From NCBI RefSeq assembly GCF_009846885.1, contig NZ_WUWM01000013.1:1-64000 (forward strand): 64,000 nt of DNA. The letters are read 5' to 3'. Below the pieces are notes generated by a model. That model was not told the origin of the DNA, searched no databases, and saw only the letters and a program-made list of their open reading frames with translations. Positions 1 to 64,000 of this stretch are shown piece by piece (position 1 is the first letter of the stretch; each line of letters begins with the position of its first letter). The translations under genes and the position numbers were made by a program. The DNA comes from Paenibacillus puerhi. Lineage in GTDB: Bacteria; Bacillota; Bacilli; Paenibacillales; NBRC-103111.

Positions 1-270
1 GTCACAGCTACGAATTCGATAACGACAACAACTTGGGAACTGATTGAGCAGTTTAGTGAGCTCATAGGCGGCCGGGAGGACATCTGGTATGCCACGAACA
101 TTCAGATTGCCGATTATGTCAAAGCGTATGGTCAACTGAAGTTTTCGGCAGCCTGTGATTTTGTTTATAATCCTACAGCAATGAGCATCTGGCTTAGCGT
201 GGACAGCATCACTACAGAGATTCCCGAATGTCTAATGAAGGAAGGTACTAAGAATAGTTATGGGCAATAA
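1..270 (+). pseudogene. Polysaccharide deacetylase C-terminal fragment, frameshifted, cut by window edge
   Basis: Bases 1 to about 225 are nearly identical to 8117-8341, the 3' part of the deacetylase gene at 7566-8367. This copy has one extra T near position 33, which breaks the frame that starts with the motif WGHSYEFD. After the shift the reading frame runs on to a stop at 268-270. Homology to the second copy ends abruptly near 226, where the C-terminal residues differ. The stop overlaps the start of the GH28 gene by 11 bases. The N-terminal part lies outside the window, so whether the upstream gene is whole cannot be judged. It is probably a decaying duplicate. Confidence 0.75.
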
Positions 271-1594
271 CTTTTATGGAACACCGTTCGAAATGGATGA
301 AATAGCCGCACCAACGTTTCCGGATAAGCGGTTTCAAGTAGATGACTATTTAACCGGGGATCAGGAACGAGAAGCGGATTATCGTGTTATCCAAAGGGCC
401 GTTGAAGCATGCTCCGAGCAAGGAGGAGGTACGGTAATTGTGCCTCAAGGGGAATGGGTGTCGGGACCGATTCACTTAAGAAGCAACATTCATTTGAAGT
501 TTGAAAAAGGGGCAACGATTCGATTTAGCGATAGGTTTGCCGACTATCTTCCTGTCGTTTTTACAAGGTGGGAGGGGATGGAGTGCTATAATTATTCCCC
601 TCTTATCTATGCTAAAGATTGCGAAAATATTGCAGTAACAGGAGAAGGTACGCTTGTCGGGAATGGGGAGGCATGGTGGCATTGGAAAAAGCTGCAACAA
701 GATGCGGCAAACAGGCTGTGCTATGCCGAGAGTCTTGGTATTCCCGTTCAGGATCGCATTTATGGTACGGAGAAAGATGCTTTAAGACCTTCCTTTATCC
801 AACCTATTCATTGTAAAAATGTACTAATCGAGGGGATTTCTATTAAGGACGGCCCTCAGTGGACGGTACATCCGGTATACTGCGAAAATGTCATTATACG
901 CAATATTCATATTGTAAGCTGCGGACCGAATACCGACGGATTAAATCCTGATTCGTGCAAAAATGTCCTTGTCGAGGATAGCTATTTTGAAACAGGCGAT
1001 GATTGCATCGCAATCAACTCCGGTATGAATGAGGACGGCTGGAGAGTAAACAAGCCTTGCGAAAATATTGTGATTAGGAATTGCGTGATGAAGGAAGGTC
1101 ATGGCGGATTGGTCATCGGCAGCGGCATGTCCGGGGGAGTAAGAAATATTTACGCTTCGCATTGCAAGATCGGCGGGGGAGATCGAGGCATCCGTTTGAA
1201 GTCGATGCGCGGCCGGGGCGGCTTTGTTGAAAATGTCTGGTTTGAACATATAGACATTAACGACGTAAGGGAAGAGGCCATACAAATCAATATGTACTAT
1301 CCCTATAGTACGGTTGTTCCCAAAACGGCAACACCTTCCGATTTCAAAAATATTACGATCAAACATATTACGGGAAAAGGCGCCAAAATCGCAGTAGAAA
1401 TCAGAGGTTTGCCTGAACACCGACTACAGGATATTATCCTTGAAAACATCAATTTAAGTGCTGAAACGGCAATAGTCTGCACCGACGTAGAAACCATAGA
1501 AATCCGGGATATCGATATCCATGCAGACGTCAATAAAAGCACGGAATTTGCGAATATCAATAGTTTGAAGGTGCAAGGTTTTTCCGTGAAGTAA
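260..1594 (+). CDS. GH28 polygalacturonase-like glycoside hydrolase
   Basis: This 444-residue protein belongs to the right-handed beta-helix GH28 family, which hydrolyses alpha-galacturonosyl bonds in homogalacturonan or rhamnogalacturonan. The family motifs are present in order: NTDG with Asp226, GDDC with Asp247 and Asp248, GHGG with His281, and a basic RLK motif about 30 residues later. The early segment GGGTVIVPQGEW is the usual first helical turn. No signal peptide is visible, so it probably acts on oligomers inside the cell, like many Paenibacillus GH28 exo-enzymes. The start at 260 has only a weak upstream ribosome site, and ATG 293 is a possible alternative. It opens a pectin operon with PL22-like and GH4 genes. 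Fragments of its 3' end recur at 5790 and 7249. Confidence 0.9.
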   Translation: MGNNFYGTPFEMDEIAAPTFPDKRFQVDDYLTGDQEREADYRVIQRAVEACSEQGGGTVIVPQGEWVSGPIHLRSNIHLKFEKGATIRFSDRFADYLPVVFTRWEGMECYNYSPLIYAKDCENIAVTGEGTLVGNGEAWWHWKKLQQDAANRLCYAESLGIPVQDRIYGTEKDALRPSFIQPIHCKNVLIEGISIKDGPQWTVHPVYCENVIIRNIHIVSCGPNTDGLNPDSCKNVLVEDSYFETGDDCIAINSGMNEDGWRVNKPCENIVIRNCVMKEGHGGLVIGSGMSGGVRNIYASHCKIGGGDRGIRLKSMRGRGGFVENVWFEHIDINDVREEAIQINMYYPYSTVVPKTATPSDFKNITIKHITGKGAKIAVEIRGLPEHRLQDIILENINLSAETAIVCTDVETIEIRDIDIHADVNKSTEFANINSLKVQGFSVK

Positions 1595-1651
1595 GCTATT
1601 AGTTATAAGAAATGAGAAGTTCAGATTCAGCAATATGAAAGGGGCTTTAAC

Positions 1652-2764
1652 GTGGCATTCAATTTAGAAAACCATCCCTATTTTACCGAATGGGTAGACC
1701 CTATAAGCGGTGTAAAGAGCTATGTCCTGACCAAAAAACAGGCGCCTATCCAGCAATCCTTTTACTTTTCAAATTACAGCATATCTAACGATGAAAAATG
1801 GCTGTGGTTCTTTACATTCTACCCTCCGGCAACCTATCGTTCCCTTGGCGTTGTATCGCTTGACCCGGATAATCCTTTCATTCAGTGTTTCCCAGAAATT
1901 ACCCTTATAGGCGGGCCTATGATCGCCCCAGAGGGCGACGCGGTTTATTTTTGTCAGGACAGCCATGTCTGGCATTTTCGTATTGGTGACAAGCCTCGAA
2001 TTATATGTTCGATGGACAAGGACTATATCAATGGCAGAACACTGTATAGGATGTGTTCGCATCTCACTATGTCGGCTGACGGCAAATATTTCTTGCTGGA
2101 TGGCGAGGTCGGCAACCATTGGTTTATCGCTATCGCGGACAAGGAAAAAGGCACCGTCGAGATTCTTAAGGAGTTTCCGCGTAGGTATAACCACGCGCAG
2201 TTCAACCCTACAAAGCCCGAGCTGTTCTCAATGGCTGAGGACTGGTGGTACGATAGAATCACCGGAAGACGAACCGGCTTTGACCACCGCATATGGTTGA
2301 TGGATACCCTTGGGACAAAATACGAGCCAATGAAGCCAAAGGATTGGTTTGATCACGGTACAGATGCCTGCCACGAATGGTGGAGCAAGGACGGCCTGAT
2401 GTGCTGGGTGGATTACAACAAAGGCGTATTTGAGCATGATGTCGATGCCGATATCACTACACATGTATGGAAAACGCCCCTATGCCATGCCCACTGCAAC
2501 AGCACGCGCGAATTTTACTGCGCCGACGAGTCTCCATATAAATGGGAAACCACGCCTTGCCGCGTATCCTTCTTCAACAGAAATACAGGTGCCGAAATCG
2601 ATATCGTCTCCGGTCTGCCTGTTCCTATTTATGGCCATCGCAGCCCGTATCATCTTGATCCGCATCCGCAGTTTTCTCCCAAGGACACATGGATTGTTTA
2701 CACCACGACAGTTATGGGCGGTGCGGATGTCGCGCTGACATCGGTTGCAGATTTAATCAAATAG
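1652..2764 (+). CDS. PL22-like oligogalacturonide lyase (beta-propeller)
   Basis: The 370-residue protein has the repeated WxxF/DG pattern of a TolB-like seven-bladed propeller. It resembles oligogalacturonate lyases of family PL22, which split unsaturated or short galacturonides into keto-deoxyuronates in the cytoplasm using a bound metal. A His/Gln-rich segment near the C-terminus (His334, His338, Gln340 in HLDPHPQFSPK) matches the place of the family's metal-binding histidines, and an earlier HAHC segment may supply another ligand. The GTG start at 1652 has a GAAAGGGG ribosome site seven bases upstream. It lies 57 bases after the GH28 gene and 43 before the GH4 gene, so the three are probably co-transcribed. 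The assignment rests on motif pattern and context; another propeller enzyme is possible. Confidence 0.65.
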   Translation: MAFNLENHPYFTEWVDPISGVKSYVLTKKQAPIQQSFYFSNYSISNDEKWLWFFTFYPPATYRSLGVVSLDPDNPFIQCFPEITLIGGPMIAPEGDAVYFCQDSHVWHFRIGDKPRIICSMDKDYINGRTLYRMCSHLTMSADGKYFLLDGEVGNHWFIAIADKEKGTVEILKEFPRRYNHAQFNPTKPELFSMAEDWWYDRITGRRTGFDHRIWLMDTLGTKYEPMKPKDWFDHGTDACHEWWSKDGLMCWVDYNKGVFEHDVDADITTHVWKTPLCHAHCNSTREFYCADESPYKWETTPCRVSFFNRNTGAEIDIVSGLPVPIYGHRSPYHLDPHPQFSPKDTWIVYTTTVMGGADVALTSVADLIK

Positions 2765-2807
2765 TTTTAGATAAAAGTAACCTACAATTAAACTATGAAT
2801 GGAGTAG

Positions 2808-4205
2808 ATGAACATTACTAGTCAAAAGCCGAAAGTAGTCGTGTTGGGAGCTGGAAGTTTGTTTTTTGGAAGGCAGGCCATCTGGCAAATGGTTCATTCT
2901 GAGCATTTGAACAAAGGAACATTGGCCTTGGTGGATACGAACGAAGAGCGCTTGAATAAACTGTTGAAGCTCGCCAAGATGGTTGCCAAGTCCAATAATG
3001 TTGATCTGAAGATTGAGGGATCGGTTGACCGGAAGCAGGTGCTTAAGGACGCGGACTTCGTCGTGCTTAGCTTCGCCGAGGATACGGTACAGTACAGAGG
3101 AATCGACTGTGCGGTCTCCGAGAAATATGGGATAAGAATGTGCTCCGGAGATACGATCGGTCCGGGCGGGATCTTCCGGGCGATGCGCGAGCTGCCTGTC
3201 ATTATGGATTGCGCCAGGGATATTGAAGCTCTTTGTCCGGAGGCATGGGTCATAAATTATATAAACCCGTCCACCGTACACGGGATGGCGTTGAAGCGAT
3301 TTGCGCCTAAGCTTAAGAGCTTCGCCCTATGCGATTCGCACCATATGCCTCATAAGAAAATTATCTATGCGGAGCGGGCGGGGATTATTAAAAATAAAAG
3401 CGAGTACACCGAGGAAATTGACCGCAAATTCGATTTGCGTATCGCCGGTGTGAACCATTTCACTTGGCTGTTGAAGGCGGAGTATGAGGGCAAGGATATA
3501 CTTCCTGAGATTGCCGGGTCGATGAAGCGATCGGCGGAGACGGAGACGGTAGGGGGCGATACAGGAGCCAAGGCACTCTTTAATGATGCGGTAAGCTACC
3601 AATTGTACGACATTTTTGGTTATGTCCCTACCTGCACGGCCCATACTAAAGAATATGTCCCTTATTGGCAAGGACTCGGCAAACTGAAGGATGCCATCCC
3701 GCCGCTGTCGATTTGGGAAACGGAAGCCCGGTATAAGCGCCATGCGGATATGTGGCGGCAAGTGGACAGTTTCCTTAGCGGTGAAACGCCGATCGAGAAA
3801 TATATGACTTCTTTCGGTCCGGACCATGCGACGGATATTATTGAAAATATGGTCGCGGGATTAGGGAAGCCGTTCTATATTAACACCTTCAACGAAGGTG
3901 CGGTAACGAATATGAACGACGATGCTTTCCTGGAGCTGTTGTGCGAGGTTACCATGGATGGGGTGAAGCCGTTCCACGTGGGCGAGATGCCACGGGGTAT
4001 CCGAGGAATGCAGGAGCTCGTGCTGGATACGCACGAATTGACAGCTGAAGCCGTAGTTGAAGGCAGCCGCGAGAAGCTTAGAAGGGCCATGTTGACGGAT
4101 CCGCTGCTCAACTCGATCGCCGATGCTGATCAAATCATCACGGAGCTTCTTGAGTTAGAGAAGGATATTATTCCCGATCATTGGTATGCAAAGAGTCTGG
4201 CTTAA
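2808..4205 (+). CDS. GH4 family NAD- and metal-dependent glycosidase, probable alpha-galacturonidase
   Basis: The 465-residue protein starts with a Rossmann nucleotide-binding stretch (VVLGAGSLFF) and has the GH4 landmarks NPST, the metal-site cysteine in CDSHH (Cys175) and GVNHF with His217. GH4 enzymes use NAD+ and usually Mn2+ to cleave glycosides by oxidation and elimination. The residues after the active cysteine differ from those I recall for alpha-glucosidases (CHS) and the 6-phospho enzymes (CDMP, CNVP). Placement after GH28 and PL22-like genes suggests galacturonides as substrate, as known for the LplD-type GH4 subgroup; this is inference. The ATG at 2808 follows GGAG by four bases. 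The 3' end of this gene is duplicated at 5521-5625. Confidence 0.82.
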   Translation: MNITSQKPKVVVLGAGSLFFGRQAIWQMVHSEHLNKGTLALVDTNEERLNKLLKLAKMVAKSNNVDLKIEGSVDRKQVLKDADFVVLSFAEDTVQYRGIDCAVSEKYGIRMCSGDTIGPGGIFRAMRELPVIMDCARDIEALCPEAWVINYINPSTVHGMALKRFAPKLKSFALCDSHHMPHKKIIYAERAGIIKNKSEYTEEIDRKFDLRIAGVNHFTWLLKAEYEGKDILPEIAGSMKRSAETETVGGDTGAKALFNDAVSYQLYDIFGYVPTCTAHTKEYVPYWQGLGKLKDAIPPLSIWETEARYKRHADMWRQVDSFLSGETPIEKYMTSFGPDHATDIIENMVAGLGKPFYINTFNEGAVTNMNDDAFLELLCEVTMDGVKPFHVGEMPRGIRGMQELVLDTHELTAEAVVEGSREKLRRAMLTDPLLNSIADADQIITELLELEKDIIPDHWYAKSLA

Positions 4206-4279
4206 CCATATTTGGGATACAACGAAGTCATCCTTAAAACCAGGGGCGGCTTTGTTGATGTATAGGCTTAAATTTGAAA
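4175..4279 (+). repeat. Long direct repeat, copy A (3' end of GH4 gene plus GH28-like debris)
   Basis: This stretch covers the last ten codons of the GH4 gene and about 75 bases after it. It matches 5521-5625 over the same length with scattered substitutions. The part after the stop contains a degenerate piece readable as LKTRGGFVD, which resembles the GH28 segment RGRGGFVEN of the gene at 260. A second, shorter match follows at 4327-4353 against 5712-5737. The repeat therefore contains an older fusion of GH4 and GH28 remnants that was copied as a block. Confidence 0.75.
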
Positions 4280-4373
4280 GGCACTATGAAAGAGATTGTG
4301 GACTTCATAGAAACAAGAACGAACAGCCCAGTCATATCAAGGGTTTTGGAATATACGTATAGGAGGATAAGAA

Positions 4374-5309
4374 ATGTCAACTAACCATTCAAGTGTTCAA
4401 CGCTACGATGCTTACCTTTTTTGTTACTTCACTGTGGAGGATCAAGGGGGAGAGCAAGTATATTTCTCATTGAGTAAGGATGGCTTGCATTGGAAGGATC
4501 TGAATGGCGGCCAGCCTGTTTTGATCTCCAATATAGGGGAAGGTGGAGTGCGCGACCCCTTTATTCTGCGTTCCCCTCTGGACCAAAAATTTTATATTAT
4601 CGCAACGGACCTGCGGATCAATGCCGGCAAAGGCTGGGATGTAGCTAAAAATAACGGAAGTCGTTCAATCATTATATGGGAGTCGGAGGATCTTATTCAT
4701 TGGTCAACAGAGAGAAGCGTTGAGGTCGATCTTCCCGGTGCAGGTTGTGTATGGGCACCAGAATCTATCTATGATGAGTCAACATCTGAGCACTTGATAT
4801 TCTGGGCATCTATGGTAGAGAAAGATGGCAATCCTCCCAAACAAATCATTTATAGTTTTCGTACAAAGGACTTTAGAAGCTTCTCCAAGCCTGAAGTCTA
4901 TATCGAACGTGATAATCATATTATTGACACTACCATCATCAAGGCGGATGAAGTTTATTACAGGTTCTCCAAGGATGAAGCGACGAAATGTATTACATTA
5001 GAAACCGGTAGTTCCTTATCGTCATCATCGTTCACTTATTTGCATGCACCTGTCCTAGTAAAGATACAAGGGGTAGAAGGGCCGGCAATTTTCAAATTCA
5101 ATGACCGGGATGAGTGGTGTCTGTTAGTGGATCAGTATAGAGCTCAGAAAGGTTATTTTCCTCTAGTTTCCAAAGATTTATCCACCGGTGATTTCCACAT
5201 TTTAAGTGAAAATGAATATGATATGGGCCATTCCTTAAAAAGACATGGATCTGTCTTAAACATAACCCGCGTTGAATACGAGACTCTACTCAATACTTGG
5301 GAAAAGTGA
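4374..5309 (+). CDS. GH43-type five-bladed propeller glycosidase
   Basis: The 311-residue protein shows the GH43 pattern: an early Asp in RYDAYLF (Asp12), the blade motif VRDPF with Asp61, and WAPE with Glu130 as the likely general acid. GH43 enzymes usually release arabinose or xylose, or galactose from galactan; here a pectin side chain is plausible. There is no signal peptide, so it is probably intracellular. The start follows AGGAGG by eight bases. It lies 168 bases after the GH4 gene, with repeat debris between them. An in-frame stretch after its stop codon encodes a remnant of a carbohydrate-binding domain, so the gene may once have been longer. Only family level is supported. Confidence 0.82.
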   Translation: MSTNHSSVQRYDAYLFCYFTVEDQGGEQVYFSLSKDGLHWKDLNGGQPVLISNIGEGGVRDPFILRSPLDQKFYIIATDLRINAGKGWDVAKNNGSRSIIIWESEDLIHWSTERSVEVDLPGAGCVWAPESIYDESTSEHLIFWASMVEKDGNPPKQIIYSFRTKDFRSFSKPEVYIERDNHIIDTTIIKADEVYYRFSKDEATKCITLETGSSLSSSSFTYLHAPVLVKIQGVEGPAIFKFNDRDEWCLLVDQYRAQKGYFPLVSKDLSTGDFHILSENEYDMGHSLKRHGSVLNITRVEYETLLNTWEK

Positions 5310-5450
5310 CATGTCATTCAAGTATCAAGCGATGGAGTCAATTGGACTGTCGTGGCGAATCAAACGGGACAAACGTCTGTAGAGCAAATGCGCAAATCGG
5401 ATGAAGCAAAAGGTACTGCTCCCGGGGAAGGGAAGAGTGCCTTTTTGTAA
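5310..5450 (+). pseudogene. F5/8 type C (CBM32-like) domain remnant in frame after GH43 stop
   Basis: The 46 codons directly after the TGA stop of the GH43 gene read HVIQVSSDGVNWTVVANQT and continue to a TAA at 5448. The motif VQVSSDGxxWxxV is typical of the core strand of discoidin-like carbohydrate-binding domains. It is in the same frame as GH43. Either a longer multi-domain gene was truncated and this is its debris, or an unrelated fragment landed here. There is no start codon or ribosome site, so it is not expected to be translated by itself. Confidence 0.6.
5408..5446 (+). terminator. Possible rho-independent terminator after GH43
   Basis: AAAAGGTAC is followed 20 bases later by GTGCCTTTT with a T run. 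The stem has one mismatch and a long loop, so this is a weak candidate for ending the GH28-GH43 transcript. Confidence 0.35.
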
Positions 5451-5520
5451 TACGCGAAGAATAAGCGATTTGCGATTAAAGTTATACTTTACAAATTGAA
5501 ATCTTCTGTTTCACCTTAAT

Positions 5521-5625
5521 CGATCATTGGTACGAGAAGATTTTGGCTTAACCGTATTTGCCATACAACGAGGTCGCCCTTAAAACCAGGGGCGGCTTTG
5601 TTCATGTATACGCTTAAATTTGAAA
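5521..5625 (+). repeat. Long direct repeat, copy B (duplicated GH4 gene end)
   Basis: It matches 4175-4279. Its first bases still read as the C-terminus of the GH4 enzyme (DHWYEKILA then stop), although no GH4 gene precedes it. It is followed at 5712 by a second short match to the debris downstream of copy A. It carries no start or ribosome site and is a dead fragment. Confidence 0.75.
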
Positions 5626-5789
5626 TCATTTTCGACGCAGGCGACCAAAGCGATTTATTGGCAAAGGCTGCTTTGTTGTTCCCTAGGAATTTCATTAGGT
5701 CTGCCGAAAAACCCAGTCGTATCAAGGGTTTCAGAATTCAGAATATTAACGGAATCATATCTATTGTATATTTTCCGATGCTCCAAGTA

Positions 5790-5846
5790 TAGTTTGAAAG
5801 TACAAGGTTTTTCGTGAAGTAAGCTAATAACCACAAGAGATGAGAG
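5790..5846 (+). pseudogene. Fragment of the 3' end of a GH28 gene
   Basis: The sequence reading SLKVQGFS, its stop and about 25 bases after it match the end of the GH28 gene at 1560-1616, with one base lost from a T run. Nothing upstream is coding. Together with the copy-B repeat this shows that at least two gene ends from the first operon were copied here. Confidence 0.7.
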
Positions 5847-5881
5847 AAGGAAATAGTAGTGGAAAGCTGAGGGGGGCATAT

Positions 5882-6311
5882 CGCTTTAAATGAAAAGACG
5901 CTTTTTAACGACGGTTGGGAATTTGCAAAAAGCAGTTTGGAAGTGACGGATTGTAAGGATCTCCAGTTTGAGCCCGTCGATCTCCCCCATGATTGGCTGA
6001 TCTATGATACGCGGAATCTTTATGAAAACAGTATCGGCTGGTATCGGAAGCGCTTTGTTTGTGCGGATGCAGAAAAACAGCAATTGTTATATTTTGACGG
6101 TGTGTATCCGAACGATCGATCTGGACCCCCAGGAAGGATTCCGTCTAAACGGTCAAAAGATGAAGCTGAACGGCGTTTGCGAGCATCATGATTTGGGTGC
6201 CCTAGGAGTAGCGTTTAAAAAAACGGCCATGAAGCGAAGATTCGAGATCCTCATAGAGATGGGGGTCAACGCGATACGGACGGCCCATAATATGCCGGCT
6301 CCCGAAGTGAT
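5882..6311 (+). pseudogene. GH2 beta-galactosidase-like gene, N-terminal fragment with internal rearrangement
   Basis: Codons from about 5888 read as the GH2 sugar-binding domain: LFNDGWEF, then LPHDWLIYD, WYRKRF and LLYFDGVY. At about 6100 the sequence jumps, in another frame, to the later core-domain segment DPQEGFRLNGQKMKLNGVCEH... and MGVNAIRTAHNMPAPE, the usual RTAHN motif before the catalytic domain. The segment that should lie between them is on the opposite strand at 6312-6506. The catalytic barrel is missing. No start ATG with a clear ribosome site is present. The gene is broken. Confidence 0.75.
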
Positions 6312-6506
6312 GGATTTGTTCAGCCAAACATTGCGGTAAATGCCCGCTCCCGAGTACCATCTGCTGTTAGGACTTTGATGAACGACCTTCACGACAATTT
6401 CATTGATTCCCGGGATTACAGCCTTGGTAATGTCGTGTTCAAACGAAGAATATCCGTACTTCCATTCTCCCGCCAATTGCCCGTTTACATAAACCGAAGA
6501 ATCCAT
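6312..6506 (-). pseudogene. Inverted internal segment of the same GH2 gene
   Basis: Read on the minus strand, this stretch encodes DSSVYVNGQLAGEWKYGYSS followed by INEIVVKV and YSGAGIYRNVWL, a classic GH2 sugar-binding domain continuation. It begins where the plus-strand fragment stops near FDGVY, so it is the missing middle of that gene turned around. It now sits directly after a truncated AraC gene on the same strand. It has no promoter or ribosome site of its own. Confidence 0.7.
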
Positions 6507-6781
6507 AGTACGGAGGCTTCTAATCTTTATCAGCTGATTACCAGATTGGAGCTGGCAGAATCAAAGACCGAAATTGAAACGAGCTCACACAACATCGGTT
6601 TTCCTGCTCTAACCTTATGTTCGGTATTGGTCCGGAAGGTTCCTTCCGCCTCATGAATCCAGTACAGACTATGCACATTGACCAGATTGCGGATAACTTC
6701 CCACCCGGGGTAGGTCATTTTGTCGAGGAAGAAGTGGATATGCAGCGCAAGCTGGTTCAAATCATACGTGCGTGTCATCAT
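6507..6781 (-). pseudogene. AraC-type regulator, N-terminal fragment
   Basis: The minus-strand reading frame starts at an ATGATG with AAGGAG just upstream and encodes a cupin-like sensor start (SLYWIHEAEGTFRTNTEHKV). The helix-turn-helix half is missing; the frame runs into unrelated residues and stops near 6530. It once lay divergent from the GH2-like gene that starts near 6940, a common regulator-target layout. It is truncated by the same rearrangement that inverted the GH2 segment. Confidence 0.55.
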
Positions 6782-6939
6782 GATCGCTTTCTCCTTAAGG
6801 TTGGGTGGAGGAAGGAGCGATATTTACAAGTCTCGATCTTTTTTTTCCATTCCTGATCCAAGTTGGAAGTGATATTATTCATATTATCAGTCTGCTAGCA
6901 AGGTTGCAATAAAGATGTAATCCACCAAGGAGGAACGCG

Positions 6940-7238
6940 ATTTTCAAGGACGTTTCAAGAACATTATATCCGCTCCACACAAAAATTGGATGGCCCATGG
7001 GACTTTATAACCGACGCGGCCAATGTGGGAATTGAACTAAAATGGTTTGAGCGATTTCCACATGCTCCACAGAAGATGTATGTTCCCGCTTGCTGGAATA
7101 ACGAGCTTTTCCTGTGCGACTATGAGGGAGTAGCCTGGTACAGAAGAACCGTGCGGATGGAACAAACCGGACATGTCCGCTTGCTGCTCCATGCCGTATT
7201 GGGCCATGCCGACGTCTATCTGGACGTGCTTACGAGAT
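6940..7238 (+). pseudogene. Second GH2-type N-terminal fragment
   Basis: The frame through QKLDGPWDF, VPACWNNEL and GVAWYRRTV is the start of another GH2 enzyme (beta-glucuronidase or beta-galactosidase type), ending at LLLHAVLGHADVYLD. AAGGAGGA lies at 6927-6934, but no ATG, GTG or TTG follows at usual spacing, so the start codon seems lost. At about 7225 the gene is joined to a GH28 3' end. It differs in sequence from the GH2 fragment at 5882, so it came from a different gene. Confidence 0.7.
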
Positions 7239-7248
7239 GACAGAATGA

Positions 7249-7450
7249 ATGGTCAAATTGGTGGCTTGCCGGAGCATAAACTTAAAACCATTCGACTGGA
7301 AAATATCACCTTAACAGCGGAAACGCCTTGGTCTGCAATGATGCTGAGACCGTGGAGATCAAGAATGTCCATTTGCAGGCAACAGGCGATAAAGACATCG
7401 AGCTTAACAACGTATCGAATTTGCAGGTTCAAGATTTTTCCATAAAGTAA
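7249..7450 (+). pseudogene. GH28 C-terminal fragment with frameshift
   Basis: The stretch reads GGLPEHKLKTIRLENITL, close to GLPEHRLQDIILENINL of the intact GH28 protein at 260. A frameshift near 7332 moves the rest (NDAETVEIKNV to VQDFSIK and a TAA at 7448) into another frame. It is the third GH28 3' end in the first 8 kb and is clearly diverged from the other two, so it probably comes from a paralogue. Confidence 0.75.
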
Positions 7451-7565
7451 ACAGGATACCTGAAAGTTTCGTCGGGATATGATTCATCCGGAAAAGCAAG
7501 CGAACCGGAACTCCAGCGGATGGAGGCAATCACATCCCGTCGATTTCATTATGGGAGGCATGACG

Positions 7566-8367
7566 ATGAAAAGTATCCGGTTGTGTTATCCACAAGGGAA
7601 GTTCAAGGCGTTGACCATGAGTTATGATGATGGACGCAATGCCGATAAGCGGCTGGTTGACATCTTTAACCGCAACGGAATTAAAGGAACCTTCCATATT
7701 AACTCAGGTCTGACGGGGAAGCTTGACCGGGTGGAGGAAGGGGAGCTTGGCCGTACGTATGAAGGGCATGAAGCATCAGCCCATACGCTAACCCATCCGA
7801 GCATTGCCCGGATTCCCAAGGAATTGCTCGTGCATGAGGTGATGGAAGACCGCAAGAACCTGGAGCGGATCTTCGGCTATACGATCAGAGGCATGTCTTA
7901 TCCCGGGCGGCTCCTTTAACCAGGCCATTAAGAACCTGCTTCCACATCTGGGCATCGAGTACGCCCGGGTGGTGGAGACGACGGGAGGCTTTGGTCTGCC
8001 GGATGACTGGCTGGAGTGGAAGGGCACATGCCACCATAAAGAAAACTTGATGAAGCATGCAGAGGCGTTCATTCAGAATACCAAAACCAAGGGTCTGTAC
8101 CTGATGTATGTCTGGGGTCACAGCTACGAATTCGATAACGACAACAACTGGGAACTGATTGAGCAGTTTAGTGAGCTCATAGGCGGCCGGGAGGACATCT
8201 GGTATGCCACGAACATTCAGATTGCCGATTATGTCAAAGCGTATGGTCAACTGAAGTTTTCAGCAGCCTGTGATTTTGTCTATAATCCTACAGCAATGAG
8301 CATCTGGCTTAGCGTGGACAGCATTACTACAGAGATTCCCGGCGGAAGTACGGTGTGCTTTGTCTGA
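7566..8367 (+). pseudogene. Polysaccharide deacetylase (NodB homology, CE4-type), frameshifted
   Basis: The first frame (start ATG 7566, GGGAGG seven bases upstream) encodes MKSIRLCYPQGKFKALTMSY with the metal-binding SYDDG motif and HTLTHP, the NodB motifs 1 and 2. At about 7905 one extra base after CCCGGG puts the gene out of frame and it stops at 7919. The downstream frame restores MSYPGGSFN..., WGHSYEFD and the C-terminus to 8367. Without the extra base this would be one protein of about 266 residues. The C-terminal third is nearly identical to bases 1-225. It precedes the CE12 gene and may have removed acetyl groups. A sequencing error at this one base cannot be ruled out. Confidence 0.75.
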
Positions 8368-8399
8368 CGCTTGGCAACTCAATCATATGGAGGATCACG

Positions 8400-9500
8400 A
8401 TGACATTACGTTTTGATTTTGGACCCGAGGGGACAGCAGCGGACGGATATGTAAAAGTGACTGCGACTGACCTGTATCATTCCGGTAAGGGGTATGGATT
8501 TACCGATTGCTCTAGGGTTTCTGCTGACAGAAGAGAAGAAACTCGGCTAACGGGAGATTTTTGTATTCCTTTTGGCACCTCCTTCCTGGCTGATGTAGAA
8601 GATGGGAACTACATTGTGACCGTGACCATGGGAGACACCTTCGCCCCAACCGATACAACGGTAAAAACAAACGGTGAGCGCCTTGTGCTGCGGAACGTAA
8701 ATACGGTAGAGGGTCAATATGTCCGGGAAAGGTTTGCTGTAAATGTACTCGGCGGACAATTGAAGCTGAGCTTCAAGGGAACAGCTCCTCGCATCAATGC
8801 ACTGGAAATCACCCCGTCCCACGAGCAGATCACCTTATTTCTTGCCGGAGATTCAACCGTAACCGATTCCAGCGAAGAAGGATTTCCTTTCTCCGGCTGG
8901 GGCCAGATGCTTCAGTGCTTCTTCAAGCATGATGTGGCCGTAGCTAACCATGCCAAGGGAGGACGCAGCTCCAAGAGCTTTATCTCCGAAGGGCGGCTTG
9001 CGCTCATCGACGAAGAGCTTAAGGAAGGCGACTTTCTGTTCATTCAGTTCGGCCATAACGATCAGAAGGCGGACCCGGAGCGGCATACCGACCCTACGAC
9101 TACTTACCCCGAGCATCTTCGCCAATATATTGCGGCTGCCCGCTCGAAGAAGGCGAACCCTGTACTCGTAACCTCGGTACACCGCCGTTACTTTGACGCT
9201 GAGGGGAAGGTAGAGAATACTCACGGTTCTTATTTGGATGCCGTCAGACAGCTGGCTGAGGAGGAAGGGGTTCCGCTGATCGATTTGGCTGACAAGAGCA
9301 AGCGGCTGTTCGAGGAGCTGGGACCGGAAGAAACCAAATCCATCTTCCTCTGGGGCAGTCCCGGAGAATGGAAGAGTCGTTCATCGGGGGTAGCTGACAA
9401 CACACATTTTCAGGAGCGCGGCGGTCTGCGGGTTGCCGAACTGGTCGTGCAGGGCATCCGGGAGAATCGTATGCAGAACCTGATTATGTATCTGAGATAA
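8400..9500 (+). CDS. CE12 rhamnogalacturonan acetylesterase (SGNH hydrolase)
   Basis: The 366-residue protein has an N-terminal beta-sandwich of about 140 residues followed by the SGNH esterase domain: AGDST with Ser152, the GGRSS oxyanion segment, FGHND, and a C-terminal Asp/His pair (Asp333, His336 in DNTHF). This is the CE12 pattern of Bacillus RhgT/YesT enzymes that deacetylate rhamnogalacturonan I. The ATG at 8400 has GGAGG seven bases upstream; an earlier in-frame start at 8355 has none. No signal peptide is visible. It is followed nine bases later by the ribosome site of the GH105 gene, so both are one unit for deacetylating and cleaving rhamnogalacturonan oligomers. Confidence 0.88.
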   Translation: MTLRFDFGPEGTAADGYVKVTATDLYHSGKGYGFTDCSRVSADRREETRLTGDFCIPFGTSFLADVEDGNYIVTVTMGDTFAPTDTTVKTNGERLVLRNVNTVEGQYVRERFAVNVLGGQLKLSFKGTAPRINALEITPSHEQITLFLAGDSTVTDSSEEGFPFSGWGQMLQCFFKHDVAVANHAKGGRSSKSFISEGRLALIDEELKEGDFLFIQFGHNDQKADPERHTDPTTTYPEHLRQYIAAARSKKANPVLVTSVHRRYFDAEGKVENTHGSYLDAVRQLAEEEGVPLIDLADKSKRLFEELGPEETKSIFLWGSPGEWKSRSSGVADNTHFQERGGLRVAELVVQGIRENRMQNLIMYLR

Positions 9501-9518
9501 AGTAGGAGGATGGCTGCC

Positions 9519-10544
9519 ATGCGCAGATTTGAATTTGATGAGAATGAAGTGAAGGAGCTTATAGACCGGGTTGTCCACCGGACCATGAGCATGGATTTCA
9601 CATGGAACTGGTCATGCGGGGTGGCCTATTACGGCATATGCAAAGCCTGGGAAGTAACCCGCAAGCAAGAATATATTGATTTTCTGGTCAAGTGGGTGGA
9701 TGAGTATCTGGAGCTTGGGTTGCCTCCGCTGATGGTCAATGCTTGCGCCATGGGGCATACCATGCTGACGCTGCATGAGGCGACAGGCGATTCTAGGTAT
9801 CTGGACCTGGCCGTGAAGAAGGCGGAGTATCTCCGCAACGACGCCATCCGCTTCGGTGAAGGGGTATTCCAGCATACCGTATCTTCGAAAAATGATTTTC
9901 CGGAACAGGCATGGGCGGATACGCTGTTCATGGCGGCCTACTTCCTGCTTCGCCTTGGTTATAAAGTGGACAACAAAGCCTATATCGAGGACGCACTGAA
10001 CCAATATTATTGGCATGAGGAATACCTGCAGGATATGAAGACGAACCTGTTCTATCATGCTTGGGATAATGTGAGACAGGATCATCTGTCGGCCATCTAC
10101 TGGGGCCGGGCCAATGCATGGGCCTCTTATACCATGGCGCAAGCCTCCAAGATGCTGAATCCGTTCATGCCCATGTGGATGCAGATCGGCGGCGCTCTCA
10201 GCGATCAATTGAGCGCACTGGTCCGGCTGCAGTCACAGGAAGGACTGTGGCGGACGGTGTTGGATGATGACACCTCTTATCTGGAAACCTCCGCTTCCGC
10301 AGGCATCGCTGCCGCCTTGGTAGTCAAGGGCCATCCGCTGCACGAGCAGGCCATTGCTAAAGCGTATGAAGGAATTGTAGCCCAGATCGATGATGACGGT
10401 TCGGTTCGGAAGGTGTCAGCGGGAACAGCCGTGATGTATTCTGCAGAAGATTACAAGGCTATCTCCACCAAAAGAATTCAGGGTTGGGGGCAAGGACTGA
10501 CACTGGCGTTTCTGGTGTCGTTGCTCCAGCGCCAGGGAGAATAG
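9519..10544 (+). CDS. GH105 unsaturated rhamnogalacturonyl hydrolase
   Basis: The 341-residue (alpha/alpha)6-barrel protein resembles YteR/YesR. These enzymes hydrate the unsaturated uronic acid left by pectate or rhamnogalacturonan lyases and so release it. The conserved segment FPEQAWADTLFM carries the catalytic Asp, and GRANAWASY and the C-terminal GTAVMYSAEDYKAI are further family hallmarks. The ATG at 9519 is preferred over 9510 because AGGAGG ends at 9509, which leaves nine bases. There is no signal peptide, so it acts in the cytoplasm on imported disaccharides. It pairs with the CE12 gene upstream. Confidence 0.9.
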   Translation: MRRFEFDENEVKELIDRVVHRTMSMDFTWNWSCGVAYYGICKAWEVTRKQEYIDFLVKWVDEYLELGLPPLMVNACAMGHTMLTLHEATGDSRYLDLAVKKAEYLRNDAIRFGEGVFQHTVSSKNDFPEQAWADTLFMAAYFLLRLGYKVDNKAYIEDALNQYYWHEEYLQDMKTNLFYHAWDNVRQDHLSAIYWGRANAWASYTMAQASKMLNPFMPMWMQIGGALSDQLSALVRLQSQEGLWRTVLDDDTSYLETSASAGIAAALVVKGHPLHEQAIAKAYEGIVAQIDDDGSVRKVSAGTAVMYSAEDYKAISTKRIQGWGQGLTLAFLVSLLQRQGE

Positions 10545-10563
10545 AGCATACAGATTGTACAGG

Positions 10564-10613
10564 CGCCTCATAGTTCCGTAAATCCAACGCCGATTTGGCG
10601 GAAATATGAGGCG
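10564..10613 (+). terminator. Stem-loop after GH105 gene
   Basis: CGCCTCATA and TATGAGGCG form a perfect nine-base outer stem around a second small hairpin (CGCC/GGCG). The following sequence is T-rich but not a clean T run, so termination is likely but not certain. Confidence 0.45.
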
Positions 10614-11109
10614 TTTGAGTTTAAAACGAGACTCCAATTACCGGTGCAACGAAAATCCTGGACCGGGACGGGGATCTGTCTTCGGCTTATACATTAAACC
10701 ATCAGCACAGACACTGAAGATTGACATAACGGGCAAGAAGAACGGCACCTATGTTTACAAAGGTGAGTTGCTCAATGCGTACGGCTCTACAACAAGCGAT
10801 CCGTTGACCGTGACCGTAACGGACGCTGCGCCAGGTCAGCCCGTTCTCTCCCAAGATAATTGGGACGGAGACGGCAACTACAAGGTCACCATGAATATGT
10901 GGTGGGGAACGAATGCTACTCGTTATGATCTTTACGAAAACGGAATCCTAGTTGATTCCCAGACGCTGAGCGCCCATACTCCTGGAGCCCAATCTACAAA
11001 ATCTCTTATCAATGATAAGGTTAAGGGAGTTTATGAGTACAAGGCTGTATTGAGCAATCCTGCGGGAGAGACGGTAAGTTCCACTATTACTGTACAAGTC
11101 CGTCAATAA
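10606..11109 (+). pseudogene. C-terminal fragment of a secreted enzyme: two fibronectin/chitinase-type domains
   Basis: From about 10690 the frame encodes an Ig/fibronectin-like repeat (NGTYVYKGELLNAYGST) and a second domain with the sequence VLSQDNWDGDGNYKVTMNMW and NATRYDLYENG, typical of the accessory domain of Paenibacillus chitinases and related exo-enzymes. The first 25 or so residues look unrelated, and there is no ribosome site or signal peptide. It is therefore the tail of a larger extracellular enzyme whose catalytic part has been lost. It ends with TAA just before a perfect inverted repeat. Confidence 0.6.
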
Positions 11110-11117
11110 CCAGGTTT

Positions 11118-11152
11118 GAGGGTGTTCCAAAAGTAATGTTTGGAACACCCTC
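11118..11152 (+). terminator. Perfect 14-bp inverted repeat, terminator-like or IS-end-like
   Basis: GAGGGTGTTCCAAA and TTTGGAACACCCTC flank a seven-base loop. There is no T run. The arm resembles the terminal repeat of the IS1182-type element at 44536 (AGAGGGTGTCCCAAAAG), so it may be a relic of two opposed IS ends rather than a terminator. Confidence 0.45.
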
Positions 11153-11188
11153 GTCAACAAAACAAGGTGGTATTTAGAAGAAATCAAG

Positions 11189-11217
11189 GTGCTAGGCAGC
11201 CTGTTCTCGCCTAGCAC
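11189..11217. repeat. Nine-base perfect hairpin
   Basis: GTGCTAGGC and GCCTAGCAC surround an 11-base loop in a gene-free stretch. Its role is unknown. It might be part of a decayed mobile element. Confidence 0.4.
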
Positions 11218-11228
11218 GAGGTGCGTTT

Positions 11229-11444
11229 CGAATTCTAATCAATTCTGAAACAACAATAACGGAGCCACGCTTAAGCTTCAACGAAATGATCACTCGGATC
11301 CAGGACTTCATCGGCAACTCCGACTGGGTATTCAGCGAGGGCACGGATAGTATCGGTTATGGCACGCACTTCGACTCTGCTTGCCGGCGGTTGTTGGGCC
11401 AAAGGTATGCGAAAAAAAAGATGATGAAGATGTTGAATACTTAG
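11229..11444 (+). other. Unrecognised ORF fragment before the GDSL gene
   Basis: An open frame reads TEPRLSFNEMITRIQDFIGN then DSIGYGTHFDSACRRLLG and ends at TAG 11442. It looks like real protein sequence, but I do not recognise the family, and it has no ribosome site. A gene remnant is most likely, in line with the other debris nearby. Confidence 0.3.
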
Positions 11445-11478
11445 AATTATGTAGATATTCTGGAAGGAGAAAACATGA

Positions 11479-12165
11479 ATGAGAAAGTTATTTGTCTTTG
11501 GTGACAGTATTTCGATCAAATATGGCCCCTACTTGAAAGGGATGGTCGAAAATAGCTTCCATTATGATCGTAAGCGGGGAGAAGAGCAGGCATTGGCAGA
11601 TTTGGACAATCCCGTCGGCGCGAATGGTGGGGACAGCAATATGGTTCTGGAATATTTGAAAGGGGAACGAGACAGGGGAGTGCGCTATGACCTGTTGTTG
11701 CTCAACTGCGGGCTACACGATATCAAAACCCAACTGGTTACGGGCATGAAGCAAGTACCTGTGAATCAGTACCGAGATAATCTTGAAAAGATTGTTCTTA
11801 TAGCCCGAGAGACGGCACAAACTTTGATTTGGGTCCGTACGACAGATGCTTTGGAGGAAATTCATAATACCAGAGCGACAACAACATTTCATCGTTTTCA
11901 TGAAGATGTAGTAGCCTATAATGCCGTCGCGGACGAAATAATGAACAATCAAGGGGTTTCTATGGTTGATCTTTATTCATTCACCCGGATCTTCGGCGCA
12001 AGTGCATATTGTGATCATGTACATTTTAAGGAGGAAATACGATGCTTGCAAGCAGCATATATTGCGGGTTTCTTGGAAAAATATAGGTTGAAATCTGCCG
12101 AAATCCCAGCCGTATCAAGTAATTCGGAAATCGGCATATCAACAGAAACAAATCGATTGTTTTGA
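11479..12165 (+). CDS. SGNH/GDSL-type hydrolase
   Basis: The 228-residue protein begins with FVFGDSIS (nucleophile Ser10) and has block-like GGDSN, NCGLHD and a C-terminal DHVHF with the Asp/His pair. These are the four SGNH blocks of acyl and acetyl esterases. The start ATG 11479 follows AAGGAG by nine bases. An overlapping ATG at 11475 gives only a short frame. The last 25 residues are low in structure and rich in Ser. There is no signal peptide. Next to CE12 and GH105 genes it probably removes ester groups from pectin oligosaccharides, but the substrate is not shown by sequence. Confidence 0.8.
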   Translation: MRKLFVFGDSISIKYGPYLKGMVENSFHYDRKRGEEQALADLDNPVGANGGDSNMVLEYLKGERDRGVRYDLLLLNCGLHDIKTQLVTGMKQVPVNQYRDNLEKIVLIARETAQTLIWVRTTDALEEIHNTRATTTFHRFHEDVVAYNAVADEIMNNQGVSMVDLYSFTRIFGASAYCDHVHFKEEIRCLQAAYIAGFLEKYRLKSAEIPAVSSNSEIGISTETNRLF

Positions 12166-12251
12166 GCACAATGTTCTGGGTATAGTGTGGTTACATTGAC
12201 TATATTTGATTATAGCCTTCAGTGAATGGTAAGTGGTATTCTAGCTCTTTA

Positions 12252-12462
12252 ACGCGTATGGTCAAAGAGATCTTAGATCGTTTTGCGAGAGGATTCATCC
12301 TAAGGAAGGGTATTCCTTCCTTATTGTTAATTGTAAGGATGAGCTTCCGTTATCAGGCATGGGTTCGGGAAATCTGATCAGGCTTCACGATTTCGCTCCT
12401 ACTTTCGGCTTATTACGTAATATCCAATTCAAAGACGGCAAAATTGCATACGGTCGGCGGAC
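12252..12462 (+). other. Unrecognised open frame fragment
   Basis: The frame reads LFNAYGQRDLRSFCERIHPK then GYSFLIVNCKDELPLSGMGS and LIRLHDFAPTFGLLRN. It runs directly into the CE12 remnant. It has no start codon context and I cannot assign a family. It may be a remnant of a gene disrupted by the insertion of the CE12 tail. Confidence 0.3.
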
Positions 12463-12699
12463 GAAAGCGTGCCGCTCATCGATTTGGCCAAGTCGAGTAA
12501 AGCGCTGATCGAACAGTGGGGACCGGAGGCGACGAAGAAACTGTACTTGTAGCTTGCGCCCGGAGAGTTTATGAATTTTTCAAACAGCGTCGAGGATAAT
12601 AAGCATTTTCAGTAGCAGGGCGGCATTGAAGTTGCCAAGCTTGTCTACGAAGATCTTAAGGCCCTCAAGCTGCAGCTGCTAATGCTGTTTTTACGATAA
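12463..12699 (+). pseudogene. CE12 acetylesterase C-terminal remnant with two in-frame stops
   Basis: The frame ESVPLIDLAKSSKALIEQWG matches GVPLIDLADKSKRLFEELG of the intact CE12 protein at 8400. Amber codons at 12550 and 12613 interrupt it. The second stop falls just after the catalytic-histidine segment DNKHFQ. The N-terminal and nucleophile part is absent. This is an old copy, more diverged than the intact gene. Confidence 0.75.
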
Positions 12700-12738
12700 T
12701 TAATTTTCCAGTGGCTCAACATAAATGATTACATAGTA

Positions 12739-12771
12739 CAGTCCGAATCTTCTAAGATTCGGACTGTTTTT
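12739..12771 (+). terminator. Strong rho-independent terminator
   Basis: CAGTCCGAATCTT pairs perfectly with AAGATTCGGACTG, followed by TTTTTG. It closes the first pectin region. Confidence 0.8.
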
Positions 12772-13265
12772 GCTACGAACGAAGATAGTATATAGTACTT
12801 CACAATCTATGTGTTAGTTGATTTGAAAGGACGGAATTTTACATGCAAAAATCGGTTTTTCCATTCAGCACCGTGATACAACGTGATACGATTCATTCTA
12901 TCAGAACGAAGGTTTGCTGGAATAGCGTGCTTGTGAATTTAGGAGAATAAGTGTTGTAAATTGACATGGTTATTTTTGAAAGTGTTCTCTTGCCCTGGCG
13001 TGAACATCTTACACTTTAAATGAGGAATCATCCTGGACAGGCTGGTTCTTCCTCATTTTATCTAAGCAAATGGGGTATACCGATGATTAGTAATCTTTGT
13101 GCTTTTTTTATTCATCTAATAATTGAGGAAATGCATATATCAAACGAGATCTATTTTAGGAATATTGATCAATTCTAAAATATCAAAAGACAGTATTTTT
13201 TTTAGTATTAAAATAATAATTTTAGATAATACTAGTGATAGATTCATAGAGAGGAGATTTTTAAT
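12772..13265. other. Gene-free AT-rich stretch
   Basis: I see no coding frame with a ribosome site in this stretch. It holds one terminator-like hairpin at 13018-13060. The part from 13100 on is very rich in A and T and leads to the small ORF at 13266. Confidence 0.5.
13018..13060 (+). terminator. Terminator-like hairpin
   Basis: AAATGAGGAA and TTCCTCATTT form a ten-base perfect stem with a 21-base loop and a TTTTA tail. No complete gene ends just before it. Confidence 0.5.
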
Positions 13266-13520
13266 ATGGAAAAATCAGCACCAAAAGATTTAAAAGCTAG
13301 TTTTGCAAAGGTGACACCAAAAGGAATTTTATTTTTGGGTATTAGGTTCTCTTGTATACGGGCTATTCGAGAGCAATGGTTTGAAAAAGCGATGAATGAG
13401 AAGGGGTGGAGGATTAAAGTTTACTATTATGAAGACAATGCATCAAATATTTTTATATTAAATACGGAGGAGGAATCCTTAGATATTTGTAATGCAATTA
13501 ATGCGAGCGATTTCCCCTGA
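13266..13520 (+). CDS. Hypothetical 84-residue protein
   Basis: The start is preceded by GAGGAG ten bases upstream. The product is basic at the N-terminus, has one mildly hydrophobic stretch (GILFLGIRF) and an acidic C-terminal half. It has no membrane segment, no cysteine pattern and no family I recognise. The gene and its surroundings are much richer in A and T than the flanking sugar genes, which suggests recent transfer together with the next two small ORFs and the TnsA remnant. Confidence 0.55.
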   Translation: MEKSAPKDLKASFAKVTPKGILFLGIRFSCIRAIREQWFEKAMNEKGWRIKVYYYEDNASNIFILNTEEESLDICNAINASDFP

Positions 13521-13684
13521 AGCAAGCTTGAACGATATTTCCAAAGTATTCAATTATTAATAGCTTTACGAAAGAAAAGCAAGCGCAGAACTATAAAGAA
13601 AATAAAGAAAGCAAAATGGAAGGGAGCGAGCGGCGAGAGTATTGAACAATAAGCTGTAGAATTAATACCGGGAGGGGAATAAAC

Positions 13685-14060
13685 TTGGAAGAACTTTTAG
13701 AAGGGCTAGATAGGATACTAAGAACTTGCAATGCAAACATAGAAAGAAATAATAAGTATCATGATTTCCCTTTCACTCAAAACTGCGATCATTACTATCA
13801 ATTAATTCTATTACAACAAAACTTCGAAAGTCGATAGAAAAGTATAAGAAGATCCGAATGGGACCTCTAATGTATAGACGAAGTAAAGATTTCAAAAGAA
13901 TAATTGACGCTAAGAAAAAAGGGGGGCTCCTGGATTTATAACGAAGGCAACTGAAGAAGAAATATTAGCATACATAAAAACGCTGGAATGGAGTGTTGAG
14001 GAACTTGAAGGACAACTCTACAGTTCTAGTATAAAGAGAGAATATATGATAAATAAATAG
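13685..14060 (+). pseudogene. Small hypothetical protein gene with two frameshifts
   Basis: A TTG start at 13685 follows GGGAGGGG by seven bases and gives MEELLEGLDRILRTCNANIE and on to a stop at 13835. A second frame takes over (SIEKYKKIRMGPLMYRRSKD). After a run of A and G near 13920, a third frame continues with FITKATEEEILAYIKTLEW to a TAG at 14058. The charge and helix pattern is continuous across the shifts, so this was probably one protein of about 125 residues. The family is unknown. Confidence 0.45.
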
Positions 14061-14133
14061 TCTGAATATTGAAAACGTATATATAGTATAGTAACATCCA
14101 ATGTATAACTAGATGTATTGAAAGGGGGCTTTT

Positions 14134-14289
14134 ATGATCGAGAGTAGTTCAATTCAATCATTAATTAAACGTTGGATAAAGGAAGGTAAAGGTCAGGGCT
14201 CCGGTGTAAAATATAAACCTTGGTTTACAGCAAAACAGGTATCTTCCAGAGGAAGAACTTTTAGGCCTAAAGGAATAAAACAGACTTGA
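14134..14289 (+). pseudogene. TnsA-type transposase N-terminal remnant (Tn7-like)
   Basis: This 51-codon ORF has a good ribosome site (AAAGGGGG) and encodes LIKRWIKEGKGQGSGVKYKP then WFTAKQVSSRGRTFRPKGIK before a stop. The pattern W-x-EGxGQGxGxxYxPW with SRGRxxRxxGxK is what I know from the first 50 residues of Tn7-family TnsA endonucleases. The catalytic domain is missing. The ORF is either a relic of a Tn7-like element that once inserted here or a truncated protein kept for another reason. No TnsB, TnsC or clear Tn7 ends were found nearby. Confidence 0.6.
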
Positions 14290-14379
14290 ACCACGCTAGA
14301 TCATGTTGCAATTACTTTGTTACAATACCATTAAAATGATCAATCCAGCGTTTTAAGCGGCTGATAAAGGAGTGATGTC

Positions 14380-14529
14380 ATGAAAGAATCGATGAATAAC
14401 TGGACTATGAACCTGTTTTCAATATTTTTAAGTATCCCTAGAAGCATTCGTCTGCTTCTCTTATGGATTTGTATCTCCGTATTCTTCATTCTGGGATATA
14501 AGTATGATTGGTTTATTTTCCTTAGTTAG
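14380..14529 (+). CDS. Small single-pass membrane protein (49 residues)
   Basis: AAAGGAG lies seven bases before the ATG. The product is MKESMNNWTMNLFSIFLSIP and then a basic turn (RSIR) and a strongly hydrophobic segment LLLLWICISVFFILG. The gene ends 33 bases before a strong terminator. Function is unknown. The good ribosome site and terminator suggest it is expressed. Confidence 0.5.
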   Translation: MKESMNNWTMNLFSIFLSIPRSIRLLLLWICISVFFILGYKYDWFIFLS

Positions 14530-14562
14530 AGGAGCATCGCCGATGAGCAGGAAACGTGAATT

Positions 14563-14609
14563 CAATGAACAAGGAGCAGATTGCCGAGGCAACTGCTCCT
14601 TGTTCATTG
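14563..14609. terminator. Bidirectional terminator between small ORF and MocR gene
   Basis: CAATGAACAAGGAGCA pairs perfectly with TGCTCCTTGTTCATTG over a 15-base loop. It can serve both converging genes. Confidence 0.8.
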
Positions 14610-14633
14610 TTATTCAGTTAATTCTCCTTAAGA

Positions 14634-16076
14634 CTAAGGATCAAGAACTCGACGCAAGGCGGACGCGAATCTGGAAATACCGGGACCAATGTCCTCGGCC
14701 CTGGCTCTGGCGAAGGTGAACCGTACATACCCGGAATCCGAGCCGTAGACGCTGCCCGGGACGAAGACAACCCCGTGCCGGATCGCTTCTTCCAGCAGCC
14801 GATGATCCTGAACCTGGGCGTTGATTCTGCACCATAGGTGCAGGCCTCCTTGGGGGCCCGTAAACGTAACCAGTTCAGGCAGTTCGCGGTGAAGCGCCTC
14901 CATAACCAAGTCCCTCTTGAGTTGAAGATTCATCTGAAGGCGGTCCAGATGCGGCTGTATATAAGGGGATTTCAGGAAATGGGCAGCCAGCCTCTGAGGA
15001 ATGACGCTCAGGCCGAAATCCATCTGCTGCCGGGCGTCGGCTAACCGTTCGACGACGGGATTCGGCGCCACCATCCAGCCTACCCTCAGGCCGGAGGCTG
15101 CGATTTTGGAGAAAGAGCCGATATACAGCACCGATCCGACCGTGTCCATCGATTTGAGCGGCAGGGGCGGGAGTCCGTCGTAAGCGGTCAAGCCGAACGG
15201 ATCATCCTCGACCAGGGGGAGCCCGAGCTCGCTAGCCACCTCCAGCAGCTCCCTGCGCCGCTCGGGATCGAGCACCGTTCCCGTTGGATTTTGGAAGTTC
15301 GGGTTAACGAACACCATTTTGATCCGGTGCTTCCTGTACAGCATACGAATGTCGTCGGGACGTATTCCTTTATCGTCGACCGGCAACCGGAACAAGCGGA
15401 GCCCGGCAGATTGGAACATAGGCAGGGAATAACAGTACGAAGGATCCTCGATCGCCACCGCATCGCCGGGCGCCAACAAACATTGGGTTATTAAGTATAA
15501 CGACTGCTGGGAGCCTGACGTAATCAGAATGGACGAATCGGTCGTTTGAATGTTACGATAATGACTTAAAAATCCGACAAGCGCCTTCCGGAGCTGGACA
15601 AGCCCTTGGGGATTGTCATACCCGAGATGCTCGGTATAAGGATGCTCTAGAATAAGCCGGTTGAGCTCTGCCACCGGGGACAGGTCGGCGCTTAACTCCC
15701 CGCTGGCGAAGTCGATCAGCCGATTATCGGCCAGCAGCGCTTCACGAATCCGGCGAAGGAAGGCCAGATTGGGCAGGAAGCTGCCACCTTCCACATAGCG
15801 GTGCCAGTTCGGCGTATGCTTCGTAGTTACGCCCCATTTGAATTTACTGACCCGAGTCCCGCTCCCCATCTGACTTTCAATGATACCTAAGGAGCGAAGC
15901 TCGGAATAAGCGAGAATCACGGTGCTGCGGTTGACGCCGAGCTGGTCGGCCAGTTTTCGTTCGGACGGAAGCAGGCTTCCGGGCGGAAACTCGCCGTAAG
16001 CTATCCTTTTTTCTAGATCATCCGCGATTTGCTGATAGAGCGGCACTCCGCTCTCGCGGTCGGGCTTCCACATCAT
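14634..16076 (-). CDS. MocR/PdxR-type GntR regulator with aminotransferase domain
   Basis: The 480-residue protein has a GntR winged helix at residues 1-75 (SGVPLYQQIADDLEKRI, LPSERKLADQLGVNRSTV) and a fold-type I aminotransferase domain behind it. The lysine that binds pyridoxal phosphate lies in SFSKIAASGLRVGW. Such proteins sense PLP or an amino-compound aldimine and switch a divergent gene. Here the divergent gene, 101 bases away, is a BenE-like transporter. GGAGG lies seven bases before the first of two Met codons. Which ligand it senses cannot be read from sequence. Confidence 0.9.
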   Translation of the reverse strand: MMWKPDRESGVPLYQQIADDLEKRIAYGEFPPGSLLPSERKLADQLGVNRSTVILAYSELRSLGIIESQMGSGTRVSKFKWGVTTKHTPNWHRYVEGGSFLPNLAFLRRIREALLADNRLIDFASGELSADLSPVAELNRLILEHPYTEHLGYDNPQGLVQLRKALVGFLSHYRNIQTTDSSILITSGSQQSLYLITQCLLAPGDAVAIEDPSYCYSLPMFQSAGLRLFRLPVDDKGIRPDDIRMLYRKHRIKMVFVNPNFQNPTGTVLDPERRRELLEVASELGLPLVEDDPFGLTAYDGLPPLPLKSMDTVGSVLYIGSFSKIAASGLRVGWMVAPNPVVERLADARQQMDFGLSVIPQRLAAHFLKSPYIQPHLDRLQMNLQLKRDLVMEALHRELPELVTFTGPQGGLHLWCRINAQVQDHRLLEEAIRHGVVFVPGSVYGSDSGYVRFTFARARAEDIGPGISRFASALRRVLDP

Positions 16077-16177
16077 CGTTCATCCTCCGGCTTGTTTTGG
16101 TAGGGGAAGGTTCTTCGTTAACTATCTTAACATAGGCGGAACACAATACGAATCTTTGAGGATAAAGGAATGAGCTT

Positions 16178-17347
16178 ATGCTAAACGCTAAAAACGTTGC
16201 AGCCGGGACCTTATCGGCTCTTATGGCTTGCACGGGAGGCGCCGTCTTAATCATCAGCTCGGCAGAGGCCGCAGGGCTCTCGCGTCCCGAACTGATCTCC
16301 TGGCTGTTTGTCGTCTACTTCGTCGGCGGCCTATTGAATCTCCTGTTGTCGCTTTTCTATAGAATACCGATGGCGGGAGCCCACTCGATAACAGCTGCCG
16401 CTTTCCTAAGCACAGCCGCAGCCCATTATTCACTTAGCGAGCTTGCCGGAAGCTTTCTTATGGCTGGCTGCCTGATCGCCATACTGGGCTTCTCCGGTTT
16501 ATTGACGAAGGTGTTCCAGTGGATTCCGAGGCCATTGCTGGATGCGATGCTGGCGGGGATGATCCTGCATTATGCGGTCGATATGATTCCAGCTCTCCAG
16601 CAGTCCCCAATCTCAGGAGGTCTGGCTGTTATAGGCTTCTTTCTTGTTCCGAAAATCTCACGCATCATCCCGCCCCTGCTGGGCGTACTCGTGTTCGGGA
16701 TCGCCGGACTGCTGCTGGAGCATGATTTTCCCGCCTTGCAGACGTCGGGCTTTACGCTTCCGCAGTTGGTTGTACCGGAGTTCACCGTCAACGGCTTCTT
16801 CTCGCTCGCGGTTCCGATCGCTGTGCTTATTCTGAGCAATGATGTGGCGGTCGCGCTGGCCGCGCTGAAAAAAAATGGCTTTCAAGCGCCGTTCAACAAG
16901 CTCATTGCCATATCCGGTCTAGGGACCGCGTTTGTGAGTTTGTTCGGCGGTCATTCGGTAAACATCGGAGGGATGATGACGACCTTATGCAGCAGCGAGG
17001 AGGCAGGGATCAAGGAAGAACGTTACCGGGCTGCCGTAGTGTCTGGCGTACTTGTCGCATTATTCGGTTTGTTTGCCTGGAAGGCGATCGCCGTCATCGA
17101 GCTGGTTCCGAAGTCGTTCATTGTGATCATCACCGGTTTTTCTCTCCTCGGGGTGCTGTTGAGCAGCATGAGATCGGCATTTGCCGAATCTTCCTATCGG
17201 TTTTCGGTGTTATTTTCGTTTGTGATCGCCATCTCGAATGTCCAGGTTTGGGGCGTCTCGGCCGCCGTCTGGTCGCTGCTTATCGGTACCCTTACGGCCA
17301 AGCTGCTTGGCGAGGGAAGAGCTGCCACCGGTCAGCAGGGGGAATAG
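16178..17347 (+). CDS. BenE-like benzoate/H+ symporter family membrane transporter
   Basis: The 389-residue protein has about 12 hydrophobic segments, with the family-typical first helix containing GTLSALMACTGGAVLII and a conserved GGHSVNIGGMMTTLC segment in the middle. BenE-family carriers are secondary transporters related to NCS2; substrates include benzoate, but most members are untested. AAGGAATG precedes the ATG. The divergent MocR gene suggests control by a PLP-related or amino compound, so benzoate may not be the natural substrate. Confidence 0.75.
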   Translation: MLNAKNVAAGTLSALMACTGGAVLIISSAEAAGLSRPELISWLFVVYFVGGLLNLLLSLFYRIPMAGAHSITAAAFLSTAAAHYSLSELAGSFLMAGCLIAILGFSGLLTKVFQWIPRPLLDAMLAGMILHYAVDMIPALQQSPISGGLAVIGFFLVPKISRIIPPLLGVLVFGIAGLLLEHDFPALQTSGFTLPQLVVPEFTVNGFFSLAVPIAVLILSNDVAVALAALKKNGFQAPFNKLIAISGLGTAFVSLFGGHSVNIGGMMTTLCSSEEAGIKEERYRAAVVSGVLVALFGLFAWKAIAVIELVPKSFIVIITGFSLLGVLLSSMRSAFAESSYRFSVLFSFVIAISNVQVWGVSAAVWSLLIGTLTAKLLGEGRAATGQQGE

Positions 17348-17474
17348 ACGGTTCTATCGGATAATGTTCACACAATCTTACTCGGAATAGCCCGATCGGG
17401 TCATATGAATCCGGTTATAATTGTCTAGAATAAAAGGGAGACAATCGGTAAAGAAAAGGAAGGGGAGTGATGCC

Positions 17475-18860
17475 GTGAATGATCTGATTCGCTGGCTCCG
17501 CCTGTCAGGCTGGGTCTTCCTGTGCCTGTGGTGCCTATGGTGCCTGTGGTTGCCAGCAGGAGCGGCCTTTGCTCAGCCCGCACCGCAGACGGCTTCCTCG
17601 CCTGGCTTGCAGAAGCTCATCGACGCCACGCCGGAGGGAGGCACTCTCATTCTCCAGGCAGGCCGGTATGCGGGCGGCTCGACGATCGGCAAGTCCATTC
17701 GGGTGGAAGCCCGGGGTGAGGTTCTCATCCAGGGTGACGGCCCGGAGCCGGCCTTGCATATCCAAGCCGACAACGTTCAACTCCGCGGTGTCGTTCTGGA
17801 GCAGAACGCCGGGGATGAAACAGCAGCCTTGCTCGTTACGGGCAGCGGCACCCTGCTTGAAGAGCTGACCGTCCGCACGGTGGCTTTCGGCATCGTGCTT
17901 CGGGATAATGAGCGCAACGAAATTCGGCAAACGACCGTCCGCAGGCTAGGTGAAGGAGAAGACCCGTCAGGAGCAAATTCGAGGATGGCTTCGGACAAGC
18001 GCAACGGGATCGATCTGTATAACTCTCATCAAAATCGGATACATGACAACGACATTGCAGGGATGAACGATGGCATTTATCTGGAAAGCAGTCACCGCAA
18101 CCTGGTGGAGAACAACTATGTGGAGCATTCCCGCTACGGCATCCATCTTATGTACACGGACGGAACGGTGGTACGCGGCAACCGGGGGGCGTACAACATT
18201 ACCGGTGCGATGGTGATGGGGGTTAAGGACGCCGAAGTGACGGACAATACGTTCATGAAGCAAAGCGAAAGCGTGAATTCGCAGGGGCTGCTGTTCTTCG
18301 ATGTAGAAACGTCCCGGATCGCCGGCAATAAGGTGGAAGGAAACCGGGTCGGCCTTTTCATCGAGCAGTCTCATCGCAATGAATTCGGGAATAATGACGT
18401 ACTGAGAAATTTTGTAGGCGTCCAGTTTCTGGAATCGGAAGGAAACCGCTTCACTGGCAACCGCTTCATCGGGAACGTCATCGAGTCTCAGGCGAACGAG
18501 AGCGAGGACAATGTATTCACCGGAAACTACTGGGAAGCGTTTAAAGGCCTCGATACGAACGGCGATGGCGTCAGCGAGCTGGAATACGCCATGAATCCTT
18601 TTTTTGAGCGTCTGACCTCGGCCGTGCCCGCCTTTCAGCTTTTTTTCCAGTCGCCGGGGATGCTCTTCCTGGAAAGTATGTTTACGTCGGGACAAGAGCA
18701 ATGGTCGGTCGACGTTGCGCCGCGGATGTCGCCTGCCGTGAATGCCCCGTCTGGGGAAGCAAGCAGGGGACCCGCTCCGGCCGGTACGCTTGCCATAGGG
18801 CTGTTTTTGTTGGCAAGCTCCATATTCACAACCTATTATCTGGGGGTTAGAAGAAGATGA
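17475..18860 (+). CDS. nosD: NosD-like periplasmic copper-handling beta-helix protein
   Basis: A GTG start at 17475 with GGGGAG seven bases upstream is chosen over the TTG at 17421, because it places a normal signal peptide (RWLRLSGWVFLCLW then AGAAFA) at the N-terminus. The body has repeated parallel beta-helix turns such as NGIDLYNSHQNRIHDNDIAG, as in NosD, which helps load copper into nitrous oxide reductase. A C-terminal hydrophobic helix and RRR anchor it in the membrane. It is the first gene of a five-gene operon in which each gene overlaps the next. The signal peptide contains a triple repeat of the Cys-Leu-Trp unit. Confidence 0.85.
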   Translation: MNDLIRWLRLSGWVFLCLWCLWCLWLPAGAAFAQPAPQTASSPGLQKLIDATPEGGTLILQAGRYAGGSTIGKSIRVEARGEVLIQGDGPEPALHIQADNVQLRGVVLEQNAGDETAALLVTGSGTLLEELTVRTVAFGIVLRDNERNEIRQTTVRRLGEGEDPSGANSRMASDKRNGIDLYNSHQNRIHDNDIAGMNDGIYLESSHRNLVENNYVEHSRYGIHLMYTDGTVVRGNRGAYNITGAMVMGVKDAEVTDNTFMKQSESVNSQGLLFFDVETSRIAGNKVEGNRVGLFIEQSHRNEFGNNDVLRNFVGVQFLESEGNRFTGNRFIGNVIESQANESEDNVFTGNYWEAFKGLDTNGDGVSELEYAMNPFFERLTSAVPAFQLFFQSPGMLFLESMFTSGQEQWSVDVAPRMSPAVNAPSGEASRGPAPAGTLAIGLFLLASSIFTTYYLGVRRR

Positions 18861-19405
18861 GTAGACAAGTAAAGCTGTTTATTACCGCGTTTTTTCTGGT
18901 CGTGATCTTGGCAGGTTGCGGGGCAAAGGAAAAATTCCCGGCGCTTGCCATCAATGAAGCCGTCGATAAGTGCGCGATCTGCAACATGCAGGTGAAGGAC
19001 GATGCCTTTGCCACTCAGCTGACAACAACGGACGGCAAAAACTACAAGTTTGACGACCTGGGCTGCATGAACGAATGGAAGCAAAAGAACAGCACGGCAG
19101 CTATCGGCGCCCAGTATGTGCGCGACTATAACAACAAGGACTGGATTGCGTTTGACCAGGCGACTTATGTGTATGACGCCTCATTTAAGACTCCGATGGC
19201 CTACGGAATCTATACCTTCAAGGACAAAGCCGAGGCTCAGAAGTTCGTCGATACGCAGAAAAAAGGCAAGGTGATGACCGCAGCAGAGCTCGCCACCCAC
19301 ACTTGGGAGCAGAGCAAGGGCGCGATGGACTCTCACTCTCACGGCCATGGGGCGGAGAGCGGCGGCGCGGCGAAGACGGATGACAAAGGGATGCACGGCA
19401 AATGA
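18857..19405 (+). CDS. nosL: NosL copper-chaperone lipoprotein
   Basis: The 182-residue protein has a lipobox VILAGC with Cys21 and then the NosL metal motif DKCAICNMQVKDDAFA. It also has the conserved segment YKFDDLGCMNEW. NosL delivers Cu(I) for the copper centres of nitrous oxide reductase. The last 30 residues are His-rich (DSHSHGHG and GMHGK), which could add a metal-binding tail. It overlaps nosD by the bases ATGA, which points to translational coupling, and it overlaps nosY in the same way. Confidence 0.9.
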   Translation: MSRQVKLFITAFFLVVILAGCGAKEKFPALAINEAVDKCAICNMQVKDDAFATQLTTTDGKNYKFDDLGCMNEWKQKNSTAAIGAQYVRDYNNKDWIAFDQATYVYDASFKTPMAYGIYTFKDKAEAQKFVDTQKKGKVMTAAELATHTWEQSKGAMDSHSHGHGAESGGAAKTDDKGMHGK

Positions 19406-20220
19406 ATCTGCTGCACATCGCTTTAAGAGAAATTAAGATCGGATTTCGCAATCCATGGGCCTACTCGTTTATGGCCCTTTTTGCTCTATTCAGCTTGTCC
19501 CTGCTGCTGATCAATGCCCAGAGGTTCGTGCAGGGATATTCCAGCACAACTTCGTCAATGCTGAACCTGATTTTGTACCTATTACCGCTAATGACGCTGC
19601 TGCTAGGCTCTTTTTCGCTCACGGCGGAGAAGGAAGAGGGAAGCTGGCAGCTGCTTTCGACTTACCCTCTTAGTACATTCTCTTTTATCGTCGGCAAGTA
19701 TGTGGGGCTTACGGCTGTGCTGATCACCATCGTCACCTTCGGCTACGGACTGACCGGGGTCGTCGGCTCCTTGACGGGAAGAGGTCTGGATAGCCGGACC
19801 TTCGGGATGTTTCTGGCGTTTTCGTTCGGACTCATACTCTTATTCCTCTCGATCGCGCTCGTGATTGGCACGATAGCCAAAAATCGCTGGCAAGCCTTGA
19901 CGCTTGGCGTCGCGATCTGGTTTTTCGCCATTATCGGCTGGCCTACCTTGCTCATCGCGCTGCTTGGCCTGCTGCCTTATGTATGGATTAAGCCAGTCCT
20001 GGTGGCGCTTACCTTCCTCAACCCGGCTGAGCTCGTCCGCCTGTTCGTCGTCATCAAGCTTGGCGGAGGGGCGGCTCTCGGTCCCGAGTATTATCAATGG
20101 GTCGGGTGGATCTCGAAGCCATCCGGCAGCGGGCTGTTTCTGCTGGTCTGCGCACTGTGGGTAACTGCGGCCATCGGTTGGGCCAATCTCGTATGGGAAA
20201 GGGGGCGGTCCCGTGGATAA
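19402..20220 (+). CDS. nosY: NosY-type ABC transporter permease
   Basis: The 272-residue integral membrane protein starts with the pattern LREIKIGFRNPWAYSFMALF and has six hydrophobic segments, as in the ABC-2 permease NosY. With NosD and NosF it forms the NosDFY complex that supplies copper or sulfur to the nitrous oxide reductase centres. The motif EKEEGSWQLLSTYP at the cytoplasmic loop is the site that touches the ATPase. It overlaps nosF by eight bases. Confidence 0.85.
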   Translation: MNLLHIALREIKIGFRNPWAYSFMALFALFSLSLLLINAQRFVQGYSSTTSSMLNLILYLLPLMTLLLGSFSLTAEKEEGSWQLLSTYPLSTFSFIVGKYVGLTAVLITIVTFGYGLTGVVGSLTGRGLDSRTFGMFLAFSFGLILLFLSIALVIGTIAKNRWQALTLGVAIWFFAIIGWPTLLIALLGLLPYVWIKPVLVALTFLNPAELVRLFVVIKLGGGAALGPEYYQWVGWISKPSGSGLFLLVCALWVTAAIGWANLVWERGRSRG

Positions 20221-20956
20221 GCCTGTATTAGTCGTGAAGGGTGTAGGGAAGGATATCGGAAAAAAAACCATTCTCGGATCGATCGATCTGCAGCTCCGCT
20301 CGGGCCAATCGCTTGCGCTATGCGGCGGCAACGGCGTCGGAAAAAGCACGCTTCTGCGGATGATTGCCGGGATTACCCGGCCGACGAGGGGCAGTATCGC
20401 CCTGGGCGGCATCCAGTGGGCGGACAACCGGAGGCGGTATGCCGACCAGCTCGGCTATATGCCGGACGACTACTTGTTCGGTCAGGGGCTGTCGGCGGAA
20501 GAAACGCTGTCCTTCTGGGCCTCCTTGCGCAAGGTATCGCAAGCCCGCGTCAGCGAAACGCTGGAGCTTGTCGGCTTAAGCGAGGTTCGGCGCAATCCGG
20601 TTACTTCTTTCTCCAAAGGGATGCGCCAGCGTCTGCTGTTCGCACAGGCGCTTCTGGCGAAGCCCGCATTGCTGCTGATGGACGAGCCAACGAACGGGCT
20701 CGACCCTTACTGGATGGATTCGTTCGCCGAGCTTGTCCGGTTCGCCAAGGGTGAGGGGCATGCCGTGCTGTTCTCCACGCATCAGCTCCAGATCGCCGAG
20801 GCGACGGCCGATCACGTCGTCTTCCTGAAGGACGGCGGCATCGCGGAGCAAGGTACGACGGCATCCATACTCGAGAGGTATGGTCCGTACGGACTTCAAA
20901 CGGTATTCAGCCGGCTGTTCGGCGGCAGTCAACCGGGTCAGGCGCGGGTGCCATGA
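20213..20956 (+). CDS. nosF: NosF-type ABC transporter ATPase
   Basis: The 247-residue protein has Walker A (GGNGVGKST), signature (SFSKGMRQRL), Walker B (LLLMDEPTNGLDP) and a switch His (FSTHQ). It is the ATPase of the NosDFY complex. The GTG start has GGGGGCGG upstream inside the end of nosY. It overlaps the thioredoxin-like gene by ATGA. Confidence 0.88.
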   Translation: MDKPVLVVKGVGKDIGKKTILGSIDLQLRSGQSLALCGGNGVGKSTLLRMIAGITRPTRGSIALGGIQWADNRRRYADQLGYMPDDYLFGQGLSAEETLSFWASLRKVSQARVSETLELVGLSEVRRNPVTSFSKGMRQRLLFAQALLAKPALLLMDEPTNGLDPYWMDSFAELVRFAKGEGHAVLFSTHQLQIAEATADHVVFLKDGGIAEQGTTASILERYGPYGLQTVFSRLFGGSQPGQARVP

Positions 20957-21489
20957 GCAGAGGCGCGAGGATTCGGCCGAGAACGGCTTTGAACGCGGCG
21001 ATCCTTATCCTGCTGGCGGCAGCTCTGCTGTATACGCTGCTGCAGATTCGCACGGATAAGCAAGGAATCTTGAGGGTAGGGGATGCCGCGCCCGAGTTTA
21101 CCGCCATGACGCTGGAAGGGGAGGCGGTCGCCCTGTCCGACTACCGGGGACAGGGGGTTATGCTTAATTTCTGGGCATCCTGGTGCGGACCCTGCGTCAG
21201 CGAGATGCCGCGGATGAATGAAGCATACGAGGATGACTTGCCCGGGGTGGCGGTGCTTGCCGTCAATGTTGGCGAATCCAGAGGGACGGCGGCCGGATTC
21301 GTCTCGGATCATAAGCTGACCTTCCCGATCCTGCTCGATCCGAGCGGGGAAGCGGCTGACAGCTACGGGCTGATCGGCCTCCCGCGGACTTTTCTGATCG
21401 ATAAGCAAGGGCGTATCGCCCAGATCGTCCCCGGCGAGCTGGCAAGCGTCGATCAGATCCGCGAACTGATGGAGAGCGTACGGCCGTAG
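20953..21489 (+). CDS. Membrane-anchored thioredoxin-like protein (TlpA/ResA type)
   Basis: The 178-residue protein has an N-terminal signal anchor (residues 12-32), then a redoxin domain with WASWCGPC (Cys78 and Cys81) and the cis-proline segment GLPRTFLID. ResA-type proteins reduce cysteines outside the membrane. In this operon it would keep the metal-binding cysteines of NosL or of a copper enzyme reduced. It is the last gene; a strong terminator follows. Confidence 0.88.
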   Translation: MSRGARIRPRTALNAAILILLAAALLYTLLQIRTDKQGILRVGDAAPEFTAMTLEGEAVALSDYRGQGVMLNFWASWCGPCVSEMPRMNEAYEDDLPGVAVLAVNVGESRGTAAGFVSDHKLTFPILLDPSGEAADSYGLIGLPRTFLIDKQGRIAQIVPGELASVDQIRELMESVRP

Positions 21490-21517
21490 GCGCGATGCCC
21501 AGGCCATTGGATTTTTA

Positions 21518-21552
21518 AAGAACCGTCCGGTGATTGAGCCGGACGGTTCTTT
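21518..21552 (+). terminator. Terminator of the nos operon
   Basis: AAGAACCGTCCGG pairs perfectly with CCGGACGGTTCTT over an eight-base loop, followed by a short T stretch. Confidence 0.8.
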
Positions 21553-21585
21553 GACATGGCTCGCCCTAAACCCTCGCCGCATTTT

Positions 21586-21639
21586 GAACACCATTTACGT
21601 TTTCATGTATAGTGGAAAAGAAGTTTGTCGTGGTATATT
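21586..21639 (+). promoter_or_regulatory. Activator-type promoter of yesN-like gene
   Basis: GAACA at 21586 and TTTCATGTATA at 21601 are followed by an extended -10 (TGGTATATT, hexamer at 21634). The same elements with the same spacings occur at 25076-25129 before the permease gene. There is no recognisable -35 hexamer, as expected for an activator-dependent promoter. The YesN-like regulator is the obvious candidate to bind; this is inference. Confidence 0.6.
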
Positions 21640-21655
21640 TACTTATTACCCATTT

Positions 21656-21669
21656 TGATAACGCTTACA
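21656..21669 (+). promoter_or_regulatory. cre site (CcpA)
   Basis: TGATAACGCTTACA matches the CcpA consensus TGWAARCGYTWNCW with one mismatch. It lies just downstream of the -10, where binding would block transcription when glucose is present. Confidence 0.65.
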
Positions 21670-21701
21670 AATAAGTAAATCATAAAGAGGAGGAAACGAG
21701 C

Positions 21702-23285
21702 ATGTACAAAAGATGGCTGAATGTGATCGTAGTGGATGATGAACTGCCGCTCCGTCAAGAGCTGAGGTCGTTTCCATGGGGAGACTGGGGGGCGGTGCTT
21801 GCCGGAGAGGCCGAAAACGGACTGGAGGCGCTCAGGCTTTGCCGGGATTGCCAGCCTGATGTCATCGTGACGGATATTACGATGCCGCTTATGAACGGAA
21901 TTGAGCTTACCGCGCATCTCAAGCGTGAATTTCCCGCTGCGCAGGTAATTCTGCTGACATGTCACAGCGATTTCGAGTATGCTCGCGAGGCGCTGAGGCT
22001 GGGAGCCCTGGAGTATCTGGTCAAGGTTACCCTGGATGAAAGCGAGCTGGAGAGGGCGATCAACCGGGCGCGTGAGGCGATCGAGCGTGAATGGGCTCAC
22101 CGCAGGACGGCGCTGGAGCAGCGCAGGCGCGAGCAATCCAAGCTTATTGGCCGTCTGCTCAAGGACCGATCCCGCGAAGACGAGGCGATGGCCTCCGAGC
22201 TGATCGGCAGCGGCCTAATCTCGAAGCTGCCGGCGAGGCTGGCCATGATTAAGGTGCAAAGCGGCGAAGAGGATCGCGTATTTGTCGAGCAGGAGATTCA
22301 GTCGGCCCTGGAGGCGATGGAGCTTTCGGCGAGCCCCGGTTTCTCCTGGCTTCCGGTGAGCAGCATGGAGTATGCTCTGTTTTTTCAAGAAGACGAACCG
22401 CAAGCCAGTCAGCTCCGGATCAGGCTGGAGGCTGTCGTGCGCGGCTTGAACCAAGCGCTCGACGTTAATTTGCCTTTTCTCCCGAATAAGGCGGTTATTT
22501 ATGGCGTGATCAGCGAGTCGCTGACGAACGTCAAGGAGTACCGGCAAGCCTTCGCTTTAAGCAAGCTTTGGCAGGAGGCCAAGTTTTACGAGCCTGAAGC
22601 TGCACAATCGATATTTATCGGCAGGCCGGTACCTCTAAGCGCTATGGATAAGGCTTCGTCTGCTCAGCTGCTCGGCCCTTTGCAGCGCTACTCGGCAGCG
22701 GAAAGCGACGATTTGATTGTCTATTTGCAAACCGAATTTGTCCGGAATTGCCTCAAGCTGCGCTATTCGCCCGATGACCTGAAGGAAGGCGTTAGCGATT
22801 TCCTCGAGGCATGGGACTCCGGCGGAGCATCCGATCCCGAGCTGTCGGATATCCGGCATGCGGCGACATTGAGTCATTTGGTGGAAGCCATGGTTCGTTG
22901 TATGGAACGGAAGAACAGCCAACGCAGCAGGCTTCGCCTGGAGATTCAAGAGGCGAAGCAGTATATCGAGCAGCATCTCCATGAACCGGTTACGCTGCAG
23001 TTGCTGGCCGACAAGGTTGCTTTAAGTCCCCATTACCTCAGTCGGCTGTTCCGCGAGGAGATCGGCGAATCCGTCCACGAATATATAACTAGACTCCGCA
23101 TGGAGCTGGCTATCCGGTTGCTTCAGCAAACCAATCTGAAGGTCTATGAGGTGGCGGAGCGCGCAGGTATACCGAGCTACCGCTATTTCTCCACGATGTT
23201 CCGCAGCTGGACCGGTGTATCCCCGACGGAGTATAAGAAACAACAGGGCGGTCAAGCCCGGGACGAAGGAGGAGAGGGCAGATGA
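21702..23285 (+). CDS. YesN-type two-component response regulator with AraC output
   Basis: The 527-residue protein has a receiver domain at residues 1-125 with phospho-acceptor Asp58 in VIVTDITMP and the conserved Lys in YLVKVTL. A linker of about 270 residues follows, and then a double helix-turn-helix AraC domain (SPHYLSRLFREEIGES and FSTMFRSWTGVSPTEYKKQQ). The start follows GAGGAGG. It overlaps the sensor kinase gene by ATGA. It probably activates the importer genes that follow and its own gene. Confidence 0.92.
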   Translation: MYKRWLNVIVVDDELPLRQELRSFPWGDWGAVLAGEAENGLEALRLCRDCQPDVIVTDITMPLMNGIELTAHLKREFPAAQVILLTCHSDFEYAREALRLGALEYLVKVTLDESELERAINRAREAIEREWAHRRTALEQRRREQSKLIGRLLKDRSREDEAMASELIGSGLISKLPARLAMIKVQSGEEDRVFVEQEIQSALEAMELSASPGFSWLPVSSMEYALFFQEDEPQASQLRIRLEAVVRGLNQALDVNLPFLPNKAVIYGVISESLTNVKEYRQAFALSKLWQEAKFYEPEAAQSIFIGRPVPLSAMDKASSAQLLGPLQRYSAAESDDLIVYLQTEFVRNCLKLRYSPDDLKEGVSDFLEAWDSGGASDPELSDIRHAATLSHLVEAMVRCMERKNSQRSRLRLEIQEAKQYIEQHLHEPVTLQLLADKVALSPHYLSRLFREEIGESVHEYITRLRMELAIRLLQQTNLKVYEVAERAGIPSYRYFSTMFRSWTGVSPTEYKKQQGGQARDEGGEGR

Positions 23286-25072
23286 GCGGCTGGCTCAAGA
23301 GGTACCACCGTGTGGGGATCGCGACGAAGCAATTCGTGTTTCTGTTCTTCGTCACCTTCATTATGTTTATTGCCCTTGCGTTGAACAATCTGCGCGATGC
23401 CGAAGCGCTGTTCCGCGATCAGGTCGTTCGCGATGCGCAGCAGCTAATCGGGAGGACCAACCAGTATATCGACTCCTATCTCGACAATGTGCAAAATATG
23501 CTGCTTCTGCTCTCTACCCGGGACGACTTGTTTCTTGAAGGGCAGGAGGAGGAGGCGCTGAAGACGTTAAAAACCTATGCCAGCTACAACAGCTCCGTGG
23601 CGCGGACGTTGTATCTGATCAGCGAAGACGGACGGGTGTTCTCGAACAACCAGGTCACCTATGAAATCATAGGCAATCCGCATCTGAAATCCTTGTATCG
23701 GCTGGCGCTGTCCAACTACGGAGCCATGAATGTCAGCGAGCCTTATAGCTCGCCGCTATCCGGGACAACGATCGCCTACGTGCTCCCGGTTACCGATAAG
23801 GACAAATCCCATACCAAGGGGGTCGCCATAGTCGAAATCGATCTTGAACGGCTGACCGGCCTCGTAGCTCCTCTGCTGGTGAACGACAACCAGACCTTTA
23901 CGATCATTTCCAGAAAAAATAATGTGATTACGTATACCGATCCGAAGGACAAGCTGCTGCCTTACGTCCCCGGAACATTCCTGCCGCAGCTGAAGCCGGA
24001 ATTTTTGGAAAGTCTCGCCGAGCTTCCGATCGGGGTAAGGACGATGCAGGGCAACGACAATTCGCTGGTCGTGATCAAATCGACGAGCAACCGGCTCGGC
24101 TGGTCGCTTATTTGCTTTATAAAGGAGGACTTTTTTTATCAAAATGTGCTGAAGCTGTATCAAAATTACCGGGATGCCGGTATGATCTGGCTGGTCGTGC
24201 TTTTTATCAGTACATGGATCATGACTCGCCACTTCACCAAGCCTGTCCGAGGGCTGGCGGCCAAGATGGACCGGGTCCGCGATCTGGGCGTGCTTTCGCA
24301 TATTTCGATCGACCGTTCCGACGAGATCGGCCGGCTGGCCCGCAGCTATAACGCGATGATGGAGCGCATCCACACGCTGCTCAATGAAACGAAGGAGATG
24401 GAGGCGAAGAAGAAGCAATTCGAGCTGAACATGCTTCAGAGCCAAATCGCCCCCCACTTCCTTTACAATACCCTCGCCTGCATCAGCAGCCTCGCCCGTC
24501 AAGGAAGAGTAGACGATGTACGGGAAACGATAAAGTCGCTGGTAGCGCTGCTCTCCTTCAGCTTTAACAAATCGTCCGAGTACGTCACGCTGGCGGAAGA
24601 GCTGGAAGGACTGCAAAGATATGTGCAAATCCAGCGGGTGCGCTACGGGGATGTCTTCAAGCTTACGATCGATGTGGATCAAGCCGCTCTTCAAGGCAAG
24701 CTGCTGAAGCTTACGCTTCAGCCCGTCGTGGAAAACGCGATCTTCCATGGCCTTGTACCGAAAAAAATAAAAGGGCATATCCATGTCCGGGGACGCTTGG
24801 CGCAAGGCATGCTGAGGCTGTCGATCTGCGACGACGGGCTTGGGATGAGTCCGGATATGGTGCAGAGCTTGCTGATAAAGCCCAAGGATGTGCCGTCCAA
24901 ATACTCCTTTACCGGCATGGGTATGATCAATGTGCATGAACGAATCCGCCTCCATTACGGACGTCCGTATGGACTCAAGGTTCGATCGCTTCTAGGGAAG
25001 GGTACGCTCGTCCGCCTTCTGATGCCCTTTGAGCGGTGGGGAGAAGAGCCTGCCGCGCAGGAAAAACCGTAA
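23282..25072 (+). CDS. YesM-type sensor histidine kinase
   Basis: The 596-residue protein has a transmembrane helix near residues 17-35, an extracellular sensor of about 250 residues, a second helix near 303-320, a HAMP linker (HFTKPVRGLAAKMD), the phospho-acceptor motif SQIAPHFLYNTL and the ATP-binding HATPase boxes (VVENAIFHG, DDGLGMS). It is the partner of the YesN-like regulator upstream. The ligand is probably an oligosaccharide bound outside the cell. Confidence 0.92.
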   Translation: MSGWLKRYHRVGIATKQFVFLFFVTFIMFIALALNNLRDAEALFRDQVVRDAQQLIGRTNQYIDSYLDNVQNMLLLLSTRDDLFLEGQEEEALKTLKTYASYNSSVARTLYLISEDGRVFSNNQVTYEIIGNPHLKSLYRLALSNYGAMNVSEPYSSPLSGTTIAYVLPVTDKDKSHTKGVAIVEIDLERLTGLVAPLLVNDNQTFTIISRKNNVITYTDPKDKLLPYVPGTFLPQLKPEFLESLAELPIGVRTMQGNDNSLVVIKSTSNRLGWSLICFIKEDFFYQNVLKLYQNYRDAGMIWLVVLFISTWIMTRHFTKPVRGLAAKMDRVRDLGVLSHISIDRSDEIGRLARSYNAMMERIHTLLNETKEMEAKKKQFELNMLQSQIAPHFLYNTLACISSLARQGRVDDVRETIKSLVALLSFSFNKSSEYVTLAEELEGLQRYVQIQRVRYGDVFKLTIDVDQAALQGKLLKLTLQPVVENAIFHGLVPKKIKGHIHVRGRLAQGMLRLSICDDGLGMSPDMVQSLLIKPKDVPSKYSFTGMGMINVHERIRLHYGRPYGLKVRSLLGKGTLVRLLMPFERWGEEPAAQEKP

Positions 25073-25075
25073 CTC

Positions 25076-25129
25076 GAACAGTTTTGTCGGTTTCATGTAT
25101 ATTCATCGAAAGCATCGGATTGCTATACT
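25076..25129 (+). promoter_or_regulatory. Activator-type promoter of the importer genes
   Basis: GAACA at 25076, TTTCATGTATA at 25091 and an extended -10 (TGCTATACT, hexamer at 25124) repeat the layout before the yesN-like gene base for base in spacing. It lies between the kinase gene stop and the permease start, so the importer can be induced separately. Confidence 0.6.
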
Positions 25130-25171
25130 GGGGACCAGGAAATGAAAGCGCAATCAAAAAGGGGTGAGAGC

Positions 25172-26137
25172 ATGAAGCAAGCATCGGCTGCGGCCATCGC
25201 TGCCAGGCAGTCCGACCGCAAGGCCAAGAAACAGCTGCTGGGACTGACGGTATGGCAGTACAAGGCATTTTACCTCATGCTGCTGCCGGGTGTGCTGTAT
25301 TACATCATTTTCAAGTATGTTCCCATGTATGGCGTCGTGATCGCCTTCAAGGATTTCAACATGCTCGAAGGGGTGATGGGAAGCGGATGGTCCGATCCCT
25401 GGTACCGGCACTTTGAAACGTTCTACCGCTCGCCTTACTTCAGTCAGCTCTTGACGAACACGCTGCTGATCAGCATCTATAAGCTGGTGTTCGGTACGAT
25501 CCCGCCGATCGTGATGGCGCTGCTGCTGAACGAATGCCGGGTTCGCTGGTTCAAGTCGCTTGTGCAAACCTTGACGTATATGCCGCATTTTTTGTCCTGG
25601 GTCATCATCTACGGCATTATGCTCGCCTTGTTCGGGCAAAGCTCGGGCTTGTTCAACCGCTGGATCGTGGAGGGGGGCGGCAGCTCCATCCCGTTTCTGA
25701 CGTCGACCGAGTATTTCCGCAGTCTGCTGGTTGGATCGGCGATCTGGCAAAACCTGGGCTGGGGTGCGATCATCTACCTGGCTGCCATCGCAGGCATTGA
25801 TCCGACGCTTTACGAAGCTGCCCGTGTGGATGGAGCCAGCCGGATCCGCATGATCTGGCATATTACGCTGCCGGGCATCCGCACGGTCATCGTGCTTCTG
25901 TTCATTCTAAATCTCGGACATATTATGGACGCAGGCTTCGATCAGATTTACATCCTGTACAACATTCAGGTGTATCCCGTAGCTGATATTTTGGATACCT
26001 GGGTATTCCGGACAGGGCTGCAGCAGCTGAATTTCAGCCTGGCCTCGGCAGTCGGACTGTTCAAGTCGGCTATCGGACTGGTTCTGGTCGTTCTGTCGAA
26101 CCAGCTGGCCAAGAAGTGGGGGGAGAACATATGGTAA
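25172..26137 (+). CDS. LplB-type ABC sugar permease
   Basis: The 321-residue protein has six hydrophobic segments and the LplB/PotA-type sequence YKAFYLMLLPGVLYYIIFKY near the N-terminus. The EAA loop EAARVDGASRIRMIWHITLP contacts the ATPase. The ATG at 25172 has AAGGGGTGAG upstream; the earlier in-frame start at 25142 has no ribosome site. Together with the next two genes it imports an oligosaccharide. The ATPase is not in this operon. Confidence 0.92.
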   Translation: MKQASAAAIAARQSDRKAKKQLLGLTVWQYKAFYLMLLPGVLYYIIFKYVPMYGVVIAFKDFNMLEGVMGSGWSDPWYRHFETFYRSPYFSQLLTNTLLISIYKLVFGTIPPIVMALLLNECRVRWFKSLVQTLTYMPHFLSWVIIYGIMLALFGQSSGLFNRWIVEGGGSSIPFLTSTEYFRSLLVGSAIWQNLGWGAIIYLAAIAGIDPTLYEAARVDGASRIRMIWHITLPGIRTVIVLLFILNLGHIMDAGFDQIYILYNIQVYPVADILDTWVFRTGLQQLNFSLASAVGLFKSAIGLVLVVLSNQLAKKWGENIW

Positions 26138-26991
26138 AAGGCTACGAGGACCGCTTTGTCAACGCCGTGGTCATCTGCATTTTGGCGCTGGCCGCCGTGT
26201 CCGCCATCTTTCCGCTCCTGTACGTCGTCTCGGTATCGATCACTCCGTTCGCCGAGGTGTTGAAAAACGGCGGGTTCATCCTGCTCCCTAAGAAAATTAC
26301 GTTTGACGCTTACATCAAGCTGCTGACCGAGTCCAATATTCCGCGTGCTTTCCTGGTGACGATCTTCATCACGGTCGTCGGCACTGCCGCCAATCTGCTC
26401 CTTACGACGCTTATGGCATACCCGTTGAGCCGGAAGAAATTACCCGGCCGAAGCCTGTTCCTGATGATGGTCGTCTTCACGATGCTGTTCAGCGGAGGAT
26501 TGATCCCGACCTATCTCGTGGTCAAGGCGGTAGGGCTGCTTGACTCGGTCTGGGCCATGATCGTGCCGAACATCATCTGGAGCTTCAATATTTTGATCAT
26601 GAAAAGCTTCTTCGAAAGCTTGCCCGAGGAGCTGTTCGAGTCGGCCCGGATGGACGGAGCGGGGGAATTCCGCATCCTGTGGCAGATCGTAGTACCGCTT
26701 TCCGTACCTTCGATGCTGACGGTTGGACTTTTCTACATGGTCGGGCATTGGAATGAATTTTTCCAGGCGATCATGTATGTCACGGACCGCACGCTATTCC
26801 CTCTGCAGGTTGTGGTCCGAGAAATACTGATGCTGACCCAGCAACCGCTGGAATCGGTCGATAACATGACGCCTACCGAAACGATGCAGATGGCGTCGGT
26901 CATATTGGCCAGCTTGCCTATCATTATGGTGTACCCGTTTCTCCAGAAGCACTTTACAAAGGGGATGCTGCTGGGCTCCATCAAAGGTTGA
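26131..26991 (+). CDS. YtcP/LplC-type ABC sugar permease
   Basis: The 286-residue protein has six hydrophobic segments and the EAA loop ESARMDGAGEFRILWQIVVP. The ATG at 26131 is seven bases inside the end of the previous gene and follows GGGGGGAG. It is the second membrane subunit of the importer. Confidence 0.92.
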   Translation: MVKGYEDRFVNAVVICILALAAVSAIFPLLYVVSVSITPFAEVLKNGGFILLPKKITFDAYIKLLTESNIPRAFLVTIFITVVGTAANLLLTTLMAYPLSRKKLPGRSLFLMMVVFTMLFSGGLIPTYLVVKAVGLLDSVWAMIVPNIIWSFNILIMKSFFESLPEELFESARMDGAGEFRILWQIVVPLSVPSMLTVGLFYMVGHWNEFFQAIMYVTDRTLFPLQVVVREILMLTQQPLESVDNMTPTETMQMASVILASLPIIMVYPFLQKHFTKGMLLGSIKG

Positions 26992-27048
26992 ACGATCTGC
27001 GATTGGACAAAAGCTGATGACCTAATAATGAAGAAAGAAGGGGTTTCG

Positions 27049-28602
27049 ATGAACATGAACCGTAAAGCAAGCTTCTCTCTCGCCCTGACCACGGTACTGC
27101 TGGGCGGCACGATACTGGCCGGCTGCAGCACACAGCAGCCGGAAGCGACGGCCGGCCAACCCGCTGGAGAGGCCGTGGGGCAGGAGGCTCCGAAGTCTTC
27201 GGCGAAGCCGGTGAAGCTGGACATTATTTCGACCGGAAACGGACTGCCTGCACCCGATCAGGATCAGATCAAGCAGGAGCTGGACAAAGCGCTGGGCATC
27301 GAGTCGAATCTGACCGTGTATGCTTCCGGCGACGATTATAAAAACCAGCTGAACGTACGGATGGCCTCCGGTAACTTCCCGGACTTGTTCGCTTTGGACC
27401 GCGCCCAGCTGAAGCAGTACGCGGAGCAGGGGCTGCTGCTCGATCTATCCGCCTATAAAGACAAGCTAAGGCCCACACTGGACTTCATCGGGGAAGATAG
27501 TATAAAAAAAGGCAGCCTGAACAATAAATTTTATGCGATAGCCAAGGCGCCAAATATTCCATACAATACCTTCTGGATACGCAAGGATTGGCTGGATAAA
27601 GTAGGACTGCAGCCCCCGAAAACAATCGAAGAGCTGCTTGAAGCGGCCAAAGCGTTTACGGAGAAAGATCCGGATGGCAACGGGAAGAAGGATACGTTTG
27701 GCATAACCGGCGGCAAGCTGGCTGCTTTCTCGCCGATCTTTGGCGCCTTCGGTGTAGGGGGGCCGGGCAACTTTTACGAGAAGGACGGCAAGGTCGTCAA
27801 CTCTTTCTACGACCCTGCCTTCAAGGACGCGCTCGCCTTTATCAAACAAGTTGTCGATTCCGGAGCCGTCGACCCCGAGCTGCTTTCGATCAACAGTACG
27901 CCGCAGTATCAGCAGAAGGGGATTAAAGGTCAGGCGGGCATTATGTGGATCGACTGGCCGAACGTAACCAAGGACGAGTTTGTCGCTCAGATCAAAGCTG
28001 TAAACGCCGATGCCGAATGGATCCAGCTTCCCGCATTGAAAGGTCCGGGCGGTCAGTTCGAAGGGGCATACGATATCGGAGCGGCGTCGGGCATGTATGC
28101 CATCCCCAAAGGCCTGGAGAAAAATCCCGAGAAGCTCACTAAAGTCATCGAGCTGTTGAACTATGTTTCGACGAAGGACACAGGCTCCGCGCTTGTCCAA
28201 TTCGGCATCAAGGGCAAGCATTACAACGAAGAGAACGGCAAGATCGTGCCCACCGAGCTGATGGCCAAGGAGATGAACTATTCCTGGCTGTACCAGTTCA
28301 CGGGGCGGCCCGAGATGGAATACTTGTTCGTGAAATTTGCCCAGCAGGCTCCCTACATCGAGTTCGCCAACAATCAGCCTCGTATTAAGACACTTAACGG
28401 ATTCGTCGATAATCCGACCGGCTACAACAGCGCGGACGCCACGCGCTTCATCGACGAAGAACTGGCGAAGTTCGTCTATGGCAAGCGACCGCTTAGCGAG
28501 TACGATGCCTTTATCAAGACGCTGGAAACGTCCATGAATTACAAGGTTTATCTGGATGAGGGCATGAAGCAGCTGGCCGAGCTCGGATTCGGCAAGAAGT
28601 AG
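27049..28602 (+). CDS. LplA-type extracellular solute-binding lipoprotein
   Basis: The 517-residue protein has a lipoprotein signal peptide ending ILAGC, an Ala/Gln-rich linker and a large type 1 solute-binding domain. A calcium-like loop DPDGNGKKDTFGI is typical of Paenibacillus members. It would present an oligosaccharide to the two permeases. The ATG at 27049 follows GAAGGGG; the earlier ATG at 27028 has no ribosome site. Confidence 0.9.
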   Translation: MNMNRKASFSLALTTVLLGGTILAGCSTQQPEATAGQPAGEAVGQEAPKSSAKPVKLDIISTGNGLPAPDQDQIKQELDKALGIESNLTVYASGDDYKNQLNVRMASGNFPDLFALDRAQLKQYAEQGLLLDLSAYKDKLRPTLDFIGEDSIKKGSLNNKFYAIAKAPNIPYNTFWIRKDWLDKVGLQPPKTIEELLEAAKAFTEKDPDGNGKKDTFGITGGKLAAFSPIFGAFGVGGPGNFYEKDGKVVNSFYDPAFKDALAFIKQVVDSGAVDPELLSINSTPQYQQKGIKGQAGIMWIDWPNVTKDEFVAQIKAVNADAEWIQLPALKGPGGQFEGAYDIGAASGMYAIPKGLEKNPEKLTKVIELLNYVSTKDTGSALVQFGIKGKHYNEENGKIVPTELMAKEMNYSWLYQFTGRPEMEYLFVKFAQQAPYIEFANNQPRIKTLNGFVDNPTGYNSADATRFIDEELAKFVYGKRPLSEYDAFIKTLETSMNYKVYLDEGMKQLAELGFGKK

Positions 28603-28650
28603 GGGGATACGTACTGGCGCTTTATCAGAGGATGGAAAGGGAGGAAAAAC

Positions 28651-29505
28651 ATGAAGTTATCGGACACAGGGACAATAAGCGAGGCGGCGAAGGAACAGAT
28701 CGGGAAGTGGATGGAGCAATTCCACGAACAAGGCTACTTGATCTTGCCTGGGGTATTGCCGCAGGAGAAGGTGGACCGCCTCAACATGGCGATAGACGAA
28801 TTGCTCGAGGCCGAGCCGGATAGCCTGGCTCACAATATATATAACTCCGTCGAACGGCATCCCGAGATTGCTTCGCTGATCGATGATCCGACGATCTTGC
28901 CGCTGATTGTCAATTTGCTGGGCTATAATATTCAGCTGCATATCTCGCATCTGACTATCCGCAAGCCCAATCCGGACAATGTCAAGACGGAGACCAACAG
29001 CTTCATTAACTGGCATCAGGACGGGCCTCATCCTCAGTTTCCAAGCATACACGGCTTGACTTCGACTTATTATATCAAGGCCTGCTATATTCTGAGCGAT
29101 ATGTCGGAGCCGAACAGAGGGAATACCAAAGTCATTCCGGGCAGTCATAACCGGGCGTTCGTGCCGGAGCATACGAATGTAGACGGTCAGCTGGGCGATG
29201 AGATTCAAGTTTGCGGCAAGCCGGGGGATGTCTTCGTATTTGCCCAGAACCTGTGGCACTCCGGTGCACCTAACCACTCTGATTTCACACGGCGTCAGTT
29301 GTTCTTCGGCTACAGTCCTATCTGGATGCGCCCGATCGATTATCATGCCGCTTCGGAGCGCCTGCTGGAGGGCGCATCTCCGATACGCAGGCAGCTGCTG
29401 GGCGTTATCGACGATAATCCCTTCCATTATTATGTCCCGAAGGAGTCTATGACGCCGCTGAAGACGCTTCATTTCGGCAGCGATACACACAGCGTATATC
29501 CTTAG
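28651..29505 (+). CDS. Phytanoyl-CoA dioxygenase (PhyH) family oxygenase
   Basis: The 284-residue protein shows the Fe(II)/2-oxoglutarate facial triad: WHQDG with His122 and Asp124, and LWHSG with His203. An Arg in FTRRQLFF would bind 2-oxoglutarate. PhyH relatives hydroxylate very different small molecules. It lies 48 bases after the solute-binding gene and has GGAGG nine bases upstream, so it may act on the imported sugar or on an aglycone. The substrate is unknown. Confidence 0.85.
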   Translation: MKLSDTGTISEAAKEQIGKWMEQFHEQGYLILPGVLPQEKVDRLNMAIDELLEAEPDSLAHNIYNSVERHPEIASLIDDPTILPLIVNLLGYNIQLHISHLTIRKPNPDNVKTETNSFINWHQDGPHPQFPSIHGLTSTYYIKACYILSDMSEPNRGNTKVIPGSHNRAFVPEHTNVDGQLGDEIQVCGKPGDVFVFAQNLWHSGAPNHSDFTRRQLFFGYSPIWMRPIDYHAASERLLEGASPIRRQLLGVIDDNPFHYYVPKESMTPLKTLHFGSDTHSVYP

Positions 29506-29535
29506 TCCGCTTAAAATAAACAAGGAAATGACGTC

Positions 29536-29569
29536 AAGGCTCTCCGTCGGAACACCGGCTGGGAGCCTT
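29536..29569. terminator. Terminator between PhyH and MerR genes
   Basis: AAGGCTC and GAGCCTT form a stem over a 20-base loop that can fold further, with a T run (AAATTTTT) on the plus side. It touches the stop codon of the converging merR-type gene. Confidence 0.6.
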
Positions 29570-29952
29570 CAAATTTTTATGCTAGTCCGTTCAATCTGTG
29601 ATTCTAATACATCATATAGAGCAAGTTTATAGTTTATTTTGTCCAAATTAAAATATAGTTCCCTTATACTCTTCTCAATTTCTTTTTTATGATGAAGCAT
29701 CATCCTTTTTCGTTCCGAAATCGTCGAGTCCCCTTCTTTATACAAGTATACATACTTCTGAATTTGGGCAATCGGCATTCCTGTTGCCCGAAGTGCAGTA
29801 ACAAAGTGTATCCAGCTTAAATCTTCTTCGTCATATAACCGCTTCCCACTTTCATTTCTCTTCACATGTGGAAGCAGCCCCTCCTTTTCGTAATATCGAA
29901 GTGTGGGAGCCGCTATTCCTGTCAATTCAGTTACTTCTTTTATTGTCAACAT
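29569..29952 (-). CDS. MerR family regulator (AdhR/NmlR-like)
   Basis: The 127-residue protein has the MerR N-terminal winged helix (MLTIKEVTELTGIAAPTLRY, YEKEGLLP) and a dimer coiled coil. There are no cysteines for metal binding, so an aldehyde, quinone or other small molecule is more likely than a metal. It is divergent from an SDR gene, and three AAGT-N2-ACTT-like boxes lie between them. That agrees with the regulator controlling both genes. Confidence 0.88.
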   Translation of the reverse strand: MLTIKEVTELTGIAAPTLRYYEKEGLLPHVKRNESGKRLYDEEDLSWIHFVTALRATGMPIAQIQKYVYLYKEGDSTISERKRMMLHHKKEIEKSIRELYFNLDKINYKLALYDVLESQIERTSIKI

Positions 29953-29975
29953 AAATAAACCTTCATCTCCTTGTG

Positions 29976-29991
29976 TTAAAGTACACTTTAA
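29976..29991. promoter_or_regulatory. Palindromic MerR-type operator 1
   Basis: TTAAAGTACACTTTAA is an almost perfect palindrome lying 24 bases upstream of the regulator gene. It shares the core AAGT-N2-ACTT with the sites at 30081 and 30121. Confidence 0.5.
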
Positions 29992-30080
29992 ATAATTCCT
30001 TAACTTTTCTAATTAAATTAGCCGTATTTTTGCTGTGGATAATGGTATAAATATGATTAAAACAAAGAATTCCTCTGTTC

Positions 30081-30092
30081 AAGTATACACTT
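30081..30092. promoter_or_regulatory. MerR-type operator 2
   Basis: AAGTATACACTT has the same core and symmetry as operator 1. It lies 32 bases upstream of the -35 of the SDR promoter. Confidence 0.4.
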
Positions 30093-30112
30093 ATTATTTC
30101 AGAAAAAAAGCC

Positions 30113-30143
30113 TTGACTTCAAGTAAACTTTATCTCTTATGAT
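30113..30143 (+). promoter_or_regulatory. SDR promoter with 19-base spacer and operator 3
   Basis: TTGACT (30113-30118) and TATGAT (30138-30143) are separated by 19 bases, the overlong spacer typical of MerR-controlled promoters. AAGTAAACTT (30121-30130), a third AAGT-type box, lies within the spacer. Confidence 0.7.
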
Positions 30144-30185
30144 AACAGTGTAATTAATAATCATTTTTGAAAGGATGAAGTTACA

Positions 30186-30941
30186 ATGACAACTATCTCA
30201 ATCGTTACTGGCGGCAGCCGCGGACTTGGTCGCAATACTGCCATTAGTATTGCGCGTCATGGCGGTGATGTCATCCTGACCTATCGCAGCCAAGCAGAAG
30301 AAGCAAAGTCTGTTGTTACTGAAATCGAAGCTTTGGGGCGAAAAGCAGTCGCTCTACAACTCGATGTTGGAAACATCGCCAGCTTTGCGGCCTTTGCCAA
30401 TACAGTCCGTTCGACCTTGCATTCTACTTGGAATAGCGCCACTTTCCATCATCTGGTGAACAATGCCGGCCACGGAGAAATGATAGATTTCGCCGAAACA
30501 ACAGAAGCTCAGTTCGACGGCTTGTTCAATGTGCACGTCAAGGGCGTGTTTTTCTTGACTCAGACCCTTCTGCCGCTTCTTGCAGATGGTGGCCGTATTG
30601 TGAATTTCTCATCAGGTCTCACTCGTGTATCTTATCCCGGATTCTCCGCCTACTCTGCGGCGAAGGGAGCGGTCGAGATTCTAACCATCTATATGGCCAA
30701 AGAACTCGGTCATCGCGGTATCACCGCTAATACCATTGCACCAGGTGCAATCGAAACCGATTTTCTAGGCGGTGCTGTACGTGACACGCCTGCTTACAAC
30801 GACGCATTTGCCGCGATGGTTGCCCTTGGTCGTGTCGGCGTACCCGACGACATTGGTCCCGCAGTCGCCAGCTTACTCGGTTCCGACAATCGCTGGGTTA
30901 ATGCGCAGAGAATCGAGGTCTCGGGTGGTCAGAACATCTGA
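30186..30941 (+). CDS. Short-chain dehydrogenase/reductase
   Basis: The 251-residue protein has the Rossmann motif TGGSRGLG, NNAG, a Ser in NFSSG and the catalytic YSAAK with Tyr156 and Lys160. This classical SDR probably reduces a carbonyl compound using NADPH (the Arg after TYR favours NADP). AAGGATG lies nine bases before the ATG. It is the main target of the MerR-type regulator, in line with a role in handling reactive aldehydes or ketones. Confidence 0.9.
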   Translation: MTTISIVTGGSRGLGRNTAISIARHGGDVILTYRSQAEEAKSVVTEIEALGRKAVALQLDVGNIASFAAFANTVRSTLHSTWNSATFHHLVNNAGHGEMIDFAETTEAQFDGLFNVHVKGVFFLTQTLLPLLADGGRIVNFSSGLTRVSYPGFSAYSAAKGAVEILTIYMAKELGHRGITANTIAPGAIETDFLGGAVRDTPAYNDAFAAMVALGRVGVPDDIGPAVASLLGSDNRWVNAQRIEVSGGQNI

Positions 30942-31039
30942 TCGCTAGTAAGGGCCGCAAAACACCTTCCTTCTAGTTGTCAGAGGCCGCTGCGTGGAGA
31001 TGCGGCGGCCTCCTAATATGTCTAAGGAAAGGAAATACA

Positions 31040-31468
31040 ATGCCATTGATTATTGTTCACGCACCTGAAGCTGCGTTCGATTTGAAGGCGCGGCGATCAA
31101 TTGTCGGAGAACTTACAGATTTTGCGCTTGAATGCGAAACCTTGCCAAAGTCACCCTTCGTCAAAAGTACGGTTTGGACCTATTTTAAACTTTACGATCA
31201 GGATACCGTCTTTATGGGAGAAGAAGAAGCGACAACGAATGTTGTCAGCGTGCAGATCTTCGTCATTGAGGGCGGTTTAGACAGCGACGTCAAAATGAGG
31301 CTGGTCGAAGGAGCTACCACCATTTTCGGACGGCAGCTCGGCACTTCTGATCCCATCCCCGTCTATATCATCATTCACGAAGTCCCCGAAGAAAATTGGG
31401 GGATCTTTGGCCGGAAAGCGGATTTAGCAGCTTTCCGAACATCACCAATTGACGCGGCTGCTCTGTAA
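31040..31468 (+). CDS. Tautomerase superfamily protein
   Basis: The 142-residue protein begins Met-Pro-Leu, so after removal of Met the N-terminal Pro would be the catalytic base as in 4-oxalocrotonate tautomerase. It has the fold pattern with IIHEVPEENWGIFGRKA. The ATG at 31040 follows AGGAAAGG. It lies 98 bases after the SDR gene and may be in the same transcript, acting on a keto/enol product. Confidence 0.75.
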   Translation: MPLIIVHAPEAAFDLKARRSIVGELTDFALECETLPKSPFVKSTVWTYFKLYDQDTVFMGEEEATTNVVSVQIFVIEGGLDSDVKMRLVEGATTIFGRQLGTSDPIPVYIIIHEVPEENWGIFGRKADLAAFRTSPIDAAAL

Positions 31469-31602
31469 TTATTTGAGCAGCAATAACAACTTTCCAAATC
31501 AATCTTTTCGGTTTCAATTGACGCTTACGTATCAACGGGGGCATGGCGAGTTATAGGATTGAAGAAGTACACGCCCAATCCCAAGTAAACAAGTAAGAAT
31601 AG

Positions 31603-31631
31603 TTTACAAAATCCATGGAACTGAGTACAAT
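31603..31631 (+). promoter_or_regulatory. Sigma-A promoter of the monooxygenase gene
   Basis: TTTACA and TACAAT with a 17-base spacer lie about 60 bases upstream of the start codon. Confidence 0.65.
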
Positions 31632-31692
31632 AAAATGAAGCAAAGGAGACACCTCTATGCGCTGATATCTATCAATCGAAAAGGTGATGAAT

Positions 31693-33015
31693 ATGGGCGA
31701 ACACAACCGAAGAATGATATTGAACTTGGTTCTGCAAAACGGAGGGTCTCATCGGGGGGCTTGGCGCCACTCAAGTGCAAGGCTGGATGAAATCCATGAT
31801 ATTAAATACATTCACCGATTGGCGCAAAAAGCGGAGGCGGCTCGGATCGATTCGCTGTTCATCGCGGACGGGCTGTCCATCGAAGCAAAGGCCGTTCAGC
31901 ATGGTCCTATCTTTGGCTTCGAGCCGCTGACCTTGTTATCTTCCATAGCAACAGTGACCGAACGAATCGGCCTGATCGCGACGGTATCCACCACCTTCAA
32001 TGAACCGTATAATGTAGCCAGACAGTTTGCCTCTCTGGATCATATTAGCGGCGGGAGAGCCGGATGGAATATTGTAACGACAGGGGTGGAGCGGACGGCC
32101 TTCAACTTTGGTCTGGAACAGCTACCTCCGCATAAGGAACGTTATGAACGGGCCAGGGAATTCACAGAGGTTGTCCAGAAATTATGGGATAGCTGGGAAG
32201 AGGACGCGCTGGTGCAGGATAAAGAAGCAGGCATCTATGCGGATGCGGGGAAGGTTCATGACATTCATCATAAAGGCGCGTATTATTCCGTACGCGGGGC
32301 GCTTAACATTATGCGTCCGCCGCAAGGCAGGCCTCTGCTTGTGCAGGCAGGAGCGTCCGACGAAGGAAAAGCGCTGGCAGCCCGGTTTGCCGAGGTTATT
32401 TTCACCGTCCAGCCTACGCTTGAGGATGCCCAGCAGTTCTACCGCGACATCAAGTCAAGAACGGCTGCAGAGGGAAGGTCTCCCGAGAGCCTTCATATTC
32501 TGCCGGGCCTTCTCGTCATTGTCGGGGCCACCGAGGAGGAGGCGCTTGAGAAGGCCGGCGAGCTGCGCAGGCTGGGTCCGATAGAGCGTTCGGTGATGTC
32601 GTTGTCCAACCTGCTAGGTATCGACTTTTCCGTCTATGGGTTGGATGACCCGTTTCCCAAGCTGCCGGAGCCGGAGCACGTCAATGCCTACCAGTCCTTT
32701 CATAAGATGGTCAAAAAAATCGTCGATCATAAAACGCTGACGATCCGCGAATTTCTTGACAAATACTGGGTGGGAAGCGGTCAGCTGAGGGTTGCCGGAA
32801 CGCCGCAGCAGATCGCGGATGTGATGGAGGAATGGTTTCTGAACGGCGCAGCGGACGGCTTCAATGTGATGCCGCAGCTGGCGTCAGGCGGAGCTGAGGC
32901 TTTCCTGACTGGCGTCGTCCCGGAGCTGCAGCGAAGAGGCTTGTTTCCGACCTCGTATGCCGGTACGACGCTGCGGGAAAATCTGGGTCTCAAGCCTCAT
33001 GCAAGAGCGCAATGA
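31693..33015 (+). CDS. FMN-dependent monooxygenase (NtaA/SnaA/DszA family)
   Basis: The 440-residue protein has the bacterial luciferase-like fold of class C two-component flavin monooxygenases: SLFIADGL near the start, STTFNEPYNVARQFASLDHI and SGGRAGWNIVTT in the flavin-binding core, and the NAYQSFHKMVK segment. Members oxidise organosulfur compounds, nitrilotriacetate or S-alkyl cysteines. They need a separate flavin reductase, which is not seen here. ATG 31693 has AAAGGTG upstream; GTG 31684 and ATG 31687 are alternatives. The rhodanese gene downstream suggests use of a sulfur source. Confidence 0.88.
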   Translation: MGEHNRRMILNLVLQNGGSHRGAWRHSSARLDEIHDIKYIHRLAQKAEAARIDSLFIADGLSIEAKAVQHGPIFGFEPLTLLSSIATVTERIGLIATVSTTFNEPYNVARQFASLDHISGGRAGWNIVTTGVERTAFNFGLEQLPPHKERYERAREFTEVVQKLWDSWEEDALVQDKEAGIYADAGKVHDIHHKGAYYSVRGALNIMRPPQGRPLLVQAGASDEGKALAARFAEVIFTVQPTLEDAQQFYRDIKSRTAAEGRSPESLHILPGLLVIVGATEEEALEKAGELRRLGPIERSVMSLSNLLGIDFSVYGLDDPFPKLPEPEHVNAYQSFHKMVKKIVDHKTLTIREFLDKYWVGSGQLRVAGTPQQIADVMEEWFLNGAADGFNVMPQLASGGAEAFLTGVVPELQRRGLFPTSYAGTTLRENLGLKPHARAQ

Positions 33016-33028
33016 AGGAGGAAAAGCT

Positions 33029-33880
33029 ATGGTAACCGATGCTACAGCTTACGAATTCGAATATCCACAAGGACATCTGCTAGCGGATATAGACTGGTTA
33101 GACGAAAACCGGGCTGCGCCGGGGGTCGTTCTGTTGGACGCGAGGGCCAAGGGGTACGAGGAAGGACATATTCCCGGCGCTGTTCAATTTGATGTCAAAG
33201 TGTTGAAGGATGCCTACGGGCATACGTTTGCCTCGGAGGACGCGATCAGGCAAGCGCTGGAGCAAAGCGGGGTGGACATAGGCAGTACAATCGTCGTCTA
33301 TGACGACGGCCAAGGGGTGTTGGCGACTCGCCTGTTCTACGTGCTGGAGTATGTGGGCTTCCGCGATCGCGTGAAGCTGCTGAACGGCGGGTATACCGCT
33401 TGGACGGCAGCAGGAAAGCATGTCTCCACCGAAGCGCCGGACGTCCGGCCGGGCACCCTTGCCGTCAGCCCTGACGCCCGGTTGGTCGCTACCCGGGAGA
33501 GTCTCCAGGTCGGGGTTCCGAACAGCCTGCTGCTGGACGCCCGTTCGGCCGGGGAATACACCGGCCAGGATGCGCGGGACAATCGCAAAGCTGGCCACAT
33601 CCCGGGAGCGGTTCATAAGGAATGGAAGGAATCGCTGGGTCCGGCCGATCCGCAGGGCGTCGTAAGGTTCAAGGCATACGCGGAACTGAAGCGCGAGCTC
33701 GAAGAGCTGGGAGCGGATCCCCAGCTTACCGTCATCCCTTATTGTCAGTCCAATCAACGTGGCGCCCACGCCTACTTCGTCCTGAGACTGATGGGCTATC
33801 CCGATGTGCGTCCGTATGAAGGCTCCTGGGATGAGTGGGGAAATTCGGAAGGGACTACCGTTTCGACCGGCGAAGCCTGA
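33029..33880 (+). CDS. Two-domain rhodanese (thiosulfate/3-mercaptopyruvate sulfurtransferase)
   Basis: The 283-residue protein has two rhodanese domains: an N-terminal one without Cys and a C-terminal one with the active loop CQSNQRGAH, catalytic Cys239. The usual GHIPGAV motifs occur in both domains. AAGGAGG ends seven bases before ATG 33029, right at the stop of the monooxygenase gene. It would transfer sulfane sulfur from products of sulfur-compound breakdown. Its 3' end overlaps the converging gene by 26 bases. Confidence 0.9.
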   Translation: MVTDATAYEFEYPQGHLLADIDWLDENRAAPGVVLLDARAKGYEEGHIPGAVQFDVKVLKDAYGHTFASEDAIRQALEQSGVDIGSTIVVYDDGQGVLATRLFYVLEYVGFRDRVKLLNGGYTAWTAAGKHVSTEAPDVRPGTLAVSPDARLVATRESLQVGVPNSLLLDARSAGEYTGQDARDNRKAGHIPGAVHKEWKESLGPADPQGVVRFKAYAELKRELEELGADPQLTVIPYCQSNQRGAHAYFVLRLMGYPDVRPYEGSWDEWGNSEGTTVSTGEA

Positions 33881-34436
33881 TGATGATTACCGCGGAGACC
33901 GCGATTAGCGCTGCCGCAGCTGCCAGGATGGCTGCTATGGATGCCGCGCCGCCGCCTACAGCCGCCTGGTTCGGAGTTGGCGGATAGCCGTCTCCCAGAA
34001 TAGCGACCTCCTCGCTTGCTGATGCAAGCGGTTTGGTCAAGTCGCATATATTCGTCTCCAGCTGACCCTCTTGTAGATAGGCGGAGACGATATACGACTT
34101 GCCCTCCTCAAAATTTTCATACCCGCAGCTCGCCGAGCTTCTCGCCGTGTAGACCTCCACCGTTTTTCCCAGCTCTCCCTTCCAAACGGTAGACACCTCA
34201 AAGGTTACTTTCACCTTGTCTGCCGACGACATGCTGATTTTCCACGCAGGCTGCTTGACCTGACTCACAAGTCCTGCGAACATGGCGGATTTTCGCGTCA
34301 GTTCATCCTCTACCTGCTTCTGGGCGGATCCCGGCGCAGCGCAAGAACAGGCATGAGCCGCCGACGGCACCATGCCCAGCCATCCGGTCATCAAGACCGC
34401 AAGGCACAGAACGAAAATGGACATGCTTCTCTTCAT
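33855..34436 (-). CDS. Secreted/membrane NTR (TIMP-like) domain protein
   Basis: The 193-residue protein has a signal peptide ending SAAHA, then CSC at the mature N-terminus, the layout of tissue-inhibitor-of-metalloproteinase-like NTR domains found in many Bacillales proteins. More cysteines follow (SCGYEN and NICDL), and a C-terminal membrane helix with RLRRSKR anchors it. ATG 34436 is chosen because GGGGG lies seven bases upstream. Function is not known. Confidence 0.75.
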   Translation of the reverse strand: MKRSMSIFVLCLAVLMTGWLGMVPSAAHACSCAAPGSAQKQVEDELTRKSAMFAGLVSQVKQPAWKISMSSADKVKVTFEVSTVWKGELGKTVEVYTARSSASCGYENFEEGKSYIVSAYLQEGQLETNICDLTKPLASASEEVAILGDGYPPTPNQAAVGGGAASIAAILAAAAALIAVSAVIIIRLRRSKR

Positions 34437-34605
34437 AGTCATTCCCCCTTTTCCTAACAAACGGTGCTGCACGGTCTATTGTTGCAAGCCCCATGATAGG
34501 GGCCGTTCCTCTGCGTAGTGACCTCCTGATCGGGATGTGATATAGTACGGTGGTAGTTTGGAGTCAGGAACGTCTGGCCGTATAGCTATCGATAAGGAGT
34601 ATGCT

Positions 34606-35550
34606 ATGAGTCATCCACCAACAAGGTCACGTATCAAGGGAATTATTCTTGTGCTTGCAGCGGCAGGCTTGTGGGGAATATCGGGTACCGTCGTCCAGTA
34701 TTTGTTTGAAAGACACAGCGTGAATACCGCATGGCTGGTCGACGTGCGTCTCTTGCTGGCGGGCGCGCTGCTGCTCGGGTTCGCTTTCTTCAAAGAAAAG
34801 CGCCGCGTCTGGGGGGTCTGGAGCAGCAAGCGGGATGCGGTAAGCCTTCTATTGTTCAGTATCTTCGGCATGGTAGCCGTCCAATACACGTTTTTCAGCG
34901 CGATCGAGCACTCTAACGCCGCTACGGCCACGGTGCTCCAATGTCTGTCTCCTGTACTTATTTCATGTTATTTGGCTATACGCGGCAAACGATGGCCTAC
35001 GATCAAGGAGCTGGTGGCGGTCTGTTTATCCTTCGCAGGCACTTATCTGCTCGTCACGCATGGCCAAACCAACAGCTTGTCCATTTCCTGGCCTGCGTTT
35101 CTTTGGGGGATCGGATCGGCGGTCGCACTCGTCATCTATACGCTGCAGCCTCAGCGGCTGCTGGCGCGATGGGGCTCGACGGTGGTCGTGGGCTGGGGTA
35201 TGCTGCTGGGAGGGATCGCGATCAGCTTTGTCCACCCCCCTTGGAGCTTTCAGGGAGAGTGGTCGCTGCCCTTGGTCGGGTCAGTCCTGTTTGTTGTTCT
35301 TTTCGGTACGCTGATCTCTTTTTGCTGCTACCTGGAAAGCCTGACTTATATATCGGCCTCCGAAACCAGCGTCCTGGCTACGTTTGAGCCGCTGACCGCG
35401 GCCTTCCTTTCCGTAGCCTGGCTTCAGCTTGCATTTGGCTGGGAGGAATGGCTCGGTACGGTATGTATTCTCAGTACCATCTTCATGCTCGCCTTTGTCC
35501 CGAAGAAGAAGCGGCCGCTTGGCCGCGAAACGGGCTCCGTACAAGCTTGA
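34606..35550 (+). CDS. DMT superfamily (EamA) transporter
   Basis: The 314-residue protein has ten hydrophobic segments in two EamA repeats (LAAAGLWGISGTVVQYLF at the start of the first). It is an exporter or permease of small metabolites of unknown kind. AAGGAGT lies five bases before ATG 34606. Confidence 0.88.
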   Translation: MSHPPTRSRIKGIILVLAAAGLWGISGTVVQYLFERHSVNTAWLVDVRLLLAGALLLGFAFFKEKRRVWGVWSSKRDAVSLLLFSIFGMVAVQYTFFSAIEHSNAATATVLQCLSPVLISCYLAIRGKRWPTIKELVAVCLSFAGTYLLVTHGQTNSLSISWPAFLWGIGSAVALVIYTLQPQRLLARWGSTVVVGWGMLLGGIAISFVHPPWSFQGEWSLPLVGSVLFVVLFGTLISFCCYLESLTYISASETSVLATFEPLTAAFLSVAWLQLAFGWEEWLGTVCILSTIFMLAFVPKKKRPLGRETGSVQA

Positions 35551-35604
35551 CGACGATTAAGGCAAAGACAGGCTAGTCCTATTCAGAGATCTGCCTAACC
35601 TAAG

Positions 35605-35642
35605 AAGCGGCGGCCGATGCGCAAGCATCCGGACCGCCGCTT
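35605..35642. terminator. Bidirectional terminator between DMT and hcp genes
   Basis: AAGCGGCGG and CCGCCGCTT form the outer stem and GATGC/GCATC the inner one, with a T-rich tail on the plus side. Confidence 0.75.
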
Positions 35643-35653
35643 TCTTATCTAAT

Positions 35654-36940
35654 CTAGGCCAGCATCGCGGCCATATCCTCCTGCGCGTTGCCGGTCAGCT
35701 TCAAGCCGAAGTTTTGCACCAGCACGTCGAGCACGCCTTGGGAGATGAACTCCGGCGGCTTGGGCCCGATCCGGATATCCTGAATGCCCAGACTGAACAA
35801 TCCGAGCAGGATAGCGACCGCCTTTTGCTCAAACCAGGACAGCACGATGCTTACCGGGAGCTCGTTTACCGTGCATCCGAACGCATCGGCCAGCGCCAGC
35901 GCTATTTTGACCGTTGAGCCCGAATTATTGCACTGTCCGAGATCGATGTACCGGGGAATGCCCGTATCGGCGACTGTTCCGTACTCGACATCATTGAAGC
36001 GGAATTTTCCGCAGGAGGTTGTCAGAATGACCGTGTCATTCGGCAAGGAGGTCGCCAGCTCGCGATAATACTCGCCATCCTTGCCGGGCGCATCACAGCC
36101 CGCGATAACGAAAAAGCGCTTGATCTTTCCGTCCTTGACCGCTTGAATGATTTCGGGGGCGAGCCCGATTACCGTCTCGTGATGGTAGCCTGTGGTCAAC
36201 GTCTGCTCGGAGTCCAGATGCGCGTCCGGCAAAGACAGTGCTTTCTCGATGAGCGGGGAGAAGTCGTCGTCCGTTATCTTCGTTACCCCCTCCAGACCGG
36301 CGACCTCGTAGGAGAAGAAACGGTCCGCATAGGTTCCCTTGATCGGCATCACACAGTTCGTGGTCGCCAGAATAGCCCCCGGGAATTGCTCGAACAATCT
36401 GCGCTGATCATACCACGCTTTCCCGATATTTCCCTTCAAGTGGGCATATTTCTTGAGCTGCGGATAGCCATGCGCCGGGAGCATCTCAGAGTGGGTGTAG
36501 ATGTTAATGCCCGTGCCCTCGCTCTGCTTCAGCAGTTCCTCCAGCGCATACAGGTTATGTCCGGTGATCACGATGGCCTTGCCTTCCACTTTGTTCTGGG
36601 ACACCTTGACCGGCTGAGGGATGCCGAAGCGGGTCGTATGGGCGCGGTCGAGCACATCCATAATCTTGACGGCGGCCGACCCGACCTGCATCGCCATCTC
36701 GATATGCTCCTGTACGTTAAAGTTAGAGTTGGTCAGCGTCATATACAAGGCTTCATGGGTGATGCGATCCACGTCAGGATCGGTGTAGCCAAGCTGCCTG
36801 GCATGCGTCGCATAAGCGGCGATTCCTTTGAGAGCGAAGATCATCGTGTCCTGCAAACTGGCTATCGTCTCGTCCTTCCCGCATACGCCGATGACCTTGC
36901 ATCCGCCCTTGGGTGTTTGTTCGCATTGATAACAAAACAT
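35654..36940 (-). CDS. hcp: Hybrid cluster protein (hydroxylamine reductase), short class III-like form
   Basis: The 428-residue protein starts FCYQCEQTPKGGCKVIGVCG, a Cys motif with spacing 2-7-5, followed by the residues that hold the hybrid Fe-S-O cluster. Hcp reduces nitric oxide or hydroxylamine during nitrosative stress. Most Hcp proteins have about 550 residues; this length fits the shorter class without the three-helix insert. TTGGAGG precedes the start. An FNR-type box lies upstream, so it should be made without oxygen. Confidence 0.9.
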   Translation of the reverse strand: MFCYQCEQTPKGGCKVIGVCGKDETIASLQDTMIFALKGIAAYATHARQLGYTDPDVDRITHEALYMTLTNSNFNVQEHIEMAMQVGSAAVKIMDVLDRAHTTRFGIPQPVKVSQNKVEGKAIVITGHNLYALEELLKQSEGTGINIYTHSEMLPAHGYPQLKKYAHLKGNIGKAWYDQRRLFEQFPGAILATTNCVMPIKGTYADRFFSYEVAGLEGVTKITDDDFSPLIEKALSLPDAHLDSEQTLTTGYHHETVIGLAPEIIQAVKDGKIKRFFVIAGCDAPGKDGEYYRELATSLPNDTVILTTSCGKFRFNDVEYGTVADTGIPRYIDLGQCNNSGSTVKIALALADAFGCTVNELPVSIVLSWFEQKAVAILLGLFSLGIQDIRIGPKPPEFISQGVLDVLVQNFGLKLTGNAQEDMAAMLA

Positions 36941-37000
36941 GAGATCGCCTCCAATTGATCGTTTACCCTTTTTACTTTACCAACTTTCCAAGATTAAAAG

Positions 37001-37016
37001 TGTGATCCACCTCACT
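37001..37016 (-). promoter_or_regulatory. FNR/CRP-family binding box before hcp
   Basis: TGTGATCCACCTCACT fits the Gram-positive FNR consensus TGTGA-N6-TCACT exactly. A TAAAGT hexamer at 36974-36979 (minus strand) would be the -10, placing the box centre near -43, the usual position for activation. Confidence 0.7.
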
Positions 37017-37131
37017 CTGATGGGAAATTAATGAAGCTAACCCTATACCAGGAATTTCTTGGGCTTGCCGAGAAATTGAACGGGGAGGGGGAGAACATAG
37101 CCGTTTCCCCCCATTGTTATTGCCTCTTTGA

Positions 37132-44512
<7,381 letters not shown>

Positions 44513-44601
44513 TCGGGTAAGCAGTTAACAGGGGTAGAGGGTGTCCCAAAAGCCTGAAGATAGCCGAGGGTCCCCGCTCTTTTCCTAGTATGTTCAGAAA
44601 A

Positions 44602-44663
44602 AAGAAACCGTTCTTTTGTAATAGGGAAGTACGATCAACCATTACAAAAGGAGACGGTTTCTT
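44602..44663 (+). promoter_or_regulatory. Stem-loop hiding the transposase ribosome site
   Basis: AAGAAACCGTTCTTTTGTAAT pairs imperfectly with the stretch at 44641-44663. The AAAGGAG ribosome site (44646-44652) lies in the second arm. Such folds keep transposase expression low when a transcript reads in from outside. Confidence 0.55.
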
Positions 44664-44728
44664 TGTACATTCAATGTGGCATGGATCAACTTTGCATACC
44701 AATGGATTTAGAAGCAGACATTCCCACT

Positions 44729-44880
44729 AATCATCAGCAATTTTTGCCACGCTTAGTCCGTCTGCATAGTGAAGAAGCATACGAGCCCGCTCAACGCGTC
44801 GGTATTCTTCCGTTCTAGCCTGGCTGCTCTTTAGTAGCATTTCTCGTTTCACATCGATCAGTTGTAATTTGTCTTTTTTC
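44729..44880 (-). pseudogene. IS630-family transposase N-terminal fragment
   Basis: The minus-strand frame reads KDKLQLIDVKREMLLKSSQA and RTEEYRRVERARMLLHYADG then LSVAKIADD, which resembles the helix-turn-helix start of IS630-type transposases. The catalytic DDE part is absent. It lies inside the broken IS1182 element. Confidence 0.55.
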
Positions 44881-44939
44881 TATTGAAACGGCATGGTATC
44901 TCTCTACGGACATGTTCTATCAGTTATATGTGCATCTTA

Positions 44940-45060
44940 TACGATTTATCGTACAAAATAACTCATTTTCACCTTAGGTGGAGATATTTGTACGATTTTT
45001 CGTACAAAATAACTCATTTTAACCTTAGCCGGGGATATATGTACGATTTTTCGTATAAAA
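44940..45060. repeat. 51-base tandem repeat, 2.4 copies
   Basis: Units start at 44940, 44991 and 45042, with a period of 51 bases. Each begins with the palindrome TACGATTTTTCGTA or a near copy, followed by CAAAATAACTCATTTT. Units differ by a few bases. There are no unique spacers of CRISPR type. Confidence 0.8.
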
Positions 45061-45469
45061 CCGTTAGCAGTTGGGATTGAAGTGGATCCGAATGTATGGG
45101 ACATATCGGACTGTTCGAGCGACAATTTTTGGTTTTCCGGGCATTTTTCGTTCCTAGTTACATGATAAAGCACCGACTGTGAGGGCTGTCCGCTGAAGCG
45201 CAGTGTACGAAAGCCCGAGGTGAATCGTGAGATCAAGGTCAGCATGAAGTATATACGGCTAACAAAACAATCAAGTCAAAAACTTCGCTGCGAAGAAGGC
45301 TATGCTCAGTCGTGAGGCGTATGATTCGAGCCGGAGCCCGTGTTTGGCGATCTGAAGAACCACCGAGGATTTAAAAGGTTACTGCTTCGAGGCTTACCAA
45401 AAGCAGGTCTGGAGGTCGGCCGGCATTCCCTTTCCCACAATCTGCTCAAGAAAGTCGCAGTGGATGCCA

Positions 45470-45516
45470 AAAACCAAGGAGCTAAGCGAGAACAGGTCGC
45501 ATAGCTCCTTGGTTTT
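45470..45516 (+). terminator. Terminator at the end of the IS transposase
   Basis: AAAACCAAGGAGCTA pairs perfectly with TAGCTCCTTGGTTTT, and a T run follows. It spans the transposase stop codon and could also stop readthrough from the GH106 gene. Confidence 0.7.
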
Positions 45517-45584
45517 TATTGAATGTCATCATATATTGTTGCTTTGGGTGTTCTAATGGTCACTCTTGGGACATCCTCTTCTTT

Positions 45585-48287
45585 TTATGCGTGACCGAGC
45601 TTAACATCGAGCCTCTCGTTTTCGAACCGGTAGGAGCCCGAGCCCAGGCGGAGGACGGCGTGACCGGATTCAAGCCGAAGGCAGGACACCTGGTCGCTCT
45701 CTGTCACCGCTAGGCCGCTTTCCGTCAGTTGCTCCAAGGAATCGGCCGGAATATGAAGCTCGGCGCTGCAGTTCACCGGAATGTCGACGGCAAGCGTTAG
45801 TGTACCCTTCTGACTGCGCTTCCAGGCGATCCTCACCGTCCCGCAGGGAAGCTGGTGACTGGCTTCGGCGCTGTCCATTCCCTCAAGGAAGCAGGGCCGA
45901 AGCTTCAGCTCGTAAGTATCTGTAGCGGGCTTGAAGCGGTAGCTGATGCCCGCGATGCCTGTATAGAACCATTCCTCGATATGGCCCAGCATAAAATGAT
46001 TCTGGGACTTTCCTACTGTCGGACCGTCCCAAGCCTCCGTCAAAGCGGTCGCGCCATGCTGGAGCTGGTAGCCGTAGCTCGGATGCTCGGTTTGCCGGGC
46101 CATTTCATAGATCAGATCGGAGAGACCATGCCGGGCAAGCGCCAGCAAGACGTAGCGGTGCCCGACATCGCCGGCCGTCGTATGCGTCCCGTGCCGCCGG
46201 ATATCCGCTACGAGCCGGGATAGAACGGCCTCCCTGTGCTGCTCCTCGACAAGTCCCAGCACAAGCGGCATGGCATTGGACGTCTGGCTGCCCGTCGCAT
46301 ACTGGATCGCCTCGGGATCGAAGAACTCGGCATTGAACGCTTCCTTGATCCCTTCGCGAAGCTGGCCGTATCGCACGACATCCTCGCTGTGCCCCAGCAG
46401 CTCCGAGATGCGCAGGAACACATCGACCATCTGGTAATACATGGCGGTTTCCGTATGGGCGATGGGGGTATTCTGCACGAAGCCGGGCCCTTGCTCGCCG
46501 ACGTCGTACCAGTCACCCAGTCCGAAATCGACCAGATAGCCCTTGGAGCTATCCGTTACGTACTCGATGTAGGCGCGCATGCCCGCATAATGCTCCTCCA
46601 GCATACGGCGGTTGCCGTACCACTGAAGCAAGTTCCAGCCGGTCAGCACGTAGGCGGCTCCCCAGGAGACCGAATCGCGGAAGCACCGCCATTCCTCGGA
46701 GAAAACGACATATTCAGGCGCTGTCGTCGGCAGCATGCCGCTTGGGAGCTGGGCATCGCGGATGTCCTCCATCGTTTTGACGAGCAGGCGCTCGATGTCG
46801 TAATTAAAGGCAACGGAAGGTCCCATCAAATGAACTTGCTCCAGCCACCCCAGCTTCTCGCGGTGCGGACAATCGGTAAAAATGCTTTTCATATTGCTGA
46901 GTATCGCGTAATTAATCAGACTGTGCGTTCGGTTGAGCAGCTCATCCGAGCAGGCGAAGGAACCTTTCGTCTCCGTATCCGGATATATCATCTGCCCCTT
47001 TAGTTCATGGAGGATCGGGCCCCCAGTGTCGGAGCCCGCTGTCTCCACGGGTGTGGCGCCCTCGATCTGCACATAGCGGAAGCCGTAATAGCTGAACCGG
47101 GGAGACCAGATTTCCACGCCTTCGCCCTTTAGCGTGTAGTGGAACCGGTAAGGCGACCCGGTCCATTTCTGATTGGCCGTACCATCCGCCTTGAGCAGCT
47201 CGGCCGGGGACAAAGTAATCACAGCGCCAGCAGGACCGCTCACTGCAACCTCGACCCAGCCGGAGAAATTTTGCCCCAGATCCGCCACATAGACGCCGGG
47301 AAACGGCTCTGTATAGCGAAGAGGACGGAACGTTCGCATTGTCTTCAAGGGAGCCAGCATCTGCGCTTTCATCGCTCCGGCCGGAGGCTTGGGCTCGGCG
47401 GCTTGGCCCCAGCTGTCCATCTCCATGTAATTGGCGCAATCCCAGCCCGGCTGCTCCAGTCTGGCATCATAATCCTCGCCTCCATAGATGCAGGAGAAGG
47501 TAAGGGGGCCAGGCGAGGTTCGCCAGCTTCTGCTGCTGGAAATCGTGACCCGCGACCCGTCCGCAAGGACCGCTTCCAGTTGAACCCGGCACACCGGTAT
47601 TCCGAAGGAGCCATTGAACTTCCGATAGCGTCCGCCGGGGATATGGTAGAATCCATTGCCCAGCATGATTCCGATCGCATTGGGACCGGCCTGCAGCGCT
47701 TCGGTCACATCATACACCGAGTAGAGGCAGGTGCGGTTATACTGGGTCCACCCGGGCTCGAGCACCCGGTTGCCGATCTTGCACCCGTTCAGGCGCAGCT
47801 CGTAATGGCCAAGTCCGGATACGTAGACGCGTGCGGAGCGAACTTGCTGCTCCAGCTGAAATTCCTCGCGGAAAAGAGGGAGATGCGCCGGAGCGTCCTC
47901 CGGCGTGAGCGCTGCGCCGATCCAGCGGGCTTGCCAATCCGCCTCCTCCAGCAGGCCCATTTCGAACCAGGCGGTGTCGCTGACAATACGAACGCCGGCC
48001 TGATCCCAAATTTCGACCCTCCAATAATAGCGGGTTCGGGACTCCAGGGGGCTACCCTCATACCGCACATGGGCATGGCTGCCGCTTGTTCGTCTCCCGC
48101 TGTCCCACAGTTCGCCGATCCCTAGCGCCGCATCCTCCGGTCTGGAGGCTACGATAAGGCGATAGGCGGTTTGCCGCTCGCAGCGCTCGGCGCCGGGGGC
48201 TGCGAAGGACCAGCGGAAAGCCGGGCGCGCGACATCGATGCCCAGCGGCTCCTTCATCGCCTCCACATAAAGCTGCCCGATCCTCAT
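45585..48287 (-). CDS. GH78 alpha-L-rhamnosidase
   Basis: The 900-residue protein has the usual GH78 order: two N-terminal beta-sandwich domains (YRLIVASRPEDA, TRYYWRVEIWDQAG), the (alpha/alpha)6 barrel with DCPHREKLGWLEQ, where the acidic catalytic residues cluster, and a C-terminal beta domain. It releases rhamnose from rhamnogalacturonan oligomers. There is no signal peptide. It overlaps the upstream gene by ATGA, so the two are translated together. Confidence 0.9.
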   Translation of the reverse strand: MRIGQLYVEAMKEPLGIDVARPAFRWSFAAPGAERCERQTAYRLIVASRPEDAALGIGELWDSGRRTSGSHAHVRYEGSPLESRTRYYWRVEIWDQAGVRIVSDTAWFEMGLLEEADWQARWIGAALTPEDAPAHLPLFREEFQLEQQVRSARVYVSGLGHYELRLNGCKIGNRVLEPGWTQYNRTCLYSVYDVTEALQAGPNAIGIMLGNGFYHIPGGRYRKFNGSFGIPVCRVQLEAVLADGSRVTISSSRSWRTSPGPLTFSCIYGGEDYDARLEQPGWDCANYMEMDSWGQAAEPKPPAGAMKAQMLAPLKTMRTFRPLRYTEPFPGVYVADLGQNFSGWVEVAVSGPAGAVITLSPAELLKADGTANQKWTGSPYRFHYTLKGEGVEIWSPRFSYYGFRYVQIEGATPVETAGSDTGGPILHELKGQMIYPDTETKGSFACSDELLNRTHSLINYAILSNMKSIFTDCPHREKLGWLEQVHLMGPSVAFNYDIERLLVKTMEDIRDAQLPSGMLPTTAPEYVVFSEEWRCFRDSVSWGAAYVLTGWNLLQWYGNRRMLEEHYAGMRAYIEYVTDSSKGYLVDFGLGDWYDVGEQGPGFVQNTPIAHTETAMYYQMVDVFLRISELLGHSEDVVRYGQLREGIKEAFNAEFFDPEAIQYATGSQTSNAMPLVLGLVEEQHREAVLSRLVADIRRHGTHTTAGDVGHRYVLLALARHGLSDLIYEMARQTEHPSYGYQLQHGATALTEAWDGPTVGKSQNHFMLGHIEEWFYTGIAGISYRFKPATDTYELKLRPCFLEGMDSAEASHQLPCGTVRIAWKRSQKGTLTLAVDIPVNCSAELHIPADSLEQLTESGLAVTESDQVSCLRLESGHAVLRLGSGSYRFENERLDVKLGHA

Positions 48288-49324
48288 CCGCTTATCCCTC
48301 CTTGTACGGCTGCGGGCTTTGCTTTCCGGTCGAGGGGACGCGAAGTCGCTACGCTGATCGTACGGAACTCCCGGCCATAGTTGACGGTCGGATCGCCTTC
48401 GCGGGTTAGACGGCAGGCGCAGTAAAAATGATACAAAACACCGTTATGCGTAACGACAGAGGGCTTATGCGCGAAGACGGCATCCAGACTGTCCCCATCG
48501 CCGACCCGGATGATCGGCTCGGGATACTTTTCCCAGTTCAGCAAATCGGCAGAAAGCGCGATGCCTTCCTGCGCCTTCTTGTAGTCGTAGCCGAAATAGT
48601 ACATGATCCAGCCGTTATCGTCTCGGAGGACACAGGGGTCGCTGACGAAGCCGCTATCCCATCCGTCCGGGGTCACCTTCAGCACAGGGTTATGCTCGTA
48701 CCGGCTCCAGGTGATCAGATCGTCCGAGAAAGCAACGCCGGTCTGCTCTAGCCAGCGGCCTTTGTTTTTATTCTTGGCGTTGTAGAACAAATAGAACCGC
48801 TCTTCATGCCGGATCAGGCACTCCTTGTACAATCCGCCTTGCTCCCAATCTGCGCCTGCCTCGGGGGTGAGGATCGGCTCGGGACAACGATGCCAGTCGA
48901 GCAGCCGTTCGTCCTCCGTCCAGGCGATGCCTATTTTGGCGGAGCCGACCTCATAGCCGAATTCCGGATAGGCATGATAGACCAGCCAATATTTCCCCTG
49001 CCATTTCTGCAGAACAGGCGGAGCATCGATCCGGTTTTCCTTCAGCATCCAGGTGCCGGCTACGTTTTTGGCATCCCAGCCGTTTCCTTCATCCCGCCTT
49101 AGGATGACGTCCAGGTGCTTCCATTCGAGCAAGTCTTCGCTGGTCGCAAGAGCTGTCTGGTAGCCGATCCCGTCGAAGCCGACGTACATCATGTAGAACA
49201 GGTCGTTATGCCGAAAAACGAACGGACAATCGACGGCACGCTCGTCAAAGCTTCCGGCAATTCCCGATCCGACCAATACCGGCTCTCCAAGCTTATATGG
49301 GGTCAAATAAGGTTCAATTCGCAT
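48284..49324 (-). CDS. Five-bladed propeller glycoside hydrolase (GH43/GH130/GH137-like)
   Basis: The 346-residue protein has repeated blade motifs (YMMYVGFD, YWLVYHAY, FYLFYNAK, WIMYYFGYD) and acid residues at the expected rim positions, for example Asp100 in NRIDAPPV, Glu168 in YKECLI and Asp229 in VSDPC. It could belong to GH43, GH130 or GH137; the last is known to cut arabinofuranose from rhamnogalacturonan II. I cannot decide from the sequence alone. It starts the two-gene operon with GH78. Confidence 0.65.
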   Translation of the reverse strand: MRIEPYLTPYKLGEPVLVGSGIAGSFDERAVDCPFVFRHNDLFYMMYVGFDGIGYQTALATSEDLLEWKHLDVILRRDEGNGWDAKNVAGTWMLKENRIDAPPVLQKWQGKYWLVYHAYPEFGYEVGSAKIGIAWTEDERLLDWHRCPEPILTPEAGADWEQGGLYKECLIRHEERFYLFYNAKNKNKGRWLEQTGVAFSDDLITWSRYEHNPVLKVTPDGWDSGFVSDPCVLRDDNGWIMYYFGYDYKKAQEGIALSADLLNWEKYPEPIIRVGDGDSLDAVFAHKPSVVTHNGVLYHFYCACRLTREGDPTVNYGREFRTISVATSRPLDRKAKPAAVQGGISG

Positions 49325-49606
49325 AGGGACCTCCTGGGGTTGTTCGTTTTTCCGGCACCGATGGCGCGGTTTCTACCAGATTACTATCGCCCCCATGCCC
49401 CCTGTGGGGGGGATTGACTCTGATCTATAGGGCAATCACATCTTCAAGCTTCACACCTGATTGACTTGGCCCGGAACGCGGCGTTAGGATGGGGGCAAAC
49501 GTATGATGCGGGGAGGTCAGCCGCAGCTTCAGGCAGTGACCGACCCGGCTGAAGACCGCGCAAGGCGCGGCCAGACATTCGGCCATATTCGGAAGGAGCG
49601 AGAGCT
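49325..49606. promoter_or_regulatory. Divergent control region between the two glycan operons
   Basis: The 282 bases separate the minus-strand propeller-GH78 pair from the long plus-strand operon. An inverted run of C and G (CCCCCATGCCCCC and TGGGGGG, 49391-49412) is the only striking feature. I see no clear -35/-10 pair or cre box. The GGAAGGAG ribosome site for the aldolase gene lies at its right end. Confidence 0.4.
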
Positions 49607-50524
49607 ATGTTAAAGCCGGCAGGGATTATTCCGGCCATGATTACGCCGTTTAACCGCGAGCAGCAGCTGGATGAAGCCGCACTCCGACAGCTGACACGGA
49701 GATTCGTTAACGCGGGTGTGCATGGATTGTTCGGACTTGGGACGAACGGAGAATTTTTCTCGTTGACAACCGACGAGAAGCTGCGCGTCGCCGAGATCCT
49801 GCTCGAAGAGGCAGGAGGACGGCTGCCGGTCTACATCGGCGCAGGCTGCGCCGGAACCTTGGAAACGATCCGCTTGGCCGTCCGCCTCGAACAGATGGGA
49901 GCGGATGCGCTAACCCTCATCACTCCCTATTTCCTTACCTTTACGCAGCAGGAGCTGATCGGACATTTTCAGGCCGTTGCGGCTGCGACGAACTTGCCGA
50001 TCGTGCTGTATAACATTCCTGCCCGAACGGGCAATTCGCTGCAGCCGAAGACGGTGGCGGAGCTCAGCCAAGTGCCTCATATCGTCGGGATCAAGGACAG
50101 CAGCGGAAGCTTCGACACGATTCTGCAGCTGCTGGAGCTGGCCGGTCCCGATTTTGCCGTGCTGGCGGGGACGGATTCGTTGATTTTGCCTACGCTGCTG
50201 GCAGGGGGACAGGGCGCCGTCGCGGCGACGGCCAACGTGTTTCCCGAGGTGTTGCTCTCCATCTACGAGCTGTGGAGCGAAGGGAGGGTGGTGGAGGCGG
50301 AGCAGGAGCAGCGCAAGCTGAGAGCTCTCCGCAGCGCCTTCTCGCTCGGTACGCTGCCCTCCGTCCTGAAGGAAGCGATGAATATGATCGGACTGCCTGC
50401 GGGCGAGCCCCGTCTGCCGGTCCAGCCGCTCAGTCCTTCCACCAGAGCGGAGCTGCAGGCTGTGATGAGCCGTTATGCCGAGCAAGGGGCGATGTCGCCC
50501 AAAGCAAGCCTAAAGCAAGTGTGA
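49607..50524 (+). CDS. DapA/NanA-superfamily aldolase
   Basis: The 305-residue TIM-barrel protein has GLGTNGEF, the Tyr135 in YNIPARTGN and the Schiff-base Lys163 in GIKDSSG. Family members split or make 2-keto-3-deoxy acids with pyruvate (dihydrodipicolinate synthase, N-acetylneuraminate lyase, KDG aldolase). At the head of this glycan operon it is more likely a catabolic lyase than lysine biosynthesis. Kdo or Dha from rhamnogalacturonan II, or 2-keto-3-deoxy-gluconate/rhamnonate, are possible substrates (inference). Confidence 0.88.
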   Translation: MLKPAGIIPAMITPFNREQQLDEAALRQLTRRFVNAGVHGLFGLGTNGEFFSLTTDEKLRVAEILLEEAGGRLPVYIGAGCAGTLETIRLAVRLEQMGADALTLITPYFLTFTQQELIGHFQAVAAATNLPIVLYNIPARTGNSLQPKTVAELSQVPHIVGIKDSSGSFDTILQLLELAGPDFAVLAGTDSLILPTLLAGGQGAVAATANVFPEVLLSIYELWSEGRVVEAEQEQRKLRALRSAFSLGTLPSVLKEAMNMIGLPAGEPRLPVQPLSPSTRAELQAVMSRYAEQGAMSPKASLKQV

Positions 50525-50651
50525 AGCAAGCATGAGCGCTGGGACCCAATAACGATAGCTCAGGCCAGGTAGTAGCCATGGAATACTCAGACACGTGGGG
50601 AGCAGGGCCGCGGCTAGCGCAAGGTCCATAATATTCGAGGAGGTCGGCTCT

Positions 50652-51293
50652 ATGCCGTTCAAGGCTAAAGACAAAATCGTATTTATCGGTGACAGCATCA
50701 CCGACAAAGGAAGAAAGAAAGATCCGATGAAGCTCGGTACTAGCTACGTTCGGCTGCTGCATGATTGGCTGACGGCGACCTATCCCGAGCTTTCGCTCCG
50801 GATCATCAACGAAGGGGTTTCCGGCAACCGTGTGACGGACCTGGCGAAGCGATGGACGCTCGACGTGCTTGACCATAAGCCGCAGTGGATATCGATTTCG
50901 ATCGGGATCAATGATGTGTGGCGGCAGCTCGATTCGCCCGATATGGAGCAGGTGCTTCCGGACCGCTTCGAGGAGATCTACGGGCAGCTGCTGGAGCAAA
51001 CCCGGGCGCTTCCGGATTGCCGGTTGATTCTGATGCAGCCGACGGTCATCAAGGAATACCCGGATTCGACCGGGAACCGTCTGCTCGTGCCGTATGTAGA
51101 GGCCGTCAACCGCTTGGCGGAGCGCTTCGGGGCTGTGCTGGTGCCGACTCATGAGGCGTTCGTTGATTTCCTGCGGCAGGACACGGGTAAGGATCTGACC
51201 ACGGACGGCGTGCATATGAACCCGCTCGGCGACATGCTGATGGCGGCAACCTGGTTGAAATCCGTGAAGGGCGGAAGCGGCGGCCGCCTATAA
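50652..51293 (+). CDS. SGNH/GDSL esterase
   Basis: The 213-residue protein has IGDSIT (Ser15), GVSGNR, SIGINDVW and DGVHMNP, the four SGNH blocks of carbohydrate acetyl esterases. ATG 50652 follows GAGGAGG by eight bases. It probably removes acetyl groups that block the glycosidases of the same operon. It is unlike the GDSL protein at 11479, sharing only the family motifs. Confidence 0.85.
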   Translation: MPFKAKDKIVFIGDSITDKGRKKDPMKLGTSYVRLLHDWLTATYPELSLRIINEGVSGNRVTDLAKRWTLDVLDHKPQWISISIGINDVWRQLDSPDMEQVLPDRFEEIYGQLLEQTRALPDCRLILMQPTVIKEYPDSTGNRLLVPYVEAVNRLAERFGAVLVPTHEAFVDFLRQDTGKDLTTDGVHMNPLGDMLMAATWLKSVKGGSGGRL

Positions 51294-51387
51294 ACATGAT
51301 GAAATTGCCCTATATCGGTCCACGCGCTTTCCTGTAAACTGAACGCCATTCAGGAAAGAACAGAAGTTAAGGATGGAGGAGAACGGG

Positions 51388-52692
51388 ATGACCTACGAGG
51401 TTCAGCCGACAACCGGAGACAGCAGTTGGTTTACGCATGACCGGTTCGGCTTGTTTATTCATTGGGGGCTATATTCGCTTGGGGCCCGGCACGAATGGCT
51501 GCAGTCCCGCGAAAGATCGAGTACGGAGAAGTACGGAGGCAAGTATTTCAAGCGTTTCGACCCGGATCTGTATGATCCCGAGCTGTGGGCTCAGCTTGCC
51601 CATGAGGCAGGCATGCAGTATATGATCGCGACGACGAAGCACCACGAAGGCTTCTGCCTGTGGGACAGCAAGCTGACGGACTTCAAGGCCCCTCTTACGC
51701 CGGCACGGCGAGATGTACTGCGTCCGATGGTCGATGCTTTCCGTAACCGGGGAATGAAGGTAGGTTTTTACTACTCGCTGCTGGATTGGAACCACCCCCA
51801 TTATACCGTCGATCCGAAGCATCCCCTGCGGCTCGACCCGGCCTTTATCGAAAGCAGCCGGCAGCGGGATATGTCGATCTACCGGAGCTACCTGCGAGGG
51901 CAAACGGAGGAGCTGCTGACCGAATTCGGGAAGATCGATCTGATGTTCTATGATTTCTCCTTCCCCGAGGAGAACGGGCTTGCGGGGAAAGGCAAGGAGG
52001 ACTGGGGCAGCGAGGAACTCGTCAGCCGGATCCGTTCGCTTCAGCCGCATATTCTGCTCAATGACCGCCTGCAGATCGGCGGAGACATCACGACGCCGGA
52101 GCAATACATGCCCACTCGATGGGTCGAGGTGAACGGCAGGAAGGTCGTCTGGGAAACCTGCCATACGTTCAGCGGCTCATGGGGGTATCACCGCGAGGAG
52201 GACTCGTGGAAGAGTGTCGAAGTGCTGGTCAAGATGCTGATCGATGTGGTCAGCAAGGGCGGCAACCTGCTGCTGAACGTCGGACCGACGGGACGCGGGG
52301 AGTTCGATGAGCGGGCGGTCGACCGCCTGAAGGGCATCGGGTCCTGGATGCGGAGGCACAGTCGTTCGATCTATGGCTGCACGCAGGCGCCCGAGGAGTT
52401 CGTATGTCCCCCTGACTGCAGACTTACGTATAACCCCCAGACAAACCGGCTGTATGTCCATGTGTTGAGCTGGCCGTTCAAGAACATTCATCTGCGCGGC
52501 CTCGCGGGCAAGGTGGAGTATGCGCAGCTGCTGCATGACGCCTCGGAAATCCGCATGAAGGAAGGCTTCGTCCCGAGCGGGATCGAGGAAGGGGCGTTCC
52601 GGGAAGGCCGGGACACCGAGACGCTGACGCTTTCCATCCCGGTGAAGCAGCCGAATGTGACGGTGCCGGTGATCGAGCTGTTTTTAAAATAA
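51388..52692 (+). CDS. GH29 alpha-L-fucosidase
   Basis: The 434-residue protein starts with WFTHDRFGLFIHWGLYSLG and has TTKHHEGFCLWDS, the catalytic Asp189 in IDLMFYDF and the WETCHTFSGSWGYH segment, all GH29 marks. ATG 51388 follows GGAGGAG by eight bases. Fucose occurs in pectin side chains, including rhamnogalacturonan II. There is no signal peptide. It lies 50 bases before the next gene. Confidence 0.92.
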   Translation: MTYEVQPTTGDSSWFTHDRFGLFIHWGLYSLGARHEWLQSRERSSTEKYGGKYFKRFDPDLYDPELWAQLAHEAGMQYMIATTKHHEGFCLWDSKLTDFKAPLTPARRDVLRPMVDAFRNRGMKVGFYYSLLDWNHPHYTVDPKHPLRLDPAFIESSRQRDMSIYRSYLRGQTEELLTEFGKIDLMFYDFSFPEENGLAGKGKEDWGSEELVSRIRSLQPHILLNDRLQIGGDITTPEQYMPTRWVEVNGRKVVWETCHTFSGSWGYHREEDSWKSVEVLVKMLIDVVSKGGNLLLNVGPTGRGEFDERAVDRLKGIGSWMRRHSRSIYGCTQAPEEFVCPPDCRLTYNPQTNRLYVHVLSWPFKNIHLRGLAGKVEYAQLLHDASEIRMKEGFVPSGIEEGAFREGRDTETLTLSIPVKQPNVTVPVIELFLK

Positions 52693-52742
52693 GGCGGGGG
52701 GCCGTCCGGCCCCGAGTCCGCAAATGGAGGAATATCGCCGCG

Positions 52743-55454
52743 ATGAAAGCAATCACGCTAGGCTATGAACGAAACCCCGTTCCCCGGGTAGCATACGGTG
52801 TCCAGCTGCTCAAGGAGGCGCTGGAGAGCTGCGGCTATGAAGTAAACGCCGAGGAGGTGTCGTGGACCTGGGACACGTACCGATCCGCACCCGGGTTGAA
52901 GCTCTTTGCCGCCAATCGCGGAGAATCGGAGCTGCTTCGGCAGCTGGAGGAGCGCGATGTGCTGCTGTACCATACGCATGCCCCCGAGGAAGAAGGGTTT
53001 TATCTGGCGTCCTGCCCGGGAAGCCTGACGACGATCTCGGGCGGAAGCGACTCAGGCGTTCTATACGGTTGTATGGAGCTGGCAAGGCGCATTCAAGCCG
53101 AAGGACGCTTGCCGGTCGATCTCGCCTTCGGGGATGCCCCCCGCTTTTCTATTCGCGGCCCGGCTATCGGGCTGCAGAAGACGACGGTGGAGCCCCCGCG
53201 GCTTACGTATGAATATCCGATCACGCCGGACCGTTTTCCATGGTTTTACGACCGTGACTTGTGGCGGGATTTTCTCGATATGATGCTGGAGGAACGATGC
53301 AATATCGTCTATCTATGGAGCGGTCATCCCTTCTCCTCGCTGGTGAAGCTTGCGGATTATCCAGAGGCGCTGGAGGTGACGGACGAGGAGTTCGCTCTCA
53401 ATGTGGACACCTTCCGCTGGATCGCGGAGGAGGCGGACCGTCGCGGTATCTGGGTTGTATTGAAGTTCTACAACATCCATATTCCGCTGCCGTTTGCCCA
53501 GAAGCACGGCTTGAAGCAGCATCAGCCGAAGCCGCTGCCGATCACAAGCGATTATTACAAAAAGTCGCTGTCGGCGTTCGTCAGCTCGTTCCCCAACGTG
53601 GGCCTGATGGTATGTCTCGGGGAAGCGCTGCAGGGACAGATCTACGGGGTGGAATGGTTTACTGAGACGATTCTGGCCGGCTTGCTGGAGGGCTTAAGCA
53701 AGGCGGATGTCAAGGAAAAGCCGCCGATCATCCTTCGTTCCCATGCCATCGAGCCGCAGAAGGTGATCGAAGCCGCGCTGCCCCTATATCCGCGTCTGTA
53801 TACGGAGGCCAAGTATAATGGCGAGTCACTGACCACGTACACGCCAAGAGGCAAATGGCAGCAAATCCATCACAGACTCAGCTCGCTCGATTCGGTACAT
53901 ATTGTGAATGTGCATATTTTAGCCAATCTGGAGCCGTTCCGCTTCGGCGCCCCGTCCTTCATCCAAAAATGCATGCAGGCGGCTAAATACCGGCTTAAAT
54001 CGAACGGCTTGCATCTCTATCCGCTGTTCTTCTGGGATTGGCCTTATTCCCCGGATAACACGGTCCCCAGGCTGAGGCAGCTCGACCGCGACTGGATCTG
54101 GTACGCGACGTGGTTCCGCTACGCCTGGAACCCGGATCGCGAGCCGGAGGCCGAGCGTCGTTATTGGAGCGAGGTGCTGGGGAGGCGGTACGGCAGCCGC
54201 GAAGCGGGAGAGGCGATCCTGGATGCGTACGAGGCGTCGGGAGCATGCGCGCCCAAGCTGCTGAGACGATTCGGCATCACGGAGGGGAATCGGCAGACGA
54301 TGAGCCTTGGCATGACCATGAGCCAGCTGACGAACCCGGAACGCCATATGCCCTGGCCGGATCTATGGGAATCCCAGGCTCCTGCAGGCGAACGGCTGGA
54401 GGAATACGTGCTTCGCGAAGTGAAGGGGGAGCCGCATGTCGGAGAAACGCCGCCGGAGCTGATCGCAGCTTGCGAGCTTCACGCCGAGGAAGCGGTGAAT
54501 GCCATCGCACGGGCGCGCCGCCATACGACCCTCAACCGCGAGGAGTTCGACAGACTGGCTGATGACATGAAGGCGATCCGCCTGATGGTTCGCTCGTATG
54601 CGCATAAGGTGCGGGCGGCGATACAGATTCTGACCTACAAGCATACGGTGTGCGGAGACTATTTCCAGCGGCTGGACCTGCTGGAGGCGGCGGAAGAACA
54701 GCTGATGCATGGTCTGGACGACTATCGCGAGCTCGCCGAGCTGACGGCCCGGACCTATACGTTCGCCAACAGCATGCAGACCCAGCAGCGCAAGGTTCCC
54801 GTTCGCGGAGGCCTTGACTATGGGCATTGGCAAGCGTGCCTGCCCGTCTATGAGAAGGAGCTGGACCAATTCCGCTTGCATCTCGGCGAGCTGAGAGCAG
54901 GGGTTCTGCCCGCGGCCCTGCAGAACCTGGAAGAGCCGATCACGGCCTACCGGGAAGCTCCGTTTACCTTGCTGTCGCCGGATGCGCAAACGTACCGGGT
55001 GACGAAGGAAGCGTGCGTGTTTACGGATGGCGATATTCATATCGTCGGCTGCGCCGAGGAGTTGGATGGCCTGACCGGCGTCCGCTTCAGTCAGATGGAG
55101 GCGGGCAAGCGGGGATTTGCGGTCGAGCTGGAGCTGACCCGCCCATCGAAGGTGCTGGTGGGATATTTTAACTCCAAGGAAGAGCAGTGGCTGCAGGTCC
55201 CAAGCCTCGAGGAGAACACCCATGCGGACGATCAGGGGGGATATGAGCCCGTGCTGCGCAAAGGCTTCCGCTTGTATGCGTATCCGTCCGTCAACATTCA
55301 TGCCTTCCGGTTCGAAGCAGGGCGGCATGTGCTTGATCTGGGACGAGGGGCTTATGTCATCGCAGGGGTGATCGACGACGATCAGCCGCTCCGGGTGAGG
55401 GACGTGGAGCATAAGAACGATGGCGTCAATACGTTAGACTGGCTGTACGAATAG
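52743..55454 (+). CDS. GH138-like alpha-galacturonidase candidate
   Basis: The 903-residue protein has an N-terminal hydrolase-type domain (GGSDSGVLYGCMELARRI, as in GH20/GH67 accessory domains), a TIM barrel at about residues 150-450, a helical region and a C-terminal beta domain. From memory, GH138 enzymes, which remove galacturonic acid from rhamnogalacturonan II chain A, use Glu294, Arg332 and Glu361. In this protein the same numbers fall on Glu (CLGEAL), Arg (IILRSHA) and Glu (YNGES). That supports GH138, although the literature numbers need checking. GGAGGA lies 11 bases upstream of the start. If it is not GH138, it is an unassigned glycosidase of a GH67/GH115-like fold. Confidence 0.65.
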   Translation: MKAITLGYERNPVPRVAYGVQLLKEALESCGYEVNAEEVSWTWDTYRSAPGLKLFAANRGESELLRQLEERDVLLYHTHAPEEEGFYLASCPGSLTTISGGSDSGVLYGCMELARRIQAEGRLPVDLAFGDAPRFSIRGPAIGLQKTTVEPPRLTYEYPITPDRFPWFYDRDLWRDFLDMMLEERCNIVYLWSGHPFSSLVKLADYPEALEVTDEEFALNVDTFRWIAEEADRRGIWVVLKFYNIHIPLPFAQKHGLKQHQPKPLPITSDYYKKSLSAFVSSFPNVGLMVCLGEALQGQIYGVEWFTETILAGLLEGLSKADVKEKPPIILRSHAIEPQKVIEAALPLYPRLYTEAKYNGESLTTYTPRGKWQQIHHRLSSLDSVHIVNVHILANLEPFRFGAPSFIQKCMQAAKYRLKSNGLHLYPLFFWDWPYSPDNTVPRLRQLDRDWIWYATWFRYAWNPDREPEAERRYWSEVLGRRYGSREAGEAILDAYEASGACAPKLLRRFGITEGNRQTMSLGMTMSQLTNPERHMPWPDLWESQAPAGERLEEYVLREVKGEPHVGETPPELIAACELHAEEAVNAIARARRHTTLNREEFDRLADDMKAIRLMVRSYAHKVRAAIQILTYKHTVCGDYFQRLDLLEAAEEQLMHGLDDYRELAELTARTYTFANSMQTQQRKVPVRGGLDYGHWQACLPVYEKELDQFRLHLGELRAGVLPAALQNLEEPITAYREAPFTLLSPDAQTYRVTKEACVFTDGDIHIVGCAEELDGLTGVRFSQMEAGKRGFAVELELTRPSKVLVGYFNSKEEQWLQVPSLEENTHADDQGGYEPVLRKGFRLYAYPSVNIHAFRFEAGRHVLDLGRGAYVIAGVIDDDQPLRVRDVEHKNDGVNTLDWLYE

Positions 55455-55500
55455 CCGCTGCAAGGATGCGAGGCTGCGGTGCAGCAGAGAGGGGTTGCTT

Positions 55501-57951
55501 ATGTCAGATTACGATACGACGCTGTGGTACCGGGAGCCGGCGCACAGCTGGTTCGAGGCGCTTCCGGTCGGCAACGGCCGCATGGGCGCGATGGTATTCG
55601 GAGGCCCGCAGCGGGAGCGTCTTGCCCTGAATGAGGATACCCTATGGTCGGGGGAGCCGAGGGATACGGTTCGCTATGACGCCCGCCTGTATCTGGAGGA
55701 AGCGAGGAGGCTGATCTTCTCGGGACGTCATGCGGAAGCGGAGAGGTTGATCGAGCGCAACATGCAGGGGTCCGAGATCGATTCCTATCAGCCGCTCGGG
55801 GACCTGGAGCTGTTGTTCGACGAGGTCGGCGAGATCACGGACTACCGCAGAGAGCTGAGCTTGGACGAAGGAATTGTCCGTACGAGCTTCCGTTCGGGAG
55901 GGCTTCGGCATACCCGGGAAGTTTTTGTATCGGCCGTCGATCAAGTGCTGGCGATCCATCTGGAGAGCGAAGCGCCGATGAGCTTCACCGTGCTGCTCCA
56001 CAGCCCGCTGCAGTTCGCCGTAAGGCAGGCGGCCTGGAACCGCCTGTCGTTATCCGGCAGATGCCCGGCTATCGTACAGCCGAATACGGTCAAGACCTTG
56101 GAGCCGGTGCAATATGCCGAGGGAAAAGGGATCGGCTTCGAGGTTATGGCGCATGCTACAGCTTGCAACGGGAGGGTAGAGGCGAGCGGGGGGAGGCTGC
56201 GCATTCGTTCCAAGGGCCCGGTGACGCTGCTGATCGCGGCAGCGACGAGCTATGCGGGGTATGACCCGGCCCGGGCGGCTGCCGGACGTCAGCCCGCCAT
56301 CCTTTGCGAAGCCTGGCTGCGGGAGGCGGAGGCGCTCGGCTACGAGGCTCTGCGAGAGCGGCATGTGCGCGAGCATGCCGGCATGTTCGGCAGGGTATCG
56401 CTCCAGTTGGGAGCAAGTGCCGACAAAGGGCCAAGCAGCGAGCCTCGGGGTGCCTCTCTTCCGACAGATCGCCGCATCCTTGCGGTGCGCGACGGCGAGG
56501 ACGACCCGGGACTGGCGGCGTTATTTTTTCAATACGGACGCTATCTGCTCCTTGCCAGCTCCAGACCGGGCTCGCAGCCGGCGAATCTGCAGGGCATCTG
56601 GAACGATAAGCCGCAGCCACCCTGGTGCAGCAGCTGGACGACCAATATTAATGTGCAGATGAATTATTGGCCTGCGGAGGCCGCCCATCTGTCCGAGTGT
56701 CACGAGCCTCTGTTCGATCTGATCGAGGGCTTGCGGGATAAGGGAAGGAAGGTCGCGGCTGTCCACTACGGGTGCCGGGGCTGGACAGCCCACCACAACG
56801 TCGATCTGTGGCGCACCGCTACACCGGTCGGGGGTTCGCCGAGCTGGGCGTTTTGGCCCATGGCCGGCGTCTGGCTCTGCGAGCACCTGTGGGAGCGCTA
56901 TGCTTTCAGCCAGGATGAACAATTTTTGGCCAAGGCTTATCCTACGATGAAGGAAGCGGCGCAATTCGGGCTGGACTGGCTGGTGGAAGGGCCAGGCGGC
57001 CGGTTGGTCACCTGCCCGTCCACATCGCCCGAGAACAGCTTCATGGGACCTGACGGTTATACAAGCAGCGTTACGCATGGGGCTACGATGGATATGGCGC
57101 TGCTGCGCAGCTTATTCGCTCATTGCATCGAAGCGAGCGTAACGCTCGGTGAAGACGAAGGTTTTCGCGAAGAGCTGGAGCAGGCGCTGGAGCAATTGCT
57201 TCCGTATCGGATCGGTCGGCATGGACAGCTGCAGGAATGGGCGGATGATTACGAGGAGGCCGAGCCGGGCCACCGCCATACCGCTCATCTGGTCGCGCTG
57301 CACCCGCTGGAGCAGATCACCGTCGATACCGAGCCTGAGCTGGCGGCGGCCTGCCGCCGCTCCCTGGAGCGTAGGCTTGAGCACGGAGGCGCTCATACCG
57401 GCTGGAGCTGCGCATGGACGGTAAGCTTCTGGGCGCGGCTGCGGGAGCCCGCTCAGGCGCACCATTATTTGTCCGAGCTGCTTGCCGGGCTGCATCCGAA
57501 CCTGACGAACGCTCACCGGCATCCGAAAGTTAAGCTGGATATTTTCCAGATTGACGGCAATTTGGCCGGTACGGCTGGCATACTTGAACTGCTGCTCCAG
57601 AGTCATCGCGGCATCGTGCATCTGCTGCCTGCGCTTCCCCGCAGCTGGAGCCGGGGCAAGGTGAAAGGACTGCGCGCGCGAGGCGGCTTCGAGGTAGATC
57701 TCGAATGGGAGGCCGGAAGCCTGACCCGGGTGTCCGTTCTGTCCCGCGCGGGCAGACCGTTAAGGCTGCGCATGGCCGGAGATGTGGAGCTGACCTGGGA
57801 GGGCCAGGCCTTGAATGCGCAGCAGGAGTTCTCCTTAAAGGATGGGCTGCAGACGCTGTCCATCTCTACCGAAGCCGGAAGGCGATACGAGCTTCGAGCC
57901 GTCCCGCTGGAAGCGAACCGAGGAGGCGAACCGATTGAACGAGCAACCTGA
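55501..57951 (+). CDS. GH95 alpha-L-fucosidase/galactosidase
   Basis: The 816-residue protein has the GH95 N-terminus (WFEALPVGNGRMGAMVFGG, LNEDTLWSGEP) and barrel segments PANLQGIWNDK, NYWPAEAAHLSE and NVDLWRTATP. GH95 members cut alpha-1,2-fucose, or alpha-L-galactose as known for a Bacteroides enzyme of the rhamnogalacturonan II system. ATG 55501 has GAGAGGGG six bases upstream. Its stop overlaps the next gene by 17 bases. Confidence 0.92.
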   Translation: MSDYDTTLWYREPAHSWFEALPVGNGRMGAMVFGGPQRERLALNEDTLWSGEPRDTVRYDARLYLEEARRLIFSGRHAEAERLIERNMQGSEIDSYQPLGDLELLFDEVGEITDYRRELSLDEGIVRTSFRSGGLRHTREVFVSAVDQVLAIHLESEAPMSFTVLLHSPLQFAVRQAAWNRLSLSGRCPAIVQPNTVKTLEPVQYAEGKGIGFEVMAHATACNGRVEASGGRLRIRSKGPVTLLIAAATSYAGYDPARAAAGRQPAILCEAWLREAEALGYEALRERHVREHAGMFGRVSLQLGASADKGPSSEPRGASLPTDRRILAVRDGEDDPGLAALFFQYGRYLLLASSRPGSQPANLQGIWNDKPQPPWCSSWTTNINVQMNYWPAEAAHLSECHEPLFDLIEGLRDKGRKVAAVHYGCRGWTAHHNVDLWRTATPVGGSPSWAFWPMAGVWLCEHLWERYAFSQDEQFLAKAYPTMKEAAQFGLDWLVEGPGGRLVTCPSTSPENSFMGPDGYTSSVTHGATMDMALLRSLFAHCIEASVTLGEDEGFREELEQALEQLLPYRIGRHGQLQEWADDYEEAEPGHRHTAHLVALHPLEQITVDTEPELAAACRRSLERRLEHGGAHTGWSCAWTVSFWARLREPAQAHHYLSELLAGLHPNLTNAHRHPKVKLDIFQIDGNLAGTAGILELLLQSHRGIVHLLPALPRSWSRGKVKGLRARGGFEVDLEWEAGSLTRVSVLSRAGRPLRLRMAGDVELTWEGQALNAQQEFSLKDGLQTLSISTEAGRRYELRAVPLEANRGGEPIERAT

Positions 57952-58945
57952 ACCTAGAAGCCGGACATTTATATTCGGAGAGGAGCGGCCCTTTGCCAGC
58001 TGCCATGCTTCAACAGTAGAGGCGCTTCCCGGCGGCGAACTGATCGCCGCCTGGTTCGGCGGCAGCCGGGAGGGAGCGGCCGATGTTGCGATCTGGATAT
58101 CGCGGCGTTCGCCCGCAGGAGACTGGTCGGCTCCGCTATGTATAGCGGATCGGACGGATGTCGCGCACTGGAACCCGGTCCTCTTCCGCAGGAATGACGG
58201 CATGCTGTTTTTGTATTATAAAATCGGCCCGAAGATCGAGTACTGGATGACCATGGTGATGAGCTCGCCGGATAACGGACATACGTGGACCGAGCCTGTT
58301 CCGCTCGTCGAAGGGGACCAGGGCGGGCGCGGGCCGGTGAAGAACAAGCCGATTACGCTCGCGGACGGGACGATTGCCGCACCTGCGTCGCTGGAGCCCG
58401 CGTGGGACGCCTTTGTGGACCTGTCCGCAGACGGGGGCCGGACATGGACGCGCAGCGAGCCGGTGCCGCTGCCCGAGGATCGAAGCGGCTTTCTCGGCAA
58501 GGGTATAATCCAGCCTGCCCTCTGGGAGTCGTCTCCGGGCATCGTGCATATGCTGGCCCGCAGCACCGCAGGCGCTATTTACCGCAGCGATTCGACGGAC
58601 GGAGGCCGAACGTGGAGCTTGGCTTACGCAACCTCAGTCCCGAACAATAACAGCGGAATCGACCTGGTCAAGCTCGCAGACGGCATGCTCGCGCTCGTGT
58701 GCAATCCCACACGACCCGAGCCGGGGAAGCTGAAGGGCCCGAGGACGCCGCTTGTGCTGCTGCTTTCCCGCGACAACGGATTCACATGGGGGGGCGAAAC
58801 GCTCATCGATGAGGGGGATAAGCAGTATTCCTATCCGGCCGTCATCGCGAAAGGTCAAGAGCTGCATGTCACTTATACGTGGAAAAGAGAACGGATTGCT
58901 TATTGGAAGACGACTGTTCATCGAATGAGCAGGATTGACCTATAG
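57935..58945 (+). CDS. Sialidase-like BNR propeller hydrolase 1
   Basis: The 336-residue protein has four Asp-box motifs (SPDNGHTWT, SADGGRTWT, STDGGRTWS, SRDNGFTW) in a six-bladed sialidase fold (COG4692-type). The TTG start at 57935 follows AGGAGG by eight bases and lies inside the GH95 gene. The classic sialidase FRIP motif is absent, so sialic acid is not the expected substrate. Relatives in plant-cell-wall clusters may release 2-keto-3-deoxy sugars or other residues. There is no signal peptide. Confidence 0.75.
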   Translation: MNEQPEPRSRTFIFGEERPFASCHASTVEALPGGELIAAWFGGSREGAADVAIWISRRSPAGDWSAPLCIADRTDVAHWNPVLFRRNDGMLFLYYKIGPKIEYWMTMVMSSPDNGHTWTEPVPLVEGDQGGRGPVKNKPITLADGTIAAPASLEPAWDAFVDLSADGGRTWTRSEPVPLPEDRSGFLGKGIIQPALWESSPGIVHMLARSTAGAIYRSDSTDGGRTWSLAYATSVPNNNSGIDLVKLADGMLALVCNPTRPEPGKLKGPRTPLVLLLSRDNGFTWGGETLIDEGDKQYSYPAVIAKGQELHVTYTWKRERIAYWKTTVHRMSRIDL

Positions 58946-59045
58946 ATTGAGCGGTTAACACCCTGAAGCGATCATTGGAATATTTTATGATATAAGGAGA
59001 AAGTCAGGAGGTTCACTTGCTGCCGGAATGGAGGGATGAGGAAGG

Positions 59046-61256
59046 ATGCCAGCTTCAAGACGAATAGACGATGTGCTTCACGCCGAAAAGAAAGCGCTTC
59101 GCACCTTGCCGGGCGCTCTGCTGCTAGGTTCGACGGGAGCGCGCTTATGGGCTGATTATGTCGAGCCTGTGCCAGGCTTCTCCGGCCGGTTCGACTTTAT
59201 ACATAAAGCAAATATCCCTTTGCTGTACCGCATCGCGAATAATTTGACAGACAGCTTCGAGCCCTGCCAGACTCAGTGGCGTCCGAGCCATCTGCGGATG
59301 GAGTTCGAGAACAGCCGGCTTAAGCTGTCCGAAAGCAAGTTCATTACATGGGACGACTGCGCGGTATCCTGCCAAACCTGGACCAATCGCAGTTCCCGGG
59401 ACTTGGTTCTGAGCCTGGAAACCTGGCAGGATGCCTTCTCCCGGAGAGTGGGCAACAGGCTGCTGGGCAAGTTCGACCCTGGTCATTACAGCTTTGCCAT
59501 CGCGGGGGCGATCGCCGTCAGCGATCCGTCATTGCTGGAGGAAGTGCGCCTGAAGCCGGGGGAGTCCCGTTCGTTTATTGTAGCCGCAGCCTTCGGTATC
59601 GAAGGCCAGGACGAGGCGGAAGCGCTCCTCCAGCGCGCAGCGGGCTATGCGGAAAGCGGAAGGAACGGGGCTGAGGTCGTCGCTCGCCAGCAGGAGGAAT
59701 ATGACGCTTGGTTCGACAAAGCGCCTGTCTTCGCCAGCAGCGACGAGCTGCTTACCCGCACTTGGAGCTACCGCTGGTTTCTGCTTCGGCACAATCTGGC
59801 CGATCCGAGGTACGGGCACTTATCTTATCCGTTGTTCTATGAGGGCAGGTCCCACAAGAAAAGCAAGACGCCCTTCGGCAAGGGCGGTTGGGAATTCAGC
59901 AAGCTGATCAATCTGTCAGTGCCCTTGCATGTGACGGATGCCCGCTGGTATCACGATCCGGCATATGCGGAGGGACCCTTCCGCAATATGGTCCAGGCCC
60001 CGGGCGAGGGGGGCATGCTGAGCTGCCTGACGGTCGATACGATCATGCATTCCTTCGCGAACTTTGCCTGTTGGGCGGCTTATCAGCTGTATCTGGTGCA
60101 TGGCAATCTGGAGACGGTCGCCGGATGGCTGCCGGCGCTGAAGCGCAATGTGGAGGCTTGGATCGACGTGTACGGCAGCGAAAGCGACAAGCTGATGATC
60201 GAGTACAAGCATACGCGGACAGGCAAGGAATACCAGCCGAGCTACTGGTATTTTCATGACTATCCGAAAAATCCGAAGGACAAACAAACCTATACGCCGC
60301 TCAAGCGGGTGGATCGTACGGTCTACCACTACTTGAACACGCTGGCTATTGCGCGACTATGCGAAGCTGCAGGCGATCCTAAGGCGGAGGACTACCTTCG
60401 GCGGGCCGATGCGATCCGGCAAGATGTATTGGCGAAAATGTGGGACGAGGAAACGCAGTTTTTCTACGATCTTCACTACGAGACGGATGAGAAGGCATGG
60501 GTTAAAAATCTGGTCGGTGTATATCCCGGCTGGGCCCAAATGCTGGACGCGCGGTTCGATGGCATGATCGGGCATTTATTCAATGAAGAAGAATTTCGTA
60601 CCGGTTGCCCCTTCCCCTCCGTATCGGCGGACTGTCCGGCGTACGCGAAGGAAGGAGGGTGGATGGGGCACTTCGTCAAAGGCCGCAACGGCTGCGTTTG
60701 GGACGGCCCCACCTGGCCTTACACGAATTCTATCGCGCTTGATGCGCTGGCTAAGGAGAGCAAGCGAAGCGGCCATAAGTACGATGCGGATTTCGCCTAT
60801 TATTTGCGGGAATATTCGTTTCTGCATTTCCAAAATCGCGACTTGAACCGACCCGGACTTGTCGAGCATTATAACAGCGCTACCGGAGAGCCGTTAAGCG
60901 ACGAACAGGAGTATAATCATTCCTTTTACATCGATCTGCTGATCAGCCATGTCGCCGGATTGTCCGTCGGGCAGCAGGGGCTGACGCTTGACCCGCTGGA
61001 TATCGGGCTGGACTACTTCGCATTGGATAGGGTAAAAGCCGGCGGGCTGGAGCTGCGGATCACCTACCTTGGGCCCGATGCGTCCTCGCAGGACGCGGAC
61101 ATCGCCGGACTGGAGCCCGGATACCGGTTGTACGTCAACGGCAAGGAGGCATTCGCCAGCGACAAGCTGTGCCGTATGGAGCTCTCATGGAAGAGTCTTC
61201 GGGACGGGACGGAACAGGGAACGACTAAACGAGATGCAAGGAGTGTATGCGAGTGA
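59046..61256 (+). CDS. (alpha/alpha)6-barrel glycoside hydrolase (MGH1/GH63/GH142-like)
   Basis: The 736-residue protein has a beta-rich N-terminal domain of about 220 residues and an (alpha/alpha)6 barrel with TRTWSYRWFLLRHNLADPRY, EGRSHKKSKTPFG, NGCVWDGPTWPYTNSIAL and EYNHSFYIDLL. Acidic residues in the WDGPTWP and EYNHS segments are the usual catalytic places in GH63-like families. It lies between two sialidase-like genes. A GH142-like arabinofuranosidase is possible given this setting, but the family is not settled. The ribosome site GGAGGG lies about ten bases upstream. Confidence 0.65.
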   Translation: MPASRRIDDVLHAEKKALRTLPGALLLGSTGARLWADYVEPVPGFSGRFDFIHKANIPLLYRIANNLTDSFEPCQTQWRPSHLRMEFENSRLKLSESKFITWDDCAVSCQTWTNRSSRDLVLSLETWQDAFSRRVGNRLLGKFDPGHYSFAIAGAIAVSDPSLLEEVRLKPGESRSFIVAAAFGIEGQDEAEALLQRAAGYAESGRNGAEVVARQQEEYDAWFDKAPVFASSDELLTRTWSYRWFLLRHNLADPRYGHLSYPLFYEGRSHKKSKTPFGKGGWEFSKLINLSVPLHVTDARWYHDPAYAEGPFRNMVQAPGEGGMLSCLTVDTIMHSFANFACWAAYQLYLVHGNLETVAGWLPALKRNVEAWIDVYGSESDKLMIEYKHTRTGKEYQPSYWYFHDYPKNPKDKQTYTPLKRVDRTVYHYLNTLAIARLCEAAGDPKAEDYLRRADAIRQDVLAKMWDEETQFFYDLHYETDEKAWVKNLVGVYPGWAQMLDARFDGMIGHLFNEEEFRTGCPFPSVSADCPAYAKEGGWMGHFVKGRNGCVWDGPTWPYTNSIALDALAKESKRSGHKYDADFAYYLREYSFLHFQNRDLNRPGLVEHYNSATGEPLSDEQEYNHSFYIDLLISHVAGLSVGQQGLTLDPLDIGLDYFALDRVKAGGLELRITYLGPDASSQDADIAGLEPGYRLYVNGKEAFASDKLCRMELSWKSLRDGTEQGTTKRDARSVCE

Positions 61257-62317
61257 ATCGCTTTAATGGTATGATCACCCCCAGCGAGGCAGATTCTCGG
61301 ATCATGGAGGCTTATCTTCCGCTATCCGAGCCCAGCGACAACCATGCTGCCAATCTGCTGGAGCTGGATAACGGAGACCTGCTGTGCACGTGGTTTTCCG
61401 GGAGCGGGGAAGGAAATCCCGATACCCATATCGTCTTGTCTCGGCTGCCTGCCGGGACGGACTGCTGGACGCAGCCTGTCCCGCTTTCAGAGGACGCAGG
61501 CCGCTCCGAGCAAAATCCGGTGCTCTTTCAAGCGCCGGACGGCAAGCTGTGGCTGTTTCATACGTCCAATGAGCCGCATAATCAGAAAACCTCCAGAGTC
61601 GTGTACCGGACATCGGAGGACAGGGGAGAGACCTGGAGTCCTGCCGAGGTGTTATTCGATAGACTTGGTATTTTTCTAAGACATCCTCCGATCGTCCTGA
61701 GCAACGGTGACTGGCTGCTCCCGGCTTATTACTGCAAGCTGGACGGACATTACAGCGTCGTACAGATCAGCAGCGACCAGGGGGCAACGTGGACGGAATA
61801 CGAGGTGTCCGGCAGCACGCACCGGGTTCAGATGAATGTGCTGGAACGCAGCGACGGATCTTTGCTCGCCATGTTCCGCAGCAGGCAGGCCGACCGCATC
61901 TATATGAGCGAATCCCGCGATGGCGGCCGCACCTGGTCGAAGCCTGTCAAAAGCGTACTTGCGAACAACAATTCCTCTACGCAGGCTGTGAAGCTGCCGA
62001 GCGGTCGTATGGCACTGATCTATAACGACTCTACGATGGAGCGCGACCAGTTCCGCTGGGTGCAGAGGAAGGGCGAGTTCCGCAAGAAGCCGCTGCGCAC
62101 GCCGCTGACGTTATCCCTCTCGGAGGATGACGGACAAACCTGGCCTTATTCCCGCAATATCCAGATGGCGGACCTGGAATACAAGGATTCCGAGATTGGC
62201 TACTCTTACCCGTCTATCCTAGCTACCCGCGACGGGAACCTGCACATCGCTTTCTCCTACTTGCGCAAAGGCATTAAATATGTGCGCCTCGGGGAACAAC
62301 TGGTATTTGAGGATTGA
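61253..62317 (+). CDS. Sialidase-like BNR propeller hydrolase 2
   Basis: The 354-residue protein has Asp-box motifs (SEDRGETWS, SSDQGATWT, SRDGGRTWS, SEDDGQTW) and NNNSSTQAVKLPSGRMALIY, shared in pattern with protein 1 (NNNSGIDLVKLADGMLALV). GTG 61253 has AAGGAG eight bases upstream and overlaps the stop of the previous gene; ATG 61247 is only two bases from that site. It is the last enzyme gene of the operon. Sequence similarity to protein 1 suggests an old duplication with a changed substrate. Confidence 0.75.
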   Translation: MNRFNGMITPSEADSRIMEAYLPLSEPSDNHAANLLELDNGDLLCTWFSGSGEGNPDTHIVLSRLPAGTDCWTQPVPLSEDAGRSEQNPVLFQAPDGKLWLFHTSNEPHNQKTSRVVYRTSEDRGETWSPAEVLFDRLGIFLRHPPIVLSNGDWLLPAYYCKLDGHYSVVQISSDQGATWTEYEVSGSTHRVQMNVLERSDGSLLAMFRSRQADRIYMSESRDGGRTWSKPVKSVLANNNSSTQAVKLPSGRMALIYNDSTMERDQFRWVQRKGEFRKKPLRTPLTLSLSEDDGQTWPYSRNIQMADLEYKDSEIGYSYPSILATRDGNLHIAFSYLRKGIKYVRLGEQLVFED

Positions 62318-62429
62318 AATGGAACGACAATCATGTCATATTAAAGTACATAAAGCTGCTCGGTAGAGCAATGGAACGATCGAAATTGGAATTGCGTCGA
62401 TTTGCAAACCTGTATTTGGGGTGATGGGG

Positions 62430-63320
62430 ATGTCCGGAAGAATCGAGCATTTAAGCGGGGACTTATTTTTCGACGATAACCTAGATATTTTTATAAACCG
62501 CGAGTTGGAATCGTTTACATTGTCTCAGCATACCCACGATTTTGTGGAAATCTGCTTTGTCGGAGAAGGCTGCGGGTACCATTACATCGAGGATCGGGTC
62601 ATACCCGTCAAGCAGGGGGATCTGTTCGTCATCCCGGTGGGGACATCGCATGTATTCCGGCCGTCCTCGCCCCGGCAGGACAAGATGCTGGTCATCTATA
62701 ACTGTATCTTCAACGGCCGCTTGCTGGATGGCTGGAAAAGCTATTTGCAGGAAGACTGTTACACCTATAATGCCATTTACAATCCGAATGGGCTGGCCCA
62801 GCCCTGGCTGCATATCCAGGATAAGTACGATACGTTCCAGGCCATCGTCCAGGCGATGTACAGTGAATATCTGAAGCGCAATACCGGGTTTGAAACGGTG
62901 TTGACGGTGCAGCTGATCCAGATGCTGGTGATGCTTCAGCGCTTCGAACTGCAGAACGATGCGGAGCCCGTGCCCGCGCGGATGTTGGATGATGTCGTTC
63001 ATTTCATCAAGTCGAATTATACGCAAAATATTACGGTGCAGCATGTGGCCGATTATTTTTTCCTGAGCGCCAGCCACTTCCAGCGGTTGTTCAAGAAGTC
63101 GACCGGACTGTCGTTTACGCAATATTTGCAAAATGTACGCGTTCAGAAATGCTGCGAGCTGCTGAAGGCGACCGATATTCCGATCTATCAGATCGCGAAT
63201 CAGGTGGGCTATCAGGATATGAAGTTTTTCCATGCGCTTTTTCGCAAAAAAACGGGTGTAACCCCAAGGCAGTATCGGCAAAACTTTCAAGAGCTTGAAG
63301 AAGGAGCAATGTCGTTTTAA
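62430..63320 (+). CDS. AraC family regulator with cupin sensor
   Basis: The 296-residue protein has an N-terminal cupin (LSQHTHDFVEICFVGEGCG, GDLFVIPVGTSHVF) that can bind a sugar and a C-terminal double helix-turn-helix (LSASHFQRLFKKSTGLSFTQ, FFHALFRKKTGVTPRQYRQN). GTG 62421 and ATG 62424 are alternative starts; 62430 has the best spacing to GGGGTG. It probably controls the glycan operon upstream or its own neighbours. Confidence 0.9.
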   Translation: MSGRIEHLSGDLFFDDNLDIFINRELESFTLSQHTHDFVEICFVGEGCGYHYIEDRVIPVKQGDLFVIPVGTSHVFRPSSPRQDKMLVIYNCIFNGRLLDGWKSYLQEDCYTYNAIYNPNGLAQPWLHIQDKYDTFQAIVQAMYSEYLKRNTGFETVLTVQLIQMLVMLQRFELQNDAEPVPARMLDDVVHFIKSNYTQNITVQHVADYFFLSASHFQRLFKKSTGLSFTQYLQNVRVQKCCELLKATDIPIYQIANQVGYQDMKFFHALFRKKTGVTPRQYRQNFQELEEGAMSF

Positions 63321-63327
63321 TCGATTA

Positions 63328-63365
63328 GGGCTGACCATTGCAATGGGACCAGCTCTTTTTTTTCG
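63328..63365 (+). terminator. Terminator after AraC gene
   Basis: GCTG and CAGC close a stem around CCATTGCAATGG with one bulge, followed by nine T bases. Confidence 0.6.
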
Positions 63366-63563
63366 GGTTGGAAAACGAGAACGGTTCGCTTGGCAGCGCT
63401 CCCGCGAAGACAGGCTAAGAGCTGCCGGCTGAAAGCACTATTCGCCTATAGAGTAAGTTATGATCCCCTATAATCCGCCATGGAGCAGCCTGTATAATGA
63501 AGGACATTCGGGACAATTGTAACCGTTCCCAACATGAAGAGGGAAACTGTGGGAGGTGCGGGC

Positions 63564-64000
63564 GTGGGACGTATTGTATTAAAGCATATCGAAAAACGAT
63601 TCGGCAAGGAACGAGGTTATGCCGTCAAAGACTTCAACCTGGAAATTCACGATGGCGAATTTCTCGTGATGGTCGGTCCTTCCGGCTGCGGGAAATCGAC
63701 AACGCTGCGAATGATAGCAGGTCTGGAGGATATAAGCTCGGGGGAGCTGTATATCGGAGACCGGCTGGTCAATCATTTGCCCCCCAAAGACCGGGATATT
63801 GCGATGGTCTTTCAAAACTATGCGCTGTATCCGAACATGAGCGTGTTCGAGAATATCGCATTTGGGCTAAGGCTGCGTAAAACGCCGAAGCATGAGATCG
63901 AGCAGTCGGTCAAGCGGACATCGAGGACGCTGGAAATCGAGCCCTATCTGGACCGGAAGCCGAAGCAGCTCTCCGGCGGTCAGCGGCAGCGCGTCGCGCT
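63564..64000 (+). CDS. MsmX/UgpC-type ABC sugar-import ATPase, cut by window end
   Basis: A GTG start with GGGAGG seven bases upstream gives [16 protein letters not shown], Walker A (GPSGCGKST), Q-loop ([14 protein letters not shown]) and the signature LSGGQRQR, and the frame is still open at 64000. The usual length is about 365-370 residues, so two fifths are seen. Such ATPases serve several sugar importers, including LplB/YtcP systems that lack their own ATPase, like the one at 25172-28602. Confidence 0.92.

Follow-up and report, generated by a model that had tools for sequence, protein, structure and literature searches.

Few plant polysaccharides match rhamnogalacturonan II (RG-II) in complexity, and how it is degraded is known in detail mainly from Bacteroides gut bacteria, such as B. 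thetaiotaomicron with its loci containing BT0996, BT0997, BT1020 and other genes. In the available part of a network analysis (PMC7922503), the co-occurring families GH137, GH138, GH139, GH142 and GH143 are linked to the debranching of RG-II, chiefly in Bacteroidetes, and the accessible text of a metaproteome paper counts GH127, its aceric acid hydrolase family, together with GH78, a GH33 Kdo hydrolase and GH95 among the RG-II enzymes (PMC11214529). A literature search covering few subscription journals returned nothing on RG-II use in Paenibacillus. Here we describe a gene block of the soil bacterium Paenibacillus puerhi, found in a window of 64 kb (the whole stretch of DNA analysed), that is most probably the initial portion of a locus for RG-II utilisation in a Gram-positive organism, in which oligosaccharides would be imported and then stripped inside the cell. 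This reading draws on gene content, family assignments and conservation, from which we infer function.

All the genes named in the preliminary description of 45585-62317 are found there as long open frames, and family models agree (GH78, DHDPS, GDSL, GH29, GH95, BNR_2 and (alpha/alpha)6). Their conservation was followed at 20 of the 29 other GH138 places scoring above 800 bits, from 17 genomes, with presence defined as a tblastn match of at least 44% identity over at least 15% of the query. On the minus strand lie a GH78 alpha-L-rhamnosidase family gene (45585..48287; Pfam 1.6e-96; 15/20 places) and a GH137-type beta-L-arabinofuranosidase homologue (48284..49324; 15/20). The plus strand carries a DHDPS-family aldolase, ALD (49607..50524; Pfam 3.5e-84; 10/20), a GDSL esterase (50595..51293; Pfam 1.7e-26; 15/20), a GH29 alpha-L-fucosidase family gene (51373..52692; Pfam 2e-81; 16/20), the GH138 alpha-D-galacturonidase homologue (52743..55454), a GH95 gene (55495..57951; Pfam catalytic domain 1.8e-167; 15/20), the sialidase-fold BNRa (57935..58945), the (alpha/alpha)6 protein aa6 (59046..61256; 15/20) and a second sialidase-like protein, BNRb (61247..62317; 15/20). 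They are followed, on the same strand, by an AraC-type regulator (62421..63320; HTH_18 3.3e-24, AraC_binding 1.5e-10; 16/20) and by the start of a MalK-type ATPase gene (63534..64000, extending to 64694 on the contig; NF008653, UgpC-type ATPase, 457 bits against a cut-off of 432; 16/20).

The 903-residue protein, previously called GH138-like, did not fall outside that family: it is a full-length homologue. Its residues 12-903 align to NCBIfam NF049878 (alpha-D-galacturonidase; E 2.6e-303), the BPa0997 structure 6hzf is matched at 6.6e-205, and Pfam gives nothing at E 0.01. The Glu replaced in the E361S variant corresponds to E361 of this protein, if the construct numbering equals the index in the 893-residue chain. 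With 1008.6 bits, on the other hand, the protein remains below the equivalog cut-off of 1300 bits (BT0997-type function), and its exact linkage may therefore differ; none of the 104 family genomes holds a GH138 above this cut-off, versus 10 Bacteroidia genomes that do. Distant GH138-like matches (L007-L010, 23-27% identity) were set aside as RG-II evidence, and a BNRb profile search of these four genomes, run without a positive control, found nothing.

The five-bladed propeller hydrolase proved to be of the GH137 type rather than a member of an unrelated family, matching positions 31-353, in the N-terminal part, of NF049877 (beta-D-glucuronidase/beta-L-arabinofuranosidase; 1.4e-53) as well as 5mt2 (8.9e-36). 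The model and the structure are presumably those of BT0996, so that the homology is to the N-terminal domain of that protein. For aa6, announced as an (alpha/alpha)6 hydrolase and confirmed by an MGH1-like Pfam match (1.7e-38), a profile of 14 sequences gave 5mqr as best PDB match (1.8e-22), presumably BT1020 with a GH142 (alpha/alpha)6 part and a GH143 propeller. HypBA2 (6m5a) follows nearly equal at 1.2e-20, and with this enzyme nearly as close, and the Bacteroidia relatives of aa6 short and unassigned, the GH142 label of aa6, a candidate beta-L-arabinofuranosidase, is a weak one. The presence of RG-II families claimed for the block is borne out by GH138 and the GH137 type, both within the co-occurring set linked to RG-II debranching in the accessible part of the network analysis (PMC7922503).

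Both sialidase-like propellers were recovered with BNR_2 (5.6e-74 for BNRa and 5.4e-72 for BNRb), and the GH33-type beta-propeller fold was found in the predicted model of BNRa and, for BNRb, from sequence only. The open frame of BNRa begins at 57842, with a TTG at 57935 behind GAGGAGG as the likelier start, and the start of BNRb overlaps the 3' end of the GH142-like gene. Compared with GH33 sialidases and the GH33 Kdo hydrolase, however, the catalytic Tyr/Glu pair of GH33 is incomplete: the Glu of NanC/NanB faces Q224 in BNRa and Q195 in BNRb, a Gln invariant in 28 aligned rows, while the Tyr is retained in a YSYP motif. An invariant His lies close to where the sialidases have their first Arg (presumably that of the RIP motif), and identity to GH33 is 15-20% among the matches listed for BNRa. 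BNRa and BNRb are accordingly not canonical GH33 enzymes; we consider them candidate Kdo and Dha hydrolases, respectively. In the fold comparison, where VIA-align provided a second look at Foldseek matches, 5mqr was absent from the best 50 matches of the BNRa model, which excludes nothing on GH143 likeness.

The 2-keto-3-deoxy-acid-type label earlier given to the aldolase was not upheld, as ALD scores as DapA (TIGR00674, 235.3 bits against a cut-off of 206.15). With its DHDPS match and this score it resembles the DapA/N-acetylneuraminate lyase superfamily, from which it differs by its location in a glycan block. The motif YNIPxRTG is retained in 11/11 ALD sequences and is missing from DHDPS2, a second aldolase of relatives and Bacteroidia. 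In the portion available of one paper, Kdo and Dha are described as found in plants only in RG-II and as similar to sialic acid (PMC12168206), a resemblance that would explain sialidase-like proteins beside aldolases.

The end assigned to the block at 62317 did not stand: the block continues outside the window, where it encodes an ABC importer and two apiosidase-fold proteins as well as a second GH95, a GH2, a GH42, a GH106 and two unclassified proteins. The importer consists of two permeases, the MalK-type ATPase and a 988-aa binding protein, and its genes are present at 16/20 other GH138 places; being co-conserved and just outside the window, it strengthens the earlier model of oligomer import and intracellular breakdown. 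The claim that the enzymes lack signal peptides was also supported by the hydropathy of the first 45 residues: no member exceeded the threshold in any block enzyme family, as opposed to 16/16 for the big binding protein, a result that is a screen and not proof because we set the threshold ourselves and took the most upstream start codons. Of the apiosidase-fold genes, the one at contig position 69559 passes PF13204 (63.4 bits, over 26.5), with 4n0r, a putative glycoside hydrolase, as its single PDB match at E 0.01; that at 71061 scores 26.0, just below. The two are thereby at most tentative candidates for GH140, the family of the RG-II apiosidase.

Upstream, the adjoining LacZ-type GH2 (37141..40500, plus strand) matches NCBIfam beta_gal_Bga2A (8.9e-291; 967.4 bits, just below the cut-off of 999). 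Its homologue occurs at 15/20 places, and at 13/20 it lies inside the block, right after the homologue of the unclassified o81807. The neighbouring 40451-44512 could not keep its firm GH106 label, with a Pfam PF17132 match of only 1.8e-5 and 23.9 bits, below the gathering score of 29, and it was left out of the conserved block because a homologue is present at only 1/20 other places. The contig protein at 86035 passes the same model with 78.4 bits. A separate pectin cluster occupies 260-12165 of the window. GH28 matches were found at six places in the genome, one of them inside this cluster, and two strong GH127 matches outside the block, on contigs C36 and C15. There is no depolymerase among the block genes.

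Sequence searches with U578 (contig 77062-78798) gave nothing in Pfam or NCBIfam and no significant hit in the PDB. Its predicted model resembles GH42 and other clan GH-A enzymes (12% identity, rmsd 4.0), a likeness claimed at clan level only because 147 residues of the model are below pLDDT 50. For o81807, GH139 was considered as a tentative label because the available text of one source describes the GH139 fold as GH95-like (PMC12282258), but the o81807 profile gave no PDB chain at E 1 and Pfam no significant match.

Among relatives, the gene set is present at 15/20 GH138 places, 14 of them with the same gene order. The misses (G079, both places of G030 and the second places of G052 and G059) differ in type, and a tally of 16 places comprises the 15 and the window's own genome, leaving these five out. 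The nearest named locus belongs to P. caseinilyticus, listed as the same genus, and the set largely recurs in G915, a genome of another family. In G103, an apparent joint loss of BNRa, aa6, BNRb and both apiosidase-fold genes from the fetched stretch was withdrawn, since a genome-wide search located its BNR genes roughly 33-40 kb upstream of the GH138 gene; this genome was counted as holding the set with genes moved. Across the 104 family genomes (E 1e-100, kinship ignored), GH138 and BNRb occur together in 26, GH138 alone in 2, BNRb alone in 1 and neither in 75; for U578 the corresponding counts are 28, 0, 1 and 75. U578 is thus found in all 28 genomes with GH138 and in one other, making it an especially clean target. 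Alignments took in 13/16 o81807, 17/19 U578, 14/16 aa6, 12/14 BNRa and 14/16 BNRb members.

With the B. thetaiotaomicron RG-II loci the block shares GH138, the GH137 type, GH95, GH78, GH2 and an esterase. It differs from them by its ABC importer with the 988-aa binding protein and by enzymes that, judging from hydropathy, have no signal peptides; SusC and SusD gave no match among the scanned block proteins, so that it is not a polysaccharide utilisation locus of the Bacteroides type. In five Bacteroidia loci, from 10 places with GH138 above the cut-off, GH138, GH95 and an aa6 relative (about 520 aa, lacking a family assignment) are common to 5/5, DHDPS2 is found in 3/5 and BNRa in 2/5, whereas the big binding protein, its permeases, U578, o81807, the apiosidase-fold genes and best-hit BNRb are found in 0/5.

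Mechanistically, pectinases, whether encoded at other loci or supplied by neighbouring organisms, would release RG-II oligosaccharides, which the exported binding protein would capture and the permeases and ATPase import. Intracellular exo-enzymes would then strip the side chains, with beta-L-Araf removed by the GH137-type and GH142-like proteins, rhamnose by GH78, alpha-GalA by GH138, L-Gal or L-Fuc by GH95, Gal or acidic residues by the GH2 proteins and acetyl groups by the GDSL esterase. The BNRa/BNRb pair would release the keto-acids Kdo and Dha, to be split to pyruvate by the DHDPS-family aldolases, and the AraC protein would control the block. Against this reading count the GH138 score under the equivalog cut-off, the DapA score of ALD, the Gln of BNRa and BNRb, the weak GH142 label, the lack of a depolymerase in the block and the size of whole RG-II, about 30 residues, which is large for an ABC importer. 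A bolder and, in our estimate, rather unlikely version is a degradome in Paenibacillales that is cytoplasmic and deals with RG-II self-sufficiently. It would import large fragments by way of a binding protein that carries a long, unassigned module (about 590 residues), and would cut the most difficult linkages with enzymes belonging to no known family: sialidase-fold Kdo/Dha hydrolases of a non-canonical kind (BNRb replacing GH143), and the GH138-linked U578 and/or o81807 acting on chain-A bonds. These might include 2-O-Me-Xyl-alpha-1,3-Fuc, a bond reported as uncut by B. thetaiotaomicron in the accessible part of one study (PMC7939467).

The opposite variant, which lies within the preferred reading and overlaps it in likelihood, is a scavenger of short RG-II fragments made by others, in an organism that cannot open RG-II itself. 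It is a serious possibility, although we lean against it: the block has no exported enzyme by hydropathy and the importer is of the sugar-oligomer type, but the products of the GH28 matches may make fragments, and two apiosidase-fold genes in the block hint at the entry of larger pieces. The block could also serve another acidic glycan, such as an exudate gum, arabinogalactan, RG-I side chains or a Kdo-containing bacterial polysaccharide, its GH138, GH137-type and GH142-like proteins having drifted to related linkages. The absence of an over-cut-off GH138 from the family and the departure of BNRa and BNRb from canonical GH33 agree with this, as does the presence of GH2, GH29, GH42, GH78 and GH95, families of broad substrates. 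We nevertheless judge it improbable, since families tied to RG-II in the available part of the network analysis (PMC7922503) are grouped in one block and some of this combination recurs in the Bacteroidia loci, BNRa and DHDPS2 included. That unrelated pectin genes merely happen to lie together might be suspected in a window with another pectin cluster, where such genes are common; retention of the set among relatives, and largely again in another family, makes it extremely improbable.

If the RG-II reading is true, Gram-positive bacteria would have, in this conserved system of intracellular enzymes, a second solution to the same RG-II chemistry, and soil bacteria would be added to the organisms that turn over RG-II. 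The proteins of the system would be testable candidates both as members of new glycoside hydrolase families and as tools for RG-II.

Open frames and family models confirmed the gene block at 45585-62317 of the preliminary description, and all ten genes named there are long open frames, with families as guessed or near. The GH138-like call for the 903-residue protein (52743-55454) held, as the NCBIfam model NF049878 (alpha-D-galacturonidase) matches residues 12-903 (E 2.6e-303) and residues 79-902 align with BPa0997 (6hzf, 6.6e-205), which we take to be a GH138 structure; Pfam gives no match at E 0.01. Glu361 of this protein is the counterpart of the mutated glutamate (KYNGES motif) in the E361S construct, provided that the construct is numbered by position along the 893-residue chain. 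The NF049878 score is 1008.6 bits against a curated (equivalog) cut-off of 1300, which no match passes in the 104 genomes of the family. Judged from sequence, the protein is a GH138 homologue and a putative rather than proven functional equivalent.

The gene at 48284-49324, initially described as a five-bladed propeller, matches the N-terminal part of NF049877, a beta-D-glucuronidase/beta-L-arabinofuranosidase model (positions 31-353, 1.4e-53), and 5mt2 (8.9e-36). We take both to represent BT0996, whose N-terminal domain is GH137. For the (alpha/alpha)6 protein at 59046-61256 (aa6), a 14-sequence profile found 5mqr best (1.8e-22), which we take to be BT1020, carrying GH142 and GH143, followed by 6m5a (beta-L-arabinobiosidase, 1.2e-20); its predicted label goes no further than GH142-like. 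The likeness of the 1353-residue protein at 40451-44512 to GH106 is marginal only, so that proposed assignment was dropped as a firm label; one of the 20 further GH138 places has a homologue. According to an excerpt of PMC7939467, BT0996 releases GlcA from an RG-II oligosaccharide, while a portion of PMC7922503 reports that most pairs among GH137, GH138, GH139, GH142 and GH143 strongly co-occur in a network analysis and links these families to RG-II debranching, primarily in Bacteroidetes.

The aldolase of the DHDPS family (ALD, 49607-50524) scores 235.3 bits, over the DapA cut-off of 206.15, and YNIPxRTG, a motif known from DapA, is kept in all 11 ALD sequences. Both observations are evidence against a plain Kdo aldolase, and the earlier 2-keto-3-deoxy-acid-type label is not supported. 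On chemical grounds the DapA likeness could be reconciled with a role on Dha, because splitting Dha by a retro-aldol reaction would leave an aldehyde acid of four carbons that resembles aspartate semialdehyde, the partner of DapA. A second DHDPS type without the motif (DHDPS2) is found in 11 of 16 places tallied among relatives and the window's own genome, and in 3/5 Bacteroidia loci; it is absent from the window's own block.

Conservation was followed across 17 genomes, which contribute 20 further GH138 places, the set of places varying slightly from gene to gene. GH78, GH137, GDSL, both GH95 genes, aa6, the sialidase-like BNRb (61247-62317), Gfo, XI-like, the unclassified o81807 and the LacZ-type GH2 (37141-40500) recur in 15 of these; GH29, AraC, MalK, the big binding protein and both permeases in 16; BNRa (57935-58945, sialidase-like) and the apiosidase-fold pair in 14; and ALD in 10. 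The GH2 kind named after contig gene 78805 reaches 18, and the unclassified U578 (contig 77062-78798) 19. Gene order is the same in 14/20 places, inserted or missing genes allowed. Places of other types are both in G030, one in G079 and the second ones in G052 and G059, and in G103 several block genes sit elsewhere in the genome. GH138 identity is 76-81% to six loci (P. caseinilyticus, P. sedimenti, P. aceris and three further Paenibacillus strains). Relatives also hold a second GH138 locus type (L065, L079, L104, L110), where U578 adjoins GH138 and the 78805-type GH2 occurs in three of four; in G042 (L076-L078) several block genes are in pieces, by sequencing error or decay.

Among 104 family genomes (E 1e-100), GH138 is present in 28, BNRb in 27 (26 common to both) and U578 in 29, including all 28 with GH138; ten more genomes have weaker GH138 matches only. 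Fisher p values with GH138, uncorrected for kinship, are 4.4e-21 for BNRb and 1.6e-24 for U578. At E 1e-150, GH138 occurs in 37/392 genomes of the order sample, in three families, and in 4/398 of the phylum sample, namely that of P. puerhi and three that all belong to a single small-genome genus. Five further genomes were fetched. G915 (family f146) has the kit almost whole, importer included. From family f2, G1030 carries GH138 twice, aa6, BNRb, AraC, the importer, U578, o81807 and apiosidase-fold genes, with BNRa, GH137 and GH78 not found within the 100 kb seen; G1099 carries GH138, GH29, GH78, ALD, BNRa, BNRb and o81807, with the importer not found within 60 kb. G569 and G672 (L173-L176) have GH138, aa6 and the 78805-type GH2; they belong to the small-genome genus (2.2-2.4 Mb), of another family of the phylum.

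Consistent with the proposed lack of signal peptides, a hydropathy screen of the first 45 residues predicted no exported member in any enzyme family; the big binding protein scores as exported in 16/16. GH28 matches lie at six genome places, one inside a separate pectin-type cluster (260-12165), and could be candidate suppliers of fragments. That cluster also holds GH4, GH88, weak oligogalacturonate-lyase and GH43 matches, and two GDSL proteins, one an esterase carrying a YXIM-type domain and the other marginal. An AraC gene lies inside the block. Cre-like sites are commoner in the window than chance predicts, with 5 matches (two of them a single palindrome) where 1.0 would be expected; one lies directly before the importer's ATPase gene (63517-63531) and another at 62505-62520; promoter- and terminator-like sites are not commoner than in shuffles. 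Elsewhere in the window, 21702-29505 encodes a second importer outside the conserved GH138 block (two-component system, two permeases, binding protein, PhyH-family protein), and 16178-21489 holds a nos-type accessory cluster in which a BenE-type transporter gene precedes genes of the NosD, NosL, ABC-2 permease, ATPase and thioredoxin-like types.

GH138 over the cut-off was found in 10/395 sampled Bacteroidia genomes, and five of these ten loci were compared, with ~40 kb on each side, by means of profiles built on members of the Paenibacillus block (E 1e-5). Like the Paenibacillus block, all five hold GH138, GH95 and an aa6 relative, which adjoins GH138 in four. Complete GH78 is present in 3/5, BNRa and the alpha/beta-hydrolase of the relatives in two each, and stand-alone GH137 and GDSL in one each, whereas the big binding protein, its permeases, U578, o81807, the apiosidase-fold genes and best-hit BNRb are found in none of the five. 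One locus encodes a protein of 1193 aa that scores 1425.9 bits against the GH2 portion of NF049877. These shared and missing genes indicate that the two phyla have part of the enzyme core in common but differ in how uptake is equipped and in several enzymes.

Among the literature matches listed, none dealt with the use of RG-II by Paenibacillus. Taken globally, the results support the RG-II interpretation in outline: in its best-supported form, with activities as predicted, RG-II fragments are probably imported and stripped inside the cell.
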